Positions 1 through 64,000 of a stretch of 64,000 nucleotides of DNA are shown here, one piece after another. The stretch's first letter is position 1. Each line of letters opens with the position of its first letter. Origin of the DNA: Acidimicrobiaceae bacterium (GTDB taxonomy: Bacteria; Actinomycetota; Acidimicrobiia; Acidimicrobiales; RAAP-2); contig PLZW01000023.1 of the NCBI GenBank assembly GCA_003153575.1, positions 50,060 to 114,059 of the forward strand. Reading direction: 5' to 3'. The position numbers and the translations under genes were made by a program. Below the pieces are notes generated by a model. The model saw only the letters and a list, made by a program, of their open reading frames with translations. It was not told the origin of the DNA and made no database searches.

Positions 1-1
1 T

Positions 2-334
2 GATGCTGGAGTGTTTAAGGCGCTTGCCGACCCCACTCGGCGACAGATTCTCCAGGACCTACAAGCCGGCGAGCTTGGTGCCGGGGAGATCGCTTCTCGC
101 TTCACGATCAGCGCTCCATCAATCTCCCGACATCTCGGCGTTTTGAAGTCAGCGGGCCTTATCGTCGAGCGAAGGGAGGCGAATCGGATCATCTACTCCC
201 TCGTAGAGGACCGGCTGGCGCTCTGTGTCGGGCAGTTCCTGTCAACGGTCTGTCCCGAGCAGGTTGTCCTTCGCCAACGTCGAAAGCGTCGGGTCAATCC
301 AGCTCAGGACAAAGTAAGGACACCACGATCATGA
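2..334 (+). CDS. ArsR-family winged-helix transcriptional regulator, probably cut at the 5' end by the window
   Basis: Small DNA-binding regulator of the ArsR/SmtB type. The N-terminus FKALADPTRRQIL, then a recognition helix around SAPSISRHLGVLKSAGLI and a wing (VERREANRIIYSL), is typical of the metal-independent ArsR members that start SRPBCC/DUF2071-type operons. No metal-binding cysteine pair is visible. A GTG at 11 could be the start, but the frame is open to the window edge and family members usually have a few residues before FKAL, so the true start is probably outside. Its stop overlaps the next ATG (ATGA, 331-334), indicating a translationally coupled pair. Confidence 0.85.
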   Translation, partial: DAGVFKALADPTRRQILQDLQAGELGAGEIASRFTISAPSISRHLGVLKSAGLIVERREANRIIYSLVEDRLALCVGQFLSTVCPEQVVLRQRRKRRVNPAQDKVRTPRS

Positions 335-1074
335 GATCGGTCGACTGCACCATCGAGAGGCGCTTGCTCATCAACTATCGGATTGACCCCGAGGTGGTCC
401 GTCGTCACATTCCGTCACCGTTTCGGCCGCTCTTGGTCTCCGGCTGGGCCGTCGGTGGAGTGTGCCTCATCCGCCTGGGAGGACTTCGGCCTGCCCACCT
501 GCCCAGGGCATTGGGGCTGACGACCGAAAACGCTGCTCATCGGTTCGCCGTCGAGTGGGACGATGACCAAGGCACCCAAGTGGGGGTCTTCATTCCCCGG
601 CGTGATACGAACTCACGCCTTACAGCCCTCGCCGGAGACCGGCTTTTCCCGGGTCTTCACCATCGTGCAGAGTTTCAGGTCCGGGACGACGGGCCGGAGA
701 TTCAAATCGCAGTATCGAGCCACGATGGAACCCTCGACCTATCGGCCACGGCACACGAGAATGCAGCCCTCGGGGGTGAGCTCTTCTCATGCCTCGATGA
801 TGCGATCGGCTTCTTTCGTGAAGGTTCGCATGGGTACTCGCCACATGGCGATTTAGGCCAGCTCGCCGGGGTGAGTCTGGAGTGTCCTCGCTGGGATGCT
901 CTGCCTGTTCAGATCGACTCCGTGAGGTCGAGCATGTTCGACGACCACGACGCCTTTCCCAAGGGTTCCTGTACCGTCGATTTTGGACTTCTGATGCGGG
1001 ACCTGCCAGCTCGCTGGGTCAGCGGCGGCGGCCTCAGATCCAGACGGCTGCTTCAAGCACGCGGGGTGGCTTGA
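331..1074 (+). CDS. DUF2071-like protein (acetoacetate-decarboxylase-like fold)
   Basis: A 247-residue protein resembling the DUF2071/YqjF group: it opens with a segment like 'LLINYRIDPEVVRRHIPSPFRPLLVSG' (described, not catalytic), followed by WAVGGVCLIRL and later FPGLHHRAEF and MFDDHDAFPKGS, the pattern of a beta-barrel related to acetoacetate decarboxylase. Function is unknown for the family. The start codon overlaps the stop of the ArsR-like gene by four bases, so the regulator and this protein are co-translated and probably co-regulated. The base composition of this flank looks less GC-rich than the right flank. Confidence 0.7.
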   Translation: MRSVDCTIERRLLINYRIDPEVVRRHIPSPFRPLLVSGWAVGGVCLIRLGGLRPAHLPRALGLTTENAAHRFAVEWDDDQGTQVGVFIPRRDTNSRLTALAGDRLFPGLHHRAEFQVRDDGPEIQIAVSSHDGTLDLSATAHENAALGGELFSCLDDAIGFFREGSHGYSPHGDLGQLAGVSLECPRWDALPVQIDSVRSSMFDDHDAFPKGSCTVDFGLLMRDLPARWVSGGGLRSRRLLQARGVA

Positions 1075-1182
1075 AAGGCGTGAGATAGCCGCGCCGCTCC
1101 CGGCGATCGGGGGCAGGTGCTCCCGCTCGGGACTTTCGCCGATCGGACTCAAGCCGAGTGGAGGCCCGGTCGATGATCGAAC

Positions 1183-1434
1183 ATGAGTCTGGCTTCGTTG
1201 GGCGTTCTCGTCATGGTCTTGGTAGGTGCCTTACTCATGGCCATCGGCATCTCGCTGATGACGAACTTTCGTGGCTCAACCAAGTGGTGGGTAGAAAGCG
1301 TCGCTGAGTCTCGAGGAGCACCTCCGGAGAGGGTGTTCGGAGGATTCTCTGAGAGGTCGATGCGACTCGTAGTCGGAGGAGCGGCTGTCGTCATCGGCAG
1401 TATCTTCTTCGTCACCGCCATTATTCACGTCTGA
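1183..1434 (+). CDS. Small two-span membrane protein
   Basis: An 83-residue protein with two hydrophobic helices, one at about residues 4-25 (LGVLVMVLVGALLMAIGISL) and one at about 60-82 (LVVGGAAVVIGSIFFVTAII), separated by a hydrophilic loop containing KWWVES. The pattern is that of a short actinobacterial integral membrane protein of unknown role. It is preceded by 108 bases without a gene and is followed by 179 bases in which I see no further feature. I do not recognise a family. Confidence 0.6.
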   Translation: MSLASLGVLVMVLVGALLMAIGISLMTNFRGSTKWWVESVAESRGAPPERVFGGFSERSMRLVVGGAAVVIGSIFFVTAIIHV

Positions 1435-1613
1435 CGACGCTTCCCAGCCACAACACTGCGGGGCGTCCTTGGGGGCCGCACTCGTGCCGGATTGTGGTAG
1501 TTCGCCCTGGACACGCGTCGGGTCCTCGATAGCGTTCCGATAGCCGGTTCGGGGACAGGTGCCCCGGCAATGGCGGGCGCATTTGATGGCACTGGTCGCT
1601 ACCATCTGCGGGA

Positions 1614-2429
1614 ATGGCGGCCCAATCAACCTCGCGATCGGCGACACTTGTCGCCCTTGCGAGAACGCACCTGAACTGGATGGGAGTCATAGGCGACCCC
1701 TTTGCCGAGCAGATGCTCCGTCCCGGGTGGGCGAAGGCAGCGTCAATACTCCGAATCCCTGGCCTTGGGCGGTTAGGCACGAACCGCTCTTTCGCCTATC
1801 TCGGGGCGCGAACCTGCTTCTACGACCAGTTCGTCACCGACGCTCTCGACGAGGGCGTCAAGCAGGTGGTCGTGCTGGGCGCCGGGTACGACAGTCGAGC
1901 CTGGAGGTTCGCTCGACCCGGAGTCACCTTCTACGAAGTCGACCTCCCAACGACGCAAGCGGACAAGCGAACACGTGCGCCCGAAGGAGGCCCGACCTAT
2001 GTGCCTGCCGACGTGACCGAGCCGTCCCTCGGTGAGTCACTCGTGACCGCAGGATTCCAGGCCGGGGAACCGGCAGCTTTCACCGCTGAAGGCCTCACCA
2101 TGTATCTCACAGAAGAGCAAGTGAAAGGCCTGCTCGGACTCCTATCGGCGCTGAGTCCCGATGGCCGTCTGGCCGCCAACTTCGGCGTGGGATTCGAGCA
2201 GCAGGGCAGCCAGCGTGGGCGAGTCGGTCGAAGGGTTATGGCGGCAGGGGGAGAGGAACTGCGATTCCGGTTAACGCCGGCCGACGCACCAGGCTTCATG
2301 ATGAAAACCGGGTGGACTATCAATGAACTGCTGTCTGGCCCTCAGCTCAGAGACAGGTATCTAGACGGGACCAAGTTGGCCACTGCAAACGTCACTACAA
2401 GTGGCTTCGCGATCGCGGCCACCAACTGA
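1614..2429 (+). CDS. Class I SAM-dependent methyltransferase, leucine carboxyl methyltransferase-like (TIGR00027/PF04072 type)
   Basis: A 271-residue putative S-adenosylmethionine methyltransferase. The features seen are an N-terminal ATLVALARTHLNWMG segment, the central RTCFYDQFVTDAL, and the SAM-binding motif QVVVLGAGYDSRAWRF followed by the acidic strand FYEVDLP, which matches the family known from mycobacteria and streptomycetes as putative LCM/O-methyltransferases. The AEGLTMYLT motif is also typical. Substrate unknown. The gene stands alone, convergent with the arginase-like gene to its right. Confidence 0.85.
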   Translation: MAAQSTSRSATLVALARTHLNWMGVIGDPFAEQMLRPGWAKAASILRIPGLGRLGTNRSFAYLGARTCFYDQFVTDALDEGVKQVVVLGAGYDSRAWRFARPGVTFYEVDLPTTQADKRTRAPEGGPTYVPADVTEPSLGESLVTAGFQAGEPAAFTAEGLTMYLTEEQVKGLLGLLSALSPDGRLAANFGVGFEQQGSQRGRVGRRVMAAGGEELRFRLTPADAPGFMMKTGWTINELLSGPQLRDRYLDGTKLATANVTTSGFAIAATN

Positions 2430-2501
2430 CCATAAGCGCCGACCGACTGCGGTCGATGGGCGACCACGAGCAGGTGAATGTATATGAATACCCCAATCCG
2501 A

Positions 2502-3410
2502 CTACCGCTTTATGCCGCCGATGACGCTCGCAACCGAGGCTATAAAGCGGGGAATCGCGTCGGGATCTCCTGCGCTTCGGGTGGGGTTCAGCTCCCCGAT
2601 TGACAAGGACCGGAAACGCGCGTCTTGGGCTGCAATCCGAAGAGCGACCGCAACCTGGTCAAGCGTCGGCCCAGAGTTGCGGCCGTCCGTATTCTCCGCG
2701 AGCGGCGCATCAATGAAATCCAGCACATCGACATCGAGGTGAACAGCCAACGGTCCGTTCGGCAGGTATTCGAGGGAATCGACAGCAGATGAGACAGGAT
2801 CATGCGCAAAGGCATCACTCGAAATCACATGCAGCCCGAGGCGTCGGGCTTCAGCTCCCTCCCATTCGGTAGCAAATCTGTCGTCGATACCTACCCATGC
2901 CACTTGATTCGGATTAAGGAGGGGTCGAGGGCCGAGCACATCGACAAGCACATCGAGGGATCCGGGAAGGGAGAGCACATGGGCCATGCCCATCCAGTCG
3001 AGCGCTCCATCAGTCGTGCTCTCAGGCGTGTTGATGTCGTAGTTTCGATCCACATACAACACTCCGACTGGATCTTCGGAGACACGACAGAGGCCGGCGA
3101 CCACTTCAAGCGCAACAGTGCAGTTCCCACCGAGTACGAGCAGTGTGTCTCCACGTGTCAAAAGTGGGACGAGGCGTTCGATCAACTCGCGGATCGATTC
3201 GGTCACGTCACCGACGTTCTGCGCCCGAGGGTTGAGTCGATCCGGGCGCCAAATCTGAAGGGGCAAGTCACCCTCGTCATGCACCTCCAGGCCTGAAGCA
3301 CTGAGAGCATCAACCAGTCCGGCGGACCGGAGCACAGCCGGTGCCTGGTCTTGTCCGGCGGCGTAGCTCCCTGCACTACTCGGAACGCCGACGATGGAGA
3401 CGGCACCCAT
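2502..3410 (-). CDS. Arginase/ureohydrolase-fold protein with a degenerate metal site
   Basis: A 302-residue protein of the arginase superfamily. The fold signature is clear: TLLVLGGNCTVALE, then VGVLYVDRNYDINTPES, and the late HLDVDVLD strand. In active arginases the corresponding motifs are GGDHS, DAHxDxN and SxDxDxxDP. Here the first histidine is Cys and the second is Asn (D-R-N-Y-D), leaving only the four aspartates. It may therefore be metal-poor, inactive or altered in reaction. A TACACT element lies seven bases upstream of the ATG, suggesting leaderless transcription. Before the transposon arrived it lay directly downstream of nrdJ. Confidence 0.7.
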   Translation of the reverse strand: MGAVSIVGVPSSAGSYAAGQDQAPAVLRSAGLVDALSASGLEVHDEGDLPLQIWRPDRLNPRAQNVGDVTESIRELIERLVPLLTRGDTLLVLGGNCTVALEVVAGLCRVSEDPVGVLYVDRNYDINTPESTTDGALDWMGMAHVLSLPGSLDVLVDVLGPRPLLNPNQVAWVGIDDRFATEWEGAEARRLGLHVISSDAFAHDPVSSAVDSLEYLPNGPLAVHLDVDVLDFIDAPLAENTDGRNSGPTLDQVAVALRIAAQDARFRSLSIGELNPTRSAGDPDAIPRFIASVASVIGGIKR

Positions 3411-3417
3411 ATTCGCG

Positions 3418-3423
3418 AGTGTA
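3418..3423 (-). promoter_or_regulatory. Candidate -10 box of a leaderless promoter (arginase-like gene)
   Basis: TACACT on the minus strand fits the actinobacterial TANNNT -10 pattern and ends seven bases before the ATG at 3410, so transcription would begin at or next to the start codon. No ribosome binding site is visible in the same stretch, consistent with a leaderless message. Confidence 0.4.
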
Positions 3424-3511
3424 GGCGTCCGAGTCCATTTCCGAAGGGCCGCATCCGGTCAACCGTGACCGTCTCGACATCCGAGTCGACTTTGGCCCAG
3501 GACCGACGACA

Positions 3512-3545
3512 GAAGTTGCCCGGGCCGACAGGCCCGGGCAACTTC
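3512..3545 (-). terminator. 15-bp perfect hairpin, probably the displaced nrdJ terminator
   Basis: Perfect inverted repeat GAAGTTGCCCGGGCC / its complement with a GACA loop (arms 3512-3526 and 3531-3545). There is no strong T-run. If the 36-kb element is removed and one TCAGC copy kept, this hairpin lies about 50 bases after the nrdJ stop codon on the nrdJ strand, the expected place for its terminator. Confidence 0.6.
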
Positions 3546-3594
3546 ATGGTCCGGCTACTCCCTCATGGGACCCGCCGTGGGAACTCCGGGTCGG

Positions 3595-3599
3595 TCAGC
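3595..3599. repeat. Target-site duplication TCAGC, left copy
   Basis: TCAGC directly precedes the TGTG left terminus of the transposon and is repeated exactly at 40080-40084 after the CACA right terminus. A 5-bp duplication is the known signature of Tn7-family and Mu-type transposition. Confidence 0.85.
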
Positions 3600-3648
3600 T
3601 GTGATCTGTCGCGGATTGTCACTGGGATTTGTCGTTTGATGTCACCGA
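3600..3648 (+). repeat. Left transposon end: terminal inverted repeat with two 22-bp transposase-site-like units
   Basis: TGTGA is followed by two 22-base units (3605-3626, 3627-3648), each with a GTCAC box at the same offset (TTGTCAC and ATGTCAC). Aligned base for base with the reverse complement of the right end, about two thirds of positions match, with the GTCA boxes and the TTTG boxes in register. A third unit further in is not evident. Confidence 0.75.
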
Positions 3649-3681
3649 CCTCTATTGCTTGCAAGAGTTAGCACGCTACTC

Positions 3682-3706
3682 CCCCGCCGGAACTGGGCCG
3701 GCGGGG
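3682..3706. other. Subterminal hairpin inside the left end
   Basis: Inverted repeat CCCCGCCGG / CCGGCGGGG (3682-3690, 3698-3706) with a seven-base loop, about 80 bases inside the left terminus. It may act as a transcriptional insulator. A similar hairpin lies inside the right end (39938-39961). The stretch 3707-3911 shows no gene I can support. Confidence 0.4.
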
Positions 3707-3911
3707 CACAGAGTCCCTGTTCAGTGATCGAAACCGCAGTACCGCGGCCGACCATACGGACCCAGTCATAGAGAGGAACTCCGGAGGTTCCTGAGTCTGT
3801 ATTCCTGACCAGGTACTTCGCCAGGTAATCCCTGTTCACGAGCCTCGCGACCGGCCGGCCAACGGGGTGGCTGAAACCTGGCCAGCACTACCATCGGACA
3901 ACCTCCAACGC

Positions 3912-3917
3912 TACCGT
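3912..3917 (+). promoter_or_regulatory. Candidate -10 box of a leaderless promoter (OGG-like gene)
   Basis: TACCGT fits TANNNT and is followed seven bases later by the GTG at 3925, which has no ribosome binding site. This supports choosing that GTG as the start. Confidence 0.35.
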
Positions 3918-3924
3918 TGGGTAC

Positions 3925-4710
3925 GTGGCGGGCGGCGCGAACCCATACCAACGAGGGCCTGCAGTGCCGTCCAAGCAAGCAGCCGCGGCGAGTGCCACCT
4001 TCGGTCGACTTCTGGCGACGCAGACATGGCTCGGACCGGTCATCCAGCAGCACGGTCCACCGCTGCGGCGCCTGGAGTGCGTCCTCGGCCGTCGGTGGCG
4101 TGGCGTGGCGACAGCCATCAGTGATCCGGCACTGAGTAACGCCGCGGTCGACCTGATCGATCGACGATGTCCGCCGGTCAAAGGGGCGGACCACCGGACG
4201 TGGTTGGGGATCGATCGTCCGTTCCTCAAGAAGTTGAGCGCGGGAGCCCGCACGTCCGATCAGGATTTGGTCCAGTTGTGGCTGGCCACGATGATGTGGG
4301 GTTACGCAACCGACAACAGGGGGCCGTCCCGCGTCGGCAAGGCCATGAACCAGTCATGGGCGACATTCGTCCGCAAGCTGCGCCTCTCACTGGAGCGGAT
4401 CGACAACCGCCAGTTCGTCGATGCCTATCGGGGAAGCCAGTCGCAGGGCCTGAGCTACCTGCCGGGGATCGCTGACTCGTTCTTCACCAAGTGGTTCTGG
4501 ACTGTGAGCCTCGGCAACCCACGCCTACCGCTCACGCTGCTCATCTTCGACGGCAGAGTGGCGGGGTCGGCCACAGGCAAGACATGGGCGCTCCAGGGCA
4601 AGAACGTCGCCGAGCGGTATGTGTACCTCTGCGAGCTCGTCGAGTTGGTCGCGACAGCCCAGGGGCTCAGCTCGGAACAGGTCGAGTACGGCCTCTACTG
4701 CGCTGGTTGA
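3925..4710 (+). CDS. Putative 8-oxoguanine DNA glycosylase OGG-fold protein
   Basis: A 261-residue protein. The middle and C-terminal parts (LATMMWGYATDNRGPSRV, then LPGIADSFFTKWFW and LTLLIFDGRVAGS) resemble the OGG-fold family, helix-hairpin-helix DNA glycosylase relatives often found in actinobacteria as unassigned genes. Whether it cuts damaged or foreign DNA is not known. The start is a GTG with a leaderless-type -10 box. It is followed by a kinase gene 127 bases downstream, and its last 300 bases are duplicated at 6877-7176, on the other side of the kinase. Family assignment is from memory of the pattern, so moderate. Confidence 0.6.
   Translation: MAGGANPYQRGPAVPSKQAAAASATFGRLLATQTWLGPVIQQHGPPLRRLECVLGRRWRGVATAISDPALSNAAVDLIDRRCPPVKGADHRTWLGIDRPFLKKLSAGARTSDQDLVQLWLATMMWGYATDNRGPSRVGKAMNQSWATFVRKLRLSLERIDNRQFVDAYRGSQSQGLSYLPGIADSFFTKWFWTVSLGNPRLPLTLLIFDGRVAGSATGKTWALQGKNVAERYVYLCELVELVATAQGLSSEQVEYGLYCAG
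4411..4710 (+). repeat. 300-bp direct repeat, copy 1 (3' end of the OGG-like gene)
   Basis: Aligns without gaps to 6877-7176. By hand count 27 of 300 positions differ, about 91 percent identity, and most differences are synonymous. Both copies end at the stop codon. The pair brackets the kinase and zinc-ribbon genes. Confidence 0.9.
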
Positions 4711-4837
4711 CAAGGCCCATGGTCCGGTTCTCGGGTCCTACCGACGGTACGCTGCGCCGATGCCCAGCAGCGCAACAGTCGTTAGGCATGTGGGCCCCTG
4801 CCACTACTCCACCACCTACTAACCCTGGTAGTCACCG

Positions 4838-6211
4838 ATGACGGAATCACAACCTTCGCCGGTCGGGCCGTGGGCCCGGCATGAGGAGCTCGGACGTGGC
4901 GGTAACGCCACGGTCTGGCGCGCCACGCAGGCCGGCGGCCTCGCGGTGGCACTGAAGGTCATCAACGAGACCAAGGTGCAGAGCGAGTCCTACCAGCGCT
5001 TCACGCGTGAGGTGGACTTCTTCCGACGTAACGGGTCAATCCCGGGCGTGCTCCCGATGCTGGACTCCTACCTGCCAGAGCATCCGAGCAAGAACGATCG
5101 TGCATGGCTTTCCATGCCCATCGCTACACCTATCGAGCGTGCACTCGATAGTCGACCCCTTGCTGATGTTGTCGACGCGGTTGCGACGATCTCAGAGACG
5201 CTTGCTCGTCTTCAGCACGACCACGGCGTCGGTCACCGGGACATCAAGCCTGGCAACCTCTACGAGCTTGGCGGCGAGTGGCTCATCGGTGACTTCGGTC
5301 TGATCTCGGTACCCGACGCAGCGTCACTCACCGAGGACGGGCGCCAAGTGGGCCCTGCGCACTTCACCGCTTACGAAATGATCCTGAATCCGACGGAGGC
5401 CAATCCGCACATGGCCGACGTCTACTCGCTGGGGAAGGCACTCTGGGTACTCGCCACCGGTCAACGGTACGCACCCAGCGGTCATCAGGCGGTTGGAAAC
5501 GGCATGGGGGTCGGGGAGAACCGGCCCCATCCGAGATCCCTGGCACTTGACGAAGAGATCGACCTCATGACCCAGCTCCGCCCAGAAGATCGGCCCACGA
5601 TGGAGCAGGTCTCGCGCGACCTTCGCGCCTGGCTCGCACTCGGCAGCACTGCCCCAGCTCTCGATGTCTCTGCTTCCAAGACTGCGCTACGGGCGAAGCT
5701 CCAGACATCTCTCGCTGCGCGTGACTCCGAAGAGCTCCACAAGGAGATGGCCTTCGCAGCTGTCCGACGAATGCAGGAGCTCGTCCGGCCACTCAACGAC
5801 GAACTGAAGTCGCTCGATTCACGCACGCAGATCGACCTCACGAACGACGAACTGACCAAGAACCACCTGGCGGTTCCACACGAGTTCCGGCACGCGGCGA
5901 TTTGGAGCTGGCAGCGGTGCACGCGAGTCGCGCCGGTTGAGGGACCTGCGGCACCTGTCCTGCGAATGTCGAGAGCGCTGCACTTACTGGACGACGGAAC
6001 CCTCGTGCTGCAGATGCTCGTCCTGGTCTCACCGAATAGCGTCTTCGGCCAATACTTCGCTTGGTCGCCCGCCGAGTCGGCGACTGCGCCGGTGGGCACG
6101 ATCGAGGCCAATCTGATGCTGGACGACGGAGTTCGCGAGCTCGCTGTAGCTGTAGCCGCTGGCGTCGTCGCCCTCGTGGAGGCGCTTCCGGATCAGTCCG
6201 CGGGAGGCTGA
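4838..6211 (+). CDS. Hanks-type Ser/Thr protein kinase with a unique C-terminal domain
   Basis: A 457-residue kinase. The N-terminal catalytic domain (about 1-265) shows the glycine loop GRGGNATVW (19-27), VALK with Lys40, HRDIKPGN (133-140, catalytic Asp135) and DFG (152-154), so it should be active. The remaining 190 residues contain no transmembrane helix or PASTA repeat, unlike housekeeping PknB; they include a probable helical linker and an unknown alpha/beta region. It is a soluble kinase, as in several phage-defence kinases (inference). It lies between the two OGG repeat copies and converges with the zinc-ribbon gene by 19 bases. Confidence 0.85.
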   Translation: MTESQPSPVGPWARHEELGRGGNATVWRATQAGGLAVALKVINETKVQSESYQRFTREVDFFRRNGSIPGVLPMLDSYLPEHPSKNDRAWLSMPIATPIERALDSRPLADVVDAVATISETLARLQHDHGVGHRDIKPGNLYELGGEWLIGDFGLISVPDAASLTEDGRQVGPAHFTAYEMILNPTEANPHMADVYSLGKALWVLATGQRYAPSGHQAVGNGMGVGENRPHPRSLALDEEIDLMTQLRPEDRPTMEQVSRDLRAWLALGSTAPALDVSASKTALRAKLQTSLAARDSEELHKEMAFAAVRRMQELVRPLNDELKSLDSRTQIDLTNDELTKNHLAVPHEFRHAAIWSWQRCTRVAPVEGPAAPVLRMSRALHLLDDGTLVLQMLVLVSPNSVFGQYFAWSPAESATAPVGTIEANLMLDDGVRELAVAVAAGVVALVEALPDQSAGG

Positions 6212-6684
6212 TCCGCGAGGGAGCCACAGACAACGCAGCGGACGGGTCCAGACCAGTCTTCGAGGACTTTGATCGATTCTCCCGGATGGCACGCAAAGTC
6301 CACCCTCCGCATGTCCTCGGCCTCCATGAGGTCGACGGGCTCGTCAAACTCCGGCTGAGTGACCTCCACGGAGAGGAACCCCTGTGAACGATCCGCGCTT
6401 CGCTGTAATCCATCGCCGAAGTCCTTGAACAGCGGGCCGAGGACCTCCTGCTGGATCATTGCAGTGAAGTTCTCCTCCTGTGCCTCAGTGAGCCACTCGC
6501 CCGGCGGCGCTTGGATTCCGCAATAGGGGCAGAAGAAGCCCCCATCGGGTGCTTCAGTGCCGTCCTCGTCATCGCCCGCGGCGAGCCACTTCAGCTCTCG
6601 CTCGCACGACGAGCACCGCCTCCGCAGGAAGCCATCCGAGTCGAGCGGCATGGACATCTCCAGGATCACCTCGTCATCGCTCAT
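6193..6684 (-). CDS. Zinc-ribbon hypothetical protein
   Basis: A 163-residue acidic protein. C24-x2-C27 and C52-P-Y-C55 form an evident zinc ribbon (CSSCERELKW ... FFCPYCG), and a further CVVCG lies near the C-terminus. The rest is acidic and probably helical. No family name is recognised. It ends inside the kinase 3' end on the opposite strand (19-base overlap), and both are enclosed by the OGG direct repeats, so the two may form one cassette. Confidence 0.7.
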   Translation of the reverse strand: MSDDEVILEMSMPLDSDGFLRRRCSSCERELKWLAAGDDEDGTEAPDGGFFCPYCGIQAPPGEWLTEAQEENFTAMIQQEVLGPLFKDFGDGLQRSADRSQGFLSVEVTQPEFDEPVDLMEAEDMRRVDFACHPGESIKVLEDWSGPVRCVVCGSLADQPPAD

Positions 6685-6876
6685 TGCTTGCTCCTTCGAT
6701 AGCCCGGCAACTTCTGTATGAGTCTCGGATCGCTACGTTGGCATGCCACGTCACCCGCCAGGCAGTTGTGCTTCCCAAGTATGCAGGCACCGGTCGGAGC
6801 TCGCGTACCGTCTGACCTCGAGGGCCTTCGCTCGAGCGGCGGCCCCGGGCCGGTTGGTAGCCAGGTCGTCTGCGGA

Positions 6877-7176
6877 CAGTTCGTCGATGCCTATCGGGGA
6901 AGCCAGTCGCAGGGCCTGAGCTACCTGCCGGGGATCGCTGACTCTTTCTTCGCCAAGTGGTTCTGGACGGTGAGCCTCGGCAACTCGCGGCTGCCACTGA
7001 CGCTGCTCATCTTCGACGGCAGGGTGGCGGGGTCCGCCACAGGCAAGGCGTGGGCACTCCAGGGCAAGAACGTCGCCGAGCGGTACGTGTACTTCTGCGA
7101 GCTCGTCGAACCGGTGGCGACGGCGCAAGGGCTCAGCGCCGAGCAGGTCGAGTACGGCCTCTACTGCGCCGGTTGA
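6877..7176 (+). pseudogene. Truncated second copy of the OGG-like gene (3' 300 bases only)
   Basis: Encodes the last 99 residues of the OGG-fold protein at 3925-4710 and its stop codon, with about 91 percent nucleotide identity and no indel. The frame is open further left to 6718, but that part has no similarity to the first gene and no clear start signal, so I treat this as a displaced gene end rather than a functional gene. It marks the right boundary of the kinase cassette. Confidence 0.75.
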
Positions 7177-7462
7177 CGCCGCTCGACTGCCCACTCCTCG
7201 GGCCATGGACACTGGGTCTTCGGCAGCGCTGCCCCACTCGAGAGGCACCCACCAGGGAATGGCTTGCCGTGCAATTCGGTATAGCCGGGCGACAGAAGCA
7301 TGGTGTCGTTGAACGCTGTCTGCTTCTCAGCAGCGATCGCGTCGTACGCCTCCCAGTCCACCACGGGATTGCGCAGCGCTGCTATCAACTTGCGACAGCC
7401 CGCTGATAACGGGCGCTGGCCTCGTCCATCGCATCCAAGTGCCCTTCGGTCCACCACTCCAC
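7161..7462 (-). pseudogene. Small protein gene interrupted by a frameshift (or two coupled small ORFs)
   Basis: A GTG at 7462 has a good ribosome binding site (AAGGGG, six bases upstream) and encodes MEWWTEGHLDAMDEASARYQ and five more residues before a TGA at 7385-7387. In another frame, overlapping this stop as TTGA, an ORF of 75 residues continues (LIAALRNPVVDWEAYDA...) to a TAG at 7161. Joined, the two give a plausible 100-residue helical protein. This is either a frameshift mutation, a recoding site or a TTG-coupled second gene. Its 3' end overlaps the OGG remnant by 16 bases. Confidence 0.45.
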
Positions 7463-7492
7463 GGCCGTCCCCTTCTGTGTGACAATGCCTCA

Positions 7493-7777
7493 GTGTCGGC
7501 ACAGCACAGTGACCCGGAAGCGGAGATTCCCCGATTGTTGCGGGAACTACGGGATGCTGCTCTGGAGAAGACCAACTGCGCCTGGTGTCTGAGCCGGAAC
7601 CCAGACAACCTTCCGAGTGACCCTGAGGAAGCCAATCGCATGGTCACGCGTTGGCAGGGGAACCTCGCGGCAGCGGAGGCGGTGCTACATGACCATGTGC
7701 CACGCCTCCGTTCGGCTGGAGCAACTGAGCACCAGATCGACAGGGCGTTGCGCGTTCCCGCACTACCCGGTCAATGA
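7493..7777 (+). CDS. Small hypothetical protein, charged and helical
   Basis: A 94-residue protein starting at GTG 7493 (SAQHSDPEAEIPRLLREL...). It contains CAWC and an SRNPDNLPSDPEEANRM segment, with a probable long helix (WQGNLAAAEAVLHDHVPRL). A GACAAT hexamer six bases before the GTG and the absence of a ribosome binding site suggest a leaderless start. The frame extends further upstream but would overlap the divergent small gene. No family recognised. Convergent with pnkp. Confidence 0.5.
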   Translation: MSAQHSDPEAEIPRLLRELRDAALEKTNCAWCLSRNPDNLPSDPEEANRMVTRWQGNLAAAEAVLHDHVPRLRSAGATEHQIDRALRVPALPGQ

Positions 7778-7809
7778 GCCGGATGCGGTGAACACGCCGT
7801 AGGCACCCG

Positions 7810-10347
7810 TTACAACCTCGGATCCACCGGCTCGCTCTCGAGGGCGAGGACGCCGAAGACGCACTCGTGCACCCGGTAGAGCGGCTCGCGGGCCACGAAG
7901 CGCTCGAGTGACTCGATGCCGAGGGCGAACTCCCGGATGGCGAGGCCCCGCTTGCGGCCGAGCCCTCGGGACCGCAGGCGCGACAGGTGTCGCTCGGCGG
8001 TGTACTCGGGTCCGTAGATGATCCGTAGGTACTCGCGCCCGCGCACCTTGATCCCCGGCTGGGCCAAACCGTCCGGTCCCTTGTGGACCACGTCGATCGG
8101 TTTCACCACCATGCCTTCGCCGCCTGCTGCAGTGAGCTCCTCCCACCAGGTGGTGGCCCCCTCGACTGATGCCTCGTCATCGACGTCCACGGTGATCGAC
8201 CGGGTCGCGCGGAAGGTCACCGGATCGGTTGCCGTAAGGCGTCCGAGAACCTCCAAGTGCCAGAGGTGGTCGCGCAGGGCGTAGACCTCGCCCTCGCCCG
8301 CAAGGATCTGGAACGGGGCCAGCTTCAGGTCGTCCAGAGTCACCACCGGCCAGCAGTACTCCCCGTAGGCAGCGATGAAGCCGTCGACCATGCTGGCCCG
8401 CTCGCCCATGTGGCCGAGCAGGTCAGCGACGTCGGTGCCCCGCTCGCCGGCCGCTTCGACGATGGCCAGCTCGGCCCGCACTGTCCGGGCCGCGGCCGCC
8501 CCCACTGGTGCGTACTGACGGCGGAGCAGCTCCTCGGCCTTGGCCGACCATGGCATCAGCTCGCAGTCGAGGATCAACCACTCCGTGCCGAGCTCGCCCC
8601 ACAGGCCGGCCGCGGTGACCCCGGCGCGGATCCGCTCGAGGAACTGGGCCTCGAGGGTGGGGTCGGTGAAGAAGGGGCGACCGGTCCGGGTGTAGATCAC
8701 GCCCCCGGCCGCCGACTCGATGCCGAACCGCGCCCGAGCCACCGACGGCTCGCGGCAAACCACGGCAATGGCCCGGGACCCCATGTGCTTCTCCTCACAC
8801 ACCACCTGCTCCACCCCGGCGGCCCGAAAGGCGGCGAACGCCTCGTGGGGGTGCTCGAGCATCCCCTCCCTATTCGAGGTGGCCGTGGGCGACATGGTCG
8901 GCGGGAGGTAGGCCAGCCAGCGGGGATCGACGGCAAAGCGGCTCATCACCTCGAGCGCGGCGATGGCGTTTTCCTCCCGGATGGTGATCGAGGTGGTCAG
9001 CCGGGTCTCGAGGATCCGCTTGCCGACCACGTCTTCGAGGTCAAGGTCCGTCCCCTCCCGGGCGTCCTTGAGCGGTTGGTCGGGGACGAGTGGCTTGGCC
9101 GGCTCGTAGTACATCTTCTGCGCCGGGACCGAGACGAGTTCCTTTTCGGGGTAGCGGAGCGCGGTGAGTTGGCCCCCGAACACACATCCCGTGTCGATGC
9201 AGATGGTCCGGTTGAGCCAGACCGCCTCGGGGACCGGGGTGTGCCCGTAGACCACGTTGGCCTTGCCGCGGTAATCCTCCGCCCACGGGTAGCGGATGGG
9301 CAGGCCGTACTCGTCGGTCTCCCCGGTGGTGTCCCCGTAGAGGGAGAACGATCGCACGGCGCCCGAGGCCCTGCCCTGCATGTTCTCGGGCAAGCCAGCG
9401 TGGGTGACGACCAGGTCACCGTCGTCGAGCACGTAGTGGCTGATGAGGCCGTCGATGAAGGCGGCCACCTGGGTAGAGAACTCAGGAGGCTCGGCGGCCA
9501 ACTGCTCGAGGCTCTCAGCCAGTCCGTGGCTGGGGGTGACCTTGCGGCCGTTGAGGGCCCGCAACAGCTTCACTTCGTGGTTCCCTGGGATGCACAGGGC
9601 CGTGCCCTCCTCGACCATCCCCATCACCAGGCGCAGCACGGCCGGGGTGGCCGGGCCGCGGTCCACCAGGTCACCGAGGAACAGCGCCCGGCGGCCACCG
9701 GGATGGCGGGCCGAGGTGCCATCGGCATCGACCTCGTAGCCCAAGGTCCCGAGCAGCTCGACCAGCTCGGTGTGACACCCGTGGATGTCGCCGATGATGT
9801 CGAAGGGCCCGTGGTCGCTGCGCCGGTCGTTCCACAGCGGCTCGCGCTCGATCACCACGTCGGCGATCTCAGCCTCGTCCAGGTGGTACACCCGGGAGAA
9901 GCCCTCCCGACGCAGGCCCCGCATCGAGCGGCGCAGCTGGGAGCGCTGGTTGCGCAGCACATGGGGCCCGAACTGGCGGTCGGGCCGTGAGGCGTTGCGT
10001 TCGATGCAGGTGGCCTCGGACACGTCGAGGACGATGGCCACGGCCAGCGTGTGGTGGGACTTGGCCAGGTCGATGAGCCCCTTGCGGGCAGGGGGCTGGA
10101 CGTTGGTCGCGTCCACCACGCACAGCCGACCGGCCTCGAGTCGCTTGCCGGCCACGTAGTGCAGCACGTCGAAGGCCGCGTTGGTGGCCGCCTGGTCGTT
10201 CTCGTCATCGGACACCAGCCCGCGGAAGAAGTCGGAGGACAGGACCTCGGTCGGGAGGAAGTGGTTGGCGGCGAACGTCGACTTGCCGGACCCGGTCACC
10301 CCCACCAGGGCCACCACGCAGAGCTCGGGGATCTTGATCGTGGTCAT
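7810..10347 (-). CDS. pnkp: Polynucleotide kinase-phosphatase-ligase Pnkp (bacterial RNA repair)
   Basis: An 845-residue three-domain RNA end-healing enzyme. In order: 5'-kinase with P-loop GVTGSGKST (about residues 16-24); calcineurin-like 2',3'-phosphatase starting FDIIGDIHGCHTE (about 184-196) with GDLVDRGP and GNHE motifs; and a C-terminal adenylyltransferase/ligase with the lysine motif EEKHMGSR. This is the full-length architecture known from Clostridium thermocellum Pnkp. It acts with Hen1 to heal RNAs cut by ribotoxins, with the Hen1 mark preventing recutting. The start overlaps the hen1 stop (ATGA, 10344-10347). Confidence 0.95.
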   Translation of the reverse strand: MTTIKIPELCVVALVGVTGSGKSTFAANHFLPTEVLSSDFFRGLVSDDENDQAATNAAFDVLHYVAGKRLEAGRLCVVDATNVQPPARKGLIDLAKSHHTLAVAIVLDVSEATCIERNASRPDRQFGPHVLRNQRSQLRRSMRGLRREGFSRVYHLDEAEIADVVIEREPLWNDRRSDHGPFDIIGDIHGCHTELVELLGTLGYEVDADGTSARHPGGRRALFLGDLVDRGPATPAVLRLVMGMVEEGTALCIPGNHEVKLLRALNGRKVTPSHGLAESLEQLAAEPPEFSTQVAAFIDGLISHYVLDDGDLVVTHAGLPENMQGRASGAVRSFSLYGDTTGETDEYGLPIRYPWAEDYRGKANVVYGHTPVPEAVWLNRTICIDTGCVFGGQLTALRYPEKELVSVPAQKMYYEPAKPLVPDQPLKDAREGTDLDLEDVVGKRILETRLTTSITIREENAIAALEVMSRFAVDPRWLAYLPPTMSPTATSNREGMLEHPHEAFAAFRAAGVEQVVCEEKHMGSRAIAVVCREPSVARARFGIESAAGGVIYTRTGRPFFTDPTLEAQFLERIRAGVTAAGLWGELGTEWLILDCELMPWSAKAEELLRRQYAPVGAAAARTVRAELAIVEAAGERGTDVADLLGHMGERASMVDGFIAAYGEYCWPVVTLDDLKLAPFQILAGEGEVYALRDHLWHLEVLGRLTATDPVTFRATRSITVDVDDEASVEGATTWWEELTAAGGEGMVVKPIDVVHKGPDGLAQPGIKVRGREYLRIIYGPEYTAERHLSRLRSRGLGRKRGLAIREFALGIESLERFVAREPLYRVHECVFGVLALESEPVDPRL

Positions 10348-11744
10348 CGGCTGAACACCGCCATCTGGGTAGGCGAACCCACCTCGGGGTCATCGGGTCC
10401 AATGCCCGAGCGGGCCACGGAGTACCCCTGGCGCGCAGCCACCCCATCGGTCCAGGAGGCGAATTCGGCCCGGGTCCACTCGAAGCGGTGGTCCCGGTGG
10501 CGCAGCTCGCCGGCCGGCAGCGTCTCGAACCGGACGTTGTACTCGACGTTGGGTGTGGTGACGATGACCGTCTGCGGGTGGGCGTGGGTGAACACGGCCC
10601 GCTCGAAGCTGCCGAGGCGCGAGGGATCCAGGTGCTCGATGACCTCCATCACCACCGCGGCGTCGAAGTCGGCGAGGCGGCGGTCCCGATAGGTGAGCGA
10701 CCCCTGGAACAGGTCGACTCGAGCCCGCTGGCGGGGCGCCATCGTGTCGAAGTGCAGCCGGCGGGCCCCCACCTCGAGCACCCGGTGGGAGACGTCGATG
10801 CCCACCACCCGCTCGAGTCCCTGCTCCTTCAGCAGGACCCGCATGAGGTTGCCCGCCCCGCAGCCCAGGTCGAGCACCCGGCGCGCCCCGCTAGCCCGCA
10901 CTGCGTCGACCACTGCATCGGTGCGCTGCTGGTTGAGGCTGATCGGCTTCTCTACCGCCTCCTCCTCGGCGTCGTGGCTGGCCTGGGCCGCATCGGGGTC
11001 GGTGGGGTCGTCCTCCATCAAGCGTCCCAGCGCCTCCTCGGTCAGCTTGCGGTCGTGACGGAGGTAGCGCCGAGTGATCAGGTCGCGCTCGGGATGGTCG
11101 GCAAGCCAGTCCCCGCCGCGGCGGAGGAGCTTGTCGATCTCGTCGGCGCCAACCCAGTAGTGCTTGTCGTCGTCCAACACGGGCAGCAGGACGAACAGTT
11201 GCTCCAGTACCGACTTGAGGGTCGCCGTCGTCGACAGCGTGAGATCCAGGTAACGGCTCATGCCCCACTCGGGGAACTTCGGGTCGAGGGGGATCTCCTC
11301 GGCGACCACGGTGTACCCCAATGGCTCGAACAGGCGGGTAGCCACATCGACCCCACCGCGGCACGGGGTGACCGGCAGGCGAACCTCGAGGTTGATGGCC
11401 TCGGCCGCGAGCTCCGGACGCTCCTTGCTCCGTCCGGTCATGGCCGTGGAGAACATCTTGCCCAGCACCACGGACGTGAACGACGAGGTGACGTAGGGCC
11501 GGTCGTTCACGTACTGGGCGAGGGAGAAGTCGTTGCCTTTCGAGCCGGGCCGCCCACGGACGAGGCCCACCGGGTCGACGTCAACGACCAGACCCGCGGT
11601 GCACCGCTCCTCGCTGGCCTCGGGGAAGAGCACGTGCCCCACGCCAAATCCGAACTCGGCCGTGTGGTGGCCACCCGGGTTCTTGTGCAGGAGGAAGCCG
11701 AGATCGGTGGCCGGCTTATGATCTGTCGAGATGGTGAGGAGCAT
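10344..11744 (-). CDS. hen1: 3'-terminal RNA ribose 2'-O-methyltransferase Hen1
   Basis: A 466-residue bacterial Hen1. The N-terminal half (LLTISTDHKPATDLGFLLHK, GVGHVLFPEAS) activates Pnkp ligase, and the C-terminal half is a Rossmann methyltransferase (RVLDLGCGAGNLMRVLL, VGIDVSHRVL) that 2'-O-methylates the 3'-terminal ribose at the break. Metal ligands of the family are suggested by VVMEVIEHLD and VIVTTPNVEYN. Upstream gene of the two-gene repair operon, coupled to pnkp. The 160 bases between it and the DUF429 gene contain the probable promoter. Housed here inside the transposon. Confidence 0.95.
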   Translation of the reverse strand: MLLTISTDHKPATDLGFLLHKNPGGHHTAEFGFGVGHVLFPEASEERCTAGLVVDVDPVGLVRGRPGSKGNDFSLAQYVNDRPYVTSSFTSVVLGKMFSTAMTGRSKERPELAAEAINLEVRLPVTPCRGGVDVATRLFEPLGYTVVAEEIPLDPKFPEWGMSRYLDLTLSTTATLKSVLEQLFVLLPVLDDDKHYWVGADEIDKLLRRGGDWLADHPERDLITRRYLRHDRKLTEEALGRLMEDDPTDPDAAQASHDAEEEAVEKPISLNQQRTDAVVDAVRASGARRVLDLGCGAGNLMRVLLKEQGLERVVGIDVSHRVLEVGARRLHFDTMAPRQRARVDLFQGSLTYRDRRLADFDAAVVMEVIEHLDPSRLGSFERAVFTHAHPQTVIVTTPNVEYNVRFETLPAGELRHRDHRFEWTRAEFASWTDGVAARQGYSVARSGIGPDDPEVGSPTQMAVFSR

Positions 11745-11904
11745 GGCAAGTTCCGCCTGAATCAGTCGAGAGCGAAGGCTGCCCAGTCTCGCATCTCTGC
11801 GCCACAGCCCGTTCGGTAGCCACTCGACTGTGGTGTGTGCGAGCTACTCCGCACTCAACCCACAGGTGCTTGCGGGTCTGTGACCACTTCGAAGGAGTGG
11901 GGAC

Positions 11905-12564
11905 TCAGCGCCAGATGGCGCCAATCCGCTGGGAGCCTGCAGGTAGGGCCCGGCCCTCCCCCGCTGCAATGCGCGTGGCCGACCAGGCTGCGATCGCCGC
12001 GTCCAGCACGTCGGCCACATCGGCCGCCCCGCCGGGGCCGAGGTCAGCGGGGAGGACGATCCCCTCGCGCTCGAGGATCCCCCGGCGCAGGCCGATCCCG
12101 TTCCAGGTCGACTTCGGCCACTCGAGCGGTCGGCCGTGGGATTGGGCGAAAGAGACCTCGGGGTGCACCTCCCAGATCCGCTCATCGGCCGCGGCCAGGG
12201 GCTGGACGGCCAGGATCTGCTTCTTGAGGGCGAACGACTGGGCCGCGAGTCCCGGCCACCCCTGCTCCTTGGCCAACACGTTGGCCTCAGCTGCGGTCTC
12301 GGTCTCCAGCAGCTCCGCCGACGGGGTGAAGAACACCGAGTTGCGTCGGGCGCCCACGAAGGCCCGGGCTTCGAGGTCAGCCGGCCGGCGCTCCCCCGCT
12401 GCCGGCAGCCCGATCGGCATGTCGACCCCGATGGTCGCGGCCTCCGCGAGCTCAGCCACTGCGTCCTCGATGGTGGTGACGACGAAGGCCCGGGTGAACT
12501 GGCCGTCCTCGAGCACGACGACGACCCAGCGGCCCTTCCAGACATCAGCTCCGGCTACCAGCAC
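11905..12564 (-). CDS. DUF429 domain protein
   Basis: A 219-residue DUF429 family protein (RNase H-like fold predicted for the family): N-terminal AGADVWKGRWVVVVLEDG with the first acidic residue, IGVDMPIGLP second strand, then RRNSVFFTP and WEVHPEVSFAQ, all typical. Biochemical role unknown. It lies upstream of hen1 on the same strand but 160 bases away. Its first 54 codons are duplicated at 17843-18004, on the far side of the ubiquitin-like operon, which is divergently transcribed from it. Confidence 0.85.
   Translation of the reverse strand: MLVAGADVWKGRWVVVVLEDGQFTRAFVVTTIEDAVAELAEAATIGVDMPIGLPAAGERRPADLEARAFVGARRNSVFFTPSAELLETETAAEANVLAKEQGWPGLAAQSFALKKQILAVQPLAAADERIWEVHPEVSFAQSHGRPLEWPKSTWNGIGLRRGILEREGIVLPADLGPGGAADVADVLDAAIAAWSATRIAAGEGRALPAGSQRIGAIWR
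12403..12564 (-). repeat. 162-bp direct repeat, copy 1 (5' end of DUF429 gene)
   Basis: The first 54 codons of the intact DUF429 gene align without gaps with 17843-18004 in the same orientation. At the protein level 45 of 54 residues match. The two copies bracket the seven-gene ubiquitin-like operon. Confidence 0.8.
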
Positions 12565-12711
12565 GGGTTGATCCTGCCGCAGAATCAGCGCCCTCGGTGG
12601 AGCACCGGGCCAGCGTGGTGCATCTGGCGTCGAGGCCGTAGTCGCAAATTGGACCCTGTGGAAGACCCGACCGGGTTCGTCGGCGCAGCACAGTGGTGCA
12701 CCTCGAGGACC

Positions 12712-12728
12712 CAGGTGGCAACCACCTG
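12712..12728. promoter_or_regulatory. 7-bp dyad upstream of the ubiquitin-like operon
   Basis: CAGGTGG-caa-CCACCTG, a perfect dyad about 120 bases before the first gene of the operon and about 150 bases before DUF429 on the other strand. It could be an operator for the operon's own HTH protein. The rest of 12565-12850 shows no gene; the ribosome binding site AAGGAGG is at 12837-12843. Confidence 0.3.
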
Positions 12729-12850
12729 TCGGGCTCCCGCGGCCGTCGTCAAGCGCGGGTCCGCAAAGAATTCGTGCTTCCGCTCTTCGGATTCCGGTGC
12801 TTCACACGACTACTAGTCATCCCCCAACTACGCCCCAAGGAGGCGCCGCC

Positions 12851-13150
12851 ATGACCAGTCCCACTGACCCGACCACCGAGCACGAGCACATCCGGGTGAC
12901 CGTCCGTACCCCCTCAGGGGCCAGCCACGAGTTCAGCTTCCGACCGGCCGAGCTGGTTGTCGCTGCCACGGCAACTGCCGTTGAGCACTTCGTGAAGGCC
13001 AAGGAGTTGGCTCCTGACGACTACGGGCTTGCTCTGGTGCGCTCGGGCACTGCCGTGGCGCTGCTCGACACGAACGAGCTCCGCTCGGACGCCATCGTGG
13101 ACGGTGACGTCCTCCACCTCGTCATCGAGAAGCCCCAGGTCGACGGATGA
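12851..13150 (+). CDS. Ubiquitin-like (beta-grasp) protein, first gene of a conjugation operon
   Basis: A 99-residue protein starting at ATG 12851, chosen for the strong AAGGAGG seven bases upstream. The sequence alternates as expected for a beta-grasp fold: IRVTVRTPSGASHEFSF (strands 1-2), a helix ATAVEHFVKAKELA, YGLALVRSGTAVALLD and VDGDVLHLVIEKP. It ends in a single glycine (QVDG), so it may need no trimming. A single ubiquitin-like domain, unlike the two-domain BilA (known from Bil systems). Its stop overlaps the E2-like start (ATGA). Assignment rests on fold pattern plus E1/E2/JAB neighbours. Confidence 0.75.
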   Translation: MTSPTDPTTEHEHIRVTVRTPSGASHEFSFRPAELVVAATATAVEHFVKAKELAPDDYGLALVRSGTAVALLDTNELRSDAIVDGDVLHLVIEKPQVDG

Positions 13151-13563
13151 CCCTTCATCCGGCAATCGTCTCCGACCTGCTGGACGACGAGATGCAGGTT
13201 GCCCAGGAACGCCTGGGCGGCCGCATCTCGTCGCTCAGCAGCACCGGGACTTCCGTCTACTGCACCTTCACTGCTTCGGGAGGTGGCAATGTGACGATGC
13301 GGCTCGAAGGCGGCGACTACGACGCCGAGCCCTTCCGATTCGCAGTGGTCACCTCAGATGACGAGGTCCTACCCCTTGAGGCTTGGCCGCCTGGCCTGGG
13401 CCACAGTATCCACCCCGTACTGGGGCGGCCCTTCGCCTGCGTCCAGGGCACTTACGAGTACCACTGCCTGCCCTGTCACATGGGGGACGCGTGGGATGCC
13501 TACCGAGGCCGCCTCCGCATGGCGGACCTGCTCGACCACCTTCTACGGCGAGCTGGCGCATGA
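13147..13563 (+). CDS. E2-like (UBC-fold) protein of a bacterial ubiquitin-like pathway
   Basis: A 138-residue protein. The C-terminal region GRPFACVQGTYEYHCLPCHM then WDAYRGRLRMADLLDHLL resembles the distant prokaryotic E2 families that sit next to E1 and JAB genes. Candidate catalytic or metal-binding residues are Cys98, His106, Cys107, Cys110 and His111. Expected role: accept the activated ubiquitin-like protein from the E1 and pass it to a target. It is translationally coupled on both sides (ATGA at 13147-13150 and 13560-13563). Which Cys is catalytic cannot be decided from sequence alone. Confidence 0.65.
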   Translation: MTLHPAIVSDLLDDEMQVAQERLGGRISSLSSTGTSVYCTFTASGGGNVTMRLEGGDYDAEPFRFAVVTSDDEVLPLEAWPPGLGHSIHPVLGRPFACVQGTYEYHCLPCHMGDAWDAYRGRLRMADLLDHLLRRAGA

Positions 13564-14015
13564 ACCCCGTCGTCATCGCCCCCGCGACCCTGCAGGACGC
13601 CCGCCGATTCTTCGAGGAGAGAGGTGCCCACGGGTGCGAGGGGACGGCCATGCTGGCAGCAACGGCAGGCGGGCCCGTTGATCGCATCGTCATCCCTGAC
13701 CAAGTTACCCATCCCGTCCCGAGGTGCTGGGTCGAGGTGACGACCGCCGGGAAGCTCGAGCTGGCAGGCGCGCTCGGTGTCGACGAGCGCTACATCGCTC
13801 GGATCCACTCCCATCCCGCCGCGGCCTTCCACAGCCCGGCCGACGACGCCAACCCGGCACTCACCTTCGAGGGTGCGCTTTCGATCGTCGTCCCCTTCTT
13901 CGGACTGGGGCTCCGACATGGGCTCAATGCCTGCGCTGTACTCGTGCTCGACGACGGCACCTGGGTGAACCTCCCACCTGGGCGGGACCGAGACAAGGTC
14001 GTTGTCGTCCGATGA
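13560..14015 (+). CDS. JAB/JAMM metallopeptidase (deubiquitinase-like)
   Basis: A 151-residue JAB-domain isopeptidase starting at ATG 13560, coupled to the E2-like stop. The JAMM zinc site is complete: Glu27 (CEGTAML), His83-Ser-His85-Pro and Ser92-x-x-Asp95 (HSPADD). The domain occupies nearly the whole protein, so it is a stand-alone enzyme that would process the ubiquitin-like precursor or remove it from targets. Next gene overlaps by ATGA (14012-14015). Confidence 0.9.
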   Translation: MNPVVIAPATLQDARRFFEERGAHGCEGTAMLAATAGGPVDRIVIPDQVTHPVPRCWVEVTTAGKLELAGALGVDERYIARIHSHPAAAFHSPADDANPALTFEGALSIVVPFFGLGLRHGLNACAVLVLDDGTWVNLPPGRDRDKVVVVR

Positions 14016-15484
14016 CCGGAGTGGAGGCAGCACACCTGCCGGCAATCGACGGGGCATCGGATGAGTCGGTGAGGTGCGCCGTGGACACCCGCAAGATCGT
14101 GGTCTGCGTCGAGGACGACCTGGATCCCGTGGCCGCATCTGCAGCTGCGACCCTCGTATCGGTTCTGGCGCGGACGTTTCCCCATATTGAGGTTCGTGGC
14201 GACGTCGCCATTGGTGCCAATCCGTGGGGCGTCTCCATGCTCTCCGAACTGCTCGACGTCATCGAGCGAGCGAGGCCAACCGCTGCAGTCGAGGCCGAGC
14301 ACGAGTACGTGATCGCCATCGGCGACAGTATCGGCGCCGCGGATCTCTGGGTAGGCGGCGGGGACTGGACGGTCCTCGTGGGTAAAGGCCCGCAGCCGGT
14401 CGCGACGTGCCGGACCGCCCTCGGACTTCATGCCGGTGCCGCCCTCGCGGCAGCAGAGGCCGTGAAGACCGCTCTCGCTCCTCTTGGGATGCTGGTGGTG
14501 CCGATGGCGGACCAGCTCGTTTGGAACTTGATCGATTACCACCTCACGCCGGCTCCACCCGCGGCTGCCGTCCCGGAACGACTGGCCATCGACCTTGTCC
14601 TCTTCGGCGCCGGGTCAGTGGGATCCAGCACCGCGGGCGTTCTCGCCTGCACCCCGGGCCTCTGCGGTACCGCAGTCGTCGTCGACCCGGACACCTTCGA
14701 CGCGACGCGCAATCCACCGCGGTATCCGGCAAGCACCGGCAACGAATCGGGCTCCAAGGCGGCGTGGGTGGCTGAACTCCTCGCCGGTGCCGGGTTGTCG
14801 GCCGAGCACCGTGCCGAGCGGGTGGGTGATTGGGTCCGACGCCAGGAGCACCCTGGGGTTGAAGCCACCGTCGTATCGTCGGTGGACACCCTCGACGGTC
14901 GACTTCAAGTCGCCGATGCAGTAGCTCGTACGACGTTGACTCTCGGCGTCGGAGGCATGGCACTCCATCTGCAGCGGAGCCACCACGACGACGAGCTGGC
15001 GTGCCCATTCTGCGAGTACGTCAGCGCAGTCCCGACGCTCACCCAAACGGCAGCCCGGGCAGCCGCCGTCGGCCTCACCGTCGAGCGAGCCGGTCAGCTG
15101 GAGCTGAACCACGGACTGCTGACCGAAGTCGATGTCCAAGCCGCAGTGGCAGCTGGGCGTCTCGACCCGGCCCGAGCATCCGACCTCGTTGGCCGTCGAC
15201 TGGAGGATCTCCTCCGCCGCGCCTACGCCGAAGCCTCCGTGCCGTTGGCCGGTGGAGGTGAGGCCCGGGTGGGTGCTCCCTATGTGTCGCTGATGGCAGG
15301 GGCACTCGCGGCAGCCGAGCTCCTGAAGACCGCCATGAGCATCCCGCTGATCGATCGTCGAGTGGACCTCGACCTCACCGGCGTCCCGCTGGGGGTAGTC
15401 AGTCGGCCACCTCGGGACCTCACCGGGCGGTGTACCTGCAGTTCCGGGTTGCGACGCCGTTGGGCGGCCAGACTGTATAGATAG
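14012..15484 (+). CDS. E1-like ThiF-fold activating enzyme
   Basis: A 490-residue protein with an extra N-terminal domain of about 185 residues and a C-terminal ThiF/E1 adenylation domain: LVLFGAGSVGS (197-206, nucleotide loop), VVVDPDTFDATRNPPRY (Asp225, Asn234), Lys249 and SSVDTLD (290s). CPFC (331-334) and a CTC near residue 475 may bind zinc or supply the acceptor cysteine. It should adenylate the C-terminal glycine of the ubiquitin-like protein. Start ATG 14012 is coupled to the JAB stop. Only two bases separate it from the sigma factor gene. Confidence 0.9.
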   Translation: MTGVEAAHLPAIDGASDESVRCAVDTRKIVVCVEDDLDPVAASAAATLVSVLARTFPHIEVRGDVAIGANPWGVSMLSELLDVIERARPTAAVEAEHEYVIAIGDSIGAADLWVGGGDWTVLVGKGPQPVATCRTALGLHAGAALAAAEAVKTALAPLGMLVVPMADQLVWNLIDYHLTPAPPAAAVPERLAIDLVLFGAGSVGSSTAGVLACTPGLCGTAVVVDPDTFDATRNPPRYPASTGNESGSKAAWVAELLAGAGLSAEHRAERVGDWVRRQEHPGVEATVVSSVDTLDGRLQVADAVARTTLTLGVGGMALHLQRSHHDDELACPFCEYVSAVPTLTQTAARAAAVGLTVERAGQLELNHGLLTEVDVQAAVAAGRLDPARASDLVGRRLEDLLRRAYAEASVPLAGGGEARVGAPYVSLMAGALAAAELLKTAMSIPLIDRRVDLDLTGVPLGVVSRPPRDLTGRCTCSSGLRRRWAARLYR

Positions 15485-15486
15485 CT

Positions 15487-16080
15487 ATGGATCCTCCGAT
15501 GCCGACCGACGCAGAGCTGCTCGCCCGCCTCCGGGCCGGCGACGAGTCCGCGTGGGGCGAGGTCTACGAAGCCCATAGGGAAATCCTGTGGCGCATCGCT
15601 CGGCGGGTGCTCAGAATAGGGGCCGACGGATCACTCCGGGGTCTGAGCCCGGAAGACGTGGTGCTCGAAACCATGACCGGGATCATGGAGAAGGGCGTCG
15701 ACGGGGTAACCAACCTTCGCGCCTTCTTGAGGACGAGCGTCCAGTTCACCGCCGTCGACATGATCAGAGCGGACTGCACGGCGAATCGAAAGGCAATGCT
15801 GCTGCTCGAGGATGACGTCGCCAGCGCAGAGGAGCAGGCACTTGTGGCGGTTCTCGCCGAGAAGGTGCGCGAGTGCATGGAGCTCCTGACCCCGCAGGAG
15901 CACACAGCGATCACTGAACGAGTGTTGAAGGGCCGCAAAGCGGTAGATGTGGCAGGGGACATGGGGATCTCCGATACCCGCGTGAGCCAGCTCGTGAAGG
16001 CAGGGAGCGATCGCCTGCGGCCTCTCGTCGCCCGCGAGCTGGACGACATCTGCAGCGACAATGAGGGAGGAGGCGCATGA
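15487..16080 (+). CDS. ECF-type RNA polymerase sigma factor
   Basis: A 197-residue sigma-70-like protein with region 2 (LLARLRAGDESAWGEVYEAH ... LSPEDVVLETMTGIMEK ... LRAFLRTSVQFTAVDMIR) and region 4 (LLTPQEHTAITERVLKGRKAVDVAGDMGISDTRVSQLV). No conventional anti-sigma gene follows; instead an HTH protein overlaps its stop (ATGA, 16077-16080). It begins two bases after the E1 gene, so it is part of the same operon. An alternative start is ATG 15499. Likely directs expression of a response gene set or of this operon (inference). Confidence 0.85.
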   Translation: MDPPMPTDAELLARLRAGDESAWGEVYEAHREILWRIARRVLRIGADGSLRGLSPEDVVLETMTGIMEKGVDGVTNLRAFLRTSVQFTAVDMIRADCTANRKAMLLLEDDVASAEEQALVAVLAEKVRECMELLTPQEHTAITERVLKGRKAVDVAGDMGISDTRVSQLVKAGSDRLRPLVARELDDICSDNEGGGA

Positions 16081-16748
16081 ACACGAACGATGACACCACG
16101 AGGCAACTGGAAACACTAACTGAGCAATACCTCCAACACCTCGAGGAAGGCACCCCGGCACCATCCATCGACTCGCTCCCGCTGGCCCTGCGCGACGAGG
16201 CTCGTAGGACCTTCGCGATCTTGGACGCGGCGTGGAAGACCGAGATCGATCTGCCGGCGTTCGAGGACGATCCCGTTGCCATCCAGCTCGGGTTCGTCCA
16301 GCCATCTCCACCGGAGCACATGCTGTCTGTCGACGGCGCGGCAGTGAAGAAGGTTCGACAGCGGGCGGGGCTCGATGTCCGGCAACTTGCTCTGCGGATC
16401 GCGGACATTGGTGGGACCGTTTCGATCAAGGACTTGGCTACCGTCGAACGCCAAGCCGTCACTGATCTCCCGGAACCGACCGTGGCACTCATGGCCCACG
16501 CACTTGGCAAGCCGGCCACTGCACTTGTCGTCGATCCGGACACGGTCAGCGACTTCATCGCATTCCTCTACTCGCCCCGCTTCGATGCTGAAGTTGCATC
16601 CTGGTGTGAGGCAAACAATATGGATGCCGGCGAGACGACCATCACAGCCCGGCAGCGCGTGCTTGCCGGGCAGCGGCGTAGTCAGGGCAGGGGGAACGTC
16701 GACGACTGGGTCGGGTTGTTGCGTGCCGTGCTGGAGTCCCTGCGGTGA
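16077..16748 (+). CDS. HTH (XRE-like) protein paired with an IrrE-type peptidase
   Basis: A 223-residue protein. The N-terminus (LTEQYLQHLEEGTPAPSIDSLP) recalls the short regulatory segments after ECF factors. The middle (about 83-145) is an XRE-like helix-turn-helix (VKKVRQRAGLDVRQLALRIADI ... TVERQAVTDL). Proteins of this kind next to ImmA/IrrE peptidases are usually the cleaved repressor or antitoxin (DdrO, ImmR in known systems). It may also act as an anti-sigma, given its position. Its stop overlaps the GTG of the peptidase (GTGA, 16745-16748). Confidence 0.7.
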   Translation: MNTNDDTTRQLETLTEQYLQHLEEGTPAPSIDSLPLALRDEARRTFAILDAAWKTEIDLPAFEDDPVAIQLGFVQPSPPEHMLSVDGAAVKKVRQRAGLDVRQLALRIADIGGTVSIKDLATVERQAVTDLPEPTVALMAHALGKPATALVVDPDTVSDFIAFLYSPRFDAEVASWCEANNMDAGETTITARQRVLAGQRRSQGRGNVDDWVGLLRAVLESLR

Positions 16749-17749
16749 TACTCGCCGCGTGGGCAGCTCGCCTCGTCGATGAGCTCGATTCCACGGTTTG
16801 TGCGTCGATCGCAGCCAATCCGATCCCCGCCATCAGAGACGAGCTGGGGTTCAAGGTCGTCGCGAGCCAGCACCTGGCAGACCGGCGCGGCGATGGCGGT
16901 TGGTGCGATGGCCACTCCTTCACCGAGGAAGGCGTCATCCTGTACCGCCCGACTGGTTCCCGTCGAGAGAACTTCACGGTCACCCATGAACTGGGTCACG
17001 TCCTGATCGATGGCGAGACCGACGAAGACATCCTTGTGTGGAGCGCCGACCTTCCCGACGGTTCTCTCGAGCTGGTGTGCGACCAGATCGCAAGTCGCCT
17101 CCTCCTGCCCTCCGACATGGTGACATCGGCGCTCGACGGCAAGCACCCGAGCGGCCCGGGGGCCGTCGCCTTGTTCAGGGACTCACAGGCATCCCGTAGG
17201 GCTGTCGCAGTTCGACTCGCCCAACTGTTGCCGTGCGAGGGATTCGTTGTCCTCGCGGTCGACGGTGTTGTGGAGTTCGCTGCTCGACAAGGCGACACCC
17301 GGCCGTATGCATGGGAAAAGGACGTGGTACCCCCTGGGCATCCCCTTGCTGCGGTAGGCGACGGAGAGGTTGCTGTTGCTGAAACGGGGTGGGCTGGTCC
17401 GAACAGGACGACTCGGCGCTACTACATGAGCGCTGAGGGCGACGGGGAGTGGACCTTTGCGGTCTTCGCCGAGCGCGACCTGTACGGTGCCGTAGCTCTC
17501 CACCTTCCCGAGGAAGAGCGCACCAGGTCCTCCGTCGAGACGCGGGACTTTCGATGCCCCTCGTGCGGTTACAGCGGCAAGCTTCGCACGTGGTCGTGCA
17601 ACACCTGCGGAGTCAGGGCATGTCCCCGCTGCAGCAAATGCGGATGCTCACGCAAGGAGGAGTCGCTCAAACGTGCGATGTGCTCCAACTGCACGAAGTT
17701 CGTACGCGGTGACCTTCTGGTCGGTGGACTCTGCGACGAGTGTCGGTGA
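16745..17749 (+). CDS. ImmA/IrrE-family metallopeptidase with C-terminal zinc ribbons
   Basis: A 334-residue protein starting at GTG 16745. The peptidase domain has FTVTHELGHVLID (zinc His81, Glu82, His85) and the third-ligand helix ELVCDQIASRLLLP (Glu109), as in COG2856. An uncharacterised middle part (about 190-260) follows, then a cysteine-rich tail with CPSCG, CNTCG, CPRC, CSNC and CDEC pairs that should bind two or more zincs. In Deinococcus IrrE cleaves DdrO after damage; by analogy this enzyme would cleave the HTH protein encoded just upstream (inference). Last gene of the seven-gene operon. Confidence 0.9.
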   Translation: MILAAWAARLVDELDSTVCASIAANPIPAIRDELGFKVVASQHLADRRGDGGWCDGHSFTEEGVILYRPTGSRRENFTVTHELGHVLIDGETDEDILVWSADLPDGSLELVCDQIASRLLLPSDMVTSALDGKHPSGPGAVALFRDSQASRRAVAVRLAQLLPCEGFVVLAVDGVVEFAARQGDTRPYAWEKDVVPPGHPLAAVGDGEVAVAETGWAGPNRTTRRYYMSAEGDGEWTFAVFAERDLYGAVALHLPEEERTRSSVETRDFRCPSCGYSGKLRTWSCNTCGVRACPRCSKCGCSRKEESLKRAMCSNCTKFVRGDLLVGGLCDECR

Positions 17750-17842
17750 GATGCTCGACTCGGAGCACTCTCCGTCGACCGCAGTGAGCGGCGGCACGGC
17801 AGTGGGCAGCCGTGGCGAGTGCTGCCCGCAGCGTCGGGTGGA

Positions 17843-18004
17843 CGGCAGCCCGATGGGCATGTCCACGCCGATCGCCGCGGCATCGGGGAGCTCAGCTACC
17901 GCGGCCTCGATGGTGGGGGTGACGAAGGCCCGACTGAAGGATCCGTCCTCGAGCACGACGACGACCCAGCGACCCTTCCAGACGTCGGCTCCACCTACCA
18001 GCAT
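17843..18004 (-). pseudogene. DUF429 5' fragment (54 codons), second copy
   Basis: Begins MLVGGADVWKGRWVVVVLED and matches the intact DUF429 gene (start 12564) up to GVDMPIGLP, after which similarity stops and the frame runs into unrelated sequence to 17648. Same orientation as the intact gene. It is the displaced beginning of a DUF429 gene and marks the right boundary of the ubiquitin-like cassette. Confidence 0.75.
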
Positions 18005-18052
18005 GATGCGGTCCTGCCTCAGAGGGCGGGGTCCATCTGCAGGTGTCCCAGG

Positions 18053-19084
18053 TCAGCGGGTGAGGTGGACCGTGATCACGTTCGCCGACACTGTGTCGCT
18101 TGGAAGGCCCGCGGTCACCACCACCGTCCGGTAGGAGCCAATCGGAAGCGGTGGTGGTACGGAGGCCACGCACATCGGGAACGCTGGGGTGGGCGGCTCG
18201 GAATTGGAGCACCCGAGGTAGGTGGTCAACACCGTCTCGGGGAACGCGGTGCGTCCGGGCTTGAGGAAGACGGATGGAGCACATGCTGGGAGTAGGTGGC
18301 CCGGCTCGTACGCGATGCCGTTGCCGGTCAGTCCGACATTCAGCCAGCCGTCCGCGGCGCACAGTTCAACTTCGATGCCCTCGCTGGTGGTGTTCGTGAA
18401 GGTGACCACACCCTTGATCGAGGTACCGGCGCGCACACGTGTCTGGGCAAGTGTCAGGTGGATCACCACCGGGCTACGGGTGCCGATCTCGGTAGCCGTC
18501 GCTCGGTGGACGGTGTGCAGGATCTTGCCGACGACGGTGGACGTTCCGGCCTCGGGCACGGTCCCGCCGCTGTCGGTGGCCACCAACTGGACATTGAGCT
18601 CCGGAATCGCCCACCACGTCGCCCCGCCGGTGTCGCTCGAGCCGCACGGGCCCACGTGGACCGTGAGGCCGTTGACAGTGATCACCGGACACCGGAGGAC
18701 GGCAGGAGGAGCCACTGCATCCGAGGACGGGGAGCTCAACGGCGTCACCGTGACAGCGGGAACACTGGGGAATGGCTCGGGAGGACAGGAGGCCGCCGCG
18801 GTTCCGGGCGCTTCGCCCAGGGACAGGAGGCCGACCCTGGCGCGAGGCGGGCAGAGCGGCTCATTCACCACCGTCCAGGACGTGGGCACGGCGATGGCCG
18901 TGTGCTGGTAGACGTGGGTGACCCAGCCCGCCGGCGCGCGAACCGAGGCCATCGTGGCGGGAGTCGAGGAGGGCACCGTGGTCGTCCCGCACGCGGCTCC
19001 GGCCACCACCAACCCAACAAGGAACCCGTAGGAGGCCAGGCCGCGGCGATGCACGCGGCTATCCCCCTGGCGGGCATTCCCCAT
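18053..19084 (-). CDS. Secreted protein, probable lipoprotein
   Basis: About 343 residues from the ATG at 19084, which overlaps the upstream stop as TGATG; an ATG at 19093 is also possible. A signal peptide is visible (basic RVHRRG, then LASYGFLVGLVVAGAACG) with a Cys that could be lipidated, although the lipobox is weak. The mature part is Thr/Ser/Pro-rich and beta-rich, with an Ig-like C-terminal section (VVIHLTLAQTRVRAGTSIKGVVTFTNTT). Third gene of the sigma/anti-sigma operon. Role unknown; likely extracytoplasmic sensing or surface. Confidence 0.65.
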   Translation of the reverse strand: MGNARQGDSRVHRRGLASYGFLVGLVVAGAACGTTTVPSSTPATMASVRAPAGWVTHVYQHTAIAVPTSWTVVNEPLCPPRARVGLLSLGEAPGTAAASCPPEPFPSVPAVTVTPLSSPSSDAVAPPAVLRCPVITVNGLTVHVGPCGSSDTGGATWWAIPELNVQLVATDSGGTVPEAGTSTVVGKILHTVHRATATEIGTRSPVVIHLTLAQTRVRAGTSIKGVVTFTNTTSEGIEVELCAADGWLNVGLTGNGIAYEPGHLLPACAPSVFLKPGRTAFPETVLTTYLGCSNSEPPTPAFPMCVASVPPPLPIGSYRTVVVTAGLPSDTVSANVITVHLTR

Positions 19085-19809
19085 CAGCTGCATGACTTCA
19101 GTGTCTGCCCGACGTAGGGCTCGAATCCGACCGCCCCATTCGGGCTGATCCACCCCAAGGTGCCGTTCGCCCCGAGGTTCATCCAGACATAGGAGTCGGG
19201 CTCCACAGTGGGTGGAGGCAGTTCGGAGACCCACTGCTTGCCGTCGAAGGTGATCAACCCGCTGCAGGTCCCCGGCATGGTGTAGGCGTAGTAGCGCCCG
19301 GGAACGACGCCTGGGCCACAGGGCGGAGTGGTCTCAGTGCCACTGCACGCCCCATCGGGGCCGGAGCCATTGCCCGCGCCGGGAGCCGGGCCACAGAAGC
19401 GCCCCGTGGCAGTCGTGGGTGTGCGCTGGTTGGTCTTGCACGGCGGTGGGGTGGGCGGAGCGCTGCCAGCATGCAGACCGGGGCCCATCCCATCGGACTG
19501 GGCGGCCGTGGCGCCAGGCAGACCCTGTGTGCTGGTCGACGACGTGGTGGAAGTCGTCGTCGTGGCAACGGGGCCCGCGAACGTGCCCTGTGAGCCGGAG
19601 CTGAGCCCGAAACCGAGGGCCACTCCCCCGCCGGCCACGACAACCAGGCCCGCAGCCACCGACTCACGCACCCGGCGCTTGCGGCGAACGGCCCGTCGCT
19701 CGATGTCGCCGATCACACCAGTTGCCGGCGCGTCGGGCGCCACCTCAGACATCGCGGCGCGCAGTCGGGAGTCAAGATCGCCATCGGCTGTGAACTCGTC
19801 CTCAGTCAT
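19084..19809 (-). CDS. Putative anti-sigma factor with one membrane span
   Basis: A 241-residue protein. The cytoplasmic N-terminus (LDSRLRAAMSEVAPDAPATGVIGDIERRAVRRKRR) resembles actinobacterial anti-sigma/sigma-operon membrane proteins, followed by one transmembrane helix (about 50-70, VAAGLVVVAGGGVALGFGL) and a Thr/Pro/Gly-rich extracytoplasmic part with several cysteines. Its start overlaps the sigma gene stop by eight bases. Inferred to hold the sigma factor at the membrane; no zinc-binding HxxxCxxC motif is seen. Confidence 0.6.
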   Translation of the reverse strand: MTEDEFTADGDLDSRLRAAMSEVAPDAPATGVIGDIERRAVRRKRRVRESVAAGLVVVAGGGVALGFGLSSGSQGTFAGPVATTTTSTTSSTSTQGLPGATAAQSDGMGPGLHAGSAPPTPPPCKTNQRTPTTATGRFCGPAPGAGNGSGPDGACSGTETTPPCGPGVVPGRYYAYTMPGTCSGLITFDGKQWVSELPPPTVEPDSYVWMNLGANGTLGWISPNGAVGFEPYVGQTLKSCS

Positions 19810-20386
19810 GGGTCACCTCCTCGGATTCGAGGACTACGGCGAGCGCGCTCCGGGCCCGGCTCAGCAAGGTCTTGACGGTGCCGTCGGACACCTTCATGGC
19901 CGCAGCGGTCTCCGTGACGCTCAGTCCGAGCCGGTAGTAGAGGGCCACCGCTTCCCGTTGACGTCGGGACAGCGTGGCGATGGCGGCCCGCAGGTCCAGG
20001 GCGTCCTCGAGCGCGTCACTCGCCGCCGTCGGGATCTCCGGACTCCACCGCTGACGGGCACGGCGCTCCCGGGCGAGGGAGCGCCACCGGTTCCGCAGCA
20101 GGTTGAGGGCCACCACCCGTACCCAGGCGCCCAGTGAGTCGATCGTCGCGCCTTTACGCAGCCCGATGAGGGCTCTCGCCAGTGCTTCCTGGACGGCGTC
20201 CTCGGCCGCGGCGCGATCTCCACAGACCAGTCCCAGTGCAGCGACCAGCGAGCCGTAGTCCACCTCAACGAACCGGGCCAGCTGGTTCTCGTCCTCCTCC
20301 ACCCCCACCATCCGATCGATCGTTGCAACGGTCATCACGGGTATGACACCGCAGGTCGCCGTCAGGTTGACACGACTCTCATTCAT
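19802..20386 (-). CDS. ECF RNA polymerase sigma factor (SigE-like)
   Basis: A 194-residue sigma factor. Region 2: LVAALGLVCGDRAAAEDAVQEALARALI ... WVRVVALNLLRNRWR; region 4: LSRRQREAVALYYRLGLSVTETAAAMKVSDGTVKTLLSRARSAL. Both are well conserved, so it should be functional. The true start may be an internal ATG (for example before TVATIDRMVG), since the first 17 residues look unlike the family. First gene of a three-gene operon with the membrane anti-sigma-like protein and the secreted protein. The 174 bases upstream contain a small dyad, ACTGTC-n6-GACAGT (20461-20478). Confidence 0.85.
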   Translation of the reverse strand: MNESRVNLTATCGVIPVMTVATIDRMVGVEEDENQLARFVEVDYGSLVAALGLVCGDRAAAEDAVQEALARALIGLRKGATIDSLGAWVRVVALNLLRNRWRSLARERRARQRWSPEIPTAASDALEDALDLRAAIATLSRRQREAVALYYRLGLSVTETAAAMKVSDGTVKTLLSRARSALAVVLESEEVTHD

Positions 20387-20560
20387 TGTCGGGTCAAGGC
20401 GCTTGCCGTCAGCTGGGCAGTGTCACGCAGGCGGCTAGGCGGACTGCCCCACCGAGGTCAACTGTCGACTCAGACAGTGGGAGCGTCCGTGAGTACCTGG
20501 GAGCATCGGCCCGTGCCGACAGCGGTGACTCCGACGGCGAGTTCGTCGGCCGCCGGGTGT

Positions 20561-21124
20561 TCAGACGCTGGCCAGTTCGGAGGCGGCGAGTGCGACGCCG
20601 TGGCGGAGCAACGCCTCGAGCACGTCGGACGGGTCGGTGTAGCGCGACACCTGCCACACCTCGCTGAGTGTCCGGGAAGGGTCATGGACCCAGGTGGGCA
20701 CCGGCAGGCCGACGCTGAAGAGGTGGTGCTCCACCAGGCCGGCAATGGCCGCATCGAAGCGCGGGTCCCCGCAGGGCATCGGTGGTGGAGCGCAGAGGAC
20801 GATCCGGAGCGGCGGTGCGGCGGCCGCCAGGTCGTCGTTGAGGCCAATGAAGGCTCGGAAGGCGACCTCGAAGCTCCGCCGTTCGGATCGCAGCTCCTGG
20901 GAGATGTAGTCGGACCACTCCGCGACCGTGGTTGCGGCGAAGGGAATCGACCCACCCCGGGCATCGGCTAGCCGCCAGGCGACCTCGCCACTCTCATCGA
21001 GCTCCACGTACGGCCCAGTCGCTGGCCCGAAGGTGGCCGCCTCTGCCCGCGCTCGGATCCGCTCGTTGAGTGCCAGGTTGGCTTCGATGACTTCATCGCT
21101 GAGCCGCGGCGGCTTGACGGTCAT
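20561..21124 (-). CDS. Hypothetical protein
   Basis: A 187-residue soluble, mildly acidic protein. The N-terminal helix LSDEVIEANLALNERIRARAEAA is followed by a beta-rich section (YVELDESGEVAWRLA), FRAFIGLNDDLAAAAPPLRIVLC and a C-terminal helix (PSDVLEALLRHGVALAASELA). No catalytic motif or family was recognised. It is divergent from the basic protein gene at 21218, with 93 bases between them. Confidence 0.55.
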   Translation of the reverse strand: MTVKPPRLSDEVIEANLALNERIRARAEAATFGPATGPYVELDESGEVAWRLADARGGSIPFAATTVAEWSDYISQELRSERRSFEVAFRAFIGLNDDLAAAAPPLRIVLCAPPPMPCGDPRFDAAIAGLVEHHLFSVGLPVPTWVHDPSRTLSEVWQVSRYTDPSDVLEALLRHGVALAASELASV

Positions 21125-21217
21125 GCATCCAGGCTATCTAGGGCCTGTGACTGGCACTCGCAGCAGATTGATCCCAGCCCGTCATAGGCTGAACTACAGA
21201 GACCGGAGGAGGCGGGC

Positions 21218-21832
21218 ATGGGGCGGAGCATGGACTGGGAGCGGGTGCACCGGGAGGACCGCCTGTACCGGTCGTTCCATGCGGATGGTGGCGGTACGGG
21301 AGCCGGCCGTACTGCCCGGGGTGGGTCGAAGCGTTCGGCCGCGGCCAAGCGCGGGCGACGTCGCGGTAGCCACAAGGTAGGGGCGACGTCCCATGCCCGA
21401 CGTTCCCAGACACAGGCACAGGCGGCGCGCTCCGAGTCCAGTGAGCCGGCGATCCAGTGGCGATCGGACACCGGGTGGGTACGCCGTGGCCCCGGGGGTA
21501 CGTGGATCGCTGCTCGGCCATCGGACCGGATCACGGCAGTGCCAGCGAAGCGGGGGAAGAAGGCGAAGCGCCGGGCCGGCTCGCGAGGTGCCCCCGCCGC
21601 GGCCACGGCTCCGTCCCCGCCGAAGCCCGCCAAGCCTCAGAAGCCCAAGCAGCGAGTCGAGGCACCGCGGCGGGGTGCCTCGATCGACAAGTTCTTTCAC
21701 CAGGCCCGGGAGGCACAGCGAGCTGGCTCCCGTGCTTATGCCGACGGGCTCGATCCAGCAAGCGAGTCTCCCGACCGCGTTAAGTCAGATGGGTCGCGTC
21801 CAGGTGCCCGCCGTGAGACGAAGCTGGGCTAG
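21218..21832 (+). CDS. Basic, low-complexity protein upstream of the NACHT-like gene
   Basis: A 204-residue Arg/Lys/Ser/Ala-rich protein, predicted disordered, with a short ordered N-terminus (MDWERVHREDRLYRSF), a QWRSDTGWVRRGPGGTWIAARP segment and a C-terminal helix (ASIDKFFHQAREAQRAG). A GGAGGAGG ribosome binding site precedes the ATG. Its TAG abuts the ATG of the large STAND ATPase, so the two are one operon and it may be the partner, sensor or nucleic-acid-binding component. No family recognised. Confidence 0.6.
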   Translation: MGRSMDWERVHREDRLYRSFHADGGGTGAGRTARGGSKRSAAAKRGRRRGSHKVGATSHARRSQTQAQAARSESSEPAIQWRSDTGWVRRGPGGTWIAARPSDRITAVPAKRGKKAKRRAGSRGAPAAATAPSPPKPAKPQKPKQRVEAPRRGASIDKFFHQAREAQRAGSRAYADGLDPASESPDRVKSDGSRPGARRETKLG

Positions 21833-24586
21833 ATGGAACAGGAGTCCAAGCCAACTATTCGCTCAGGAGAAGCTCCTCTGACGGCTTTCGTCAGTAGTGT
21901 CATGCGCCCTGAATTGGCATGGGCGCGGACCACCACCGTCGAGACGCTATCGAATGGGCCAACCCTGGTGCCGTGGGCGTTCGAGTACACGCCCGCAAGT
22001 TCCGATGCAGCGGATGCGACATACCTCGCGAAGGTACGCGAGGCGGACTTTTGCATCTGGCTCGTTGGAGAGGTGACGACAGAGCCGGTCCGGAACGAAG
22101 TCGCGGAGGCACTGGCCGCTGATACTCGCATCTGGGCCATCACCTTGCCGGCCGCCACACGAGACGACGTAACAGTTCAGCTACTGAGCGAAGTACGAGA
22201 TCGAGCGAAGACGGCCACGGCCGCCAATGCCGAGGAGCTTCGGGAACTGCTCGAGCTGACCTTCAGCGACGAGGTCATCCGAGCGCTCCGGGGTTCGCCG
22301 GGCATGACTCGCGTGGCTCAGCTCGCGTTCCTAGCCCGGCTTTCTCGTGAGCGAATGGTTGGCCGGTGGACCGCTGCCGGCCTTAGTCGAACGGAGGCCA
22401 CTGCGCTGGCCGACGACGAGCACGTCGGAAGTTCGGCTCTGGCGACCCTGGAAAGCGCTGCACACCCGGTGTCGATACTCGTCGGTGATGTCGGCGCAGG
22501 AAAGTCCGTCACTGGTGAGCGGTTCTTCCAGCAAGGGCTTCTCGCCGCTCGGGACAAAGTCAGCGCTCCGGTCCCCATGTGGCTTCACACCCGTAACGCC
22601 AGCGCCGGGCTCGACCAGGCAATGCAGCAACGTAGCCAAGATCTCGGGGACTACCGCATTCAGGGCGCTTGGGTGGTCATCGACGGTGCGGATGAGGTGG
22701 ATGCCGAGGTGGCTTCCCGCGTCATCGACGAAGCACGGGAACTGGCGCATGCACTCCCTAACACCCGAATCCTGATCACCTCCCGTCCCGTCCCCGCCAT
22801 TAGCCGCAACCTCCCCGAACGAGTGGATCAGCCATTGCTGGCGGAGGAGGAGGCGCTTGGGCTCATCGAACGAGTCAGCGGGGCGGCGGCGCACATGGGC
22901 ATCTACGGGGGTTGGCCGGCACCCATCAGGGACGCTGTCCGCCGACCACTATTCGCCATACTCATGGGGATCGAGCGCCGTGCTGGGGCTACGCCGCGGA
23001 CGCCGGGTGAACTGCTCGGTACCCTGGCTGCGGGTACTGCCGAACCTGGGGTCAAGGCCGATGCCATCCCTGTCCTGCGACACCTCGCTCAGCTGGTGAC
23101 CGAACGGCAGGGTCCGGTGGAGCGCAAGGAGCTGGGAGATGCCTCACGCCGGGTGCTGGCGGAAGCTTCACGCGTCGTGCGGGAGGAAAGTGGTCTCCTC
23201 GACTTCGGACTTCCACTTCTGACGCAGTGGTTCGCAGCGGATGCCCTTCTTGCGGGTGACATCACTATCACGGAGATCGCAGAGAGCTGCGAGCGGTTGG
23301 ACCGATGGCGCTACGCCTTGGCGATTGCCTTGTCGCTCGGGACACGACCCTTTGTCGATGACACGATGGGGGAGCTCGCCGCCGCTGACCCCGCGTTTGC
23401 CGCAGAGGTTGTCCAGGAGAGCTTCCAGCAGTGGGGAACTACGTCGAGCTCACCGGTGTCCGGTCCCAGCCCAACGTCTCTCGAAGCTGGCCACGCGTTG
23501 CATCAGGCACTCACCACCTGGGACCGGTCCGTCGGGGCCATCGGGGGTCTACTGCTCCCCCACACTGATGACGGCACGCTGCGACCAATTGGAGTGGCAG
23601 TCCGTGAGGGGTGTCTCGACTTCGCATGGCGTCGTGGTACCACCACAGATCCTGCTGTCTCCGACCTCACGGTGTATGTCGACCTGTTCTCCGAAGGCTC
23701 GGATTGGTTGGTCGAGAGAGGCAGCCGATGGGCTGACGAAACTGGTTGGGCTTGGCGATGGACACTCGACCTCCTCCGAGACCACCTCAAGAGAATCCTG
23801 GATGCGCGCTCCTTTACGACCTCGGATCCGGGTCTCCTCCGCGAGGATCTCTGGCTCGCGGCGCTCGACGCATCCGGTCGTCGAGGTAGCGGAAGTCCTG
23901 AGCCTGTTCCATTGAGTCTCCTGGAGCAGGGCCTTGCCCGTCTAGATCCGAACGCATCGTTGACTCTCGCTGATCGTCGCGCAGACACGTCCCGCATCAT
24001 CGAGCAGGTGCATTTGCTCCGTGCCGAGGGGGCCACGGAGGTATCGCCCCCCTGGCCACAGCCGGACCAGCTCGGCAACCCCGGGGGCGGATATGTCTGG
24101 GACCTCTATTCCCCAGAGCAACTCCGTCGCCGCACCGAGGTTGTCTACACAGCTGCAATCCAGGCGTACGAGAACCTGGTGACTGCATGGCTCGAGCCCT
24201 TCCGACCCCGCCTTCGCACCGCTGTGACACTTCCCGCGGTATTGCGGGGAACTCTACGGGTCACCCCTCCAGGCGGACCCACGGCGACCCAAAACATGCG
24301 AATGGCGTCAATCACATGGTACTTCGATGCGCTGCCCCGGCCTTCCGAGTCAAGCGTCGAGATCGTCCTCGGAACCACCAATGATGAGCGGCCAAGAGAC
24401 TGGGCCGACTGGAAGGCTCAGGGCGATTCTCGCTACACGAAGCTTCTTCAGTTGCGCCCTGAAGCAGCGGGGTGGCTCAGTTCGTTCCAGCACCACGGAG
24501 TCGTCGATGTATGTGAACCGGCGCCCGTTGGCCCAATCGTCTACAAGTGGTTAATGACCGATCTCTCCGCGATCAACTGGGCATAG
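21833..24586 (+). CDS. DUF4062-NACHT-like STAND ATPase, candidate antiphage sensor
   Basis: A 917-residue protein. The N-terminal segment (about 15-105: TAFVSSVMRPELAWARTTTV ... YLAKVREADFCIWLVG) fits DUF4062, a domain often fused to STAND ATPases. Then comes a P-loop NTPase: VSILVGDVGAGKS (213-225), Walker B WVVIDGADEVD (280-290) and TRILITSRP sensor. The remaining 550 residues are probably a helical sensor domain. This is the build of NACHT/STAND immune proteins, in which ligand binding drives oligomerisation and activates the N-terminal effector. Co-transcribed with the basic protein. Ends convergent with hsdR. Confidence 0.8.
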   Translation: MEQESKPTIRSGEAPLTAFVSSVMRPELAWARTTTVETLSNGPTLVPWAFEYTPASSDAADATYLAKVREADFCIWLVGEVTTEPVRNEVAEALAADTRIWAITLPAATRDDVTVQLLSEVRDRAKTATAANAEELRELLELTFSDEVIRALRGSPGMTRVAQLAFLARLSRERMVGRWTAAGLSRTEATALADDEHVGSSALATLESAAHPVSILVGDVGAGKSVTGERFFQQGLLAARDKVSAPVPMWLHTRNASAGLDQAMQQRSQDLGDYRIQGAWVVIDGADEVDAEVASRVIDEARELAHALPNTRILITSRPVPAISRNLPERVDQPLLAEEEALGLIERVSGAAAHMGIYGGWPAPIRDAVRRPLFAILMGIERRAGATPRTPGELLGTLAAGTAEPGVKADAIPVLRHLAQLVTERQGPVERKELGDASRRVLAEASRVVREESGLLDFGLPLLTQWFAADALLAGDITITEIAESCERLDRWRYALAIALSLGTRPFVDDTMGELAAADPAFAAEVVQESFQQWGTTSSSPVSGPSPTSLEAGHALHQALTTWDRSVGAIGGLLLPHTDDGTLRPIGVAVREGCLDFAWRRGTTTDPAVSDLTVYVDLFSEGSDWLVERGSRWADETGWAWRWTLDLLRDHLKRILDARSFTTSDPGLLREDLWLAALDASGRRGSGSPEPVPLSLLEQGLARLDPNASLTLADRRADTSRIIEQVHLLRAEGATEVSPPWPQPDQLGNPGGGYVWDLYSPEQLRRRTEVVYTAAIQAYENLVTAWLEPFRPRLRTAVTLPAVLRGTLRVTPPGGPTATQNMRMASITWYFDALPRPSESSVEIVLGTTNDERPRDWADWKAQGDSRYTKLLQLRPEAAGWLSSFQHHGVVDVCEPAPVGPIVYKWLMTDLSAINWA

Positions 24587-24639
24587 GGATCGTCCATTGG
24601 CTCCATCTCTCCTCCGAAGAAGATCCGCGGAGAGGGGTC

Positions 24640-27600
24640 TCAGGAGGCATCCCGGAGCCGTTGGTAGAGGCGCGTCGCGTAGAGGTCCATCAGGGCGCGC
24701 TGGAACTCCTCGTCGTCGAGAACCCGCTTGTAGATGGCTTCGTTGTCGTCCATCCGCTCGATCACGGTGCCGAGGAACATGCGGTCGAAGACGAGGCGGA
24801 AGTTGTCGTACTCGTTGTTCTTGGCCTGGGCCACCACCTCAGGGTCCGATGCCCAGGTCTCCTCGAACTGGTCAAAGAGCAGCTGGTCGGCCTCGGTGAG
24901 CTTCATCCCGAACCGCTCGTTGAGCACGTCGATGATGGCTGAGAGCTGCTCCTTTTCGGGTACGTGCTCGGGCCCGCGGCCGGAGAAGATGGCCTTCACG
25001 TCCCCCTTGCCCTCCTCGAGAATCAGGGACCCCTCGGTCTGGAGCTCGGTGCGGAGGTGGGTGAGCTTGACCTCGGAGCCGATGTCGATGCCCTCGGCCT
25101 CGCTGCGTGGCAGGCGGGACTCGAGGGCTCGGGCGTAGACGTAGTCCCGCTCCAGGTCGGCGTCAGTGAAGGCGACGATCTGGGCAATGAAGCCGTAGAG
25201 CCCGACGTAGCGGCCCAGGACCTCACGGAACTCGTCCTGGTCCTCACGATCGAGCTCCTCGTAGCGGGAGAGGGCGGGGTCGAGGGAGGCGTAGACCTTG
25301 GCGTGGTTGGGGACGCCCCGGCCAGCCAGGAGCTCGGCCACTGCGGCGGGGATCTCGTCCTCGTCGATGACGGGTGAGTCCATGAGCGTGCGATGGGTGT
25401 CCCACAGCAGGTTGGGGTCGGTGGGGATGGCCTCGGTTCGCTCGTACCAGGGGGCGAACGCCTTCTGGATGTCCTCGGTCTCATTGCGGAAGTCGAGGAC
25501 GAAGGTGTCCTCCTTGTTGTCGCGGGTCCGGTTGAGCCGGGAGAGGGTCTGGACGGCATTGAGCCCAGTGAGCACCTTGTCCACGTACATGGTGTGGAGA
25601 AGCGGCTGGTCGAAGCCGGTCTGGAACTTCTCGGCCACGATGAGGACCTGGTAGTCATCAGTGTCGAAGCGCTCAGCTGTCTCGCTGTCTGGGAAGCCGT
25701 TCATGAAGGCTTCGGAGTAGGTGATCTCGTCGTCGACGACCTTGCCGGAGAAGGCGACCAGGGCTCGGACATTGGCGTAGTTGTGCTGAGCCAGGTACCG
25801 ATCGATGGCCTCCTTGTAGCGCACCGCGTGCAGTCGGGAGGAGGTGACCACCATGGCTTTGGCGTGGCCGCCGATCTTTCCCGCGGTGTGCTGGCGGAAG
25901 TGCTCGACGATGATCTCGGCCTTCTGGGCCAGGTTGGTCGGGTGCAGCGAAACGAACCGGGCGATGGCGGCCCGGGCTCGGGCCCGGTCGTGGGCGGGGT
26001 CGTCGGCGATGGCCTTCTCGATGCGCCAGTAGGTCTTGTAGGTGGTGTAACACTCGAGGACATCGAGGATGAACTTCTCGTCGATGGCCTGGCGCATCGA
26101 GTAGAGGTGGAATGGCAGGAATCGGGGCCCCTCGGGGGTGTCGGTGCGCTTGCCGAACAGTTCCAGGGTCTTGGCCTTCGGGGTGGCGGTGAAGGCGAAG
26201 AACGAGACGTTGTCCTGGTGGCCCCGACCGGCCAAGGTGGCGACCATCTGGTCCTCTGGGTCCCCGTGAGCCTCCTCTTCAGCCTTCTCCTGTCGCTCAG
26301 CCTCGATGAGCAGCGCGTCAGCATCCTGGCCGCGAGCGAGGACGGCCCGGAGCTCCTTTGCGGCGATGCCGGTCTGGGAGGAGTGGGCTTCATCAACCAC
26401 CACCGCGTACCGGCGGGCCTTGCCCTCGCCCATCTTGTTGAGGATGAAGGGGAACTTCTGGAGGGTGGTGATGACGATCTTGGCCTGTTCGCCTTCGAGG
26501 GCCTCGGCCAGCTGATCGGAGTTCTTGTCGATCTTGACGACCACGCCCTTGGCGTGCTCGAACTGGTAGATGGTGTCCTGGAGCTGGCGGTCGAGGACCA
26601 ACCGATCGGTGATGACGATCACCTTGTCGAAGACCTTGGTGTCACTGGCGTCGTGCAGGTTGGCCAGGCGGTGGCAGATCCAGGCGATGGTGTTGGACTT
26701 CCCCGAGCCGGCGGAGTGCTGGACTAGGTAGCTCTGCCCAGCGCCGTTGAGCTTGGCATCGCCCTCGAGCTTGCGTACTGCGTCCCACTGGTGGAACCGG
26801 GGGAAGATCACCCGGGTGCCGGCTGTCTTCTCGGCCTTGGTGCCTTTGGCGGGGACCTCGACGTGGATGAAACGGGCCAGGATGTCGAGCCAGGAGTCCC
26901 GCCGCCAGACCTGTTCCCACAGGTAGGCGGTGCGGTGGGCGGTCGCCGAGCTCGGGTTGCCGGCGCGCCCGGGCTGGCCGGCGCCTCCGGTCCCTTGGTT
27001 GAAGGGGAGGAACCGGGTGCGTGGGCCGTCCAGCCGGGTGGTCATGGCTACCAGATCGGGATCTACGGCGAAGTGTACGAGGGCTCGGCGGGCCAGGGTG
27101 ACGTTGGTCGGGTCGCGGTCTTGGCGGTACTGGGTCTTGGCGTGCTCGACCGTCTGCTGCGTGAGGGGGTTCTTGAGTTCAGCGGTGGCGGTGGGGATTC
27201 CGTTGACCAGTAGGGCCAGGTCGATCGAGTTCTCCGAGGTGGTCTCGTACTTGAACTGGCGGGTGACGGTCACCCGGTTGGCCTCATAGAGCACCTGGAG
27301 CTCGGGGGTGAGGGTGTGGGCGGGGCGGAAGTAGGCGAGGCGGAAGGCGACGCCGAAGTCGTCGACACCGTGGCGCAGCACGTCGACGGTGCCCCGAGCG
27401 TCGAGCTCGGCGGCGAGGCGCTTGGTGAAGCCGGTACGGGCAGCGGCTGTGTCCCCGCCATAGCCGCGGGCGACCAGCTGTTGCCAGGCCGTGGACTGAG
27501 TGGCGGTGAGGAAGTCGAACAGCTCGGTGGTGTCGAGGCCAAGGGCCCGATCGAAGTGATCGCTCAGCGACTTCGCGTACCCGCCGGCGCTCAGGAGGGA

Positions 27601-27642
27601 GAGCTCGATGGCGTCCTCGAAGCCCCGCTCGTTCGTGCTCAT
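24640..27642 (-). CDS. hsdR: Type I restriction endonuclease subunit R (HsdR)
   Basis: A 1000-residue translocase-nuclease. N-terminal PD-ExK site: ENSIDLALLVNG (Asp141) and TAELKNP (Glu155, Lys157). Superfamily 2 motor: Walker A QHSAGSGKSNT, DEAH box VVVDEAHSSQTG, SAT-like FTATPKAKT and late motifs (FQTGFDQPLLHTMYVDK, TLSRLNRTR). All required motifs are present, so it should be active with the HsdM and HsdS encoded just upstream. Start overlaps hsdS stop (ATGA, 27639-27642). Confidence 0.95.
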   Translation of the reverse strand: MSTNERGFEDAIELSLLSAGGYAKSLSDHFDRALGLDTTELFDFLTATQSTAWQQLVARGYGGDTAAARTGFTKRLAAELDARGTVDVLRHGVDDFGVAFRLAYFRPAHTLTPELQVLYEANRVTVTRQFKYETTSENSIDLALLVNGIPTATAELKNPLTQQTVEHAKTQYRQDRDPTNVTLARRALVHFAVDPDLVAMTTRLDGPRTRFLPFNQGTGGAGQPGRAGNPSSATAHRTAYLWEQVWRRDSWLDILARFIHVEVPAKGTKAEKTAGTRVIFPRFHQWDAVRKLEGDAKLNGAGQSYLVQHSAGSGKSNTIAWICHRLANLHDASDTKVFDKVIVITDRLVLDRQLQDTIYQFEHAKGVVVKIDKNSDQLAEALEGEQAKIVITTLQKFPFILNKMGEGKARRYAVVVDEAHSSQTGIAAKELRAVLARGQDADALLIEAERQEKAEEEAHGDPEDQMVATLAGRGHQDNVSFFAFTATPKAKTLELFGKRTDTPEGPRFLPFHLYSMRQAIDEKFILDVLECYTTYKTYWRIEKAIADDPAHDRARARAAIARFVSLHPTNLAQKAEIIVEHFRQHTAGKIGGHAKAMVVTSSRLHAVRYKEAIDRYLAQHNYANVRALVAFSGKVVDDEITYSEAFMNGFPDSETAERFDTDDYQVLIVAEKFQTGFDQPLLHTMYVDKVLTGLNAVQTLSRLNRTRDNKEDTFVLDFRNETEDIQKAFAPWYERTEAIPTDPNLLWDTHRTLMDSPVIDEDEIPAAVAELLAGRGVPNHAKVYASLDPALSRYEELDREDQDEFREVLGRYVGLYGFIAQIVAFTDADLERDYVYARALESRLPRSEAEGIDIGSEVKLTHLRTELQTEGSLILEEGKGDVKAIFSGRGPEHVPEKEQLSAIIDVLNERFGMKLTEADQLLFDQFEETWASDPEVVAQAKNNEYDNFRLVFDRMFLGTVIERMDDNEAIYKRVLDDEEFQRALMDLYATRLYQRLRDAS

Positions 27643-28826
27643 GCCGCTACTCCTGTGATCTCGAGCTCGCCGGTCACTGCCGCGGTGATGGTCGCCTTGC
27701 GGTACTCCTTGATCTTGAAGAGCTGGGTATCCAGTAGCTCAGTGAGTGCACGAGACCTCGTCACAGCTCTGCTCATCCTCTCCACGATCTCCCGCTGTAC
27801 CTCGAGTGGTGGTACCTGGACCCGCACCTGACGCAACCGGTCCGTCCGCACTCCCATGACCGTCGACCCAGAGGCGCGGGACTGGACCTCAGCACGCCCA
27901 ATCGGCGACCTCAGGAAGACCAGCAGGAACTCGGGCAACGCAATGTCCTTGCGGGGGCGGAGGAGGATCAATCGCTGGGCCAATGCGACCCCGTCATCCT
28001 CAATTAGTGCGACCTCACCAAGTGGTGCCTCGCTGGTGAACAGGACATCGCCGACTTGGGGTAGCCCTCGCCGCATCCAATCAACGTAGAGGCTTGCGGG
28101 GATGAACTGCCTGGACGTGGAGAAGTCGATCTGCCCGCCGATCACATTGCTGGCTGTCAGGAGCGGCACTCCGTCGTCAGCCTTCTCCGGCGTGGCGCCC
28201 CGATAGTCGATGAGTCGGTCGAGCACCTGGCCCAGCTGGATCGACCTCGACATTGGCTCAGCGCCGTCCAGCAGTTGAGCCGCGAGCGCCGACTCGCGCT
28301 CCGATAGCAGGCTCAACAGCCGTTCCTTCATCGCAACGAGCCGATCCATGCGCTCCGTGAAGGAGTCAAGGAAGGCCGCGACAGCTCTCTGAACGCCGAC
28401 CTCGGGAAGCCGGACCTTGATGGACGCGAACTCTTCCCAGGGCAGATCCCATTGTGATGGCCGGATCCCCTTTGAACGTGCTCCGTACTCAGCAATCAGT
28501 GGTGCTGATCGGAGAAGATGGTGCATGAAGCGGTCATCTACCTCGGCGATGCGGCGCCCAACGAAGTAGGCCGGACTCACGATTCCTTCGAAGGCCGACA
28601 CTCCAAGCGAGCCTTGCCAGGTCTTCATCTTGTTGAGTACGAGGTCACCGGGAAGCACGACCTTGTATGCCGACAGGTCGTCGCTCGCCTTGTTGAAGTT
28701 GTCGTCGCGACCGGCCCGTGGAACCACGCCCAAGTCTCGATACACCGACAGCAGCTGCAGGTCTGCTCGGTCCCGGGCCTCCACCCTTCGGTAGATCGCC
28801 CTCAGGGGCACCATGCCGGAATTCAC
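27639..28826 (-). CDS. hsdS: Type I restriction specificity subunit (HsdS)
   Basis: A 395-residue specificity subunit with two target-recognition domains separated by conserved helices. Each half ends with a helical spacer: LPEVGVQRAVAAFLDSFTERMDRLVAMKERLLSLL and VPPLEVQREIVERMSRAVTRSRALTELL. The two domains determine the bipartite DNA target, which cannot be read from sequence. Overlaps hsdM (ATGA, 28823-28826) and hsdR, so the three are co-translated. Confidence 0.92.
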   Translation of the reverse strand: MNSGMVPLRAIYRRVEARDRADLQLLSVYRDLGVVPRAGRDDNFNKASDDLSAYKVVLPGDLVLNKMKTWQGSLGVSAFEGIVSPAYFVGRRIAEVDDRFMHHLLRSAPLIAEYGARSKGIRPSQWDLPWEEFASIKVRLPEVGVQRAVAAFLDSFTERMDRLVAMKERLLSLLSERESALAAQLLDGAEPMSRSIQLGQVLDRLIDYRGATPEKADDGVPLLTASNVIGGQIDFSTSRQFIPASLYVDWMRRGLPQVGDVLFTSEAPLGEVALIEDDGVALAQRLILLRPRKDIALPEFLLVFLRSPIGRAEVQSRASGSTVMGVRTDRLRQVRVQVPPLEVQREIVERMSRAVTRSRALTELLDTQLFKIKEYRKATITAAVTGELEITGVAA

Positions 28827-30862
28827 GTCGTTACCTTCGCAAGCAGTACTTGCACATCGGACTCGATGTCCCTGATCTCGGTGTCGATCTCAGCCAGGGG
28901 TCGGGGCGGGACGTACCGGTAGAAGTGCCGAGTGACGGGGATCTCGTATCCGATCTTCGTCTTGTCGAAGTCCACCCAGACGTCGGGCGAGTAGGGCCGG
29001 ACGTCAGCGTCGACCTGGTCTTCGACCGCCCGTACATAGGAGGTGGATCCCAACCTGTCGCTGACATCCTGCTCCCAGACCACAGGGACCGCAGGCAGTG
29101 GCACGTTTTCGGTAGCTCGCAAGCCTGCGTCGGGTAGCGGGTGACCGCCACGGGCAGTCTGGAGGGTTCCGGCCGGATCCGACTCCGCAGCCTGCTTGAC
29201 CAGCTCCTTGAGGACCTGCGCGGGGACTTCGGAGCCATCTAGTGCGGTTATGAGGTCGAGCTGGAGGGACTTGGCATCGGCCCACTCCTGTCCCCAGAGC
29301 ATGCCGCAGGGACCGCTCGCCCCGAATAGCTCATCGGCGATCACAGCGTGGCCCTCCTCTAGCCACTTCTTCCATGTCCGCGACTTCTCGAGGGAGGCGA
29401 GAGCCCCGAGGGTAAGTCGCCAGGTTTGGAAGAGCGGACGCTCGACCGTAACGCGCAGGTAGCCGAATGCCTCGTTGGGGAAGATCTTGACCCGTTCGCT
29501 CGCGGCGAATTCGGCGTAGAGCCGAGTGACTTCTGCGATCTGGTCATCACTGATCTGCTTTCGCTTCTCACCCAGCGGCTTGCGCATCTTGACGAAGAGA
29601 TCCCGTGCATCGATGAGCTGCACCTTCCCGCGTCGCTCGGGACTCTTGCGGTTGGAGACGATCCAGAAGTAGGTCGAGATGCCGGTGTTGTAGAAGAGTT
29701 GGTCTGGAAGTGCGACCACGGCCTCCAGCCAGTCGTTCTCGATGATCCACCGCCGGATCTCAGACTCGCCGGAACCCGGGGCACCGGTGAACAGTGGGGA
29801 GCCGTTGAAGACGATGGCGATGCGGCTGCCGCCCTCGTCGACTGGCTTCATTTTTGAGATCATGTGCTGGAGGAATAGGAAGCTGCCGTCGTTGATGCGA
29901 GGGAGGCCCGCGCCGAACCGACCGCGGAATCCAAGCTTGTCGTGCTCCTTGCGGACAGCCTCCTCGATCTTCTTCCACTCCACGCCGAAGGGCGGATTGG
30001 CCAGGCAGTAGTCGAAGGTGCGCCCGGCGTGGCCGTCGTCGTCAGAGAGGCTGTTACCGACGGCGATGTTGGACGCCTCCTGGCCCTTCAGCATCATGTC
30101 GGACCGACAGATGGCGTAGGTCTCCTCGTTGAGCTCCTGGCCGTAGACCTCAAGCCCAGCCCCGGGGTTGAGTTGGCGGAGATAGTCCTCGGCCACCGAG
30201 AGCATCCCCCCAGTCCCGCAGGCCGGGTCGAAGATAGTGCGGATGATGCCCTGCTTGGTCAGGACGTCAGCGTCTTCGGCGAACAGCAGGTTGACCATCA
30301 GCCTGATCACCTCACGCGGGGTGAAGTGTTCCCCGGCCGTCTCGTTGGAGAGCTCGGAGAACCGCCGGATCAGCTCCTCGTAGAGGTACCCCATCTCGAG
30401 GTTGGAGACCCGGTCGGGGTGGAGGTCGATCTCGGCGAACTTGGACATCACCAGGTACAGCAGGTTGGCGCGGTCGAGCCGAGTGACCTGGGTGTCGAAG
30501 TCGAACTTCTCCAGGACTTCCCGAGCCCCTGCAGAGAACCCGGCGATGTACGCACGGAGGTTTGCGGCCAACTGACCGGGGTCGTCGAGGAGCTTCGGGA
30601 GGTCCAGGGGATGAATGTTGTAGAAGCCCTCACCTGAGACGGAGCGGAGGACCGGCTCGACGTTCTCGATGGTGCCCTGGATGCGGGCATAGCGGTCGAT
30701 CACCTTGGCCTTGGTGGGGTCGAGCACACAGTCGAGCCGACGCAACACGGTGAGCGGCAGGATGACCTTGCCGTACTCGGACTGCTTGTAGTCGCCACGG
30801 AGGAGGTCGGCGACGGACCAGATGAAGGCGGCATGGTTCTTGACCGTGGCTGTGTCGCTCAT
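28823..30862 (-). CDS. hsdM: Type I DNA methyltransferase subunit (HsdM)
   Basis: A 679-residue adenine N6-methyltransferase subunit. N-terminal helical domain (HAAFIWSVADLLRGDYKQSEYGKVILPLTVLRRL), SAM motif FDPACGTGGML (211-221) and catalytic NPPFG (289-293). It is longer than most HsdM, with an extra C-terminal section of about 170 residues. First gene of hsdM-hsdS-hsdR. Two hairpins lie upstream in the shared intergenic region with the transposition operon. Confidence 0.95.
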   Translation of the reverse strand: MSDTATVKNHAAFIWSVADLLRGDYKQSEYGKVILPLTVLRRLDCVLDPTKAKVIDRYARIQGTIENVEPVLRSVSGEGFYNIHPLDLPKLLDDPGQLAANLRAYIAGFSAGAREVLEKFDFDTQVTRLDRANLLYLVMSKFAEIDLHPDRVSNLEMGYLYEELIRRFSELSNETAGEHFTPREVIRLMVNLLFAEDADVLTKQGIIRTIFDPACGTGGMLSVAEDYLRQLNPGAGLEVYGQELNEETYAICRSDMMLKGQEASNIAVGNSLSDDDGHAGRTFDYCLANPPFGVEWKKIEEAVRKEHDKLGFRGRFGAGLPRINDGSFLFLQHMISKMKPVDEGGSRIAIVFNGSPLFTGAPGSGESEIRRWIIENDWLEAVVALPDQLFYNTGISTYFWIVSNRKSPERRGKVQLIDARDLFVKMRKPLGEKRKQISDDQIAEVTRLYAEFAASERVKIFPNEAFGYLRVTVERPLFQTWRLTLGALASLEKSRTWKKWLEEGHAVIADELFGASGPCGMLWGQEWADAKSLQLDLITALDGSEVPAQVLKELVKQAAESDPAGTLQTARGGHPLPDAGLRATENVPLPAVPVVWEQDVSDRLGSTSYVRAVEDQVDADVRPYSPDVWVDFDKTKIGYEIPVTRHFYRYVPPRPLAEIDTEIRDIESDVQVLLAKVTT

Positions 30863-31270
30863 CGCTGCGTCCGCTGGTACACGTCCCCGGGTCGGGGCGT
30901 GAGACCCGGGGATCTCCTTTCGTTGATGCGCCTACCTGGCCTTTCGGATGAAGGGCCAGCACTCGTCGCCCCTCATTGTCCCAGACCGGCTCCAAGGAGC
31001 CGGTGACTACGTCTCACTGAAGCTTTGTGCCTGTTGACCAGGAGCTATGGCGATCTAACGGGTCGACATACTGCCGGCAGTTGGACCGGTGGGAGATGAC
31101 TCTGATCTTGCCGGTCCTCCATTTGCGGGGTGGGCCTTCTTTCAGCTCGGCAGCTTCCGTCGCGGAGTGCCGCGACAGCAGGAGCATTTGTCGCGCATCT
31201 CCGCGACCGAATGCGCTGCGCCGCCGCACGGTCGGAGAAGTCCCAGGTCAGAAGCCCAAAGGAGAACTAC
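30863..31270. promoter_or_regulatory. Divergent intergenic region between hsdM and the transposition operon
   Basis: A 408-base stretch without a supportable gene. It holds, from left, a hairpin with 9-bp arms CCCCGGGTC/GACCCGGGG (30885-30893, 30903-30911), a second with ACCGGCTCC/GGAGCCGGT (30985-30993, 30996-31004), and two copies of GTCGCG-n6-CGCGAC (31159-31176, 31190-31207). The ribosome binding site AAAGGAG is at 31258-31264. It must contain divergent promoters for hsdM and the transposition genes. Confidence 0.5.
31159..31207. promoter_or_regulatory. Tandem operators GTCGCG-n6-CGCGAC
   Basis: Two perfect 18-base dyads with identical 6-base arms and different cores (31159-31176 and 31190-31207), 31 bases apart start to start, about three helical turns. 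They lie 64-112 bases before the first gene of the transposition operon. Candidate sites for the XRE-type protein encoded in that operon (35386-36210). Confidence 0.6.
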
Positions 31271-31840
31271 ATGGCTGTAATCGAAACACCCATGGCGGAG
31301 CATGCGCGCATGACGGTAACGGGAGCGAAAGTCCAGGTAGATCGGTGCGCACGCGAGATTGAGGCGGGCGCTCCCAGGGATGAAGTCCTCTACGGCCAGC
31401 TACTCGACCGGGTGGTCCTCCGGCTGGCGTGCGAGGGCGGCTCCCCCACCTCTGCGCTGGCCATCGCGGGCCAGGAGGTCCGGGGGACGGCCTGGGCGGG
31501 CTACCGCAGTGGTCGGGCCCGGCTCGCTTCGGCCGCAGCGTCCTACCTCACCTGGTGCGCTCCAGCGCCCAGCTGGGCGCCGCACCCCTTCGGCGAGGTC
31601 GGCAACCGGCATCCGATCGCCTGGACCTCGCCGGTTGGCGACGTCATGGTCGATCTGCTGGCCGGAGGAGCCCTGTATGCGAAGAGCCTCGTGCCGGTCG
31701 TGCGGGCGGCTGCTGAGGGACCTGTCGTGGTCCGGCTGCTCAACATGCTGGCCCCAATGCAGAGCTCGGCTTACCTCCCCAACGGCCAGATCGTGCCCCT
31801 GGTGGGTTCTGCGTGGTGGTTCGAGGGAGGAGTCCGATGA
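31271..31840 (+). CDS. Hypothetical protein, first gene of the transposition operon
   Basis: A 189-residue protein starting at ATG 31271, chosen because AAAGGAG precedes it by six bases. The helical first half (VQVDRCAREIEAGAPRDEVLYGQLLDRVVLRLA) is followed by a Gly/Ala-rich part with PHPFGEVGNRHPIAWTSP. I see no TnsA-type nuclease motif. Its stop overlaps the transposase start (ATGA, 31837-31840). Function unknown; position suggests a role in transposition or its control. Confidence 0.65.
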   Translation: MAVIETPMAEHARMTVTGAKVQVDRCAREIEAGAPRDEVLYGQLLDRVVLRLACEGGSPTSALAIAGQEVRGTAWAGYRSGRARLASAAASYLTWCAPAPSWAPHPFGEVGNRHPIAWTSPVGDVMVDLLAGGALYAKSLVPVVRAAAEGPVVVRLLNMLAPMQSSAYLPNGQIVPLVGSAWWFEGGVR

Positions 31841-33390
31841 GCACCTCAGCTCTCGACGCTGCAGCCCTGGCCCACCTGAGCGGAGTCACCGAGGGGCTAC
31901 CGGTGGTAACCGCCGCACCCCACCCCGAGCTCGAGCGGCTGCTCAACATCGAGGCGGAACGTGGTTCGATCCCGGCCGCCGAGTACCGTGTCGCCGAACT
32001 CGCGATGAGCAGGTCCAAGCGGCAGATCCAGCGTGATCTGGCCAAGCTCCGCGACTCTGAGCGCTCGGCCTACGGTCGGTCCGGCTTCGAGCTCACCGAG
32101 CACCACAAGCAGGTGATCGTGGCGTGCCAGGGCAACGTGAACATGGCCCACAGCAAGCTACTGGAAGCTGGTGAGGACCTTCCCGGCTACCACACCTTCT
32201 GGGCTGCCTGGCACGAGTTGCCTATGGGCATCCAGGCATACGCGCGCCGTGGAGCTGAGGGCATGGCCGAGATGCAGATCTACCTGCGCTACGAAGCACC
32301 AGAGCGCAACGCCGTCTGGCAGGCCGACCACTTCGAACTGCCGGTCGACGTGATCGCCGATGGGCACACCACCACCCTGGTCAAGCCGTGGCTGACGCTG
32401 TTCGTCGACGACAAGACCCGCAAGGTCATGGCCTGGGCGATCACCGCCATCCCCGGCCAACGTGCTGACGCCGAAGTGGTGTGCGCGACCTTGGCTGCCG
32501 CCATCCAGGTGCGCTTGGAGCACGGCGTGGAGGTCGGCGGGGTGCCCAGAGTCGTCCGTTGGGACAACGACCTGTCGTTCGTCGCGGGCATGGTCACTCA
32601 ATTCGGAAGCTCCGTGGGGTTCGAGTGCCATGCGGTGCCGCCCTACTCCGGGCACATGAAGGGGAAGATCGAGCGGCTGGGGAGGACGGTCCAGGAGCAG
32701 TTCTGTGTACTGCAGCCCGGCTACACCCACGGTCCGAGGACCTACACCCAGCGTGACCTGTTTCGGGACACCACTCCGCTCACGGCCGAGATTCTGCGGG
32801 GCAGGATCGACCAGTGGTTCGCCGAGTACGACACAAGGGTCCACTCCAGCCTCGGGACGGCACCCATCGAGGCGTGGAAGGCCGACGCCACGCCGCTGCG
32901 CAAAGTGGCCGCCGACAAGCTCCGTTCTGCATTGCTGGTGGACAAGGCAAAGCGGAAGGTGATCAAGCGCAAAGGGGTGTCGTTCAAGCACCCGGCGACG
33001 AAATCCCGCAAGCAGATGTTCTGGGCGTCAGGCCCACTCATGGCCAAGACCAACCAGACGGTGGAGGTCCGCTACGCCATCAACGACGACAGCTTCATCG
33101 AGATCTTCCAGGGTGGGAAGTGGCTGTGCACGGCATGGCCGTCGGAGCGATTGACGGACACCCAGCGGTCTGCCGTCCGCCAGGAGCGCTTCGACCAGTA
33201 CTACGAGGCGAAGGATCTCCACGAGCGTGCGACCCGGCTACGGGTAGGGGCTGATGCCGTGGCCGGGGAGACCGATGCGACCCCGGCAGTGGCCTCGATG
33301 CCGGCCGACGATCCGTTGGCTCCCAGCGTCGACGACCTCTTCGACATGCTCCGGCTCATCGACGAGGCCGAGGACGGAGTGGGAGCATGA
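31837..33390 (+). CDS. TnsB/TniA-like DDE transposase
   Basis: A 517-residue retroviral-integrase-type transposase. N-terminal helix-turn-helix region (SRSKRQIQRDLAKLRDSER) precedes the catalytic core: Asp164 in AVWQADHFELP, Asp243 in VRWDNDLSF and Glu279 in HMKGKIERLGR, with the family phrase AVPPYSGH. The Mu-transposase-type C-terminal domain follows (PIEAWKAD ... VEVRYAINDDSFIEIF). It would bind the 22-bp repeats at the element ends and join them to the nrdJ site, leaving a 5-bp duplication. Coupled to the ATPase gene by ATGA (33387-33390). Confidence 0.9.
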   Translation: MSTSALDAAALAHLSGVTEGLPVVTAAPHPELERLLNIEAERGSIPAAEYRVAELAMSRSKRQIQRDLAKLRDSERSAYGRSGFELTEHHKQVIVACQGNVNMAHSKLLEAGEDLPGYHTFWAAWHELPMGIQAYARRGAEGMAEMQIYLRYEAPERNAVWQADHFELPVDVIADGHTTTLVKPWLTLFVDDKTRKVMAWAITAIPGQRADAEVVCATLAAAIQVRLEHGVEVGGVPRVVRWDNDLSFVAGMVTQFGSSVGFECHAVPPYSGHMKGKIERLGRTVQEQFCVLQPGYTHGPRTYTQRDLFRDTTPLTAEILRGRIDQWFAEYDTRVHSSLGTAPIEAWKADATPLRKVAADKLRSALLVDKAKRKVIKRKGVSFKHPATKSRKQMFWASGPLMAKTNQTVEVRYAINDDSFIEIFQGGKWLCTAWPSERLTDTQRSAVRQERFDQYYEAKDLHERATRLRVGADAVAGETDATPAVASMPADDPLAPSVDDLFDMLRLIDEAEDGVGA

Positions 33391-34154
33391 GTCCCGCGGC
33401 CGGCTCGACAAAGCGTAAGGCTGACACTCCGGCCGTCTGGCAGCTGCCACCAGCCACAGTGCACACCGCGAGCTTCCTGGTGGCCCAGACCATCGCCACC
33501 AAAGCCGTGGACCACACCTCGATCGCCGGCATCTTCGGCGATCCGGGGACCGGCAAGACCTATGCGCTCCAGCACTTCTGTGCCCACAGTGGGGTCGAGA
33601 GCGTGTACGTGACCGCCTCCACCTCACCCCAGCGCAAGGAGATCTACGAGGAGATCCTCCTCGCCATCACCGCTCATGTTCCCGACCTCTCGGCTCGCGA
33701 CCTGCGCCGCCGGTGCCACGAGGTGCTCGCCGAACACAGGCGGGTCGTCATCGTCGACGAGTGCCAGAACCTCAGTCTCACCTGGCACAACCAGTTGCGG
33801 AACCTCCACGATCACGGGGACGCTGCGTTCGCGCTCATCCTGGCCGGCGGGACCAACGCGGAGAGGGCCCTCAGTCGTGACCAGCAGATGTGGAGCCGGA
33901 TCACGCTTCGGACCACGTTCGGCGCACTCGAGGACCAGGAGCTGCTCAACACCCTCGCGTCCTTCCATCCGGTGTTCGCCAACACCGACGACGAACTGCT
34001 CCTCATGATCGACGCCCGAGACTGCAGAGGCAACCTTCGCAACTGGGCGGCGTTTCTCACCATCGCCCTACCCTTCGTGGGTGCCAGCTCCCGGCCGGAC
34101 CGCGTGACGGCGAAGGTCGTCCGATCAGTCTTCGCCCTGCGGGGTGTCGAATGA
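33387..34154 (+). CDS. TnsC/TniB/MuB-like AAA+ ATPase
   Basis: A 255-residue AAA+ ATPase. Walker A GIFGDPGTGKT (48-58), Walker B VVIVDECQNL (120-129, Asp124 Glu125), and sensor region LILAGGTNAERAL then RITLRTTFGAL. Small like IstB/TniB rather than the longer TnsC of Tn7. It should form a filament on target DNA and recruit the transposase. Overlaps the neighbours at both ends. Confidence 0.88.
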   Translation: MSPAAGSTKRKADTPAVWQLPPATVHTASFLVAQTIATKAVDHTSIAGIFGDPGTGKTYALQHFCAHSGVESVYVTASTSPQRKEIYEEILLAITAHVPDLSARDLRRRCHEVLAEHRRVVIVDECQNLSLTWHNQLRNLHDHGDAAFALILAGGTNAERALSRDQQMWSRITLRTTFGALEDQELLNTLASFHPVFANTDDELLLMIDARDCRGNLRNWAAFLTIALPFVGASSRPDRVTAKVVRSVFALRGVE

Positions 34155-35386
34155 GCGCGCAACTTCACTCCGTAGTGGTCCACCCCGACACCGAGAGTGC
34201 GCGCCGCCTCCGTCGTGCGTCCAATCCGGACGCCGGCATCGTGGTGGCCGCGGTGCCGCCGGACATGCGCCGCAGCTACGAGCTGACCTGGGAGCTGTTG
34301 GTCGGCATGGGCAAGATGCCGGACGTCGCAGGGGCCGGCCGGCGTGAGGACCTGAACTGGGAGGTGCTGGCGGCCTGGATCGGTGCCCATCGCATCGAGC
34401 ACCTCGTCCTGGTCGATACCCAGTGGATCGGCCCAAAGTTCCTCGGCGACATCGTCGGGCTGGCTGCCGTCACCGGGGTGGACCTGTGGCTCGTCGCCCA
34501 ACAGCCCCTGGACGATGGCTACGTCGTCGCCCTGTCCGGGTGGCCGGTGATCGAAGGGCCCGCCGACGAGCTGGCCCGGCTGGTGGCCGCAGCACTACAG
34601 ATGTCCGAGACCTACGTGGTCCCGGACTTCCCGGCGGTGCCAGCGGACAACTACCCAACCTTCCGGGCCGAGGCCCGCCGGGTCCTGTCTGGGTCGGAGT
34701 TCGATCAGGTAGATGCCACCTACCGGGCGGCATTCTCGGCGGCCGCGGCCTCGTTCGCTCAGCTGGTGGAAGGACCCGGGATCACCGAGGACAGGGTCCT
34801 GTACGAGATCCGTCACCAGCTCCACCGCTGTGGGACAGCCGAGGAGATGGTGGTCTGCGTGCGTGGGTGCCAAGCCGCTGCCCACCGTGCCGGGTGGCTG
34901 GTCTCGGCGGTACTCCCCCGGCTAGTAGTGACTTCGGAGATGGCGTCGCGAGCAGCAGTGCATGCGCCCTCTACATGGAAGCGCCTGCGGGCCTACCGGG
35001 AGCCCTACCGCGGGGCGGCCTGCGCCTTGGCCGCACTCGACCTCTCGATACAGACGATCAGCGGGGTCCGCATCGCCGACGTCAGTGGCAGTGGCCAAGA
35101 GCTCGAGGTGCCGATGGCCGGCGAGCTGGTGCACTTGGAGGTCCCGGCCGGGGCGGACCTCTACCTCCGGGCCCAGGTGGCGCACCGCCTGATCCAGGGT
35201 GCGGTCCCAGACGAGCTCCTCTTCGCCACGGAGGAAGGGCCGATGGCCTCCAAGCATCTGGCAGATGCCATCCGGGCACCGATCACCGAAGTCGGGGTGC
35301 CGCTTTACTCCCAGACCCTCGAGCGGGTGGAGCTCGATGCGAAGCGATGGGCGCTCCGCTGGGGCCTTTCGGTCCAGGAGCTGTGA
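34151..35386 (+). CDS. Hypothetical protein with a tyrosine-recombinase-like C-terminus lacking catalytic residues
   Basis: A 411-residue protein of unknown function. The N-terminal half contains alpha/beta elements (AGIVVAAVPPDMRRSYELTW, HLVLVDTQWIGPKFLGDIVG). The C-terminal 135 residues (WKRLRAYREPYRGAACALAAL ... GVRIADV ... DELLFATEEGPMASKHLADAI) follow the order of a tyrosine recombinase fold, but I see no HxxR motif or nucleophilic tyrosine, so it would be a DNA-binding relic. It takes the place where TnsD/TniQ genes usually lie, and is therefore the first candidate for target selection (inference). Confidence 0.5.
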   Translation: MSAQLHSVVVHPDTESARRLRRASNPDAGIVVAAVPPDMRRSYELTWELLVGMGKMPDVAGAGRREDLNWEVLAAWIGAHRIEHLVLVDTQWIGPKFLGDIVGLAAVTGVDLWLVAQQPLDDGYVVALSGWPVIEGPADELARLVAAALQMSETYVVPDFPAVPADNYPTFRAEARRVLSGSEFDQVDATYRAAFSAAAASFAQLVEGPGITEDRVLYEIRHQLHRCGTAEEMVVCVRGCQAAAHRAGWLVSAVLPRLVVTSEMASRAAVHAPSTWKRLRAYREPYRGAACALAALDLSIQTISGVRIADVSGSGQELEVPMAGELVHLEVPAGADLYLRAQVAHRLIQGAVPDELLFATEEGPMASKHLADAIRAPITEVGVPLYSQTLERVELDAKRWALRWGLSVQEL

Positions 35387-36210
35387 TGGCCGCCTGCGTG
35401 CAGTTGGACACGACACTGATCCGCCGCCGGCGGGCGGAGCTCGGCATCTCCGTGCGGGCGGCGGCCGAGACGATCGGGCTCTCGGGGCCCACCTTCACGA
35501 GGCTCGAGAGTGGGTCCGACCACGGCGGCCTGGAGTTGGGCGTGGTTGTTCGCCTGGCCTCCCTGCTCGGCTTGAGCCTCGACCAACTCATCGTCCAGGG
35601 TCAAGGAGCGGTCACATCTGCCGGCGAGCCGGCGGGGATCGCTGCGGACGTAGCTGCTCTCGGGGCAGTGCTGTTCGCCACCCAGACGCACACTCCGGTG
35701 GGCACGCTGTGCGAGGTCCACGGGTGGACCCTCGCCCGGCTCCATACGGCCGAAGAGGCACTGAAGGCCGCCCTCTGCCACGTGGGGATCACCCTGTCCC
35801 GGCAGAACGCCCGGCTGGGTCTGGCGCGTGCCGAGGGGGCGGTCGACCAGGACGTGCTCCAGCGAGCTCTGCGCAAGCATCAGGGCCGGGACCACGTCTC
35901 GATCACCGAGGCCCGGCTGCTCCACCGCATCGAGCATGGCGATGCTCCGACTCAGCCGAGCAACACCGAGCGAGTGGCTCTGGGGATGTTGGTCAACGCT
36001 GTCCTCATCACCTTCGGACCCAGCCGGCCGAAGGGCGAGGCGCCGCTGATCCTCTGCGAGGACGTTCGGTTCAGCCTGCTGATCGACGAGGAACCGGGTC
36101 CGCGTGCCGCCCCGCGACGACCGCGCCGTGGTCCGGCGTGTGATCCCGATGTACCACCACCAACGCCCACCAACGCCCACCGGAAGAGTAGAGAGAAGCG
36201 ACAGCCATGA
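35386..36210 (+). CDS. XRE-family HTH regulator in the transposition operon
   Basis: A 274-residue protein with an N-terminal XRE helix-turn-helix (LIRRRRAELGISVRAAAETIGLSGPTFTRLE, about 11-41) and a second DNA-binding-like helical region in the middle (TLCEVHGWTLARLHTAEEALKAAL). The basic Pro/Arg-rich tail is probably disordered. It starts at ATG 35386 within TGATG shared with the previous gene. It may repress the operon through the GTCGCG-n6-CGCGAC sites or take part in target choice. Confidence 0.75.
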   Translation: MAACVQLDTTLIRRRRAELGISVRAAAETIGLSGPTFTRLESGSDHGGLELGVVVRLASLLGLSLDQLIVQGQGAVTSAGEPAGIAADVAALGAVLFATQTHTPVGTLCEVHGWTLARLHTAEEALKAALCHVGITLSRQNARLGLARAEGAVDQDVLQRALRKHQGRDHVSITEARLLHRIEHGDAPTQPSNTERVALGMLVNAVLITFGPSRPKGEAPLILCEDVRFSLLIDEEPGPRAAPRRPRRGPACDPDVPPPTPTNAHRKSREKRQP

Positions 36211-36845
36211 CAAAGGACCGACAAGGACCCACCGACGAGGAAGGCCATCCACCGCGCGAAAAGGAGTTCTGGGGCCTGGAGACCGCCATTGCCTGGTCGA
36301 CCAGTCCTACCCCACCACGGTTCGATGGCCAGCTTCGCTCAGCCCTGCATGTGGTCGATGAACTCGTCCCACGCCTCTACCACCTCTGGGGCTGGATCGC
36401 TGTGGACGACGACAGTGCCGTGCAGGGAGTGTGTTTACCGGGCCTGCTGGTCATCAACAGGACATGGTTCCTGAGCCCCGCCTTGTTCGACCGCATCGAG
36501 AGCCTGAGCGCCCGGTGGAACCATGAAGGCAACCTGGAGCTCACGGGAGACGGGCTGTGGCTAGGCACTGGACGGCCGCTTGAGGAACTTGACGTCGTGG
36601 CACTCGACTGGTGGATCGGCGAGGCGACGGATCGCTTCGCTGGCAGGATGGAGGTTGAGGATGTGGGACCAGGCGACGATCCGCCGTGGGAAGAGCTCTG
36701 CGTTCTGGAGGCCGGAGCGCCGTCGTGCGCAGACTGCGGTGGCCCCGTCGAGCGGCCGGACGAGGTCTGTGAGACGTGCTGGATCCGGCTCGAGGTCGAC
36801 TTGGCCATCGCAACCTGGGGGCCTCTGCCGGAAAGCGACCGATAG
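36207..36845 (+). CDS. Hypothetical protein with C-terminal zinc ribbon, last gene of the transposition operon
   Basis: A 212-residue acidic protein: LRSALHVVDELVPRLYHLWGWIAVDDD at the centre and a zinc-ribbon tail CADCGGPVERPDEVCETCW (about 183-201). Coupled to the HTH gene by ATGA (36207-36210). No family recognised. Convergent with the M41-like peptidase gene, 19 bases away. Confidence 0.6.
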   Translation: MTKDRQGPTDEEGHPPREKEFWGLETAIAWSTSPTPPRFDGQLRSALHVVDELVPRLYHLWGWIAVDDDSAVQGVCLPGLLVINRTWFLSPALFDRIESLSARWNHEGNLELTGDGLWLGTGRPLEELDVVALDWWIGEATDRFAGRMEVEDVGPGDDPPWEELCVLEAGAPSCADCGGPVERPDEVCETCWIRLEVDLAIATWGPLPESDR

Positions 36846-36864
36846 AGGGCACGGCAAATTCCAG

Positions 36865-37413
36865 TCAGCGTGCCTGCTCAACCAGGTCGCAGACCTCGGC
36901 GTACGTGAGAGGCGCATAGTCATCGTTGCCCAATGCCCTCGCTGTCGCCGTGACGGCGGGACTCAATGACTCCAACAGGGCTCCGGCAGCCTTGAGTGCA
37001 TCCTTCAACGGCTGGCCGAGTGCGGTGGCCAGGGTCTCGTCAGTCTGGTCCTCCAGGAGCCCTGCGTAGTTTCGCCAGAGATTGAGGTCGGTTCTGTACG
37101 AGCCATCCAGACAGTGCTTGAAGGCGCCGTACTCAGCAAGCGCGCCGGCCACCAGGAACTGAAAGGAGCCCACCAGATCACGTTTGACCAGCTCCTCGAC
37201 GTCCTCGGGACTTGCCATTTGGACCCCGCCCCCAGTTAGCCGACCAACGTCACTCTTGTTGTCCCTTGGGTCACGGCTGATCGACACGTCCACAAACGCG
37301 ATGCCCAGATGCACCGCCATCACCGCATGCCCAGCCTCGTGGAGCACTGCGTGGCTCAGCCCTCCGTGTTCGAGACAGAGCGCATTCCAGAAGGCAGCCG
37401 GGGTGAGGCTCAC
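36865..37413 (-). CDS. M41-like metallopeptidase (FtsH-peptidase-related, no AAA domain)
   Basis: A 182-residue protein with VLHEAGHAVMAVHLG, the zinc motif and hydrophobic context of the FtsH M41 peptidase, and a later segment FLVAGALAEYGAFKHC ... SYRTDLNLW in which Asp may be the third ligand, as in FtsH. There is no ATPase or transmembrane part, so it is a stand-alone soluble enzyme. Coupled by ATGA (37410-37413) to an upstream small HTH-like gene. By analogy with peptidase-regulator pairs the neighbour could be its substrate (inference). Confidence 0.7.
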   Translation of the reverse strand: MSLTPAAFWNALCLEHGGLSHAVLHEAGHAVMAVHLGIAFVDVSISRDPRDNKSDVGRLTGGGVQMASPEDVEELVKRDLVGSFQFLVAGALAEYGAFKHCLDGSYRTDLNLWRNYAGLLEDQTDETLATALGQPLKDALKAAGALLESLSPAVTATARALGNDDYAPLTYAEVCDLVEQAR

Positions 37414-37799
37414 CGGGTGCGCCGGCGAGTGATGGGGAACGTCGGTCCCTGGATCAGCGTCTCGGTCAGTGCGTTGAGCGGGAATGACCGGCGAGGTTCA
37501 CCGGTCAGCCACGTCCAGCGGATGAGATCGTTCTCGGTGGCCGGCACCTGACCTGTGAGCTTCCGCCACAGACCGTCACGCCGGCAGAGAAGTTTGGAGG
37601 CGAGATCTGGGATCGAGAACTTCCCCGCCTGTAGCGTCGCGGTGATCGCACAGGCGAGCTCATGCTGCTCACGAGCACGGTGAAGGAGCACGGCACCCGG
37701 CTCGTCGGTGGCCAGTCGCCACACAGCATCAGGGTCTTGGCCGAACCCACTGGAGTTCAGCAATAGATCACGGGGAACGAAGGAGGGTCGATGGGCCAC
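37410..37799 (-). CDS. Small HTH-like protein paired with the M41-like peptidase
   Basis: A 129-residue protein; the central region ISDL-type helices (KFSIPDLASKLLCRRDGLWRKLTGQVPATENDLIRW) look like a helix-turn-helix that opens with a gene-regulatory pattern. The C-terminus is basic (PITRRRTR). First gene of a two-gene operon with the M41-like peptidase. Function not recognised. Confidence 0.5.
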   Translation of the reverse strand: MAHRPSFVPRDLLLNSSGFGQDPDAVWRLATDEPGAVLLHRAREQHELACAITATLQAGKFSIPDLASKLLCRRDGLWRKLTGQVPATENDLIRWTWLTGEPRRSFPLNALTETLIQGPTFPITRRRTR

Positions 37800-37852
37800 G
37801 CGCAGTCAGCCGAGGACGGTACAGCGTCTCGGCCAGCCCGATGTTGGTCTGT

Positions 37853-39898
37853 TCACTCGGTCTCTTCGCCCAATCGACGCAGGCTTCGTCGGTGGAGGAA
37901 CGGAGCCAACCGCTTCTCGACTCTGTTTGCGAAGTCCCGGGCGTTCCACCCCCATCCCGACCCCGCAATCGTGGCCAGTCCCGCCAGTACGGCCAGGACT
38001 CCGGCCGGAATCCTGAGCCAGGTCACCGAGCTCAAGGCCGGTACCACCGTGACGATGATGCCCAGGGCCACCGATACTGCGAGGACGATGGTGAGGCCGA
38101 CGAACACACTCCGACCGAAGCGCTTGGCCCGGTGCTCGGCATTGGCCATGAGCCGGCCATGGCGAGCCACCTTGTCTGCCGCCAGGGCCGAGACCGCCGC
38201 CTGCTCCGCCGCCAACGTCGCTGCAGCTGCCGCCCTCTCCTGGCGCGCCGCCGTCTCCTCGGCAGCTGTTCTCCGGTTACGCTCATCCTCAAGTTCGGCC
38301 TGCACTGGGGCAGTGATCGCAGCCTCTGCTGAAGCAAGGACTTGTCGGACCACCCTGTCGTCAATGGCGTCTTCTTCGCCGAACGTCGAATCCATCAGGG
38401 CGCGCTGCGCAGGTACGGAATAGCGCATGATGTCGAGTTGCTTGTCGGAGAAGTCCCCCCGCTCTGCGGTCCGCTCGATTTCCGCAAGGTACCGGTTCCA
38501 CATGGCCTCGCTGGGGCGGAGTGCGGCGTAGCAGTCGGCCATGATCTGCTTGCGGGGAAGGTCCGGCGCATCAAGTGGTGTCTTGAGCCACATCAGCGTG
38601 GCAAGCTCACCGTCGAGCATCGCATGGGGCCAGCTATGACCATCTTCCTCGAGGCGGAAGAATTCCCTGCTGGCGGCAGTCAGCTTTCCATTGGTCGTCA
38701 CGAAGATGGCCTTGCTGTCCTCCATGATCGAGGTCCGCTGTCCCCGGCGAAGCCGATGGACCGCAGTCAAGGCATCGAGGTCATGGCGCATCGTCGTGTC
38801 TCGCGCGTAGTGCACATGGCGCGAGAGGACCTCCTCGAAGCGTCGCTCGTCGACCCCGAGATCAATGGTGTAGCCAGGAGCGGCAACGACTCGGACATCC
38901 ATCCGCCGGAGGACGTCATCGAGCTGAGCTGCCTCGATCTCAACATCAGCCTTCTTGAAGCCCCGCAGCAGGAACTGGCGACTCACCTCGTTGGTGGGAG
39001 TAGCCCCGCTCCGTCCACTCGGAGGAGTCGCTGACAAGACCACCCCTCGAAGCTCGGCCAATGTCGCATCGAAGCAAGCCAGCCTCGCCCCGCCCTCCAC
39101 TAGCAGGTGAAGCAGCTCCAAAGCTGGGGCCTTGAGCTCGGCACCCAAGTAGCCCAGGGCCCGGAGCATGAAGGGTGTATCGAGGTACACAGTCACATCC
39201 CCGAACTTGCGCTCCACCGCTCCTGGATTCGGCAGGTAGACGAGGCTAGTCAACATGCTGCCCTCGACGATGGTCTGGAAGTACCTGAACGAGCTCAGAT
39301 TGGTGGACGCGAGGTACTCGACAAAGGCGTGCACGACATAGAGCAACTCCGCGTCTGTCACCGCACGCGGCTCTGGAGGCAGGTCAGCGATCCCTCGTAG
39401 CAACGTGGTCGCGCCGAACTCGCTCACGTATGCGTCTAGGGCTGAGGATGCCTGTTGATCAGTTAGCAGCTTCTCGTAGCGCTCGGCGGCGAATGCTCGC
39501 ATCTGTGCGATGAGCGTCTCATAGCACTGGATCAGCTCCTGCCTTTTCGGCGTCAGGATGCGCTCATCCAGCTTCTCGAGGTTGGGCTGATAGGAGCCAT
39601 CGATACCCGTCGCGAGCCCATCCCGCACAGCTCGACGCAGCAGGGCTTCGACAACCTGCTGAGGGATCTGCATGCCGAAGATCTTCCTCAAACTTTTCTG
39701 AACAGCCGATGGAGTCACCGGGCCCGGCGCGGAGCGCAAGCACTCGGCGACGAAGGGGACGAAGGTGTCGAGGTAGCTTCGACCGCGGTTGTAGTTCTCC
39801 TTGAGAATCGCCAAACTCACCAGGCGCGGTGGGAACGCCGATTGCCGGTTGGCGGATGAATCCGCCGTCCTGTTCACCTTTTCAGCTGGCTGCCCCAT
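37853..39898 (-). CDS. Large PIN-like, coiled-coil and membrane protein next to the right transposon end
   Basis: A 681-residue protein. Helical N-terminus (about 1-230), then a PIN-like nuclease domain (VTVYLDTPFMLRALGY, ACFDATLAELRG, TTMRHDLDALTAVHRL, IFVTTNGKLTAASREF), in which acidic residues fall where PIN domains bind metal. An alanine-rich coiled coil follows (about 530-590) and then two transmembrane helices (about 600-650: FVGLTIVLAVSVALGIIVTVVP and AGVLAVLAGLATIAGS). A membrane-tethered nuclease of this build is a reasonable abortive-infection effector (inference). It lies 88 bases from the right-end repeats. Confidence 0.6.
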   Translation of the reverse strand: MGQPAEKVNRTADSSANRQSAFPPRLVSLAILKENYNRGRSYLDTFVPFVAECLRSAPGPVTPSAVQKSLRKIFGMQIPQQVVEALLRRAVRDGLATGIDGSYQPNLEKLDERILTPKRQELIQCYETLIAQMRAFAAERYEKLLTDQQASSALDAYVSEFGATTLLRGIADLPPEPRAVTDAELLYVVHAFVEYLASTNLSSFRYFQTIVEGSMLTSLVYLPNPGAVERKFGDVTVYLDTPFMLRALGYLGAELKAPALELLHLLVEGGARLACFDATLAELRGVVLSATPPSGRSGATPTNEVSRQFLLRGFKKADVEIEAAQLDDVLRRMDVRVVAAPGYTIDLGVDERRFEEVLSRHVHYARDTTMRHDLDALTAVHRLRRGQRTSIMEDSKAIFVTTNGKLTAASREFFRLEEDGHSWPHAMLDGELATLMWLKTPLDAPDLPRKQIMADCYAALRPSEAMWNRYLAEIERTAERGDFSDKQLDIMRYSVPAQRALMDSTFGEEDAIDDRVVRQVLASAEAAITAPVQAELEDERNRRTAAEETAARQERAAAAATLAAEQAAVSALAADKVARHGRLMANAEHRAKRFGRSVFVGLTIVLAVSVALGIIVTVVPALSSVTWLRIPAGVLAVLAGLATIAGSGWGWNARDFANRVEKRLAPFLHRRSLRRLGEETE

Positions 39899-39937
39899 GC
39901 CACTCCCCTACTGGATCTTGTCGTGCAGGCGTGCAAA

Positions 39938-39961
39938 GGCGGGACCCCGCTGGGTCCCGCC
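39938..39961. terminator. Subterminal hairpin inside the right end
   Basis: Perfect inverted repeat GGCGGGACCC/GGGTCCCGCC with a CGCT loop (39938-39947, 39952-39961), with short A and T runs beside it. It lies between the PIN-like gene promoter and the transposon end and could stop nrdJ read-through into the element. Confidence 0.5.
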
Positions 39962-39986
39962 TTCACTGCTTGCTACTGCTAGCGAT

Positions 39987-40079
39987 CGCATGTCATCTGC
40001 CGTCAAATCTCGGTGTCATCTGCCCAAATTCGCGTGACATCTGGCGTCAAAAGCCGATGACACTTGGCCTCAAAGCACA
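39987..40079 (-). repeat. Right transposon end: terminal repeat with four tandem 22-bp units
   Basis: Read inward on the minus strand: TGTGC, then four 22-base units (40053-40074, 40031-40052, 40009-40030, 39987-40008) sharing the pattern TTTGAcgcCAGATGwCAC. This matches the known layout of Tn7, whose right end has four adjacent 22-bp TnsB sites and is proximal to the target gene. Here it is proximal to nrdJ. Confidence 0.85.
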
Positions 40080-42983
<2,904 letters not shown>

Positions 42984-43254
42984 GTGGTGGACCTTCTTTC
43001 TGATCGTCTGTAGGGCGGTGCGTCGTTGCCGATGCCGAGTGGTGAGAGCCGCTCGGGTGGTGAGGTGCTGCCTGTGCTGCGGTCCCCTGCCCAGGGGTGG
43101 GTCCACCGGTTGATGCCGGTCCCCGGTACTCGAACGGTCGTTCCTGCCCCACCGGGGCGTCCGCAACTGCCGGATCCCCCGTCGGTCCCTTCCCACCCGA
43201 CCGCCCGGGCCCTTCGCCATCTTACCCGCCCGAACAGCCGGCAATTCGATGGAG

Positions 43255-43301
43255 ACACAAGATGTTGTGGTTTGCCCTCCCCCGAGGTACGAGATAGTGG
43301 G
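43255..43301 (-). promoter_or_regulatory. Tandem NrdR boxes
   Basis: Box near nrdJ: CCACAACATCTTGTGT (43270-43255, minus strand), close to the known acaCwAtATaTwGtgt consensus. Distal box: CCCACTATCTCGTACC (43301-43286), weaker. They are 31 bases apart, the spacing known for paired NrdR sites. They predict ATP/dATP-sensitive repression of nrdJ by NrdR. Confidence 0.75.
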
Positions 43302-43473
43302 TCTATTACAGCAGTGTAGTTACACGCTGTCAACGAACACCGGGCCCTCAGGCGCGATTCGCGGCCGCGTATCCCCTGTTCGGAGGGCGTTCGCGAAGGT
43401 TCGCATATCTTTGCTGGACGCGAGCGGCCCGATGGGCCCGAACGGCCTCCGTTCCACCCCTCGTCGCCGTCGC

Positions 43474-43479
43474 TACAGT
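43474..43479 (+). promoter_or_regulatory. Candidate -10 box of a leaderless promoter (glpK)
   Basis: TACAGT fits TANNNT and ends six bases before the GTG at 43486, with no ribosome binding site. It supports that GTG as the glpK start rather than the longer open frame to 43249, which would run over the NrdR boxes. Confidence 0.45.
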
Positions 43480-43485
43480 CCCCCT

Positions 43486-45054
43486 GTGGCCACCCGCACC
43501 CCCGTCAGCATCGCCATCGACGCCGGCACCACGGGTGTCAGGGCCCTGGTGGTGGACGAACGGGCCCAAGTGGTGGACATCGCCTACCGGGAGCTGACCC
43601 AGTACTTCCCCCGACCGGGCTGGGTCGAGCACGACGCCGACGAGATCTGGCGCCTGGTATGCGAGACCCTGTCCGAGGTGGCGGACCGGGTCGAGGGTAC
43701 GGACCGGACGGTCCGATCCATCGGGGTGACCAACCAGCGCGAGACCGTGGTGGCCTGGGACCGCGCCACCGGGAGACCCCACCACCGGGCCCTGGTCTGG
43801 CAGGACCGCCGCACGGCCGACCGCTGCGCCGCCCTCGTGGAGGCCGGCTACCTCCCGCTGGTGCGGGAGCGGACCGGCCTCGTACTCGACCCCTACTTCT
43901 CGGGCTCCAAGATGCAGTGGCTCCTCGAGGAGGGCGGTGTCCCCACCGGGCCCGGCCTGGTGCTCGCCACCGTCGACACCTGGATCCTGTGGAACCTGAC
44001 CGGTGGGACCAGTGGCGGCGTGGTCGCCACCGACGTCACCAACGCTTCGAGGACCATGCTCTTCGACATCGTCGTCCGTCGGTGGTCCGATGAGCTGTGC
44101 GACCTCTTCCACGTGCCCCAGAATGCCCTGCCCGAGGTGCGACCGTCCTGCGGCCGCTTCGGGAAGGTGGCCGCCGACGTGCTCGGCTCCTCCTCGCCGT
44201 TGGCCGGGGCGCCGATAAGCGCCATGATCGGCGACCAGCACGCCGCCTTGTTCGGCCAGGCCTGCTTCGACCGGGGCATGACCAAGGCCACGTTCGGCAC
44301 GGGCAGCTTCATCCTCATGCACGTGGGCGGCACCTGCCCCGAGCCGGTCGACGGCCTGATCACCACCCTGGCCTGGGACCTGGGCACCGACGGCGACGTG
44401 GCCATCGGGGCCGACGGCGGACCGAGGGCGGGTCGTTCCTCGTTGGCCTATGCCGTCGAGGGCTCGGTGTTCGTGGCCGGGGCCGGCGTGCAGTGGTTGC
44501 GGGACGGGCTCGGCATCATCGCCCAGGCGGCCGACCTGGAGCCGCTGGCCCGCACCGTGGCCTCATCGGAGGGCGTCGTCCTGGTGCCCGCCTTCGCCGG
44601 CCTGGGCAGTCCCCACTGGGACCCGGCCGCACGCGGCACCATCACCGGCCTCAGCCGGGGCACCGGTCGGGCCCACCTGGCCAGGGCCATGATCGAGGCC
44701 ATGGGGTTCCAGGTGCGCGACGTCCTGAAGGCCATGGCGGCAACCGGCACGGCCCCGTCGGTGGTCCGGGTGGACGGCGGGGCCGCCGTCATGGGACTGC
44801 TGCTCCAACACCTCGCCGACCAGGCCCGGCTCGATGTGGTCCGGCCCCGTTCGATCGAGACCACCGCGCTCGGCGCGGCCACCATGGCCGGCCTGGCCGA
44901 AGGGGTGTGGGGGACGCTCGACGACCTCGCCGGACTGTGGGCGCCGGAGGCGTCGTTCTCCCCCGAGGGCGACGAGGCGGCAGTCGTTGCGGCCCATCGG
45001 GCCTGGACGCGATCGGTCGAGCGGTCGAAGGGCTGGGCGACGAACGCGCCCTGA
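43486..45054 (+). CDS. glpK: Glycerol kinase
   Basis: A 522-residue FGGY-family kinase that phosphorylates glycerol to glycerol-3-phosphate. Seen: AIDAGTTGVRALVVDE (phosphate loop), GWVEHDADEIW, SIGVTNQRETVVAWD, LVWQDRRT, TVDTWILWNLTGG, GDQHAALFGQ, TKATFGTGSFILM and LVPAFAGLGSPHWDPAARG. The start is a GTG with a leaderless-type promoter. Divergent from nrdJ and convergent with the ACT-domain gene, with which it abuts. Confidence 0.92.
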   Translation: MATRTPVSIAIDAGTTGVRALVVDERAQVVDIAYRELTQYFPRPGWVEHDADEIWRLVCETLSEVADRVEGTDRTVRSIGVTNQRETVVAWDRATGRPHHRALVWQDRRTADRCAALVEAGYLPLVRERTGLVLDPYFSGSKMQWLLEEGGVPTGPGLVLATVDTWILWNLTGGTSGGVVATDVTNASRTMLFDIVVRRWSDELCDLFHVPQNALPEVRPSCGRFGKVAADVLGSSSPLAGAPISAMIGDQHAALFGQACFDRGMTKATFGTGSFILMHVGGTCPEPVDGLITTLAWDLGTDGDVAIGADGGPRAGRSSLAYAVEGSVFVAGAGVQWLRDGLGIIAQAADLEPLARTVASSEGVVLVPAFAGLGSPHWDPAARGTITGLSRGTGRAHLARAMIEAMGFQVRDVLKAMAATGTAPSVVRVDGGAAVMGLLLQHLADQARLDVVRPRSIETTALGAATMAGLAEGVWGTLDDLAGLWAPEASFSPEGDEAAVVAAHRAWTRSVERSKGWATNAP

Positions 45055-45720
45055 TCAGGCCAGCTCGCGCCAGCCGTGGTCGGCCAGTTCGGCCATGATG
45101 GCGATCCACTGACGTTCTCGTGACCGGAACACCGGCCCCGCCCGGCCCACCACCAGGACCACGCCGGCCCGCACCATCTCGGCGGCGGCCACCCCCGGGC
45201 TCTGGTCGATGCTCCCGGCACCCGTCTCATGGGCCCCTACCGGGGACGACAGCGGCGTCACCGCCCACAGCGCCATGGCCCGCAGCTCGTCGTCGGGCGG
45301 GGCGTCGCCGTGGCTGGAGGTCACCCGGGTGGTGTCGGCGTCGACGATGGCGGCGAACTCGGCCGCCAGACTGCGGCGCACCCGGTCGGCCAAGTGGTCG
45401 AGCAGAGCCTCCGGCGACACTTGGACGAACAGCTCGGTGGCGATGTCGAGCAGTTCGGCGTGCCGGTCGGGCAGCGGCCCGTCGACGGCCCGGAGGGCCT
45501 CGATGGACACCCCGTCCACTTCGAGGATCTCATCGCGCAGGAGGTCGAGGAGGTGGTCGCCGGCCAGGCCGACCCCGAGCTCGTCGACCACGGCGCCGTT
45601 GTCCCGCTGGAGGATATCGATCGACACCACGTCCCCGCCCACCGAGCCGATCCGACTGGCAACGGCGCCGAGCGCACCGGGGCGGTCGGGCAACTGGACG
45701 CGGATCAGATAGTTGGGCAC
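45055..45720 (-). CDS. ACT-domain protein
   Basis: A 221-residue protein with an N-terminal ACT domain (YLIRVQLPDRPGALGAVASRIGSVGGDVVSIDIL), the usual amino-acid-binding regulatory module, followed by a C-terminal part that resembles a GAF/sensor domain (LRAMALWAVTPLSS ... GVVLVVGRAGPVFRSRERQWIAIMAELA). A conserved actinobacterial architecture of unknown ligand. Probably a cytoplasmic metabolic sensor. Confidence 0.75.
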   Translation of the reverse strand: MPNYLIRVQLPDRPGALGAVASRIGSVGGDVVSIDILQRDNGAVVDELGVGLAGDHLLDLLRDEILEVDGVSIEALRAVDGPLPDRHAELLDIATELFVQVSPEALLDHLADRVRRSLAAEFAAIVDADTTRVTSSHGDAPPDDELRAMALWAVTPLSSPVGAHETGAGSIDQSPGVAAAEMVRAGVVLVVGRAGPVFRSRERQWIAIMAELADHGWRELA

Positions 45721-45765
45721 GGCGTCAGGGTAGAGCGGGAATGTGTCGGCACGGTTTCGTCCCGG

Positions 45766-46539
45766 TTACGAATTCGGCGCCGCCACGGAGGCCACGCCAC
45801 CGTCCCCCGGGGCCTTCTTCTTGCGACTGGCGTACTCGTCCACGTATTCCTGACCGGACAGGGCGGCGATGGACGCCATCAAGGCGTCGGTCAGGGCCCG
45901 CAACTCCTGCTGGTCGGGGTCGCCCCGGGTCGGCCCGCCGTGGGCCCCCTCCGGAACGGGTGACCCGGTGGCGAACTGTTCGCCGTCGACCTCGTAGGCG
46001 ACGGGGGGACCGAAGCGGACGGTCACCGAGTGGAATGGGCGCATGACCATGCTCCCGGGGGGTTGCACCTTGCGGGTGCCGACCAGGCCCACGGGGATGA
46101 CCGGGACCCCGCACCCCACGCTGAGGCGGGCCACGCCGGTCTTGCCCTTGTGGAGGCGGGTGTCCGGTGCCCGGGTGCCCTCGGGGTAGATGGCGAGCAC
46201 CCCGCCCGACCCGAGGACCGCGGTGGCGGTGTCGAGCGCCCGCTGCGAGGCGTCGCCGCCGCTCCGATTCATGGGAATCTGGCCGGCGGCCCGGAAGAAC
46301 CACGCCGTCTTCCAGCTGTCGAAGTACTCGGCCTTGGCCACATAGGTGACCTTGCGCCGGATCACCAGGGGCAGGAAGAACGAATCGCAGAACGACTGGT
46401 GGTTGGCGGCCAGGATGACCGGCCCGTCGGTGGGCACATGCTCGCGACCCTCGACCTTCACCCGCCACAGGAGGTACAGGAACGGGGTGATGATCCCCTT
46501 CATGATCCAGTAGGCCACGAGGCAACGGTATCCGTGCAT
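45766..46539 (-). CDS. 1-acyl-sn-glycerol-3-phosphate acyltransferase (PlsC family)
   Basis: A 257-residue acyltransferase of phospholipid synthesis. Motif I NHQSFCD (NHxxxxD), motif III IYPEGTRAPD and motif IV VPVIPVGLVG are present. A hydrophobic N-terminal segment (IITPFLYLLW) may anchor it to the membrane. Start at ATG 46539 is preferred because the longer open frame would overlap the divergent decarboxylase-like gene. Confidence 0.88.
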   Translation of the reverse strand: MHGYRCLVAYWIMKGIITPFLYLLWRVKVEGREHVPTDGPVILAANHQSFCDSFFLPLVIRRKVTYVAKAEYFDSWKTAWFFRAAGQIPMNRSGGDASQRALDTATAVLGSGGVLAIYPEGTRAPDTRLHKGKTGVARLSVGCGVPVIPVGLVGTRKVQPPGSMVMRPFHSVTVRFGPPVAYEVDGEQFATGSPVPEGAHGGPTRGDPDQQELRALTDALMASIAALSGQEYVDEYASRKKKAPGDGGVASVAAPNS

Positions 46540-46555
46540 GTGCTGTACTGCACTG

Positions 46556-47371
46556 ATGACCGCGGCGACCGCCTCCACCCCCGTCGGTGCCACCCCTGGC
46601 ACCCTCGGTGACCAGGGACCCTGGGAGGTCATGGGGCGGACCATCGGGCTCCCCGTCGAGGTCCGGGCGGCCGCCCAGTGGGGGGTGCAGTATCTGGTGC
46701 CGGCCGCCGCCGCCCAGCGGATCGTCGCCCCGACCGGACTCGATGTGACCGGCCCGCTGCCCGGTCGGGCCCTGGTGGCCCTGGCCGTCTGCCGCTACGA
46801 CGACACCGACCTCGACAGCTACCACGAGGTGGCCGTGAGCTTCGTGGTCCGGCCCCACGACGCCGCCCCGGACCCGTCCGCCCTCGACCGGCTGCGGGAG
46901 TTCGGGTCGGGCGCCATCGGTGCCTACATCCACCGGCTGCCCGTCGACCAGGAATTCACCTGTGCCGCCGGACGCGACATCTGGGGTTACCCCAAGTGGA
47001 TCACCACGATCGACATCGACGAGCCCGAGCTGGGCGACCGCCGCTCCGGGTCGGGGACCACCGTCCGCCTGGTCGATGACGGCACGCATGTGCTGACCCT
47101 GACGCTGGCCGGCGGCGGTCCGGTGAAGCTGCCGTCCCAGGCGCCGCCCAGCTACTCCTTCCGTGACGGCGTGCTGCGGCGCACCCCGTGGGAGATGTCG
47201 GCCGAAGGGGTGGCGGGGCGTCCCGGTGGTGCGACCCTGGTCCTGGGCGACCACCCGATGGCCGACGAGCTCCGTTCGCTCGGTCTGCCCAAGCGGGCGC
47301 TGTTCTCCTCGTCGGCGGCCCGCATGCGGGCCGCGTTCGGACCGGCCGAGGTGGTGGTGGCCCGCCGCTAG
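46556..47371 (+). CDS. Acetoacetate decarboxylase-family protein
   Basis: A 271-residue ADC-fold protein: [14 protein letters not shown] near the start, [10 protein letters not shown], and [17 protein letters not shown], the ADC motif in which the lysine of YPKW corresponds to a conserved active-site-region residue. Members act as decarboxylases or hydratase-aldolases; the substrate is not predictable. ATG 46556 leaves 16 bases to the divergent acyltransferase start. Convergent with the aminotransferase gene (4-base overlap). Confidence 0.75.
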
Positions 47372-48576
47372 GCGAGGCGGGTCAGGGCCTTGCGCAGGCT
47401 GCGCACGCCCTGGCCGATGCGCTGCTCGTTCTCGATGAGGGCGAAGCGCACGTGGCCGTCGCCGCCCGGACCGAAGCCCACGCCCGGCGAGGTGGCCACG
47501 TCGGCTTCGTTGACCAGGAACTTGGCGAACTCGAGCGATCCCATCTCCTGGTACGGCTCGGGGATCGGGGCCCACACGAACATCGTCCCCCGGGGCGGGG
47601 TGACCTCCCACCCGATGCGCTTGAGCCCGTCGCACAGGGCGTCCCGGCGCGACTGGTAGATGTCGTTGATCACCTTCGGGTAGTCGGGCACCTCGTTCAT
47701 GGCCACGATGGCGGCGATCTGGATCGGCTGGAACGTGCCGTAGTCGAGGTAGCTCTTGAGCTTGGTCAGGGCCTGGACGATCTCGGGATTGCCCACCAGG
47801 AACCCGACCCGCCACCCGGCCATCGAGAACGACTTCGTCATGGTGTACAGCTCGACGGCGACGTCCTTGGCCCCCGGCACCTGGAGGATGGAGGGCGGCG
47901 TGTACCCGTCGAAGGCGATGTCGGCGTAGGCGAAGTCGTGGACGAGCACGATCTCGTGCTCCTTGGCGAACTCCACGATGCGGGTCATCCAGGCCAAGTC
48001 CACGCACTCGGTGGTCGGGTTGTGGGGGAAGGACAGGACCACGACCCGCGGCTTGGGCCACGCCGACTCCCACGCCTCCATCAGGTTGTCGAAGAAGGCC
48101 GCGCCGCCTTCCGCGCTGTTCACGCCCTCACCACTCGGGGTGTCGAGGCGGATGTGGCGGATATCGGCTCCGGCGAACAGCGGCGCGTAGATGTGGATCG
48201 GGTACGACGGCGACGGCACCAGGGCGGTGTCCCCCGGCCCGACCAGCACCCACATCACGTGGGACAGGCCCTCCTTGGCGCCGATGGTGGTGACCACCTC
48301 GGTCTCGGGGTCGAGCTCGACGTCGAACTTGCGCTGGTAGAGGGCGCAGATGGCCTGGCGGATCTTCGGGATGCCCCGGCTGGCCGAGTAGCGGTGGTTG
48401 CGCGGGTTGCGGGCGGCCTCGGCCAGCTTCTCCACGGCGACGTCGGGCGAGGGGAGGTCGGGGTTGCCGAACCCCATGTCGATCACGTCGCGCCCGTCGT
48501 GGCGGGCTCCTGCCTTCAGGTCGTTGATGGTGGCGAAGACGTACGGCGGCAGCCCGTTGATCCGGCGGAAGTCCAT
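47368..48576 (-). CDS. Pyridoxal-phosphate aminotransferase, class I/II (AlaC-like)
   Basis: A 402-residue PLP enzyme. [26 protein letters not shown], the PLP-region [28 protein letters not shown] and the lysine motif [15 protein letters not shown] are all present. Closest by pattern to glutamate-pyruvate aminotransferase AlaC and LL-diaminopimelate aminotransferase-like proteins. Role in alanine synthesis is an inference. Confidence 0.85.
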
Positions 48577-48664
48577 GCCCCACGTTACCGCCGGGGCCCA
48601 CGCGCCCCGGACAAGGACCGACCGCCGCGTCGCCGCCCCCTCACCGAGCGGACGGACGCGGCCC

Positions 48665-49357
48665 CTACCGGACGGTAGCTGCGGCCTCGGCGACGACCTC
48701 GAGCGACTCGGGCCAGGCGCAGACGGCCCAGGTGGCCCCGGCGGCGGCGACCGCGGCCAAGGTGGCCGCCGCCTCGGCCGGCGAGTCGCCGACCGGTCCG
48801 CCCCAGGTCACCTCGACCCCCTGGGCCACCAGGGGTGCCACCGCGTCGGCGCCGACCTGCCACACGTTGACGGCGGCGCCGGCGGCCCGGGCCAGGGCCA
48901 CCGTCTCGGGGCGACCGCCCCCGACCCACACCGGGATCCCGAACCCGGCGACGGCCGTGGCCACCGCGGCCAGCCGCTCCCGGCGGGCGGCGGCCGGCTC
49001 GAAGGGGAGCCCGTAGGCCTCGTTCTCCTCCTGGCTGAGCTTGTCGCCGGTGCCGATGCCGGCGATGAGTCGACCGCCGCTGAGTGCGTCGATGCCGCAG
49101 GCGACGTCGATGAGGACGTCATCGGGAACCAGGCCGATCCGGGCCACCAACGTCCCCAGGTGGATGGTCGAGGTCGACGCGGCCAGGGCACCCAGCAGCG
49201 GACCCGAGGACAGGGCGGGGCGCCCGGGTTGGCCCATCGGCCACAGGTGGTCGAAGACGAAGACGCCGTCGATACCGAGGGCCTCGGCCTCGCGGGCGGC
49301 CTCGAGGGCGGTGTCCGCCTCGTCGCGGAACTGGGGGAGGGTGACGCCGACCTTCAC
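48665..49357 (-). CDS. Luciferase-like monooxygenase, probably F420-dependent
   Basis: A 230-residue TIM-barrel oxidoreductase: [54 protein letters not shown] and [15 protein letters not shown]. These are family marks of LLM class flavin/F420 enzymes; the protein is shorter than the usual 280-340 residues. Seven bases downstream of the SRPBCC gene, so in the same operon. Confidence 0.8.
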
Positions 49358-49364
49358 CGGCCGG

Positions 49365-49808
49365 TCACGCCGCCGACTCGACCCTGGCCTTCAGGTCGCG
49401 CAGGGCGATCGACATGATGCGGCTCTGGGCCCGCATCTTGATGAACCCGGGCAGCGGCACCTTCATCTCCACCTCGAGGTGGTACGTGACCTCGGTCCCC
49501 CCGTCCGAGGTGGCCTCGAAGACGTAGCAACCGTCGAGCTTGGAGGTGATGTCGCCCTCGGTCTGGACCCAGGCCAACACCTTGGGGGCCTCGGCGTAGT
49601 CGTAGGCCAGGGTGTAGCTGGTGCTCCTACCGAAGGCGGCGGCCCGGAAGGTGACCACGCTCGGACGGCCCTCGGCGTCGCGCTCGTCGATCGTGACCTC
49701 CTTGATGTCGGCGGCCCACGACGGATAGGTGGCGAGGTCGGCGCTGATCTCGAAACAGCGCGCCGGATCGGCCGACACGACCATCCTCTCAGTGGCTTGT
49801 TCCGCCAC
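49365..49808 (-). CDS. SRPBCC-family (polyketide cyclase/START-like) protein
   Basis: A 147-residue lipid-pocket protein typical of actinobacteria: ERMVVSADPARCFEISADLATYPSWAADIKEVTID, then YVFEATSDGGTEVTYHLEVEMKVPLPGFIKMRAQ. Function unknown in detail; often linked to mycolic/polyketide or mannolipid genes. Lies 44 bases after the mannosyltransferase gene and seven before the luciferase-like gene. Confidence 0.85.
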   Translation of the reverse strand: MAEQATERMVVSADPARCFEISADLATYPSWAADIKEVTIDERDAEGRPSVVTFRAAAFGRSTSYTLAYDYAEAPKVLAWVQTEGDITSKLDGCYVFEATSDGGTEVTYHLEVEMKVPLPGFIKMRAQSRIMSIALRDLKARVESAA

Positions 49809-49852
49809 GATCGGCCCTCCTCCTCGAATCGTCGGCTGGAGCCGGCATGGCG

Positions 49853-50995
49853 TCAGCCTCCCTCGTCGCCGAGGGACCCCGCCAGCCTAGGGGCGAGTAC
49901 GTCATAGTCGAAGGATGCCTCGGCCCGAAGGCGTCCTGCTCGACCCATCCGGGCCCGCAGCCCGGGGTCGGCCAGCAGGTCCCCGATGGCCCGGGCGACA
50001 TCCCCCGCCTCGGTCGGACGCCGCACGAGGACGCCGGTCACCCCATCGACCACCGCTTCGGCCGCGCCGCCCGACGCCCCCGCCACCTGGGCGACGCCGG
50101 CGGCGGCCGCCTCCAGGAACACGATCCCGAACCCTTCCTGCTCGAGGCCCAGCCAACGGTTGCGGCACAGCATGGCGAAGACGTCGGCCGCCCCCACCAG
50201 GCGCGGCAGGTCCTCGTCGGACACCTCGCCGAGGAGACGCGTCGGGGCCCCGGATTCGGCGATCCGGCCGGCCAGCCGCTCGGCATCACGGCCGCGCCCG
50301 GCGATGGCCACGGTGATGTCCGGGAACCGGCAGGCCAGCGAGACCGAGGCGTCGATCAGGACGTCCATCCCCTTGCGGGGCACGAGACGACTCACACTGA
50401 CCACCAGAGGTCCAGCCGTCGGCAGGCCCAAGTCGGCCCGGGCCCGGGAGCGCCCGATGTCGTCGAGCGGCGTGAACCGCTCGAGGTCGACCCCGGGCGG
50501 GACCTCGACGACCGGGGGCATGCCGCGCCCGCGCGCGGCCCGACGGGCTTCGGCCGCCGGATAGCCCCCGGCCGAAATGACCAGGGAGGCGTCGCGGATC
50601 ACGTGGGCCAGCAGCGACCGGCTGGCCGGGAGCCGGCCGGGGACGGTCACCTCCGCGCCGTGCAACAGCACGGCGTAGGGGATCCCGAGAAGGGGGCCGA
50701 GCAGGCCGAGCGGGAAGGCGGGGTCGAGCACGACCAGGCCGGCGCCGGCCCGGTCGGCCGCGGCGCGGATCGTGCGGATGAGGCCCGGCGTCGGGGCCAG
50801 CACCCGCGACGTCACCCGCTCGATGCGGATGCCCCGCTCCGCCTGCTCGGCGTCGAAGCGCGCCGCATCGGGATGGGAGGCGGCGGTGAGCACCGCGTAG
50901 GTGGCGGGATCGAGGCGGCGCCAGAGCTCCCACAGGTAGGCCTGGATGCCTCCCACTTTCGGAGGGAAGTCGTTGGTGACCAGGAGGTGGGTCAT
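49853..50995 (-). CDS. GT4 glycosyltransferase, PimB-like mannosyltransferase
   Basis: A 380-residue GT-B enzyme. HLLVTNDFPPKVGGIQAYLWELW at the N-terminus is characteristic of PimB/PimB'-type enzymes, and the C-terminal domain has VSRLVPRKGMDVLI, GRGRDAERL and the EQEGFGIVFLEAAAAGV nucleotide-sugar motif. Likely mannosylates phosphatidylinositol mannoside or a related glycolipid at the inner membrane face. Its ATG overlaps the queG stop (50992-50995). Confidence 0.82.
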   Translation of the reverse strand: MTHLLVTNDFPPKVGGIQAYLWELWRRLDPATYAVLTAASHPDAARFDAEQAERGIRIERVTSRVLAPTPGLIRTIRAAADRAGAGLVVLDPAFPLGLLGPLLGIPYAVLLHGAEVTVPGRLPASRSLLAHVIRDASLVISAGGYPAAEARRAARGRGMPPVVEVPPGVDLERFTPLDDIGRSRARADLGLPTAGPLVVSVSRLVPRKGMDVLIDASVSLACRFPDITVAIAGRGRDAERLAGRIAESGAPTRLLGEVSDEDLPRLVGAADVFAMLCRNRWLGLEQEGFGIVFLEAAAAGVAQVAGASGGAAEAVVDGVTGVLVRRPTEAGDVARAIGDLLADPGLRARMGRAGRLRAEASFDYDVLAPRLAGSLGDEGG

Positions 50996-52128
50996 CCGCC
51001 GCATCCGCCGTCGCTGCCATGGCGCACCAGGAGGTCGGTCCGGCCGAGGCGGGTGGCGGCCCACCGCGCGTGTTCGGCCAGCAGTTCGTCGTCCCCCTCG
51101 ATGTGGCGGGCGAGTGCCTCGGCCGTCGCCGGGTCGGCACCGTCTCCCACGTTGCCGAGCGCCACCAGGGCGTTGCGCCGCAGGTGCCGGGGGTCGCGTC
51201 CGGCGATGTACCACCGGCCGTGCGCGTCGATCAGGGCCTCGTCGGTGGCCGCCAGCATGGCCACGAGGTCGACGGTGGCGACGGTGTCGGCCTCGGCCGG
51301 GAGCTGCGGGGTCCGCCGGTCGGCGGCGAGGTTCACCGGGCACACCTGTTGACAGTCGTCGCAGCCGTAGATGCGGTCGCCGAGCGCCTCGCGGAACTCC
51401 ACCGGGAAGGTGCCCGGAGCCTGCACCAGCCAGGCCAGGCAACGCCGTGCGTCGAGGACGCCGTCGGCCACCAGTGCGCCGGTCGGGCAGGCCGTCCGAC
51501 AGCGGTGGCAGGTGCCGCACCCCTCGGCCGGGGCCGAGGCGCCGATCGGCGACGAGGGGTCGAGGGGGGCGTCGGTCACCACCGAGCCGAGCACGAACCA
51601 CGAACCGAGGCCGGGCAGGAGCAGCAGCGAGTTGCGCCCGAACCAGCCCAGACCGGCCCGCTGGGCCGCCGCCCGGTCGACCAGGGCGTTGTCGTCGGCC
51701 ACCACCCGGGCCCGCCAGCCCTCGGCCACCAGGTGGTCGGCGATCCCGCCCAGGGCGGTCCGCAGCGTGGCGTAGTGGTCCCGCCGGGCATAGCGGGCAA
51801 CGGTCCCCTGGGGGCGGCCGGCGGGTGGGTCGTCCGGGTCCTGGCGCCGGTAGCCGAGGGCGCCCACCACCAGTGACCGGGCACCGGACAGGGTCCGTCC
51901 CGGATCGGTGGAACGGGCGGGATTGCGGTAGGTGAACTGCATGTCGGCGCTGAGGCCACGGCTGCGGCGGGACTCGAGATCCACACGGGTGGCGTGGAAC
52001 ACCTCGGCACCCGTGATCCCCACCGCGGCGAGGCCGGCGGCGGCACCGAGCGCGGTCACGTCGCGTCCGAGGCGGGCGCGTATCTCGGCGGTCAGGGCCG
52101 GTGAGGCGGTCACCGCGGGACTGGGCAC
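50992..52128 (-). CDS. queG: Epoxyqueuosine reductase QueG
   Basis: A 378-residue cobalamin/iron-sulfur enzyme for the last step of queuosine tRNA modification. Two 4Fe-4S motifs are clear: CGTCHRCRTACPTGA and YGCDDCQQVCPVN; the C-terminus has a HEAT-like repeat (LRRNALVALGNVG). The start is taken at GTG 52128 since the family begins shortly before LTAEIRARL; the frame is open much further upstream. Coupled to the mannosyltransferase by ATGA. Confidence 0.9.
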   Translation of the reverse strand: MPSPAVTASPALTAEIRARLGRDVTALGAAAGLAAVGITGAEVFHATRVDLESRRSRGLSADMQFTYRNPARSTDPGRTLSGARSLVVGALGYRRQDPDDPPAGRPQGTVARYARRDHYATLRTALGGIADHLVAEGWRARVVADDNALVDRAAAQRAGLGWFGRNSLLLLPGLGSWFVLGSVVTDAPLDPSSPIGASAPAEGCGTCHRCRTACPTGALVADGVLDARRCLAWLVQAPGTFPVEFREALGDRIYGCDDCQQVCPVNLAADRRTPQLPAEADTVATVDLVAMLAATDEALIDAHGRWYIAGRDPRHLRRNALVALGNVGDGADPATAEALARHIEGDDELLAEHARWAATRLGRTDLLVRHGSDGGCGG

Positions 52129-52175
52129 GCCCCATGGTCGCACGGCAGGACGCGCCGGTCGGCGCCAGGCGCGCC

Positions 52176-52490
52176 CTACTGGCCGCTGGCCCGGGCCTGG
52201 TGGCGGACCTGGGGCACTAGGCCGGCCTGGCCGAGCAGCCGGACGGCCCGCGCCTCGTCGGCATCCACCACCAGCGCATCCTCGGGCGCACGGCCGACGA
52301 TGAAGGAGACCACGCAGTCGTCGCACACCGGGGTCCCACGATGGGTGCAGTCGGCGCAGTCGATGACGAAGGACCCGTCGTCGGATCCCACGGGTGATCG
52401 ACCCGTGCGCGGGAGAGGCAGGGGGACGACCACCCCGCCGGTCGTGGCGCCCGGCGTGGCCTGGCCATCGGTCAACGGGTCGTGCGTCAC
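52176..52490 (-). CDS. Conserved actinobacterial CxxC protein
   Basis: A 104-residue protein with CADCTHRGTPVCDDC, a compact zinc-binding or redox cluster, followed by VVSFIVGRAPEDALVVDADEARAVRLLGQAGLVP. The pattern is conserved in actinobacteria near queG or PIM genes. Function unknown. Upstream gene of the queG cluster, 47 bases before it. Confidence 0.65.
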   Translation of the reverse strand: MTHDPLTDGQATPGATTGGVVVPLPLPRTGRSPVGSDDGSFVIDCADCTHRGTPVCDDCVVSFIVGRAPEDALVVDADEARAVRLLGQAGLVPQVRHQARASGQ

Positions 52491-52539
52491 GGTGCTGCCT
52501 CCTGGGTGCGGTGGTCGTGTCGATCCCTCGGCCCGAATA

Positions 52540-52576
52540 CTCCCTCACGGGTGTGACGGTGCACCTCGTGAGGGAG
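52540..52576. promoter_or_regulatory. 10-bp dyad between the CxxC gene and the response regulator
   Basis: Perfect arms CTCCCTCACG (52540-52549) and CGTGAGGGAG (52567-52576) with 17 bases between. It lies in the 264-base divergent intergenic region and could be an operator or a 5' hairpin. Confidence 0.4.
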
Positions 52577-52754
52577 GTCTGACGACAAAACCGCATCGCC
52601 CAGGGGCCGGCAAACTCGACGCTCAAGGCCAGGCGCCACCCGCCGATACAGAAGGGGAAGACCTGACACCTGTGGGTGTCGGGGCCTCCGGTGGTGGGCG
52701 GGCGCGACCCGTCCACACCGAGCAGTCCGAGCCGCACAGCAAGGAGCACCAGAT

Positions 52755-53504
52755 ATGACCACCGCCGTGACCACCGACCAGGTAGCCGCGACCACGCGGG
52801 TCCTCATCATCGAGGGCGACCCGTCGATCGCCGAGGCGGTCCGGCGCGTGGTGGTCAAGCAGAACGGCACCGGGGTGGTGGCCAACGACGGCCGCAACGG
52901 GCTCCGAAACTTCTTCGACGAGCGCCCCGACCTCGTCGTGCTCGACGTCAGCCTGCCCGAGATGAACGGCTGGGACGTCCTGGATCGCATCCGCGACTTG
53001 TCCGACGTGCCGGTCCTCGTCCTCACCGCCCACGACTTCGACCCCGAGCAGGTCGACGGACGGACCGACGGCGCCGACGACTACCTGACCAAGCCCTTCG
53101 GCGTCCTGGAGCTGGGCGAGCGCATCCAGGCCCTCCTCCGTCGCAGCCGGACCGCCGCCCCCGTGGTCGCCGCGCCGTCCGACGTCTATCGGGACGGCAA
53201 GATCGAAGTCGACTGGCCGGCCCGCGAGGTCCGGGTCGACGACGAGGTCGTCGGTCTCACCAAGCTCGAGTTCCTGCTCCTCCAGACCTTCGTGCGCCAC
53301 CCCGGGCAGGCTCTGTCCACCCAACAGCTACTCGAACAGGTGTGGAACGACCCGTTCGGGATCGGCCCGGAGCGGGTCAAGTTCACCGTCCTCCGCCTCC
53401 GCCGCAAGCTGGGCTGGCAGGACGAGTACAAGGACGTCCTCGAATCCATCCGGGGCTACGGGTACCGCTACACCCCCGTCGGTGCCCGGACGACGGCTCA
53501 GTAG
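52755..53504 (+). CDS. OmpR-family response regulator
   Basis: A 249-residue regulator. Receiver domain: VLIIEGDPSIAEAVR, phosphoacceptor in LVVLDVSLPEMNGWDVL (Asp), VLTAHDF and the KPFG lysine. One acidic-pocket residue is replaced (EGD instead of EDD/xDD). C-terminal winged helix: VGLTKLEFLLLQTFVRHPGQALSTQQLLEQVW ... LRRKLG. No histidine kinase gene is adjacent, so it is an orphan. Overlaps the convergent dehydrogenase gene by seven bases. Confidence 0.9.
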   Translation: MTTAVTTDQVAATTRVLIIEGDPSIAEAVRRVVVKQNGTGVVANDGRNGLRNFFDERPDLVVLDVSLPEMNGWDVLDRIRDLSDVPVLVLTAHDFDPEQVDGRTDGADDYLTKPFGVLELGERIQALLRRSRTAAPVVAAPSDVYRDGKIEVDWPAREVRVDDEVVGLTKLEFLLLQTFVRHPGQALSTQQLLEQVWNDPFGIGPERVKFTVLRLRRKLGWQDEYKDVLESIRGYGYRYTPVGARTTAQ

Positions 53505-54418
53505 CCGGCGGACGCGTCCACCAGACCCACCAGGGGCTCCCCTGCTACCAGGCGACGGACGTTGGTCCGGATGCGGTCCGCCAGCAGCGGGATCACCATC
53601 TCGATCGTGTCGGCCGTGTGCGGGGTCACGATGCAGTTCTCGAGGTCCCACAGCGGATGGCCGTCAGGCAGGGGTTCGGGGTCGGTGACGTCGAGCGCGG
53701 CGCCGGCTATCACCCCTGACGACAGTGCCGCGGTGAGCGCGTCGGTGTCGACGTGGCGGCCCCGGGCGACGTTGACCAACCAGGCCGATGTCGACATGGC
53801 CTCGAGCTCGGCCGCACCGATGATCCGCTCGGTGTCGGGCGTGAGGGCCAGGGCCAACACCACCACCAGCGCGCCGTCGAGTGCCTCGTGCAACCGGTCG
53901 ACCGACAGGGTGCGGGCCGCCCCCGGCACCGGATCGGCCCGACGGCGCACGACCGTCGCCTCGACCCGGAACGGGGCCAGCTGCTCGAGCAGCGAGGTGG
54001 CAATGCCGCCGCCGCCCACGATGGTCACCGGCTGATCGTAGAGACTGGTCCCGGCCGGGATCCCCCAGGACCGGGCCACCACCCGGGTCGGCAGGTGGCG
54101 CAGGCCGGCCAGGGCCAAGGCCAGGGCGTGCTCGGCGACCGGCTCGGCGTAGGCGCCCTTGGCGCAGGTCCAGATCCGCTCGTCGTCGAGCAGTCCCGCC
54201 TCGGCCACCCGCTCCACCCCGGCGAAGGGGAGCTGCACCCACCGGGCGTCGGGCACTTCGGCCAGCCAGCCGGTGAGGCCGGCCACGTCGCCCGGGTCGA
54301 GCCACACGAGGCTGTCGGGTCGGTCCCCGAGCTCGACCACCTGCCCCCCGCCCTCGCGCACGGCGTCGGTGGCGAAGGCAGACGGGAGGGGGCCGACGGC
54401 GACACGGGGCGGGGTCAT
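53498..54418 (-). CDS. D-isomer specific 2-hydroxyacid dehydrogenase
   Basis: A 306-residue NAD-dependent dehydrogenase. VTIVGGGGIATSLLEQL is the nucleotide-binding loop, VLALALTPDTERIIGAAELEAM and WLVNVARGRHVDTDALTAAL give the catalytic Arg region, ALDVTDPEPLPDGHPLW the Glu region and CIVTPHTADT the catalytic His. Substrate unknown. Start ATG 54418. Confidence 0.85.
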   Translation of the reverse strand: MTPPRVAVGPLPSAFATDAVREGGGQVVELGDRPDSLVWLDPGDVAGLTGWLAEVPDARWVQLPFAGVERVAEAGLLDDERIWTCAKGAYAEPVAEHALALALAGLRHLPTRVVARSWGIPAGTSLYDQPVTIVGGGGIATSLLEQLAPFRVEATVVRRRADPVPGAARTLSVDRLHEALDGALVVVLALALTPDTERIIGAAELEAMSTSAWLVNVARGRHVDTDALTAALSSGVIAGAALDVTDPEPLPDGHPLWDLENCIVTPHTADTIEMVIPLLADRIRTNVRRLVAGEPLVGLVDASAGY

Positions 54419-54547
54419 GGGCGCACCTTAGCGAAGGGCCGGCGAGGGCGATCTGGGTGCGGGCGACCACGCCGATGCCGCCCCCACGGCGTCGCGTCCG
54501 CAGGGGTTTGCTTAGATGGAGGGCCACACCGGTCCCAGGGGGAAGCC

Positions 54548-56083
54548 ATGCAGGTGCACTTCAATGTCCGATCGTTCCTCGACCGGGCGGCATGCACGTA
54601 TCCGGAGCGGGTGGCGCTCGTCGACGAGCCCGACCAGCCGGCCGAGCCGTGGGCGGCACTGACCTTCGCCGAGCTGGCCGACCGGGCCCGGGCCCAGGCC
54701 GCCGGGCTCGACCGGCTCGGCATCGGCCCGGGCGAACGGGTGGCCGTGGTGTCGCACAACTCGTCCCGGCTCCTGACCTCGTTCTTCGGGGTGTCCGGAT
54801 GGGGCCGGATCCTGGTCCCGATCAATTTCCGCCTGGCCCGGGCCGAGGTCGAGTACATCCTCGAGCACTCCGGCGCCGCAGTCATGCTGGTCGACCCCGA
54901 GCTCGACGAGGCGCTGGCCGGCATCGGTCCGGCGCGGCGGTACGTGCTCGGGGCGGCCAGCGATGCCGAGCTCTTCGTGCCGGGTGTCGAGCCCGAAGCG
55001 TGGGCGTCGGACGAGTCGGCCACCGCCACCATCAACTACACGTCGGGCACCACCGCCCGGCCCAAGGGTGTGCAGCTCACCCACCGCAACTGCTGGGTCA
55101 ACTCCGCGGTGTTCGGATGGCATGTCGGTGTGTCCGACCGGGACGTCTACCTGCACACCCTTCCCATGTTCCACGCCAACGGCTGGGGCATGCCGTGGAC
55201 GACGGCGGCCATGGGGGCCACCCAGGTGGCCTTGCGCAAGGTGGACGGACCCGAGATCCTCCGCCGCGTCGACGCTCACGGGGTGACCCTCCTGTGCGCG
55301 GCCCCGGCCGTGGTGAATGCCGTACTGGACGCGGCCCCGGAGTGGGACGGGCCGCTGCCCGGGTCCGGCACCACCCGGATCGTGGTGGCCGGCGCTCCGC
55401 CTCCCTCCCGGACCATCGAGCGGATCGAGTCCGAGCTGGGCTGGGAGTTCATCCAGATCTACGGCCTCACCGAGACGTCACCGCTCCTGACCGTCAACCG
55501 GTCCCGGGCCGAGTGGGACGACCTCCCCGCCGACCAGCGGGCCCGCAAGCTGATGCGGGCGGGGGCGCCGGCCGTCGGGACCGAGATCCTCATCGACGCC
55601 CAGGGCGAGGTGTTGGCCCGGTCGAACACCATCATGGACGGCTACTGGCGCCAGCCCGAGGAGACGGTGGCCGCCCTGGCCGACGGCTGGTTCCACACCG
55701 GCGACGGAGGCCTGGTCGACGAGGAGGGCCACCTCAGCATCCTCGACCGGAAGAAGGACGTGATCATCACCGGTGGGGAGAACGTCTCGTCGATCGAGGT
55801 GGAGGACGCCATCTTCTCGATGGCGGGCGTCCTCGAGGTGGCCGTGATCGGCGTGCCCCACGAGAAGTGGGGCGAGATGGTGCTGGCCCTGGTGGTGGCG
55901 GACGAGGCCAGCGGGGTGACCGAGGAGGTCGTCATCGCCCACTGCCGGACGGTGCTGGCCGGCTACAAATGCCCGAAGGAAGTGGAGCTCCGCCAGGAGC
56001 TGCCCCGCACGGCCACCGGCAAGTTGCAGAAGTTCCGGCTCCGCGCCCCCTACTGGGAGGGCCGGGAGCGCCAGGTCAACTGA
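54548..56083 (+). CDS. Acyl-CoA synthetase (AMP-dependent ligase)
   Basis: A 511-residue ANL-family ligase starting at ATG 54548 after GGGGGAAG. The AMP motif is TINYTSGTTARPKGV, followed by QIYGLTETSP, GWFHTGDGGLVDEEGHL, DRKKDVIITGGENVSS and the catalytic lysine near PRTATGKLQKF. It activates medium or long-chain fatty or aromatic acids to CoA thioesters. Ends with an 8-base convergent overlap with the hydrolase. Confidence 0.9.
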   Translation: MQVHFNVRSFLDRAACTYPERVALVDEPDQPAEPWAALTFAELADRARAQAAGLDRLGIGPGERVAVVSHNSSRLLTSFFGVSGWGRILVPINFRLARAEVEYILEHSGAAVMLVDPELDEALAGIGPARRYVLGAASDAELFVPGVEPEAWASDESATATINYTSGTTARPKGVQLTHRNCWVNSAVFGWHVGVSDRDVYLHTLPMFHANGWGMPWTTAAMGATQVALRKVDGPEILRRVDAHGVTLLCAAPAVVNAVLDAAPEWDGPLPGSGTTRIVVAGAPPPSRTIERIESELGWEFIQIYGLTETSPLLTVNRSRAEWDDLPADQRARKLMRAGAPAVGTEILIDAQGEVLARSNTIMDGYWRQPEETVAALADGWFHTGDGGLVDEEGHLSILDRKKDVIITGGENVSSIEVEDAIFSMAGVLEVAVIGVPHEKWGEMVLALVVADEASGVTEEVVIAHCRTVLAGYKCPKEVELRQELPRTATGKLQKFRLRAPYWEGRERQVN

Positions 56084-57026
56084 CGGAGGGGGCCGGGTCG
56101 GCCGAGCCGGCGGCCGCGGCCCAGGCCGCGGCGCCGTCCCCGTCCAGCCAGGCGTCGATCCGCAACGCCGTCCACATCGGCGTCTCCAACATCGGGGCGT
56201 GCCCGATGTCCCGGGCCACGTCGAGCCGCCAGCGGTCACGGCCCTCGGCCATACGGCGCGCGGCGGCCAGGGAGACCAGCAGGTCGCGGGCGCCGTGCAG
56301 GTGCAGCACGGGTAGGTCGAGGGCATCGATCCTGGCCAGCGTCGGTCCCGAGCGGGCCATGGTCCACGACAACGAGCGGGCCGAGGTCAGGTAGGCCCGG
56401 TCAGCGGCGGCCCGGTCCCGCTCCTCGGTCAGGGCGATGTGGGCGTCGACCACGTCGGCCGGCACCCGACCGGGGTCGACGCAGGTCACGCCCAGCACCC
56501 GCCGTACGGTCTGTTCGGCCGTGGTCCGGTTGCGGCGCGCCGTCAGGTACCGCTCCCCCGCCCCGGGCAGCGAGCACAGCACGAAGTTGAGGAAGACCCG
56601 GGGGTGGACCATGCCGGGGCACTCGGTCGGCAGCGCCGGATCCACCAGGACGAGTCCCGCCACCCGTTCGGGCACGGCCGTGGCGCACAGGGCGGCGACC
56701 AGGCCGCCGAGGGAGTTGCCCACCAGGATGACCGGACGGTCGGCGACCTCGGCGACGAAGCCGGCCAACAGGGCGACGTGCCCGTCGATGTCGGGGGTGC
56801 GATGGGCCGCCGGCGTGCGACCGTGGCCGAGCAGGTCGACGGCGACCAGTCGGCTGCGGGTCACCAGGTGGGGCGCCACCGCCGCCCAGTTGAGATGGGA
56901 GCCGCCGAGCCCGTGCACTGCGACCAGCAGCGGTGCGTCGGCGGGGCCGCCGTAGTCGACGTAGTGGACCGGACCGTCGACGTCGACGGAATGCGACTCG
57001 AGGGAGGTTCCGGCCAGGGTCTTCAC
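56076..57026 (-). CDS. Alpha/beta hydrolase
   Basis: A 316-residue hydrolase: oxyanion region VAVHGLGGSHLNW, nucleophile elbow VGNSLGGLVAAL (Ser), and late acid and histidine (LHGARDLLVSL, DIGHAPMLETP). Unusual insertion in the cap (RRNRTTAEQTVRRVLG). Substrate unknown; likely ester or epoxide. Confidence 0.85.
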   Translation of the reverse strand: MKTLAGTSLESHSVDVDGPVHYVDYGGPADAPLLVAVHGLGGSHLNWAAVAPHLVTRSRLVAVDLLGHGRTPAAHRTPDIDGHVALLAGFVAEVADRPVILVGNSLGGLVAALCATAVPERVAGLVLVDPALPTECPGMVHPRVFLNFVLCSLPGAGERYLTARRNRTTAEQTVRRVLGVTCVDPGRVPADVVDAHIALTEERDRAAADRAYLTSARSLSWTMARSGPTLARIDALDLPVLHLHGARDLLVSLAAARRMAEGRDRWRLDVARDIGHAPMLETPMWTALRIDAWLDGDGAAAWAAAAGSADPAPSVS

Positions 57027-57083
57027 CCCGACAAGGCTATCGGCCGCGTCAGTCGTTCCGGCCCGACCCCGGGGGTGTCGGGA

Positions 57084-57895
57084 TCAGACCGGCAGGAAGT
57101 CGAGCAGCAGGCGGCTGACCTCGTCGGGCGCCTCCAGCTGCAGCCAGTGGCCGGGGCCCTCGATCCGCTCATAGCGCCACGGACCGGATACGAACGCCCC
57201 CGAACCGGACATCTGGCGCTCGGTCAGTGCGAAGTCGCCGCTGCTCCACACCCCCATCGTCGGCGCCTGCACCGGCGGGAACCCCAGGGGGGCGTCGGCC
57301 CAGGCCTCGGCACCGACATTGGCCCGGTACCAGTTGAGGGCGGCGGTGAGGGTCCCCGTGGCCTCCCACCGGGCGATAATGGCGTCGGCCTCGGGGTGGT
57401 CGCACCAGGCGCGGAAGTTGGCCCATCCGTCGGCCGACAACCACGCCTCGGCCGCCCCGGGGGCTGGAAGAAGAACATGTACCAGGACTTCTCCATCTGC
57501 TCGATCCCGGCCGCTCGGAACGCCAACGGATGGCCCACCGAAAGGGCCGCCAGGTGGTCCACCCGGTCGGGCAGGAAGGAGGCCATCGTCCAGGCCAGGG
57601 CTGCCCCGAAGTCGTGGCCGACCACGTGGGCCCGATCGACCCCCAGCTGGTCCAGCACGGTGACGACGTCGCCGGCCGAGGCCAGGATGTCGTAGGCCTC
57701 GACGCCCTCGGGCGCGCCCGAGGTGCCGTAGCCGCGCAGGTCCGGGACGATCACCCGGAAGCCGGCGTCGGCCAGAGCTGGAACCTGGTGGCGCCACACG
57801 GCACCCGAGTCGGGGAATCCGTGGAGGAGCACGACCGGGCGCCCGCGGCCTGCCACCTCCACGTGGATGGCCACGCCGCTGCTGTCGATCTCCAT
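57084..57895 (-). pseudogene. Alpha/beta hydrolase (epoxide-hydrolase-like) with a frameshift
   Basis: The first part, from ATG 57895 (VVLLHGFPDSGAVW, VVGHDFGAALAW, ending SWYMFFFQ), and the second part in another frame (AAEAWLSADGWANFRAWC ... VQAPTMGVWSSGDFAL, GPGHWLQLEAP) together make one complete epoxide-hydrolase-like protein. The break is at a C4G5 run (57455-57463), so one base appears lost or gained. Either a recent pseudogene or a sequencing error. Confidence 0.75.
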
Positions 57896-57987
57896 GGGTT
57901 GGTCCTCTCGCCCGATCCGCAGGACGTGGTCGCTGATGCGGACGATAGCAACGGGCGGGACGACCGTACCGACTCGGAGCCGGCCGT

Positions 57988-59481
57988 TCAGCGCTTGTCG
58001 CCCGAGGGGAAGTGGAGGGAGTTGGCGGGAGCGCCGGTGCCGCCCTGCCCGTCGGGCCATCGGGTGGTGACGGACTTGAGCCGGGTATTGAAGCGGACGC
58101 CTTCCATCCCGTGGATGTGGGCGTCGCCGAACAGGGACTGCTTCCACCCGCCGAAGGAGTAGTAGGCCATCGGCACCGGGATGGCCACGTTGATCCCGAC
58201 CATGCCCACCGAGACGTCGCGCCGGAATCGGCGGGCCGAATGGCCGTCCCTGGTGAAGATGGCGGTGCCGTTGCCGAACGGGTTGGCGTTGACCAGTGCG
58301 ATGGCCTCGTCCAGGCTGTCCACCCGCAGCACCGACAGGACGGGGCCGAAGATCTCGTCCCGGTAGACGGCCATGTCCGGGGTCACGCGGTCGACCAGGG
58401 TCGGACCGAAGAAGAATCCATCCTCGCCGCCGGGCACGGCGACCTCCCGGCCGTCGACCACCACCTCGGCGCCATCGGCCAGGGCCGAGTCCACGTAGCC
58501 CGCCACCCGGTCGCGGTGGACCCGGGTGATGAGCGGTCCCATGTCCGACGATGCGTCGTTGCCCGGACCGGTCCGCAGGCCCCGGGCGCGGGTGGCCACC
58601 GCCTCGACCAGGGGGTCGGCGTCACCGACCACCACCACGGCGCTGATGGCCATGCACCGTTCGCCCGCCGACCCGAAACCGGCACCGATCAGGGCGTCGG
58701 CCGTGGCGTCGAGGTCGGCGTCGGCCAGGACCACGGCGTGGTTCTTGGCGCCGCCGAGTGCCTGGACGCGCTTGGCCGTGGCGTGGCCGCGTTCGAACAC
58801 GTGGCGGGCGATCGGAGTCGAGCCGACGAAGGACACGGCGGTCACCTTGGGGTGGTCGAGCAGGGCGTTGACGGCTTCGGCGTCACCGTGCACGACGTTG
58901 AACACGCCCTCGGGCAGGCCGCTGTCGCGCCACAGGTCGGTCACCAGGTCGGAGGCCGACGGATCGCGCTCGGAGGGCTTCAGCACGAACGTGTTGCCGC
59001 AGGCGATTGACACCGGGTACATCCACATCGGGACCATGACCGGAAAATTGAATGGCGTGATCCCGGCGACCACGCCGAGCGGCTGGCGGATGGAAGAGGC
59101 ATCCACGCCGGTCGAGACGTCCTCGCTGAATTCGCCCTTCAGCAGGTGGGGGATGCCGCAGGCGAACTCGATCACCTCGATGCCCCGGGCCACCTCGCCG
59201 CGGGCATCCTCCAGCACTTTGCCATGTTGGGACGTGATGATCCGGGCCAGGTCGTCGCGGTGGCGGTCGGCCAGTTCCCGGAACGCGAACAGGATGCGGC
59301 TGCGGGCGGTGAGCGAGGTGTCCCGCCAGGTGTCGAACGCGGTGGCCGCCGTCTCGACGACGTGATCGACGTCCTTGGCGGTGGCGAGCACCACCTCGGC
59401 CGTCTGGGCACCGGTGGCCGGGTCGAACACCGGTGCGGTGCGGGCGTTGGCGCCCTCCAGGGATGTTCCGATCTGCTTCAC
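57988..59481 (-). CDS. mmsA: CoA-acylating methylmalonate-semialdehyde dehydrogenase
   Basis: A 497-residue aldehyde dehydrogenase from GTG 59481 (GAGGAG nine bases upstream). GVVAGITPFNFPVMVPMWM, VSFVGSTPIARHVF, and catalytic Cys in GSAGERCMAIS are the MmsA signature, as is FFGPTLVDRVTPDM. It oxidises methylmalonate semialdehyde to propionyl-CoA in valine/myo-inositol breakdown. Confidence 0.92.
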   Translation of the reverse strand: MKQIGTSLEGANARTAPVFDPATGAQTAEVVLATAKDVDHVVETAATAFDTWRDTSLTARSRILFAFRELADRHRDDLARIITSQHGKVLEDARGEVARGIEVIEFACGIPHLLKGEFSEDVSTGVDASSIRQPLGVVAGITPFNFPVMVPMWMYPVSIACGNTFVLKPSERDPSASDLVTDLWRDSGLPEGVFNVVHGDAEAVNALLDHPKVTAVSFVGSTPIARHVFERGHATAKRVQALGGAKNHAVVLADADLDATADALIGAGFGSAGERCMAISAVVVVGDADPLVEAVATRARGLRTGPGNDASSDMGPLITRVHRDRVAGYVDSALADGAEVVVDGREVAVPGGEDGFFFGPTLVDRVTPDMAVYRDEIFGPVLSVLRVDSLDEAIALVNANPFGNGTAIFTRDGHSARRFRRDVSVGMVGINVAIPVPMAYYSFGGWKQSLFGDAHIHGMEGVRFNTRLKSVTTRWPDGQGGTGAPANSLHFPSGDKR

Positions 59482-59609
59482 AGGATGACGCTCCTCGGGG
59501 AGCGGTGCTCCCCCTCGTAGTGATGGGTGCCGCGGTTGCCACCACACCGACCGGCGGCCGGCGTGCACTGGGCGGGGGGCCCGGTGATGCGGCGTGCCAC
59601 AATCGTCGC

Positions 59610-60320
59610 ATGACGAGCACCGGGGCCGGACGCGAGGACGAGCCGGGTGCGGTCGCCGACCGGGTCCGGCTGCGGCGCCTGCCCGACCAGGGGTCGCACC
59701 GGCGGGTCGACCTCGAGGCGGTGCTCGACGGCGGATTCATCTGCCACCTGGGACTCGTCGTCGACGGCTGGCCGATGGTGGTCCCGACCACCTACGGGCG
59801 CCGGGGCGCCCATCTCTACTTGCACGGGTCGGCGGCCAGCCGCAGCCTGCGCGAGGCCAAGGTACCGACGCCCGTCTGCGTGACCGCCACGCACGTCGAC
59901 GGCCTGGTGCTGGCCCGCTCGGTCTTCAACCACTCGGTCAACTACCGGTGCGCCATGGTCTACGGGCTGCCGGAGCTGTTGGAGGACCCCGACGAGAAGC
60001 TGGCCGCCCTGGAGGCCATCAGTGAGCACGCCGTGCCCGGGCAGTGGGACTACGCCCGGTCCCCATCGGTCAAGGAGCTGGCCGCCACCACTGTGCTCCG
60101 GCTCGCCCTCGACCAGGCCTCGGTCAAGGTCAGCAAAGGCCCTCCCGACGACGACGAGGCCGACCTCACCCTCCCGATATGGGCCGGCGAGGTGCCGCTG
60201 CGCACCGTCCGCCTGGACCCGGTGGCCGCTCCGGGTCTCGCCGCAGGCGCGGTCGTGCCCGACCACATCGCCTCGGGGCCACTGGCCCCGGGGGCGCGGT
60301 GGCCCGGCGACCTCGACTGA
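59610..60320 (+). CDS. Pyridoxamine 5'-phosphate oxidase-family FMN protein
   Basis: A 236-residue split-barrel flavoprotein: GFICHLGLVVDGWPMVVPTTYGR, HLYLHGSAASRSL and VCVTATHVDGLVLARS with FNHSVNYRCAMVYG. This is the group close to Nim/PPOX-type nitroreductase-like proteins. A CACAAT box six bases before the ATG at 59610 suggests a leaderless message. Convergent with ald. Confidence 0.8.
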   Translation: MTSTGAGREDEPGAVADRVRLRRLPDQGSHRRVDLEAVLDGGFICHLGLVVDGWPMVVPTTYGRRGAHLYLHGSAASRSLREAKVPTPVCVTATHVDGLVLARSVFNHSVNYRCAMVYGLPELLEDPDEKLAALEAISEHAVPGQWDYARSPSVKELAATTVLRLALDQASVKVSKGPPDDDEADLTLPIWAGEVPLRTVRLDPVAAPGLAAGAVVPDHIASGPLAPGARWPGDLD

Positions 60321-60362
60321 CCGGGCGGACTCCACGGGACGGGACGGCAGCCACGCGGCCGG

Positions 60363-61484
60363 TCAGGCCACGAATTTCGACAGGGGTCGGAAGTCCATGC
60401 CGTGGGCATCGGCCACCGGCTCGTAGACGATGGTGTCCTCGACCACGTTGACACCCTCGGCGAGTGCCGGGTCCTCCGACACCGCGTCCTTCCAGCCGTG
60501 GTTGGCGATGTTGAGCACGTAGGGCAGGGTGGCGTTGACCAGGGCATGGGTCGACGAGTGGGGCACCGCCCCCGGCATGTTGGCCACGCAGTAGAAGATC
60601 GAGCCGTTGACCTCGAACGTGGGGTTCGAATGGGTGGTGGGACGGGTCGACTCGAAGCAGCCTCCCTGATCGACTGAGATGTCGACCAGCACCGAGCCGT
60701 CCCGCATCTTGCCCACCAGCTCGTCGCTGATCAGCTTGGGGGCCTTGGCCCCGACGACCAGGACGGCACCGATCACGATGTCGGCGTCGATGCAGACCTC
60801 CTCGATGGCGTGGGTGGACGAGGCGACCGTCTCCAGGCCACCCCGGAAATGGTGGTCGACCTGTCGCAGGCGCTCAAGGTTGCGGTCCAGGATGTAGACC
60901 TCGGCATGCATGCCGACGGCGAGGGTGGCGGCGGCCATGCCGGCCACGCCGGCACCGAGGATCACGATCTTGGCGCAGCGCACGCCGGGCACGCCGCACA
61001 CCAGGGTGCCGCGGCCGCCGCCCGGGCGCATCAGGTGGTGGGCGCCCATCAGCGGGGCCATCCGCCCAGCCACCTCGCTCATCGGGGTGAGCAATGGAAG
61101 TGAACCGTCGGAAAGACGCACCGTCTCGTAGGCGATCGCCGTGTTGCCGCCGGCCAGGAGAGCCTCGGTGCACGGTCGGGAGGCAGCCAGATGGAGGTAG
61201 GTGAAGAGGACCTGGTCCTTGCGGGCCCCGAGGCGCGGGTACTCGACGGCAATCGGTTCCTTGACCCCGAGGATCATGTCCGACGCCGACCAGATGTCGT
61301 CCGGGTCGTCCACGATCTTCGCCCCGGTGGCCACGAACTCCGCATCGGAAATCGACGAGCCGACCCCGGCCTCGTGCTCGACGAAGACGGTATGGCCGGC
61401 GGCGGTCAGCTCGCGCACGCCGGCCGGGGTGATGGCCACCCGGTACTCGTCGTCCTTCAGCTCCTTCGGGACTCCGACGATCAC
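60363..61484 (-). CDS. ald: Alanine dehydrogenase
   Basis: A 373-residue NAD-dependent enzyme converting alanine and pyruvate. [21 protein letters not shown] at the start, [18 protein letters not shown], nucleotide loop [19 protein letters not shown], and [20 protein letters not shown]. All conserved. 21 bases downstream of the permease gene, so likely an operon. Confidence 0.95.
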   Translation of the reverse strand: [373 protein letters not shown]

Positions 61485-61505
61485 TGAGCGGTACTCAGAC
61501 TTCGA

Positions 61506-63233
61506 TCATTCGTCGGTCTCAACTGCGACTCCCGCGGGATCTTGGTGCCCGGTGGCACCGGGACCGGCGTCGAGCCCCACCATGCGTTCCTCGAGCGTGT
61601 GCGCGGTCGGTGCCTCCACCTCGTCCGGGTCGACGCCGAACAAACCGACCTCGGCTCCGATGTCTTCGGGTACGAGCGTCGGGGTCGAACGGGTGAGCAC
61701 CTCGCCGCGGAAGAACGGCGGTCGCAACGATGCATAGATGAACATCAGCACGATGCCCACCAGCACGGACACGACGTCGATCAGGAAGACTCCACCGATG
61801 TGCCAGTGCGGCGGGAACGGCATCGACCATGTCGTGTAGCTGTTCGCCGGCTTCCAGTAGAAGTAGAGGCTCCAGACCAGGATGAAGTACAGCATCAACC
61901 CGCCGACCACCGGCAGAATGCCCTGCATCCAGAGGTTGCGAGGGCTCGAGGTGAGGTCCTTCCGGTAGTACCAGGCGCAGGCGAATCCGGTGAGACCGTA
62001 GTAGAAGGCGATCATGACGCCGATGGCCGAAACAGCGTCGGGGATGAGATTTCCACCCGATACGTAGTTGAACGATATGTAGAGGACGATGGAGATCCCA
62101 CCCATCACGAGTGTCGACACGGTGGGCGTGAGATGGCGCTTGTGGATCTTGGAGAATGCCTTGGGAATAGCCTTGTACACGGACATCGACAGCGTGGTGC
62201 GGGCCGTGGGCAGGATTGTCGTCTGGGTGGAAGCCGCGGCCGAGCTCAGCACCATCAACAGGAGCATGTGATACATGAAGTTGCCGATGCTGGACGTGCC
62301 GAAGATCGAGTGGCCCATCACCGAGATCACGTCGCTCGTGTTGTTCGGGTTCCCGAGCCCGATCCCCGTCGTCCCGAGGCCGGCGTACGATTCGGACGAC
62401 ATCACGACCAGCACGTAGGTGACCAGAAGGACCAACGTCGACAGTACGGCGGCCTTGCCCGGGGTGCGCCTCGAGTCCGCTGTCTCCTCGTTGACCGACA
62501 CGGTGGTGTCCCATCCCCAGTAGATGAAGAGCATCAGCGCAAGACCGACGATGAATGCCTGCGGACCGGCGATGTCGAACGGGTTGAACCACGACCACGA
62601 CGGCGTCATGTGGCCCACCGGTGCATGGCCCGAACCCACTTTGACGAGTGCCACCACGGAGAAGATCACGAGCATCGTCAACTCGATGCCGAGCAGTCCC
62701 TTCTGAAAATTGGCCGAGATCTCGATGCCCAGGTAACAGATGTAGGTCATGGCCACGATCCACAAAATGCCGACCAGCAGGACCCATCCGCTGGCGGGAT
62801 TCTGACCGATACCGTTGGCCCCGAAGAGGAGGAAGACGTACTGGCCGGCAACTTGGGCCAGGCTCGCCATCACCAGGAGGTCGGCGGCGACGATCGCCCA
62901 TCCGCCCTGCCAGCCGGTCTTCGGTCCGAACGCCCGTGCAGACCAGGTGAAGGTGGTGCCACAGTCTGGGTCGGCCCGGTTGAGCTCGCGGTAGGCGAAC
63001 GAGGTCAACAGGATGGGCACGAATGCCAGGATTGTCACGATCGGTGCCTGCGGGCCGATGGCGATGATCACGAAGCCGAGGGTGGCAGCCAGACTGTAGG
63101 CAGGTGCCGTCGACGCAACGCCGATGACTGTCGACGAAATCAGACCCAGTGCCCCCTTCTTCAGCCCTTTGTCCTGATAGGAGTCGGCCACCGGCCCCAT
63201 TGATGGTGTGTCGACTCTGGCTTCCGTGGTCAT
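61506..63233 (-). CDS. APC-family amino acid/amine permease
   Basis: A 575-residue transporter with about 12-13 transmembrane segments. The first helix GLISSTVIGVASTAPAYSLA contains the unwound substrate motif of the family, followed by LLTSFAYRELNRADPDCGTTFTW. The acidic C-terminal tail is cytoplasmic. Its neighbours, an aminobutyraldehyde-type dehydrogenase and ald, suggest uptake of an amino acid, GABA or polyamine for catabolism (inference). Confidence 0.88.
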   Translation of the reverse strand: MTTEARVDTPSMGPVADSYQDKGLKKGALGLISSTVIGVASTAPAYSLAATLGFVIIAIGPQAPIVTILAFVPILLTSFAYRELNRADPDCGTTFTWSARAFGPKTGWQGGWAIVAADLLVMASLAQVAGQYVFLLFGANGIGQNPASGWVLLVGILWIVAMTYICYLGIEISANFQKGLLGIELTMLVIFSVVALVKVGSGHAPVGHMTPSWSWFNPFDIAGPQAFIVGLALMLFIYWGWDTTVSVNEETADSRRTPGKAAVLSTLVLLVTYVLVVMSSESYAGLGTTGIGLGNPNNTSDVISVMGHSIFGTSSIGNFMYHMLLLMVLSSAAASTQTTILPTARTTLSMSVYKAIPKAFSKIHKRHLTPTVSTLVMGGISIVLYISFNYVSGGNLIPDAVSAIGVMIAFYYGLTGFACAWYYRKDLTSSPRNLWMQGILPVVGGLMLYFILVWSLYFYWKPANSYTTWSMPFPPHWHIGGVFLIDVVSVLVGIVLMFIYASLRPPFFRGEVLTRSTPTLVPEDIGAEVGLFGVDPDEVEAPTAHTLEERMVGLDAGPGATGHQDPAGVAVETDE

Positions 63234-63396
63234 GGTCTCTCCCCTGACTACCTGCTATGGATGGATGATCGAAATCCCCTACCGGGTCCTACCCACCAGT
63301 CCCCCCGGTGGTCCTGCACCTGTACCTCTACCTGCACTTGCATACTGCATCCGTTGGCCCGACCGCCGGATGACCGACGTCCGGTACCGCGAAACC

Positions 63397-64000
63397 TCAG
63401 GTCCCGATGAAGCTCATGACGTGCTTGATCCGGGTGTAGTCCTCGAACCCGTACGAGGACAGGTCCTTGCCGTAGCCCGAGTGTTTGAACCCGCCGTGGG
63501 GCATCTCGGCGACGATCGGGATGTGGGTGTTGATCCACACGCACCCGAAGTCGAGTGCCTTGGCCATGCGCATGGCCCGGCCGTGGTTCTGGGTCCACAC
63601 GCTCGAGGCCAGTCCGTAGCGGACCCCGTTGGCCCAGGCGATGGCCTCGTCCTCGTCGCTGAACCGCTGGACCGTGATGGCCGGTCCGAACAACTCCTCC
63701 TGGACGACCTCGTCGTCCTGGTGCAGCCCGGCGATGACCGAAGGGGCGAAGCAGTAGCCGCGTTTCCCGACCTGGGCGCCGCCCGTGACCACCTCGGCAT
63801 GGTCGGGGAGGCGGTCGAAGAACCCACCGAGCCGCTCGAGTTGAGCGGCACTGTTGAGCGGGCCGTAGTCGGCGTCGACGACGTCGGTCCCGCCCACCGT
63901 CTGGGCCTTGGCCTGGGCGGCCAGGGCGGCCACGAAGTCGTCGTAGATGCCGGGTGCGGCCAGCACCCGGGTGGCGGCCGTGCAGTCCTGGCCGGCGTTG
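63397..64000 (-). CDS. Aldehyde dehydrogenase, aminobutyraldehyde-type, 5' part outside the window
   Basis: C-terminal 200 residues of an NAD(P)-dependent dehydrogenase; the frame is open through the window edge and includes the catalytic Cys in [43 protein letters not shown] and [20 protein letters not shown] are typical of gamma-aminobutyraldehyde dehydrogenases. The 163 bases to the permease contain only short pyrimidine-rich repeats. Confidence 0.85.

Follow-up and report, generated by a model that had tools for sequence, protein, structure and literature searches.

A Tn7-like transposon directly behind the nrdJ stop codon, with a predicted TnsC-like/recombinase fusion protein as the likely replacement of TniQ

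Tn7 generates a 5-bp duplication and has asymmetric end arrays, and Tn5053/Tn402 elements carry TniQ plus the resolvase TniR. Tn7 uses TnsABCD with glmS as the target (PMC2918618), and, as far as described in the portions of the literature available to us, the targeting pathways of Tn7-like elements run through TniQ/TnsD, TnsE, or a TniQ-dependent partner, a TnsD/TniQ selector being present in 73–97% of the elements per clade (Benler 2021). According to the available part of Faure et al. (2023; PMC10293859), TnsF of Tn6022 is a tested selector that consists of an inactivated, truncated tyrosine recombinase with N-terminal zinc fingers and needs TniQ; Tn6022 inserts inside comM, where a separate tyrosine-recombinase element, Tsy, is also found.

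The results showed that bases 3600–40079 of the window (the whole stretch of 64,000 nucleotides analysed) constitute a single transposon of 36,480 bp with intact ends, and that these ends display the TG...CA termini, arrays of ~22-bp units and 5-bp target site duplication (TSD) typical of Tn7-like elements. The boundaries are as follows.

3512..3545, no strand, hairpin with a perfect 15-bp stem beyond the left end, probably the nrdJ terminator in its displaced position
3595–3599, no strand, left TSD copy, TCAGC
3600..3650, + strand, left end (TGTG...) with two units, identified by reading
39985..40079, − strand, right end (...CACA) with four units of ~22 bp
40080–40084, no strand, right TSD copy, TCAGC, whose TCA is the nrdJ stop codon on the opposite strand
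40080..43244, − strand, nrdJ, B12-dependent ribonucleotide reductase, its 3' end being the insertion site

When all TGT/ACA pairs of the window with identical 5-bp flanks and a distance of at least 3 kb were scored, the TCAGC-flanked pair was the best of the 173 candidates (score 15; runner-up 9). Aligned from TGTG, the left and right termini matched without gaps over 46 nt with a score of 16 (best of 500 shuffles, 14). The right-end units form a 40-nt direct repeat with a spacing of 44 nt, and the autocorrelation at lag 44 was equalled by none of 300 shuffles. The original prediction of one intact-ended Tn7-like transposon with TGTG...CACA ends, a perfect TCAGC duplication and 22-bp units at both ends was thus borne out; its span of 3595..40084 had the ends right and counted both TSD copies with the element proper. 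The transposase is present as a single copy in the window assembly (G000; 2.98 Mb, 76% complete, MAG data).

The transposition genes form an operon in the order tnsA-like–tnsB–tnsC–orf3–hth.

31271..31840, + strand, TnsA-like protein (orf0), PD-(D/E)XK residues lost by motif reading; start codon uncertain, 31130 possible
31813..33390, + strand, TnsB-like DDE transposase, with D172, D251 and E287 by reading
33387..34154, + strand, TnsC-like AAA+ ATPase, Walker A and B motifs present
34151..35386, + strand, Orf3, TnsC/MuB-like domain (1–139) plus truncated dead tyrosine recombinase (about 258–392), proposed target selector
35383..36210, + strand, HTH protein of the XRE type, which in two homologues is fused to Orf3; a proposed partner

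The presence of a TnsB-like transposase and a TnsC-like ATPase, also part of the original prediction, was confirmed by profile matches. TnsB matched PF00665 (rve; E 5.9e-11) and PF09299 (Mu-transpos_C), as expected of TnsB-type proteins, its closest solved structure by sequence was ShTnsB (E 4.5e-10), and IS21/IS481 models matched far below their cut-offs. TnsC, with the Walker A sequence GDPGTGKT, gave the AAA_22 and TniB matches of a TnsC-type protein and was closest by sequence to the solved structure of ShTnsC (E 1.8e-4). TnsB gave a match in 7 of 100 genomes, the window's own included, the other six matches being distant and partial; no relatives were found in genome contigs by a TnsB single-sequence scan and an alignment scan, or in viral contigs by the alignment scan.

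The PD-(D/E)XK nuclease of TnsA is common but not universal in Tn7-like elements. Motif reading showed that the PD-(D/E)XK motif is present in the orf0 counterparts of genomes G1014 and G234 and lost in the window; it is also lost in all eight motif-covering proteins of the nine listed, including P0040 (the window's own, 99%). Since these two counterparts carry the motif, orf0 was read as a TnsA relative, apparently without nuclease residues in the window, and the possibility that it is mere cargo was ruled out. The scanned ORFs yielded no resolvase; together with the apparent loss of the nuclease residues, this suggests that the window copy would use the replicative (cointegrate) route.

In the AlphaFold model, analysed by fold search, the N-terminal domain of Orf3 has a TnsC/MuB-like fold without a P-loop, with MuB among the best matches, and its aligned N-terminal columns contain no Cys clusters. 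The C-terminal part gave tyrosine-recombinase fold and profile matches, and alignment reading indicated loss of the catalytic residues. Orf3 is therefore predicted to combine a P-loop-less TnsC/MuB-like domain with a truncated tyrosine recombinase that has lost its catalytic activity. In the HTH protein a DNA-binding domain of the Cro/CI type was recognized, with weak ScpB-like and XRE matches only, and its predicted model is poor (pTM 0.33). No TniQ structure stood among the matches listed in the fold searches of Orf3 and the HTH protein, an observation given no weight as evidence. The HTH gene lies behind Orf3 also in G331:C223, G312, G1014, G916 and G234, and the pair is kept down to about 25% identity. 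Of the 14 Orf3-like loci counted elsewhere, a position at nrdJ is shown for all but 10; the count of 14 leaves out G854:C109 (54 residues) and 21 weaker matches to the recombinase part only, and the order- and class-level searches scored four candidates per genome, so that their counts are lower bounds.

No match to PF06527 (TniQ) was found in the window assembly, operon included, or in 12 of the 13 assemblies searched, two of these being single-contig (95–96% complete by estimate). The 13th, G172, gave one match, on another contig, and served as the sole positive control, as none of the 14 named control genomes gave a match. Neither Orf3 nor the HTH protein matched Pfam TniQ even at E 1, and the gene behind tnsC was ruled out as a TniQ gene for lack of such a match. 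The element is not excluded from the Tn7-like family by this result, because TniQ is not universal there.

The right end adjoins the nrdJ stop codon directly, and the same offset of 0 was observed in five elements: those of the window, G012 (a right end, in the same genus as the window), G234/G439, G1014 and G916. The last three, of which G916 is a remnant, are distant copies with core proteins 26–33% identical, and G1014 and G916 are single-contig genomes. We propose a family of nrdJ-site elements, defined by a right end that immediately follows the nrdJ stop codon, to which these five belong. The contigs G234:C111 and G439:C47 share 5,405 bp at 100% identity; they almost certainly represent a single element that was misbinned, and were not counted as two. 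In the repeat test (300 shuffles each), the real signal was matched by 0 shuffles for the window, 1 for G916, 3 for G234, 18 for G021, 21 for G012, 25 for G1014 and 39 for G007, and only the first three stand out; the nrdJ flanks of G007 and G021 are candidates for further right ends. G012 was accepted on the basis of homologous cargo at the same base and G1014 on the TSD at both sides, not on the repeat signal. End scans of G331, G172, G312, G854, G964, G974, G1142 and G976 gave no convincing end pair.

The original prediction had called for comparison with an empty site. The window's own was not found, the match of its joined flanks to relatives being confined to the nrdJ side of the junction; for the sister element of G234:C111, the joined flanks aligned to G015 with a single mismatch and a single gap of 15 nt, and the TSD was single copy there, as in an empty site. 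The left-flank proteins (arginase, LCM and DUF2071) were sought in the nrdJ-downstream DNA of relatives, and none was found. The vicinity of the nrdJ stop is common to other elements too, because in G006 and G011 genes with phage-integrase matches just under the Pfam cut-off start at most ~1.2 kb from it. These genes were rejected as an evident source of the Orf3 recombinase domain (HHalign to a two-row set, E 0.5).

The remaining genes of the element are listed below.

3925..4710, + strand, OGG-like DNA glycosylase family, cargo
4838..6211, + strand, Ser/Thr kinase, cargo, resembling MADS6 and PD-T4-6 models
7810..10347, − strand, Pnkp, RNA repair, cargo
10344..11744, − strand, Hen1, RNA repair, cargo
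12851..17749, + strand, cargo, likely ubiquitin-like/CEHH/E1-ThiF-like/sigma/XRE/M78 (CapP-like) cluster; M78 clear, most others weak
21833..24586, + strand, cargo, likely DUF4062-NACHT-type NTPase of 917 aa, weak matches only
24640..30862, − strand, type I restriction-modification (RM) HsdR, HsdS and HsdM, cargo
36207..36845, + strand, 212-aa protein, no assigned function
36865..37413, − strand, 182-aa protein, no assigned function
37410..37799, − strand, 129-aa protein with homologues beside nrdJ in G012 and G234:C224
37853..39898, − strand, 681-aa protein at the right end; G012 has a homologue (56% identity) in the corresponding position

The claim of defence and repair cargo held for type I RM, Pnkp/Hen1 and the CapP-like peptidase, which gave clear family matches, and a defence role of several other genes is no more than likely. 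The suggested search for like ends around other cargo was successful: Tn7-like ends at the nrdJ site enclose DISARM in G234 and type IIG RM in G1014, in place of the type I RM and Pnkp/Hen1 of the window. Insertion at the nrdJ stop as a common target, the failure to find TniQ, and the presence of Orf3 and a TnsA remnant go beyond the original prediction.

We consider it probable (roughly 0.74) that in this Tn7-like transposon behind the nrdJ stop the predicted Orf3 fusion replaces TniQ and, with the HTH protein, directs TnsB/TnsC to the site; that these two proteins choose the site is inferred from the data above. The recombinase-derived part of Orf3, together with the HTH protein, would bind the final codons of nrdJ, and the TnsC-like part, a P-loop-less TnsC relative acting as an adaptor, would seed the TnsC filament. 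TnsB would then join the ends just past the stop, so that nrdJ stays uninterrupted and its terminator is displaced to the opposite side of the element. A wider reading, which we consider somewhat more likely than not, is that of a TniQ-independent Tn7-like branch in which a chimera of a P-loop-less TnsC relative and a domesticated tyrosine recombinase has taken the place of the usual adaptor. This one protein would both recognize the end of the nrdJ coding sequence and seed the filament, and the branch would home to a single base across Actinomycetota and carry exchangeable anti-phage modules (type I RM plus RNA repair, DISARM, type IIG RM). If so, TniQ is dispensable when DNA recognition is coupled directly with a TnsC-like domain, the domestication of recombinases as target selectors has a second case after TnsF, and a compact system can place tens of kilobases downstream of a conserved gene and leave that gene intact. 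Searches for defence systems in Actinomycetota could then include the nrdJ 3' end.

It seems unlikely that a conventional TniQ/TnsD, encoded in trans or too diverged for Pfam, chooses the site and that Orf3 and the HTH protein only regulate transposition. The incompleteness of the window assembly and the silence of the 14 control genomes would allow for this, and short-TniQ elements possibly borrowing selectors in trans are mentioned in the available part of Faure et al. (2023); nevertheless, the model that detected TniQ in G172 found none in the other 12 genomes, the two single-contig ones included, Orf3 and the HTH protein gave no Pfam TniQ match even at E 1, and the Orf3–HTH pair is conserved over about 25% identity, with the HTH gene present behind Orf3 at five loci. 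We also doubt that TnsB/TnsC or the HTH protein alone recognizes the nrdJ 3' end, with Orf3 as an accessory, for instance in the disassembly of TnsC or in immunity. The HTH protein does possess a DNA-binding domain and TnsC-like paralogues could modulate TnsC, but a recombinase-derived domain without catalytic residues parallels the tested selector TnsF as described in that same part of Faure et al. (2023), and G117 has the same TnsB–TnsC–Orf3 layout at another target, its Orf3 being a different one.

The nrdJ 3' end could also be a permissive hotspot for many elements, as the integrase-like genes in G006 and G011 might indicate, the positional match reflecting ascertainment or selection instead of targeting. 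This is very improbable, as selection against disruption would permit a range of positions whereas the insertion base is identical in five elements, and as the G1014 and G916 loci were fetched by Orf3 alone, yet NrdJ was the only window flank protein nearby. That an assembly or binning artefact joined the element to nrdJ is scarcely credible: MAG data, with one element evidently misbinned, invite the suspicion, but the same junction occurs in the single-contig genomes G1014 and G916, and an empty site exists in G015.

We found no report of nrdJ as a Tn7-like target or of a TnsC–recombinase fusion in the literature searched, mainly open-access journal papers. The element under our preferred reading, with selection by Orf3 and the HTH protein, resembles Mu and IS21-type pairs in the predicted MuB-like fold of the Orf3 N-domain and the sub-cut-off IS21/IS481 matches of TnsB, and differs from them in its Tn7-like end arrays and fixed chromosomal site. 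TnsB and TnsC are closest by sequence to those of type V-K CAST/Tn5053-like elements; unlike these, the element showed no Cas families or resolvase in the scanned ORFs (part of the element's ORFs), no Rfam match in the window, and no TniQ. Tn5053/Tn402 likewise differ in having TniQ, not found in the window assembly, and a resolvase, not found in the scanned ORFs. As in Tn7, a conserved housekeeping gene is the target and insertion occurs just past its 3' end, with a TnsA/B/C core, a 5-bp duplication and asymmetric end arrays; unlike Tn7, whose TnsD is of the TniQ family, no TniQ was found and the TnsA-like protein apparently lacks the nuclease residues. The nearest known idea to Orf3 is TnsF of Tn6022, whose other features, as far as the available part of its description goes, Orf3 lacks: its N-terminus is predicted to be a TnsC-like domain instead of zinc fingers, no TniQ matched in the operon or assembly whereas TnsF works via a same-operon TniQ, and nrdJ stays intact whereas Tn6022 inserts within comM. 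Both elements are Tn7-like, have an inactivated, truncated tyrosine recombinase in the selector (proposed, in the case of Orf3) and use a fixed site in a conserved gene, and in both cases a separate tyrosine-recombinase element uses the same gene, namely Tsy at comM and the integrase-like genes of G006 and G011 at nrdJ.

The original prediction of a transposon proved correct: it is supported by the ends, the TCAGC duplication and the TnsB and TnsC genes. TCAGC occurs at 3595-3599 and 40080-40084, TGTG starts at 3600 and CACA runs to 40079, as proposed. The termini align without gaps over 46 nt (score 16; maximum of 500 shuffles, 14), and a full window scan ranked this pair first of 173 TGT/ACA pairs with equal 5-bp flanks (score 15, next 9). 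The right end has four units of about 22 bp and the left end, by reading, two. In the source assembly (2.98 Mb, 43 contigs, 76% complete; window at C9:50060-114059), TnsB is present in one copy. Five overlapping plus-strand genes (31.1 to 36.2 kb) encode a TnsA-like protein, TnsB, TnsC, Orf3 and an XRE-HTH protein. The predicted TnsB-like transposase and TnsC-like ATPase were confirmed by rve and Mu-transpos_C matches and by AAA_22 and TniB matches, respectively; the nearest solved structures by sequence were ShTnsB (E 4.5e-10) and ShTnsC (E 1.8e-4).

34151..35386, plus strand: Orf3 (411 aa), without a Pfam match at thresholds up to E 1
35383..36210, plus strand: XRE-HTH protein (family match), the gene after Orf3
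40080..43244, minus strand: nrdJ, B12-dependent ribonucleotide reductase gene

The chief interest of the element is its way of finding its site, which the original prediction underrated. Its final base directly adjoins the stop codon of nrdJ, which lies on the opposite strand; because the element ends right beside it, the stop codon falls within the target duplication and nrdJ is intact. Distant relatives have the same insertion base. The element on contig C111 of genome G234 (22,398 bp, near-perfect ends, duplication CTACG) likewise lies directly beside the nrdJ stop, and its proteins are 26% (Orf3), 27% (TnsC) and 32% (TnsB) identical to those of the window; G439:C47 carries the same element (100% over 5,405 bp). 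In G1014, a single 5.56-Mb contig related to the window host at phylum level only, an element of 25,120 bp with the duplication TCAGC abuts the nrdJ stop (TnsB 29%, TnsC 33% and Orf3 27% identical). Of 66 TCAGC sites upstream, the one at its left end scored highest (9, next 4), with the caveats that this pair of ends was missing from the unanchored end-scan listing and came second in a scan anchored near the stop (9 vs 11 for the pair at offset 16). The right end in G916 (single 4.64-Mb contig) also abuts the nrdJ stop; since neither TnsB nor a left end was found at this locus and a single frame runs from a TnsC-like start into the mid-part of Orf3, this copy is a remnant. In G012, of the window's genus, the right end starts at the same base behind nrdJ as the window's and holds homologues of the window's 681-aa (56% identical) and 129-aa (45% identical) proteins; the contig stops 3.1 kb past the insertion base. 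Strong hairpins flank the left ends of both the window element (-36.0 kcal/mol) and the G1014 element (-32.7 kcal/mol) on the outer side and look like displaced nrdJ terminators.

An empty-site comparison, suggested originally, succeeded for the sister element in G234. G015, from the window host's family, equals the left flank plus duplication at 127/127 bases, CTACG is single-copy there, and the joined flanks match it apart from a single mismatch and a 15-nt gap within nrdJ; G015 is a direct empty site. Stretches of G234:C111 and G439:C47 are 100% identical in MAGs of different families, and because the joined flanks match G015, this suggests a G015-like host as the contig's origin and misbinning in both assemblies.

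Beyond the window, 14 Orf3-like loci were counted, seven from an order search and seven from a phylum search, and four (three distinct elements) lie at nrdJ. The order search gave at least seven loci in six genomes (at least 7 of 397 genomes matching, own included). In the phylum search 28/396 genomes matched, own included, and the loci in G1014, G916, G854, G976, G964, G974 and G1142 were kept; 21 weaker rows, matching the recombinase part only, fall outside the 14, and 16 of the 20 recombinase-only loci examined have an ORF with a recombinase H-x-L-R-H motif. A family search (172 genomes) found Orf3 in the window genome only, and a class sample gave at least 2 of 395 genomes, own included. 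No nrdJ was found in the surrounding DNA examined for nine of the 14 loci; the G117 element (20,224 bp, duplication CGAGG) is inserted within an ORF of roughly 238 aa. A tree of 31 Orf3 proteins has a branch (support 92/82) that separates the four nrdJ ones from G117, G172, G312 and G331, with the grouping by target equalled in 72/500 label shuffles and made unsure by long branches. At L130 (G974:C18, 13006-15040), a tandem pair of TnsC-like matches precedes the Orf3-like frame, possibly picturing the origin of Orf3's TnsC-like domain.

A match to TniQ (PF06527), the usual Tn7-like selector, was absent from G000 (the window genome), G234, G439, G117, G312, G331, G1014, G916, G012, G015, G007 and G021. 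The exception was G172 (65.7 bits, on a contig other than the Orf3-bearing one), the sole positive control, as none of the named control genomes matched. Nine database proteins, the window's own counted, were among the matches listed for the TnsA-like gene; by motif reading, the eight spanning the PD-(D/E)XK motif, the window's included, have all lost its residues. The G1014 counterpart (36% identical, upstream of TnsB) and the G234 protein read as D...DE-x-K, typical of such nucleases. Because these residues are gone in the window and, according to the accessible part of Benler 2021, loss of TnsA catalysis stops cut-and-paste and leaves replicative transposition possible, we infer that the window element would move by a replicative route.

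Within the predicted defence and repair cargo, type I RM, Pnkp/Hen1 and a CapP-like peptidase drew clear family matches, and the ubiquitin-like/E1 and NACHT assignments drew weak ones; defence roles are assigned by similarity only.

Window: type I RM (HsdM E 1.7e-261 to PADLOC model)
Window: Pnkp and Hen1, RNA repair
Window: M78 peptidase, CapP-like
Window: kinase resembling MADS6/PD-T4-6
Window: OGG-like glycosylase
Window: ubiquitin-like/E1 cluster, likely (weak matches)
Window: NACHT-type NTPase, likely (weak matches)
G234: DrmD, DrmMI and DrmA, DISARM
G1014: type IIG RM enzyme and SNF2-PLD helicase
G117: type I RM (HsdR 42%, HsdM 48% identical to window)

Like ends around other cargo, another check first proposed, were thus found at the nrdJ site in G234 and G1014, and same-site elements therefore bear different putative defence cargo. 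A 301-bp duplicate of the 3' part of the OGG-like gene (4411-4711 and 6877-7177, 91% identity) flanks a kinase/zinc-ribbon pair on both sides, suggesting that the pair was acquired by recombination. A 181-bp repeat (12403-12583 and 17843-18023, 82% identity) encloses the ubiquitin-like/E1/sigma/M78 cluster.

Over almost 10 kb left of the element (window 1-3594, L081 14001-20000), G+C is 0.60-0.65 vs about 0.71 farther left; this stretch probably represents foreign DNA that arrived earlier behind the same site. In G007 and G021, the DNA downstream of nrdJ (L062, L063) resembles transposon right ends by eye and does not score above shuffles; a G007 protein resembles, by reading, the product of window 20561-21124. 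In G006 and G011 (L064:245-1708, L065:1-1086), genes adjoining the nrdJ stop have phage-integrase matches slightly under the Pfam cut-off, and another element type may use this site, much as Tsy and Tn6022 share comM.

In Tn7, the accessible text of PMC2918618 has TnsD binding the glmS end and, with that of Benler 2021, TnsC as intermediate between selector and transposase. By analogy, nrdJ is likely targeted through Orf3, for which we infer a selector role. The final nrdJ codons specify a conserved Cys-rich tail. The predicted recombinase-derived part of Orf3 and the HTH protein would bind these codons, the predicted TnsC-like part would nucleate TnsC, and TnsB would then join the ends behind the nrdJ stop. 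In the accessible text of the literature searched, neither nrdJ as a Tn7-like site nor a TnsC-recombinase fusion was found reported. The closest comparison is TnsF of Tn6022, which, in the accessible part of Faure 2023 (PMC10293859), selects comM with an inactivated recombinase domain and requires TniQ. Since TnsF's other features fail in Orf3, we do not class Orf3 as TnsF; the principle common to both is an inactivated recombinase domain, which in Orf3 is predicted.
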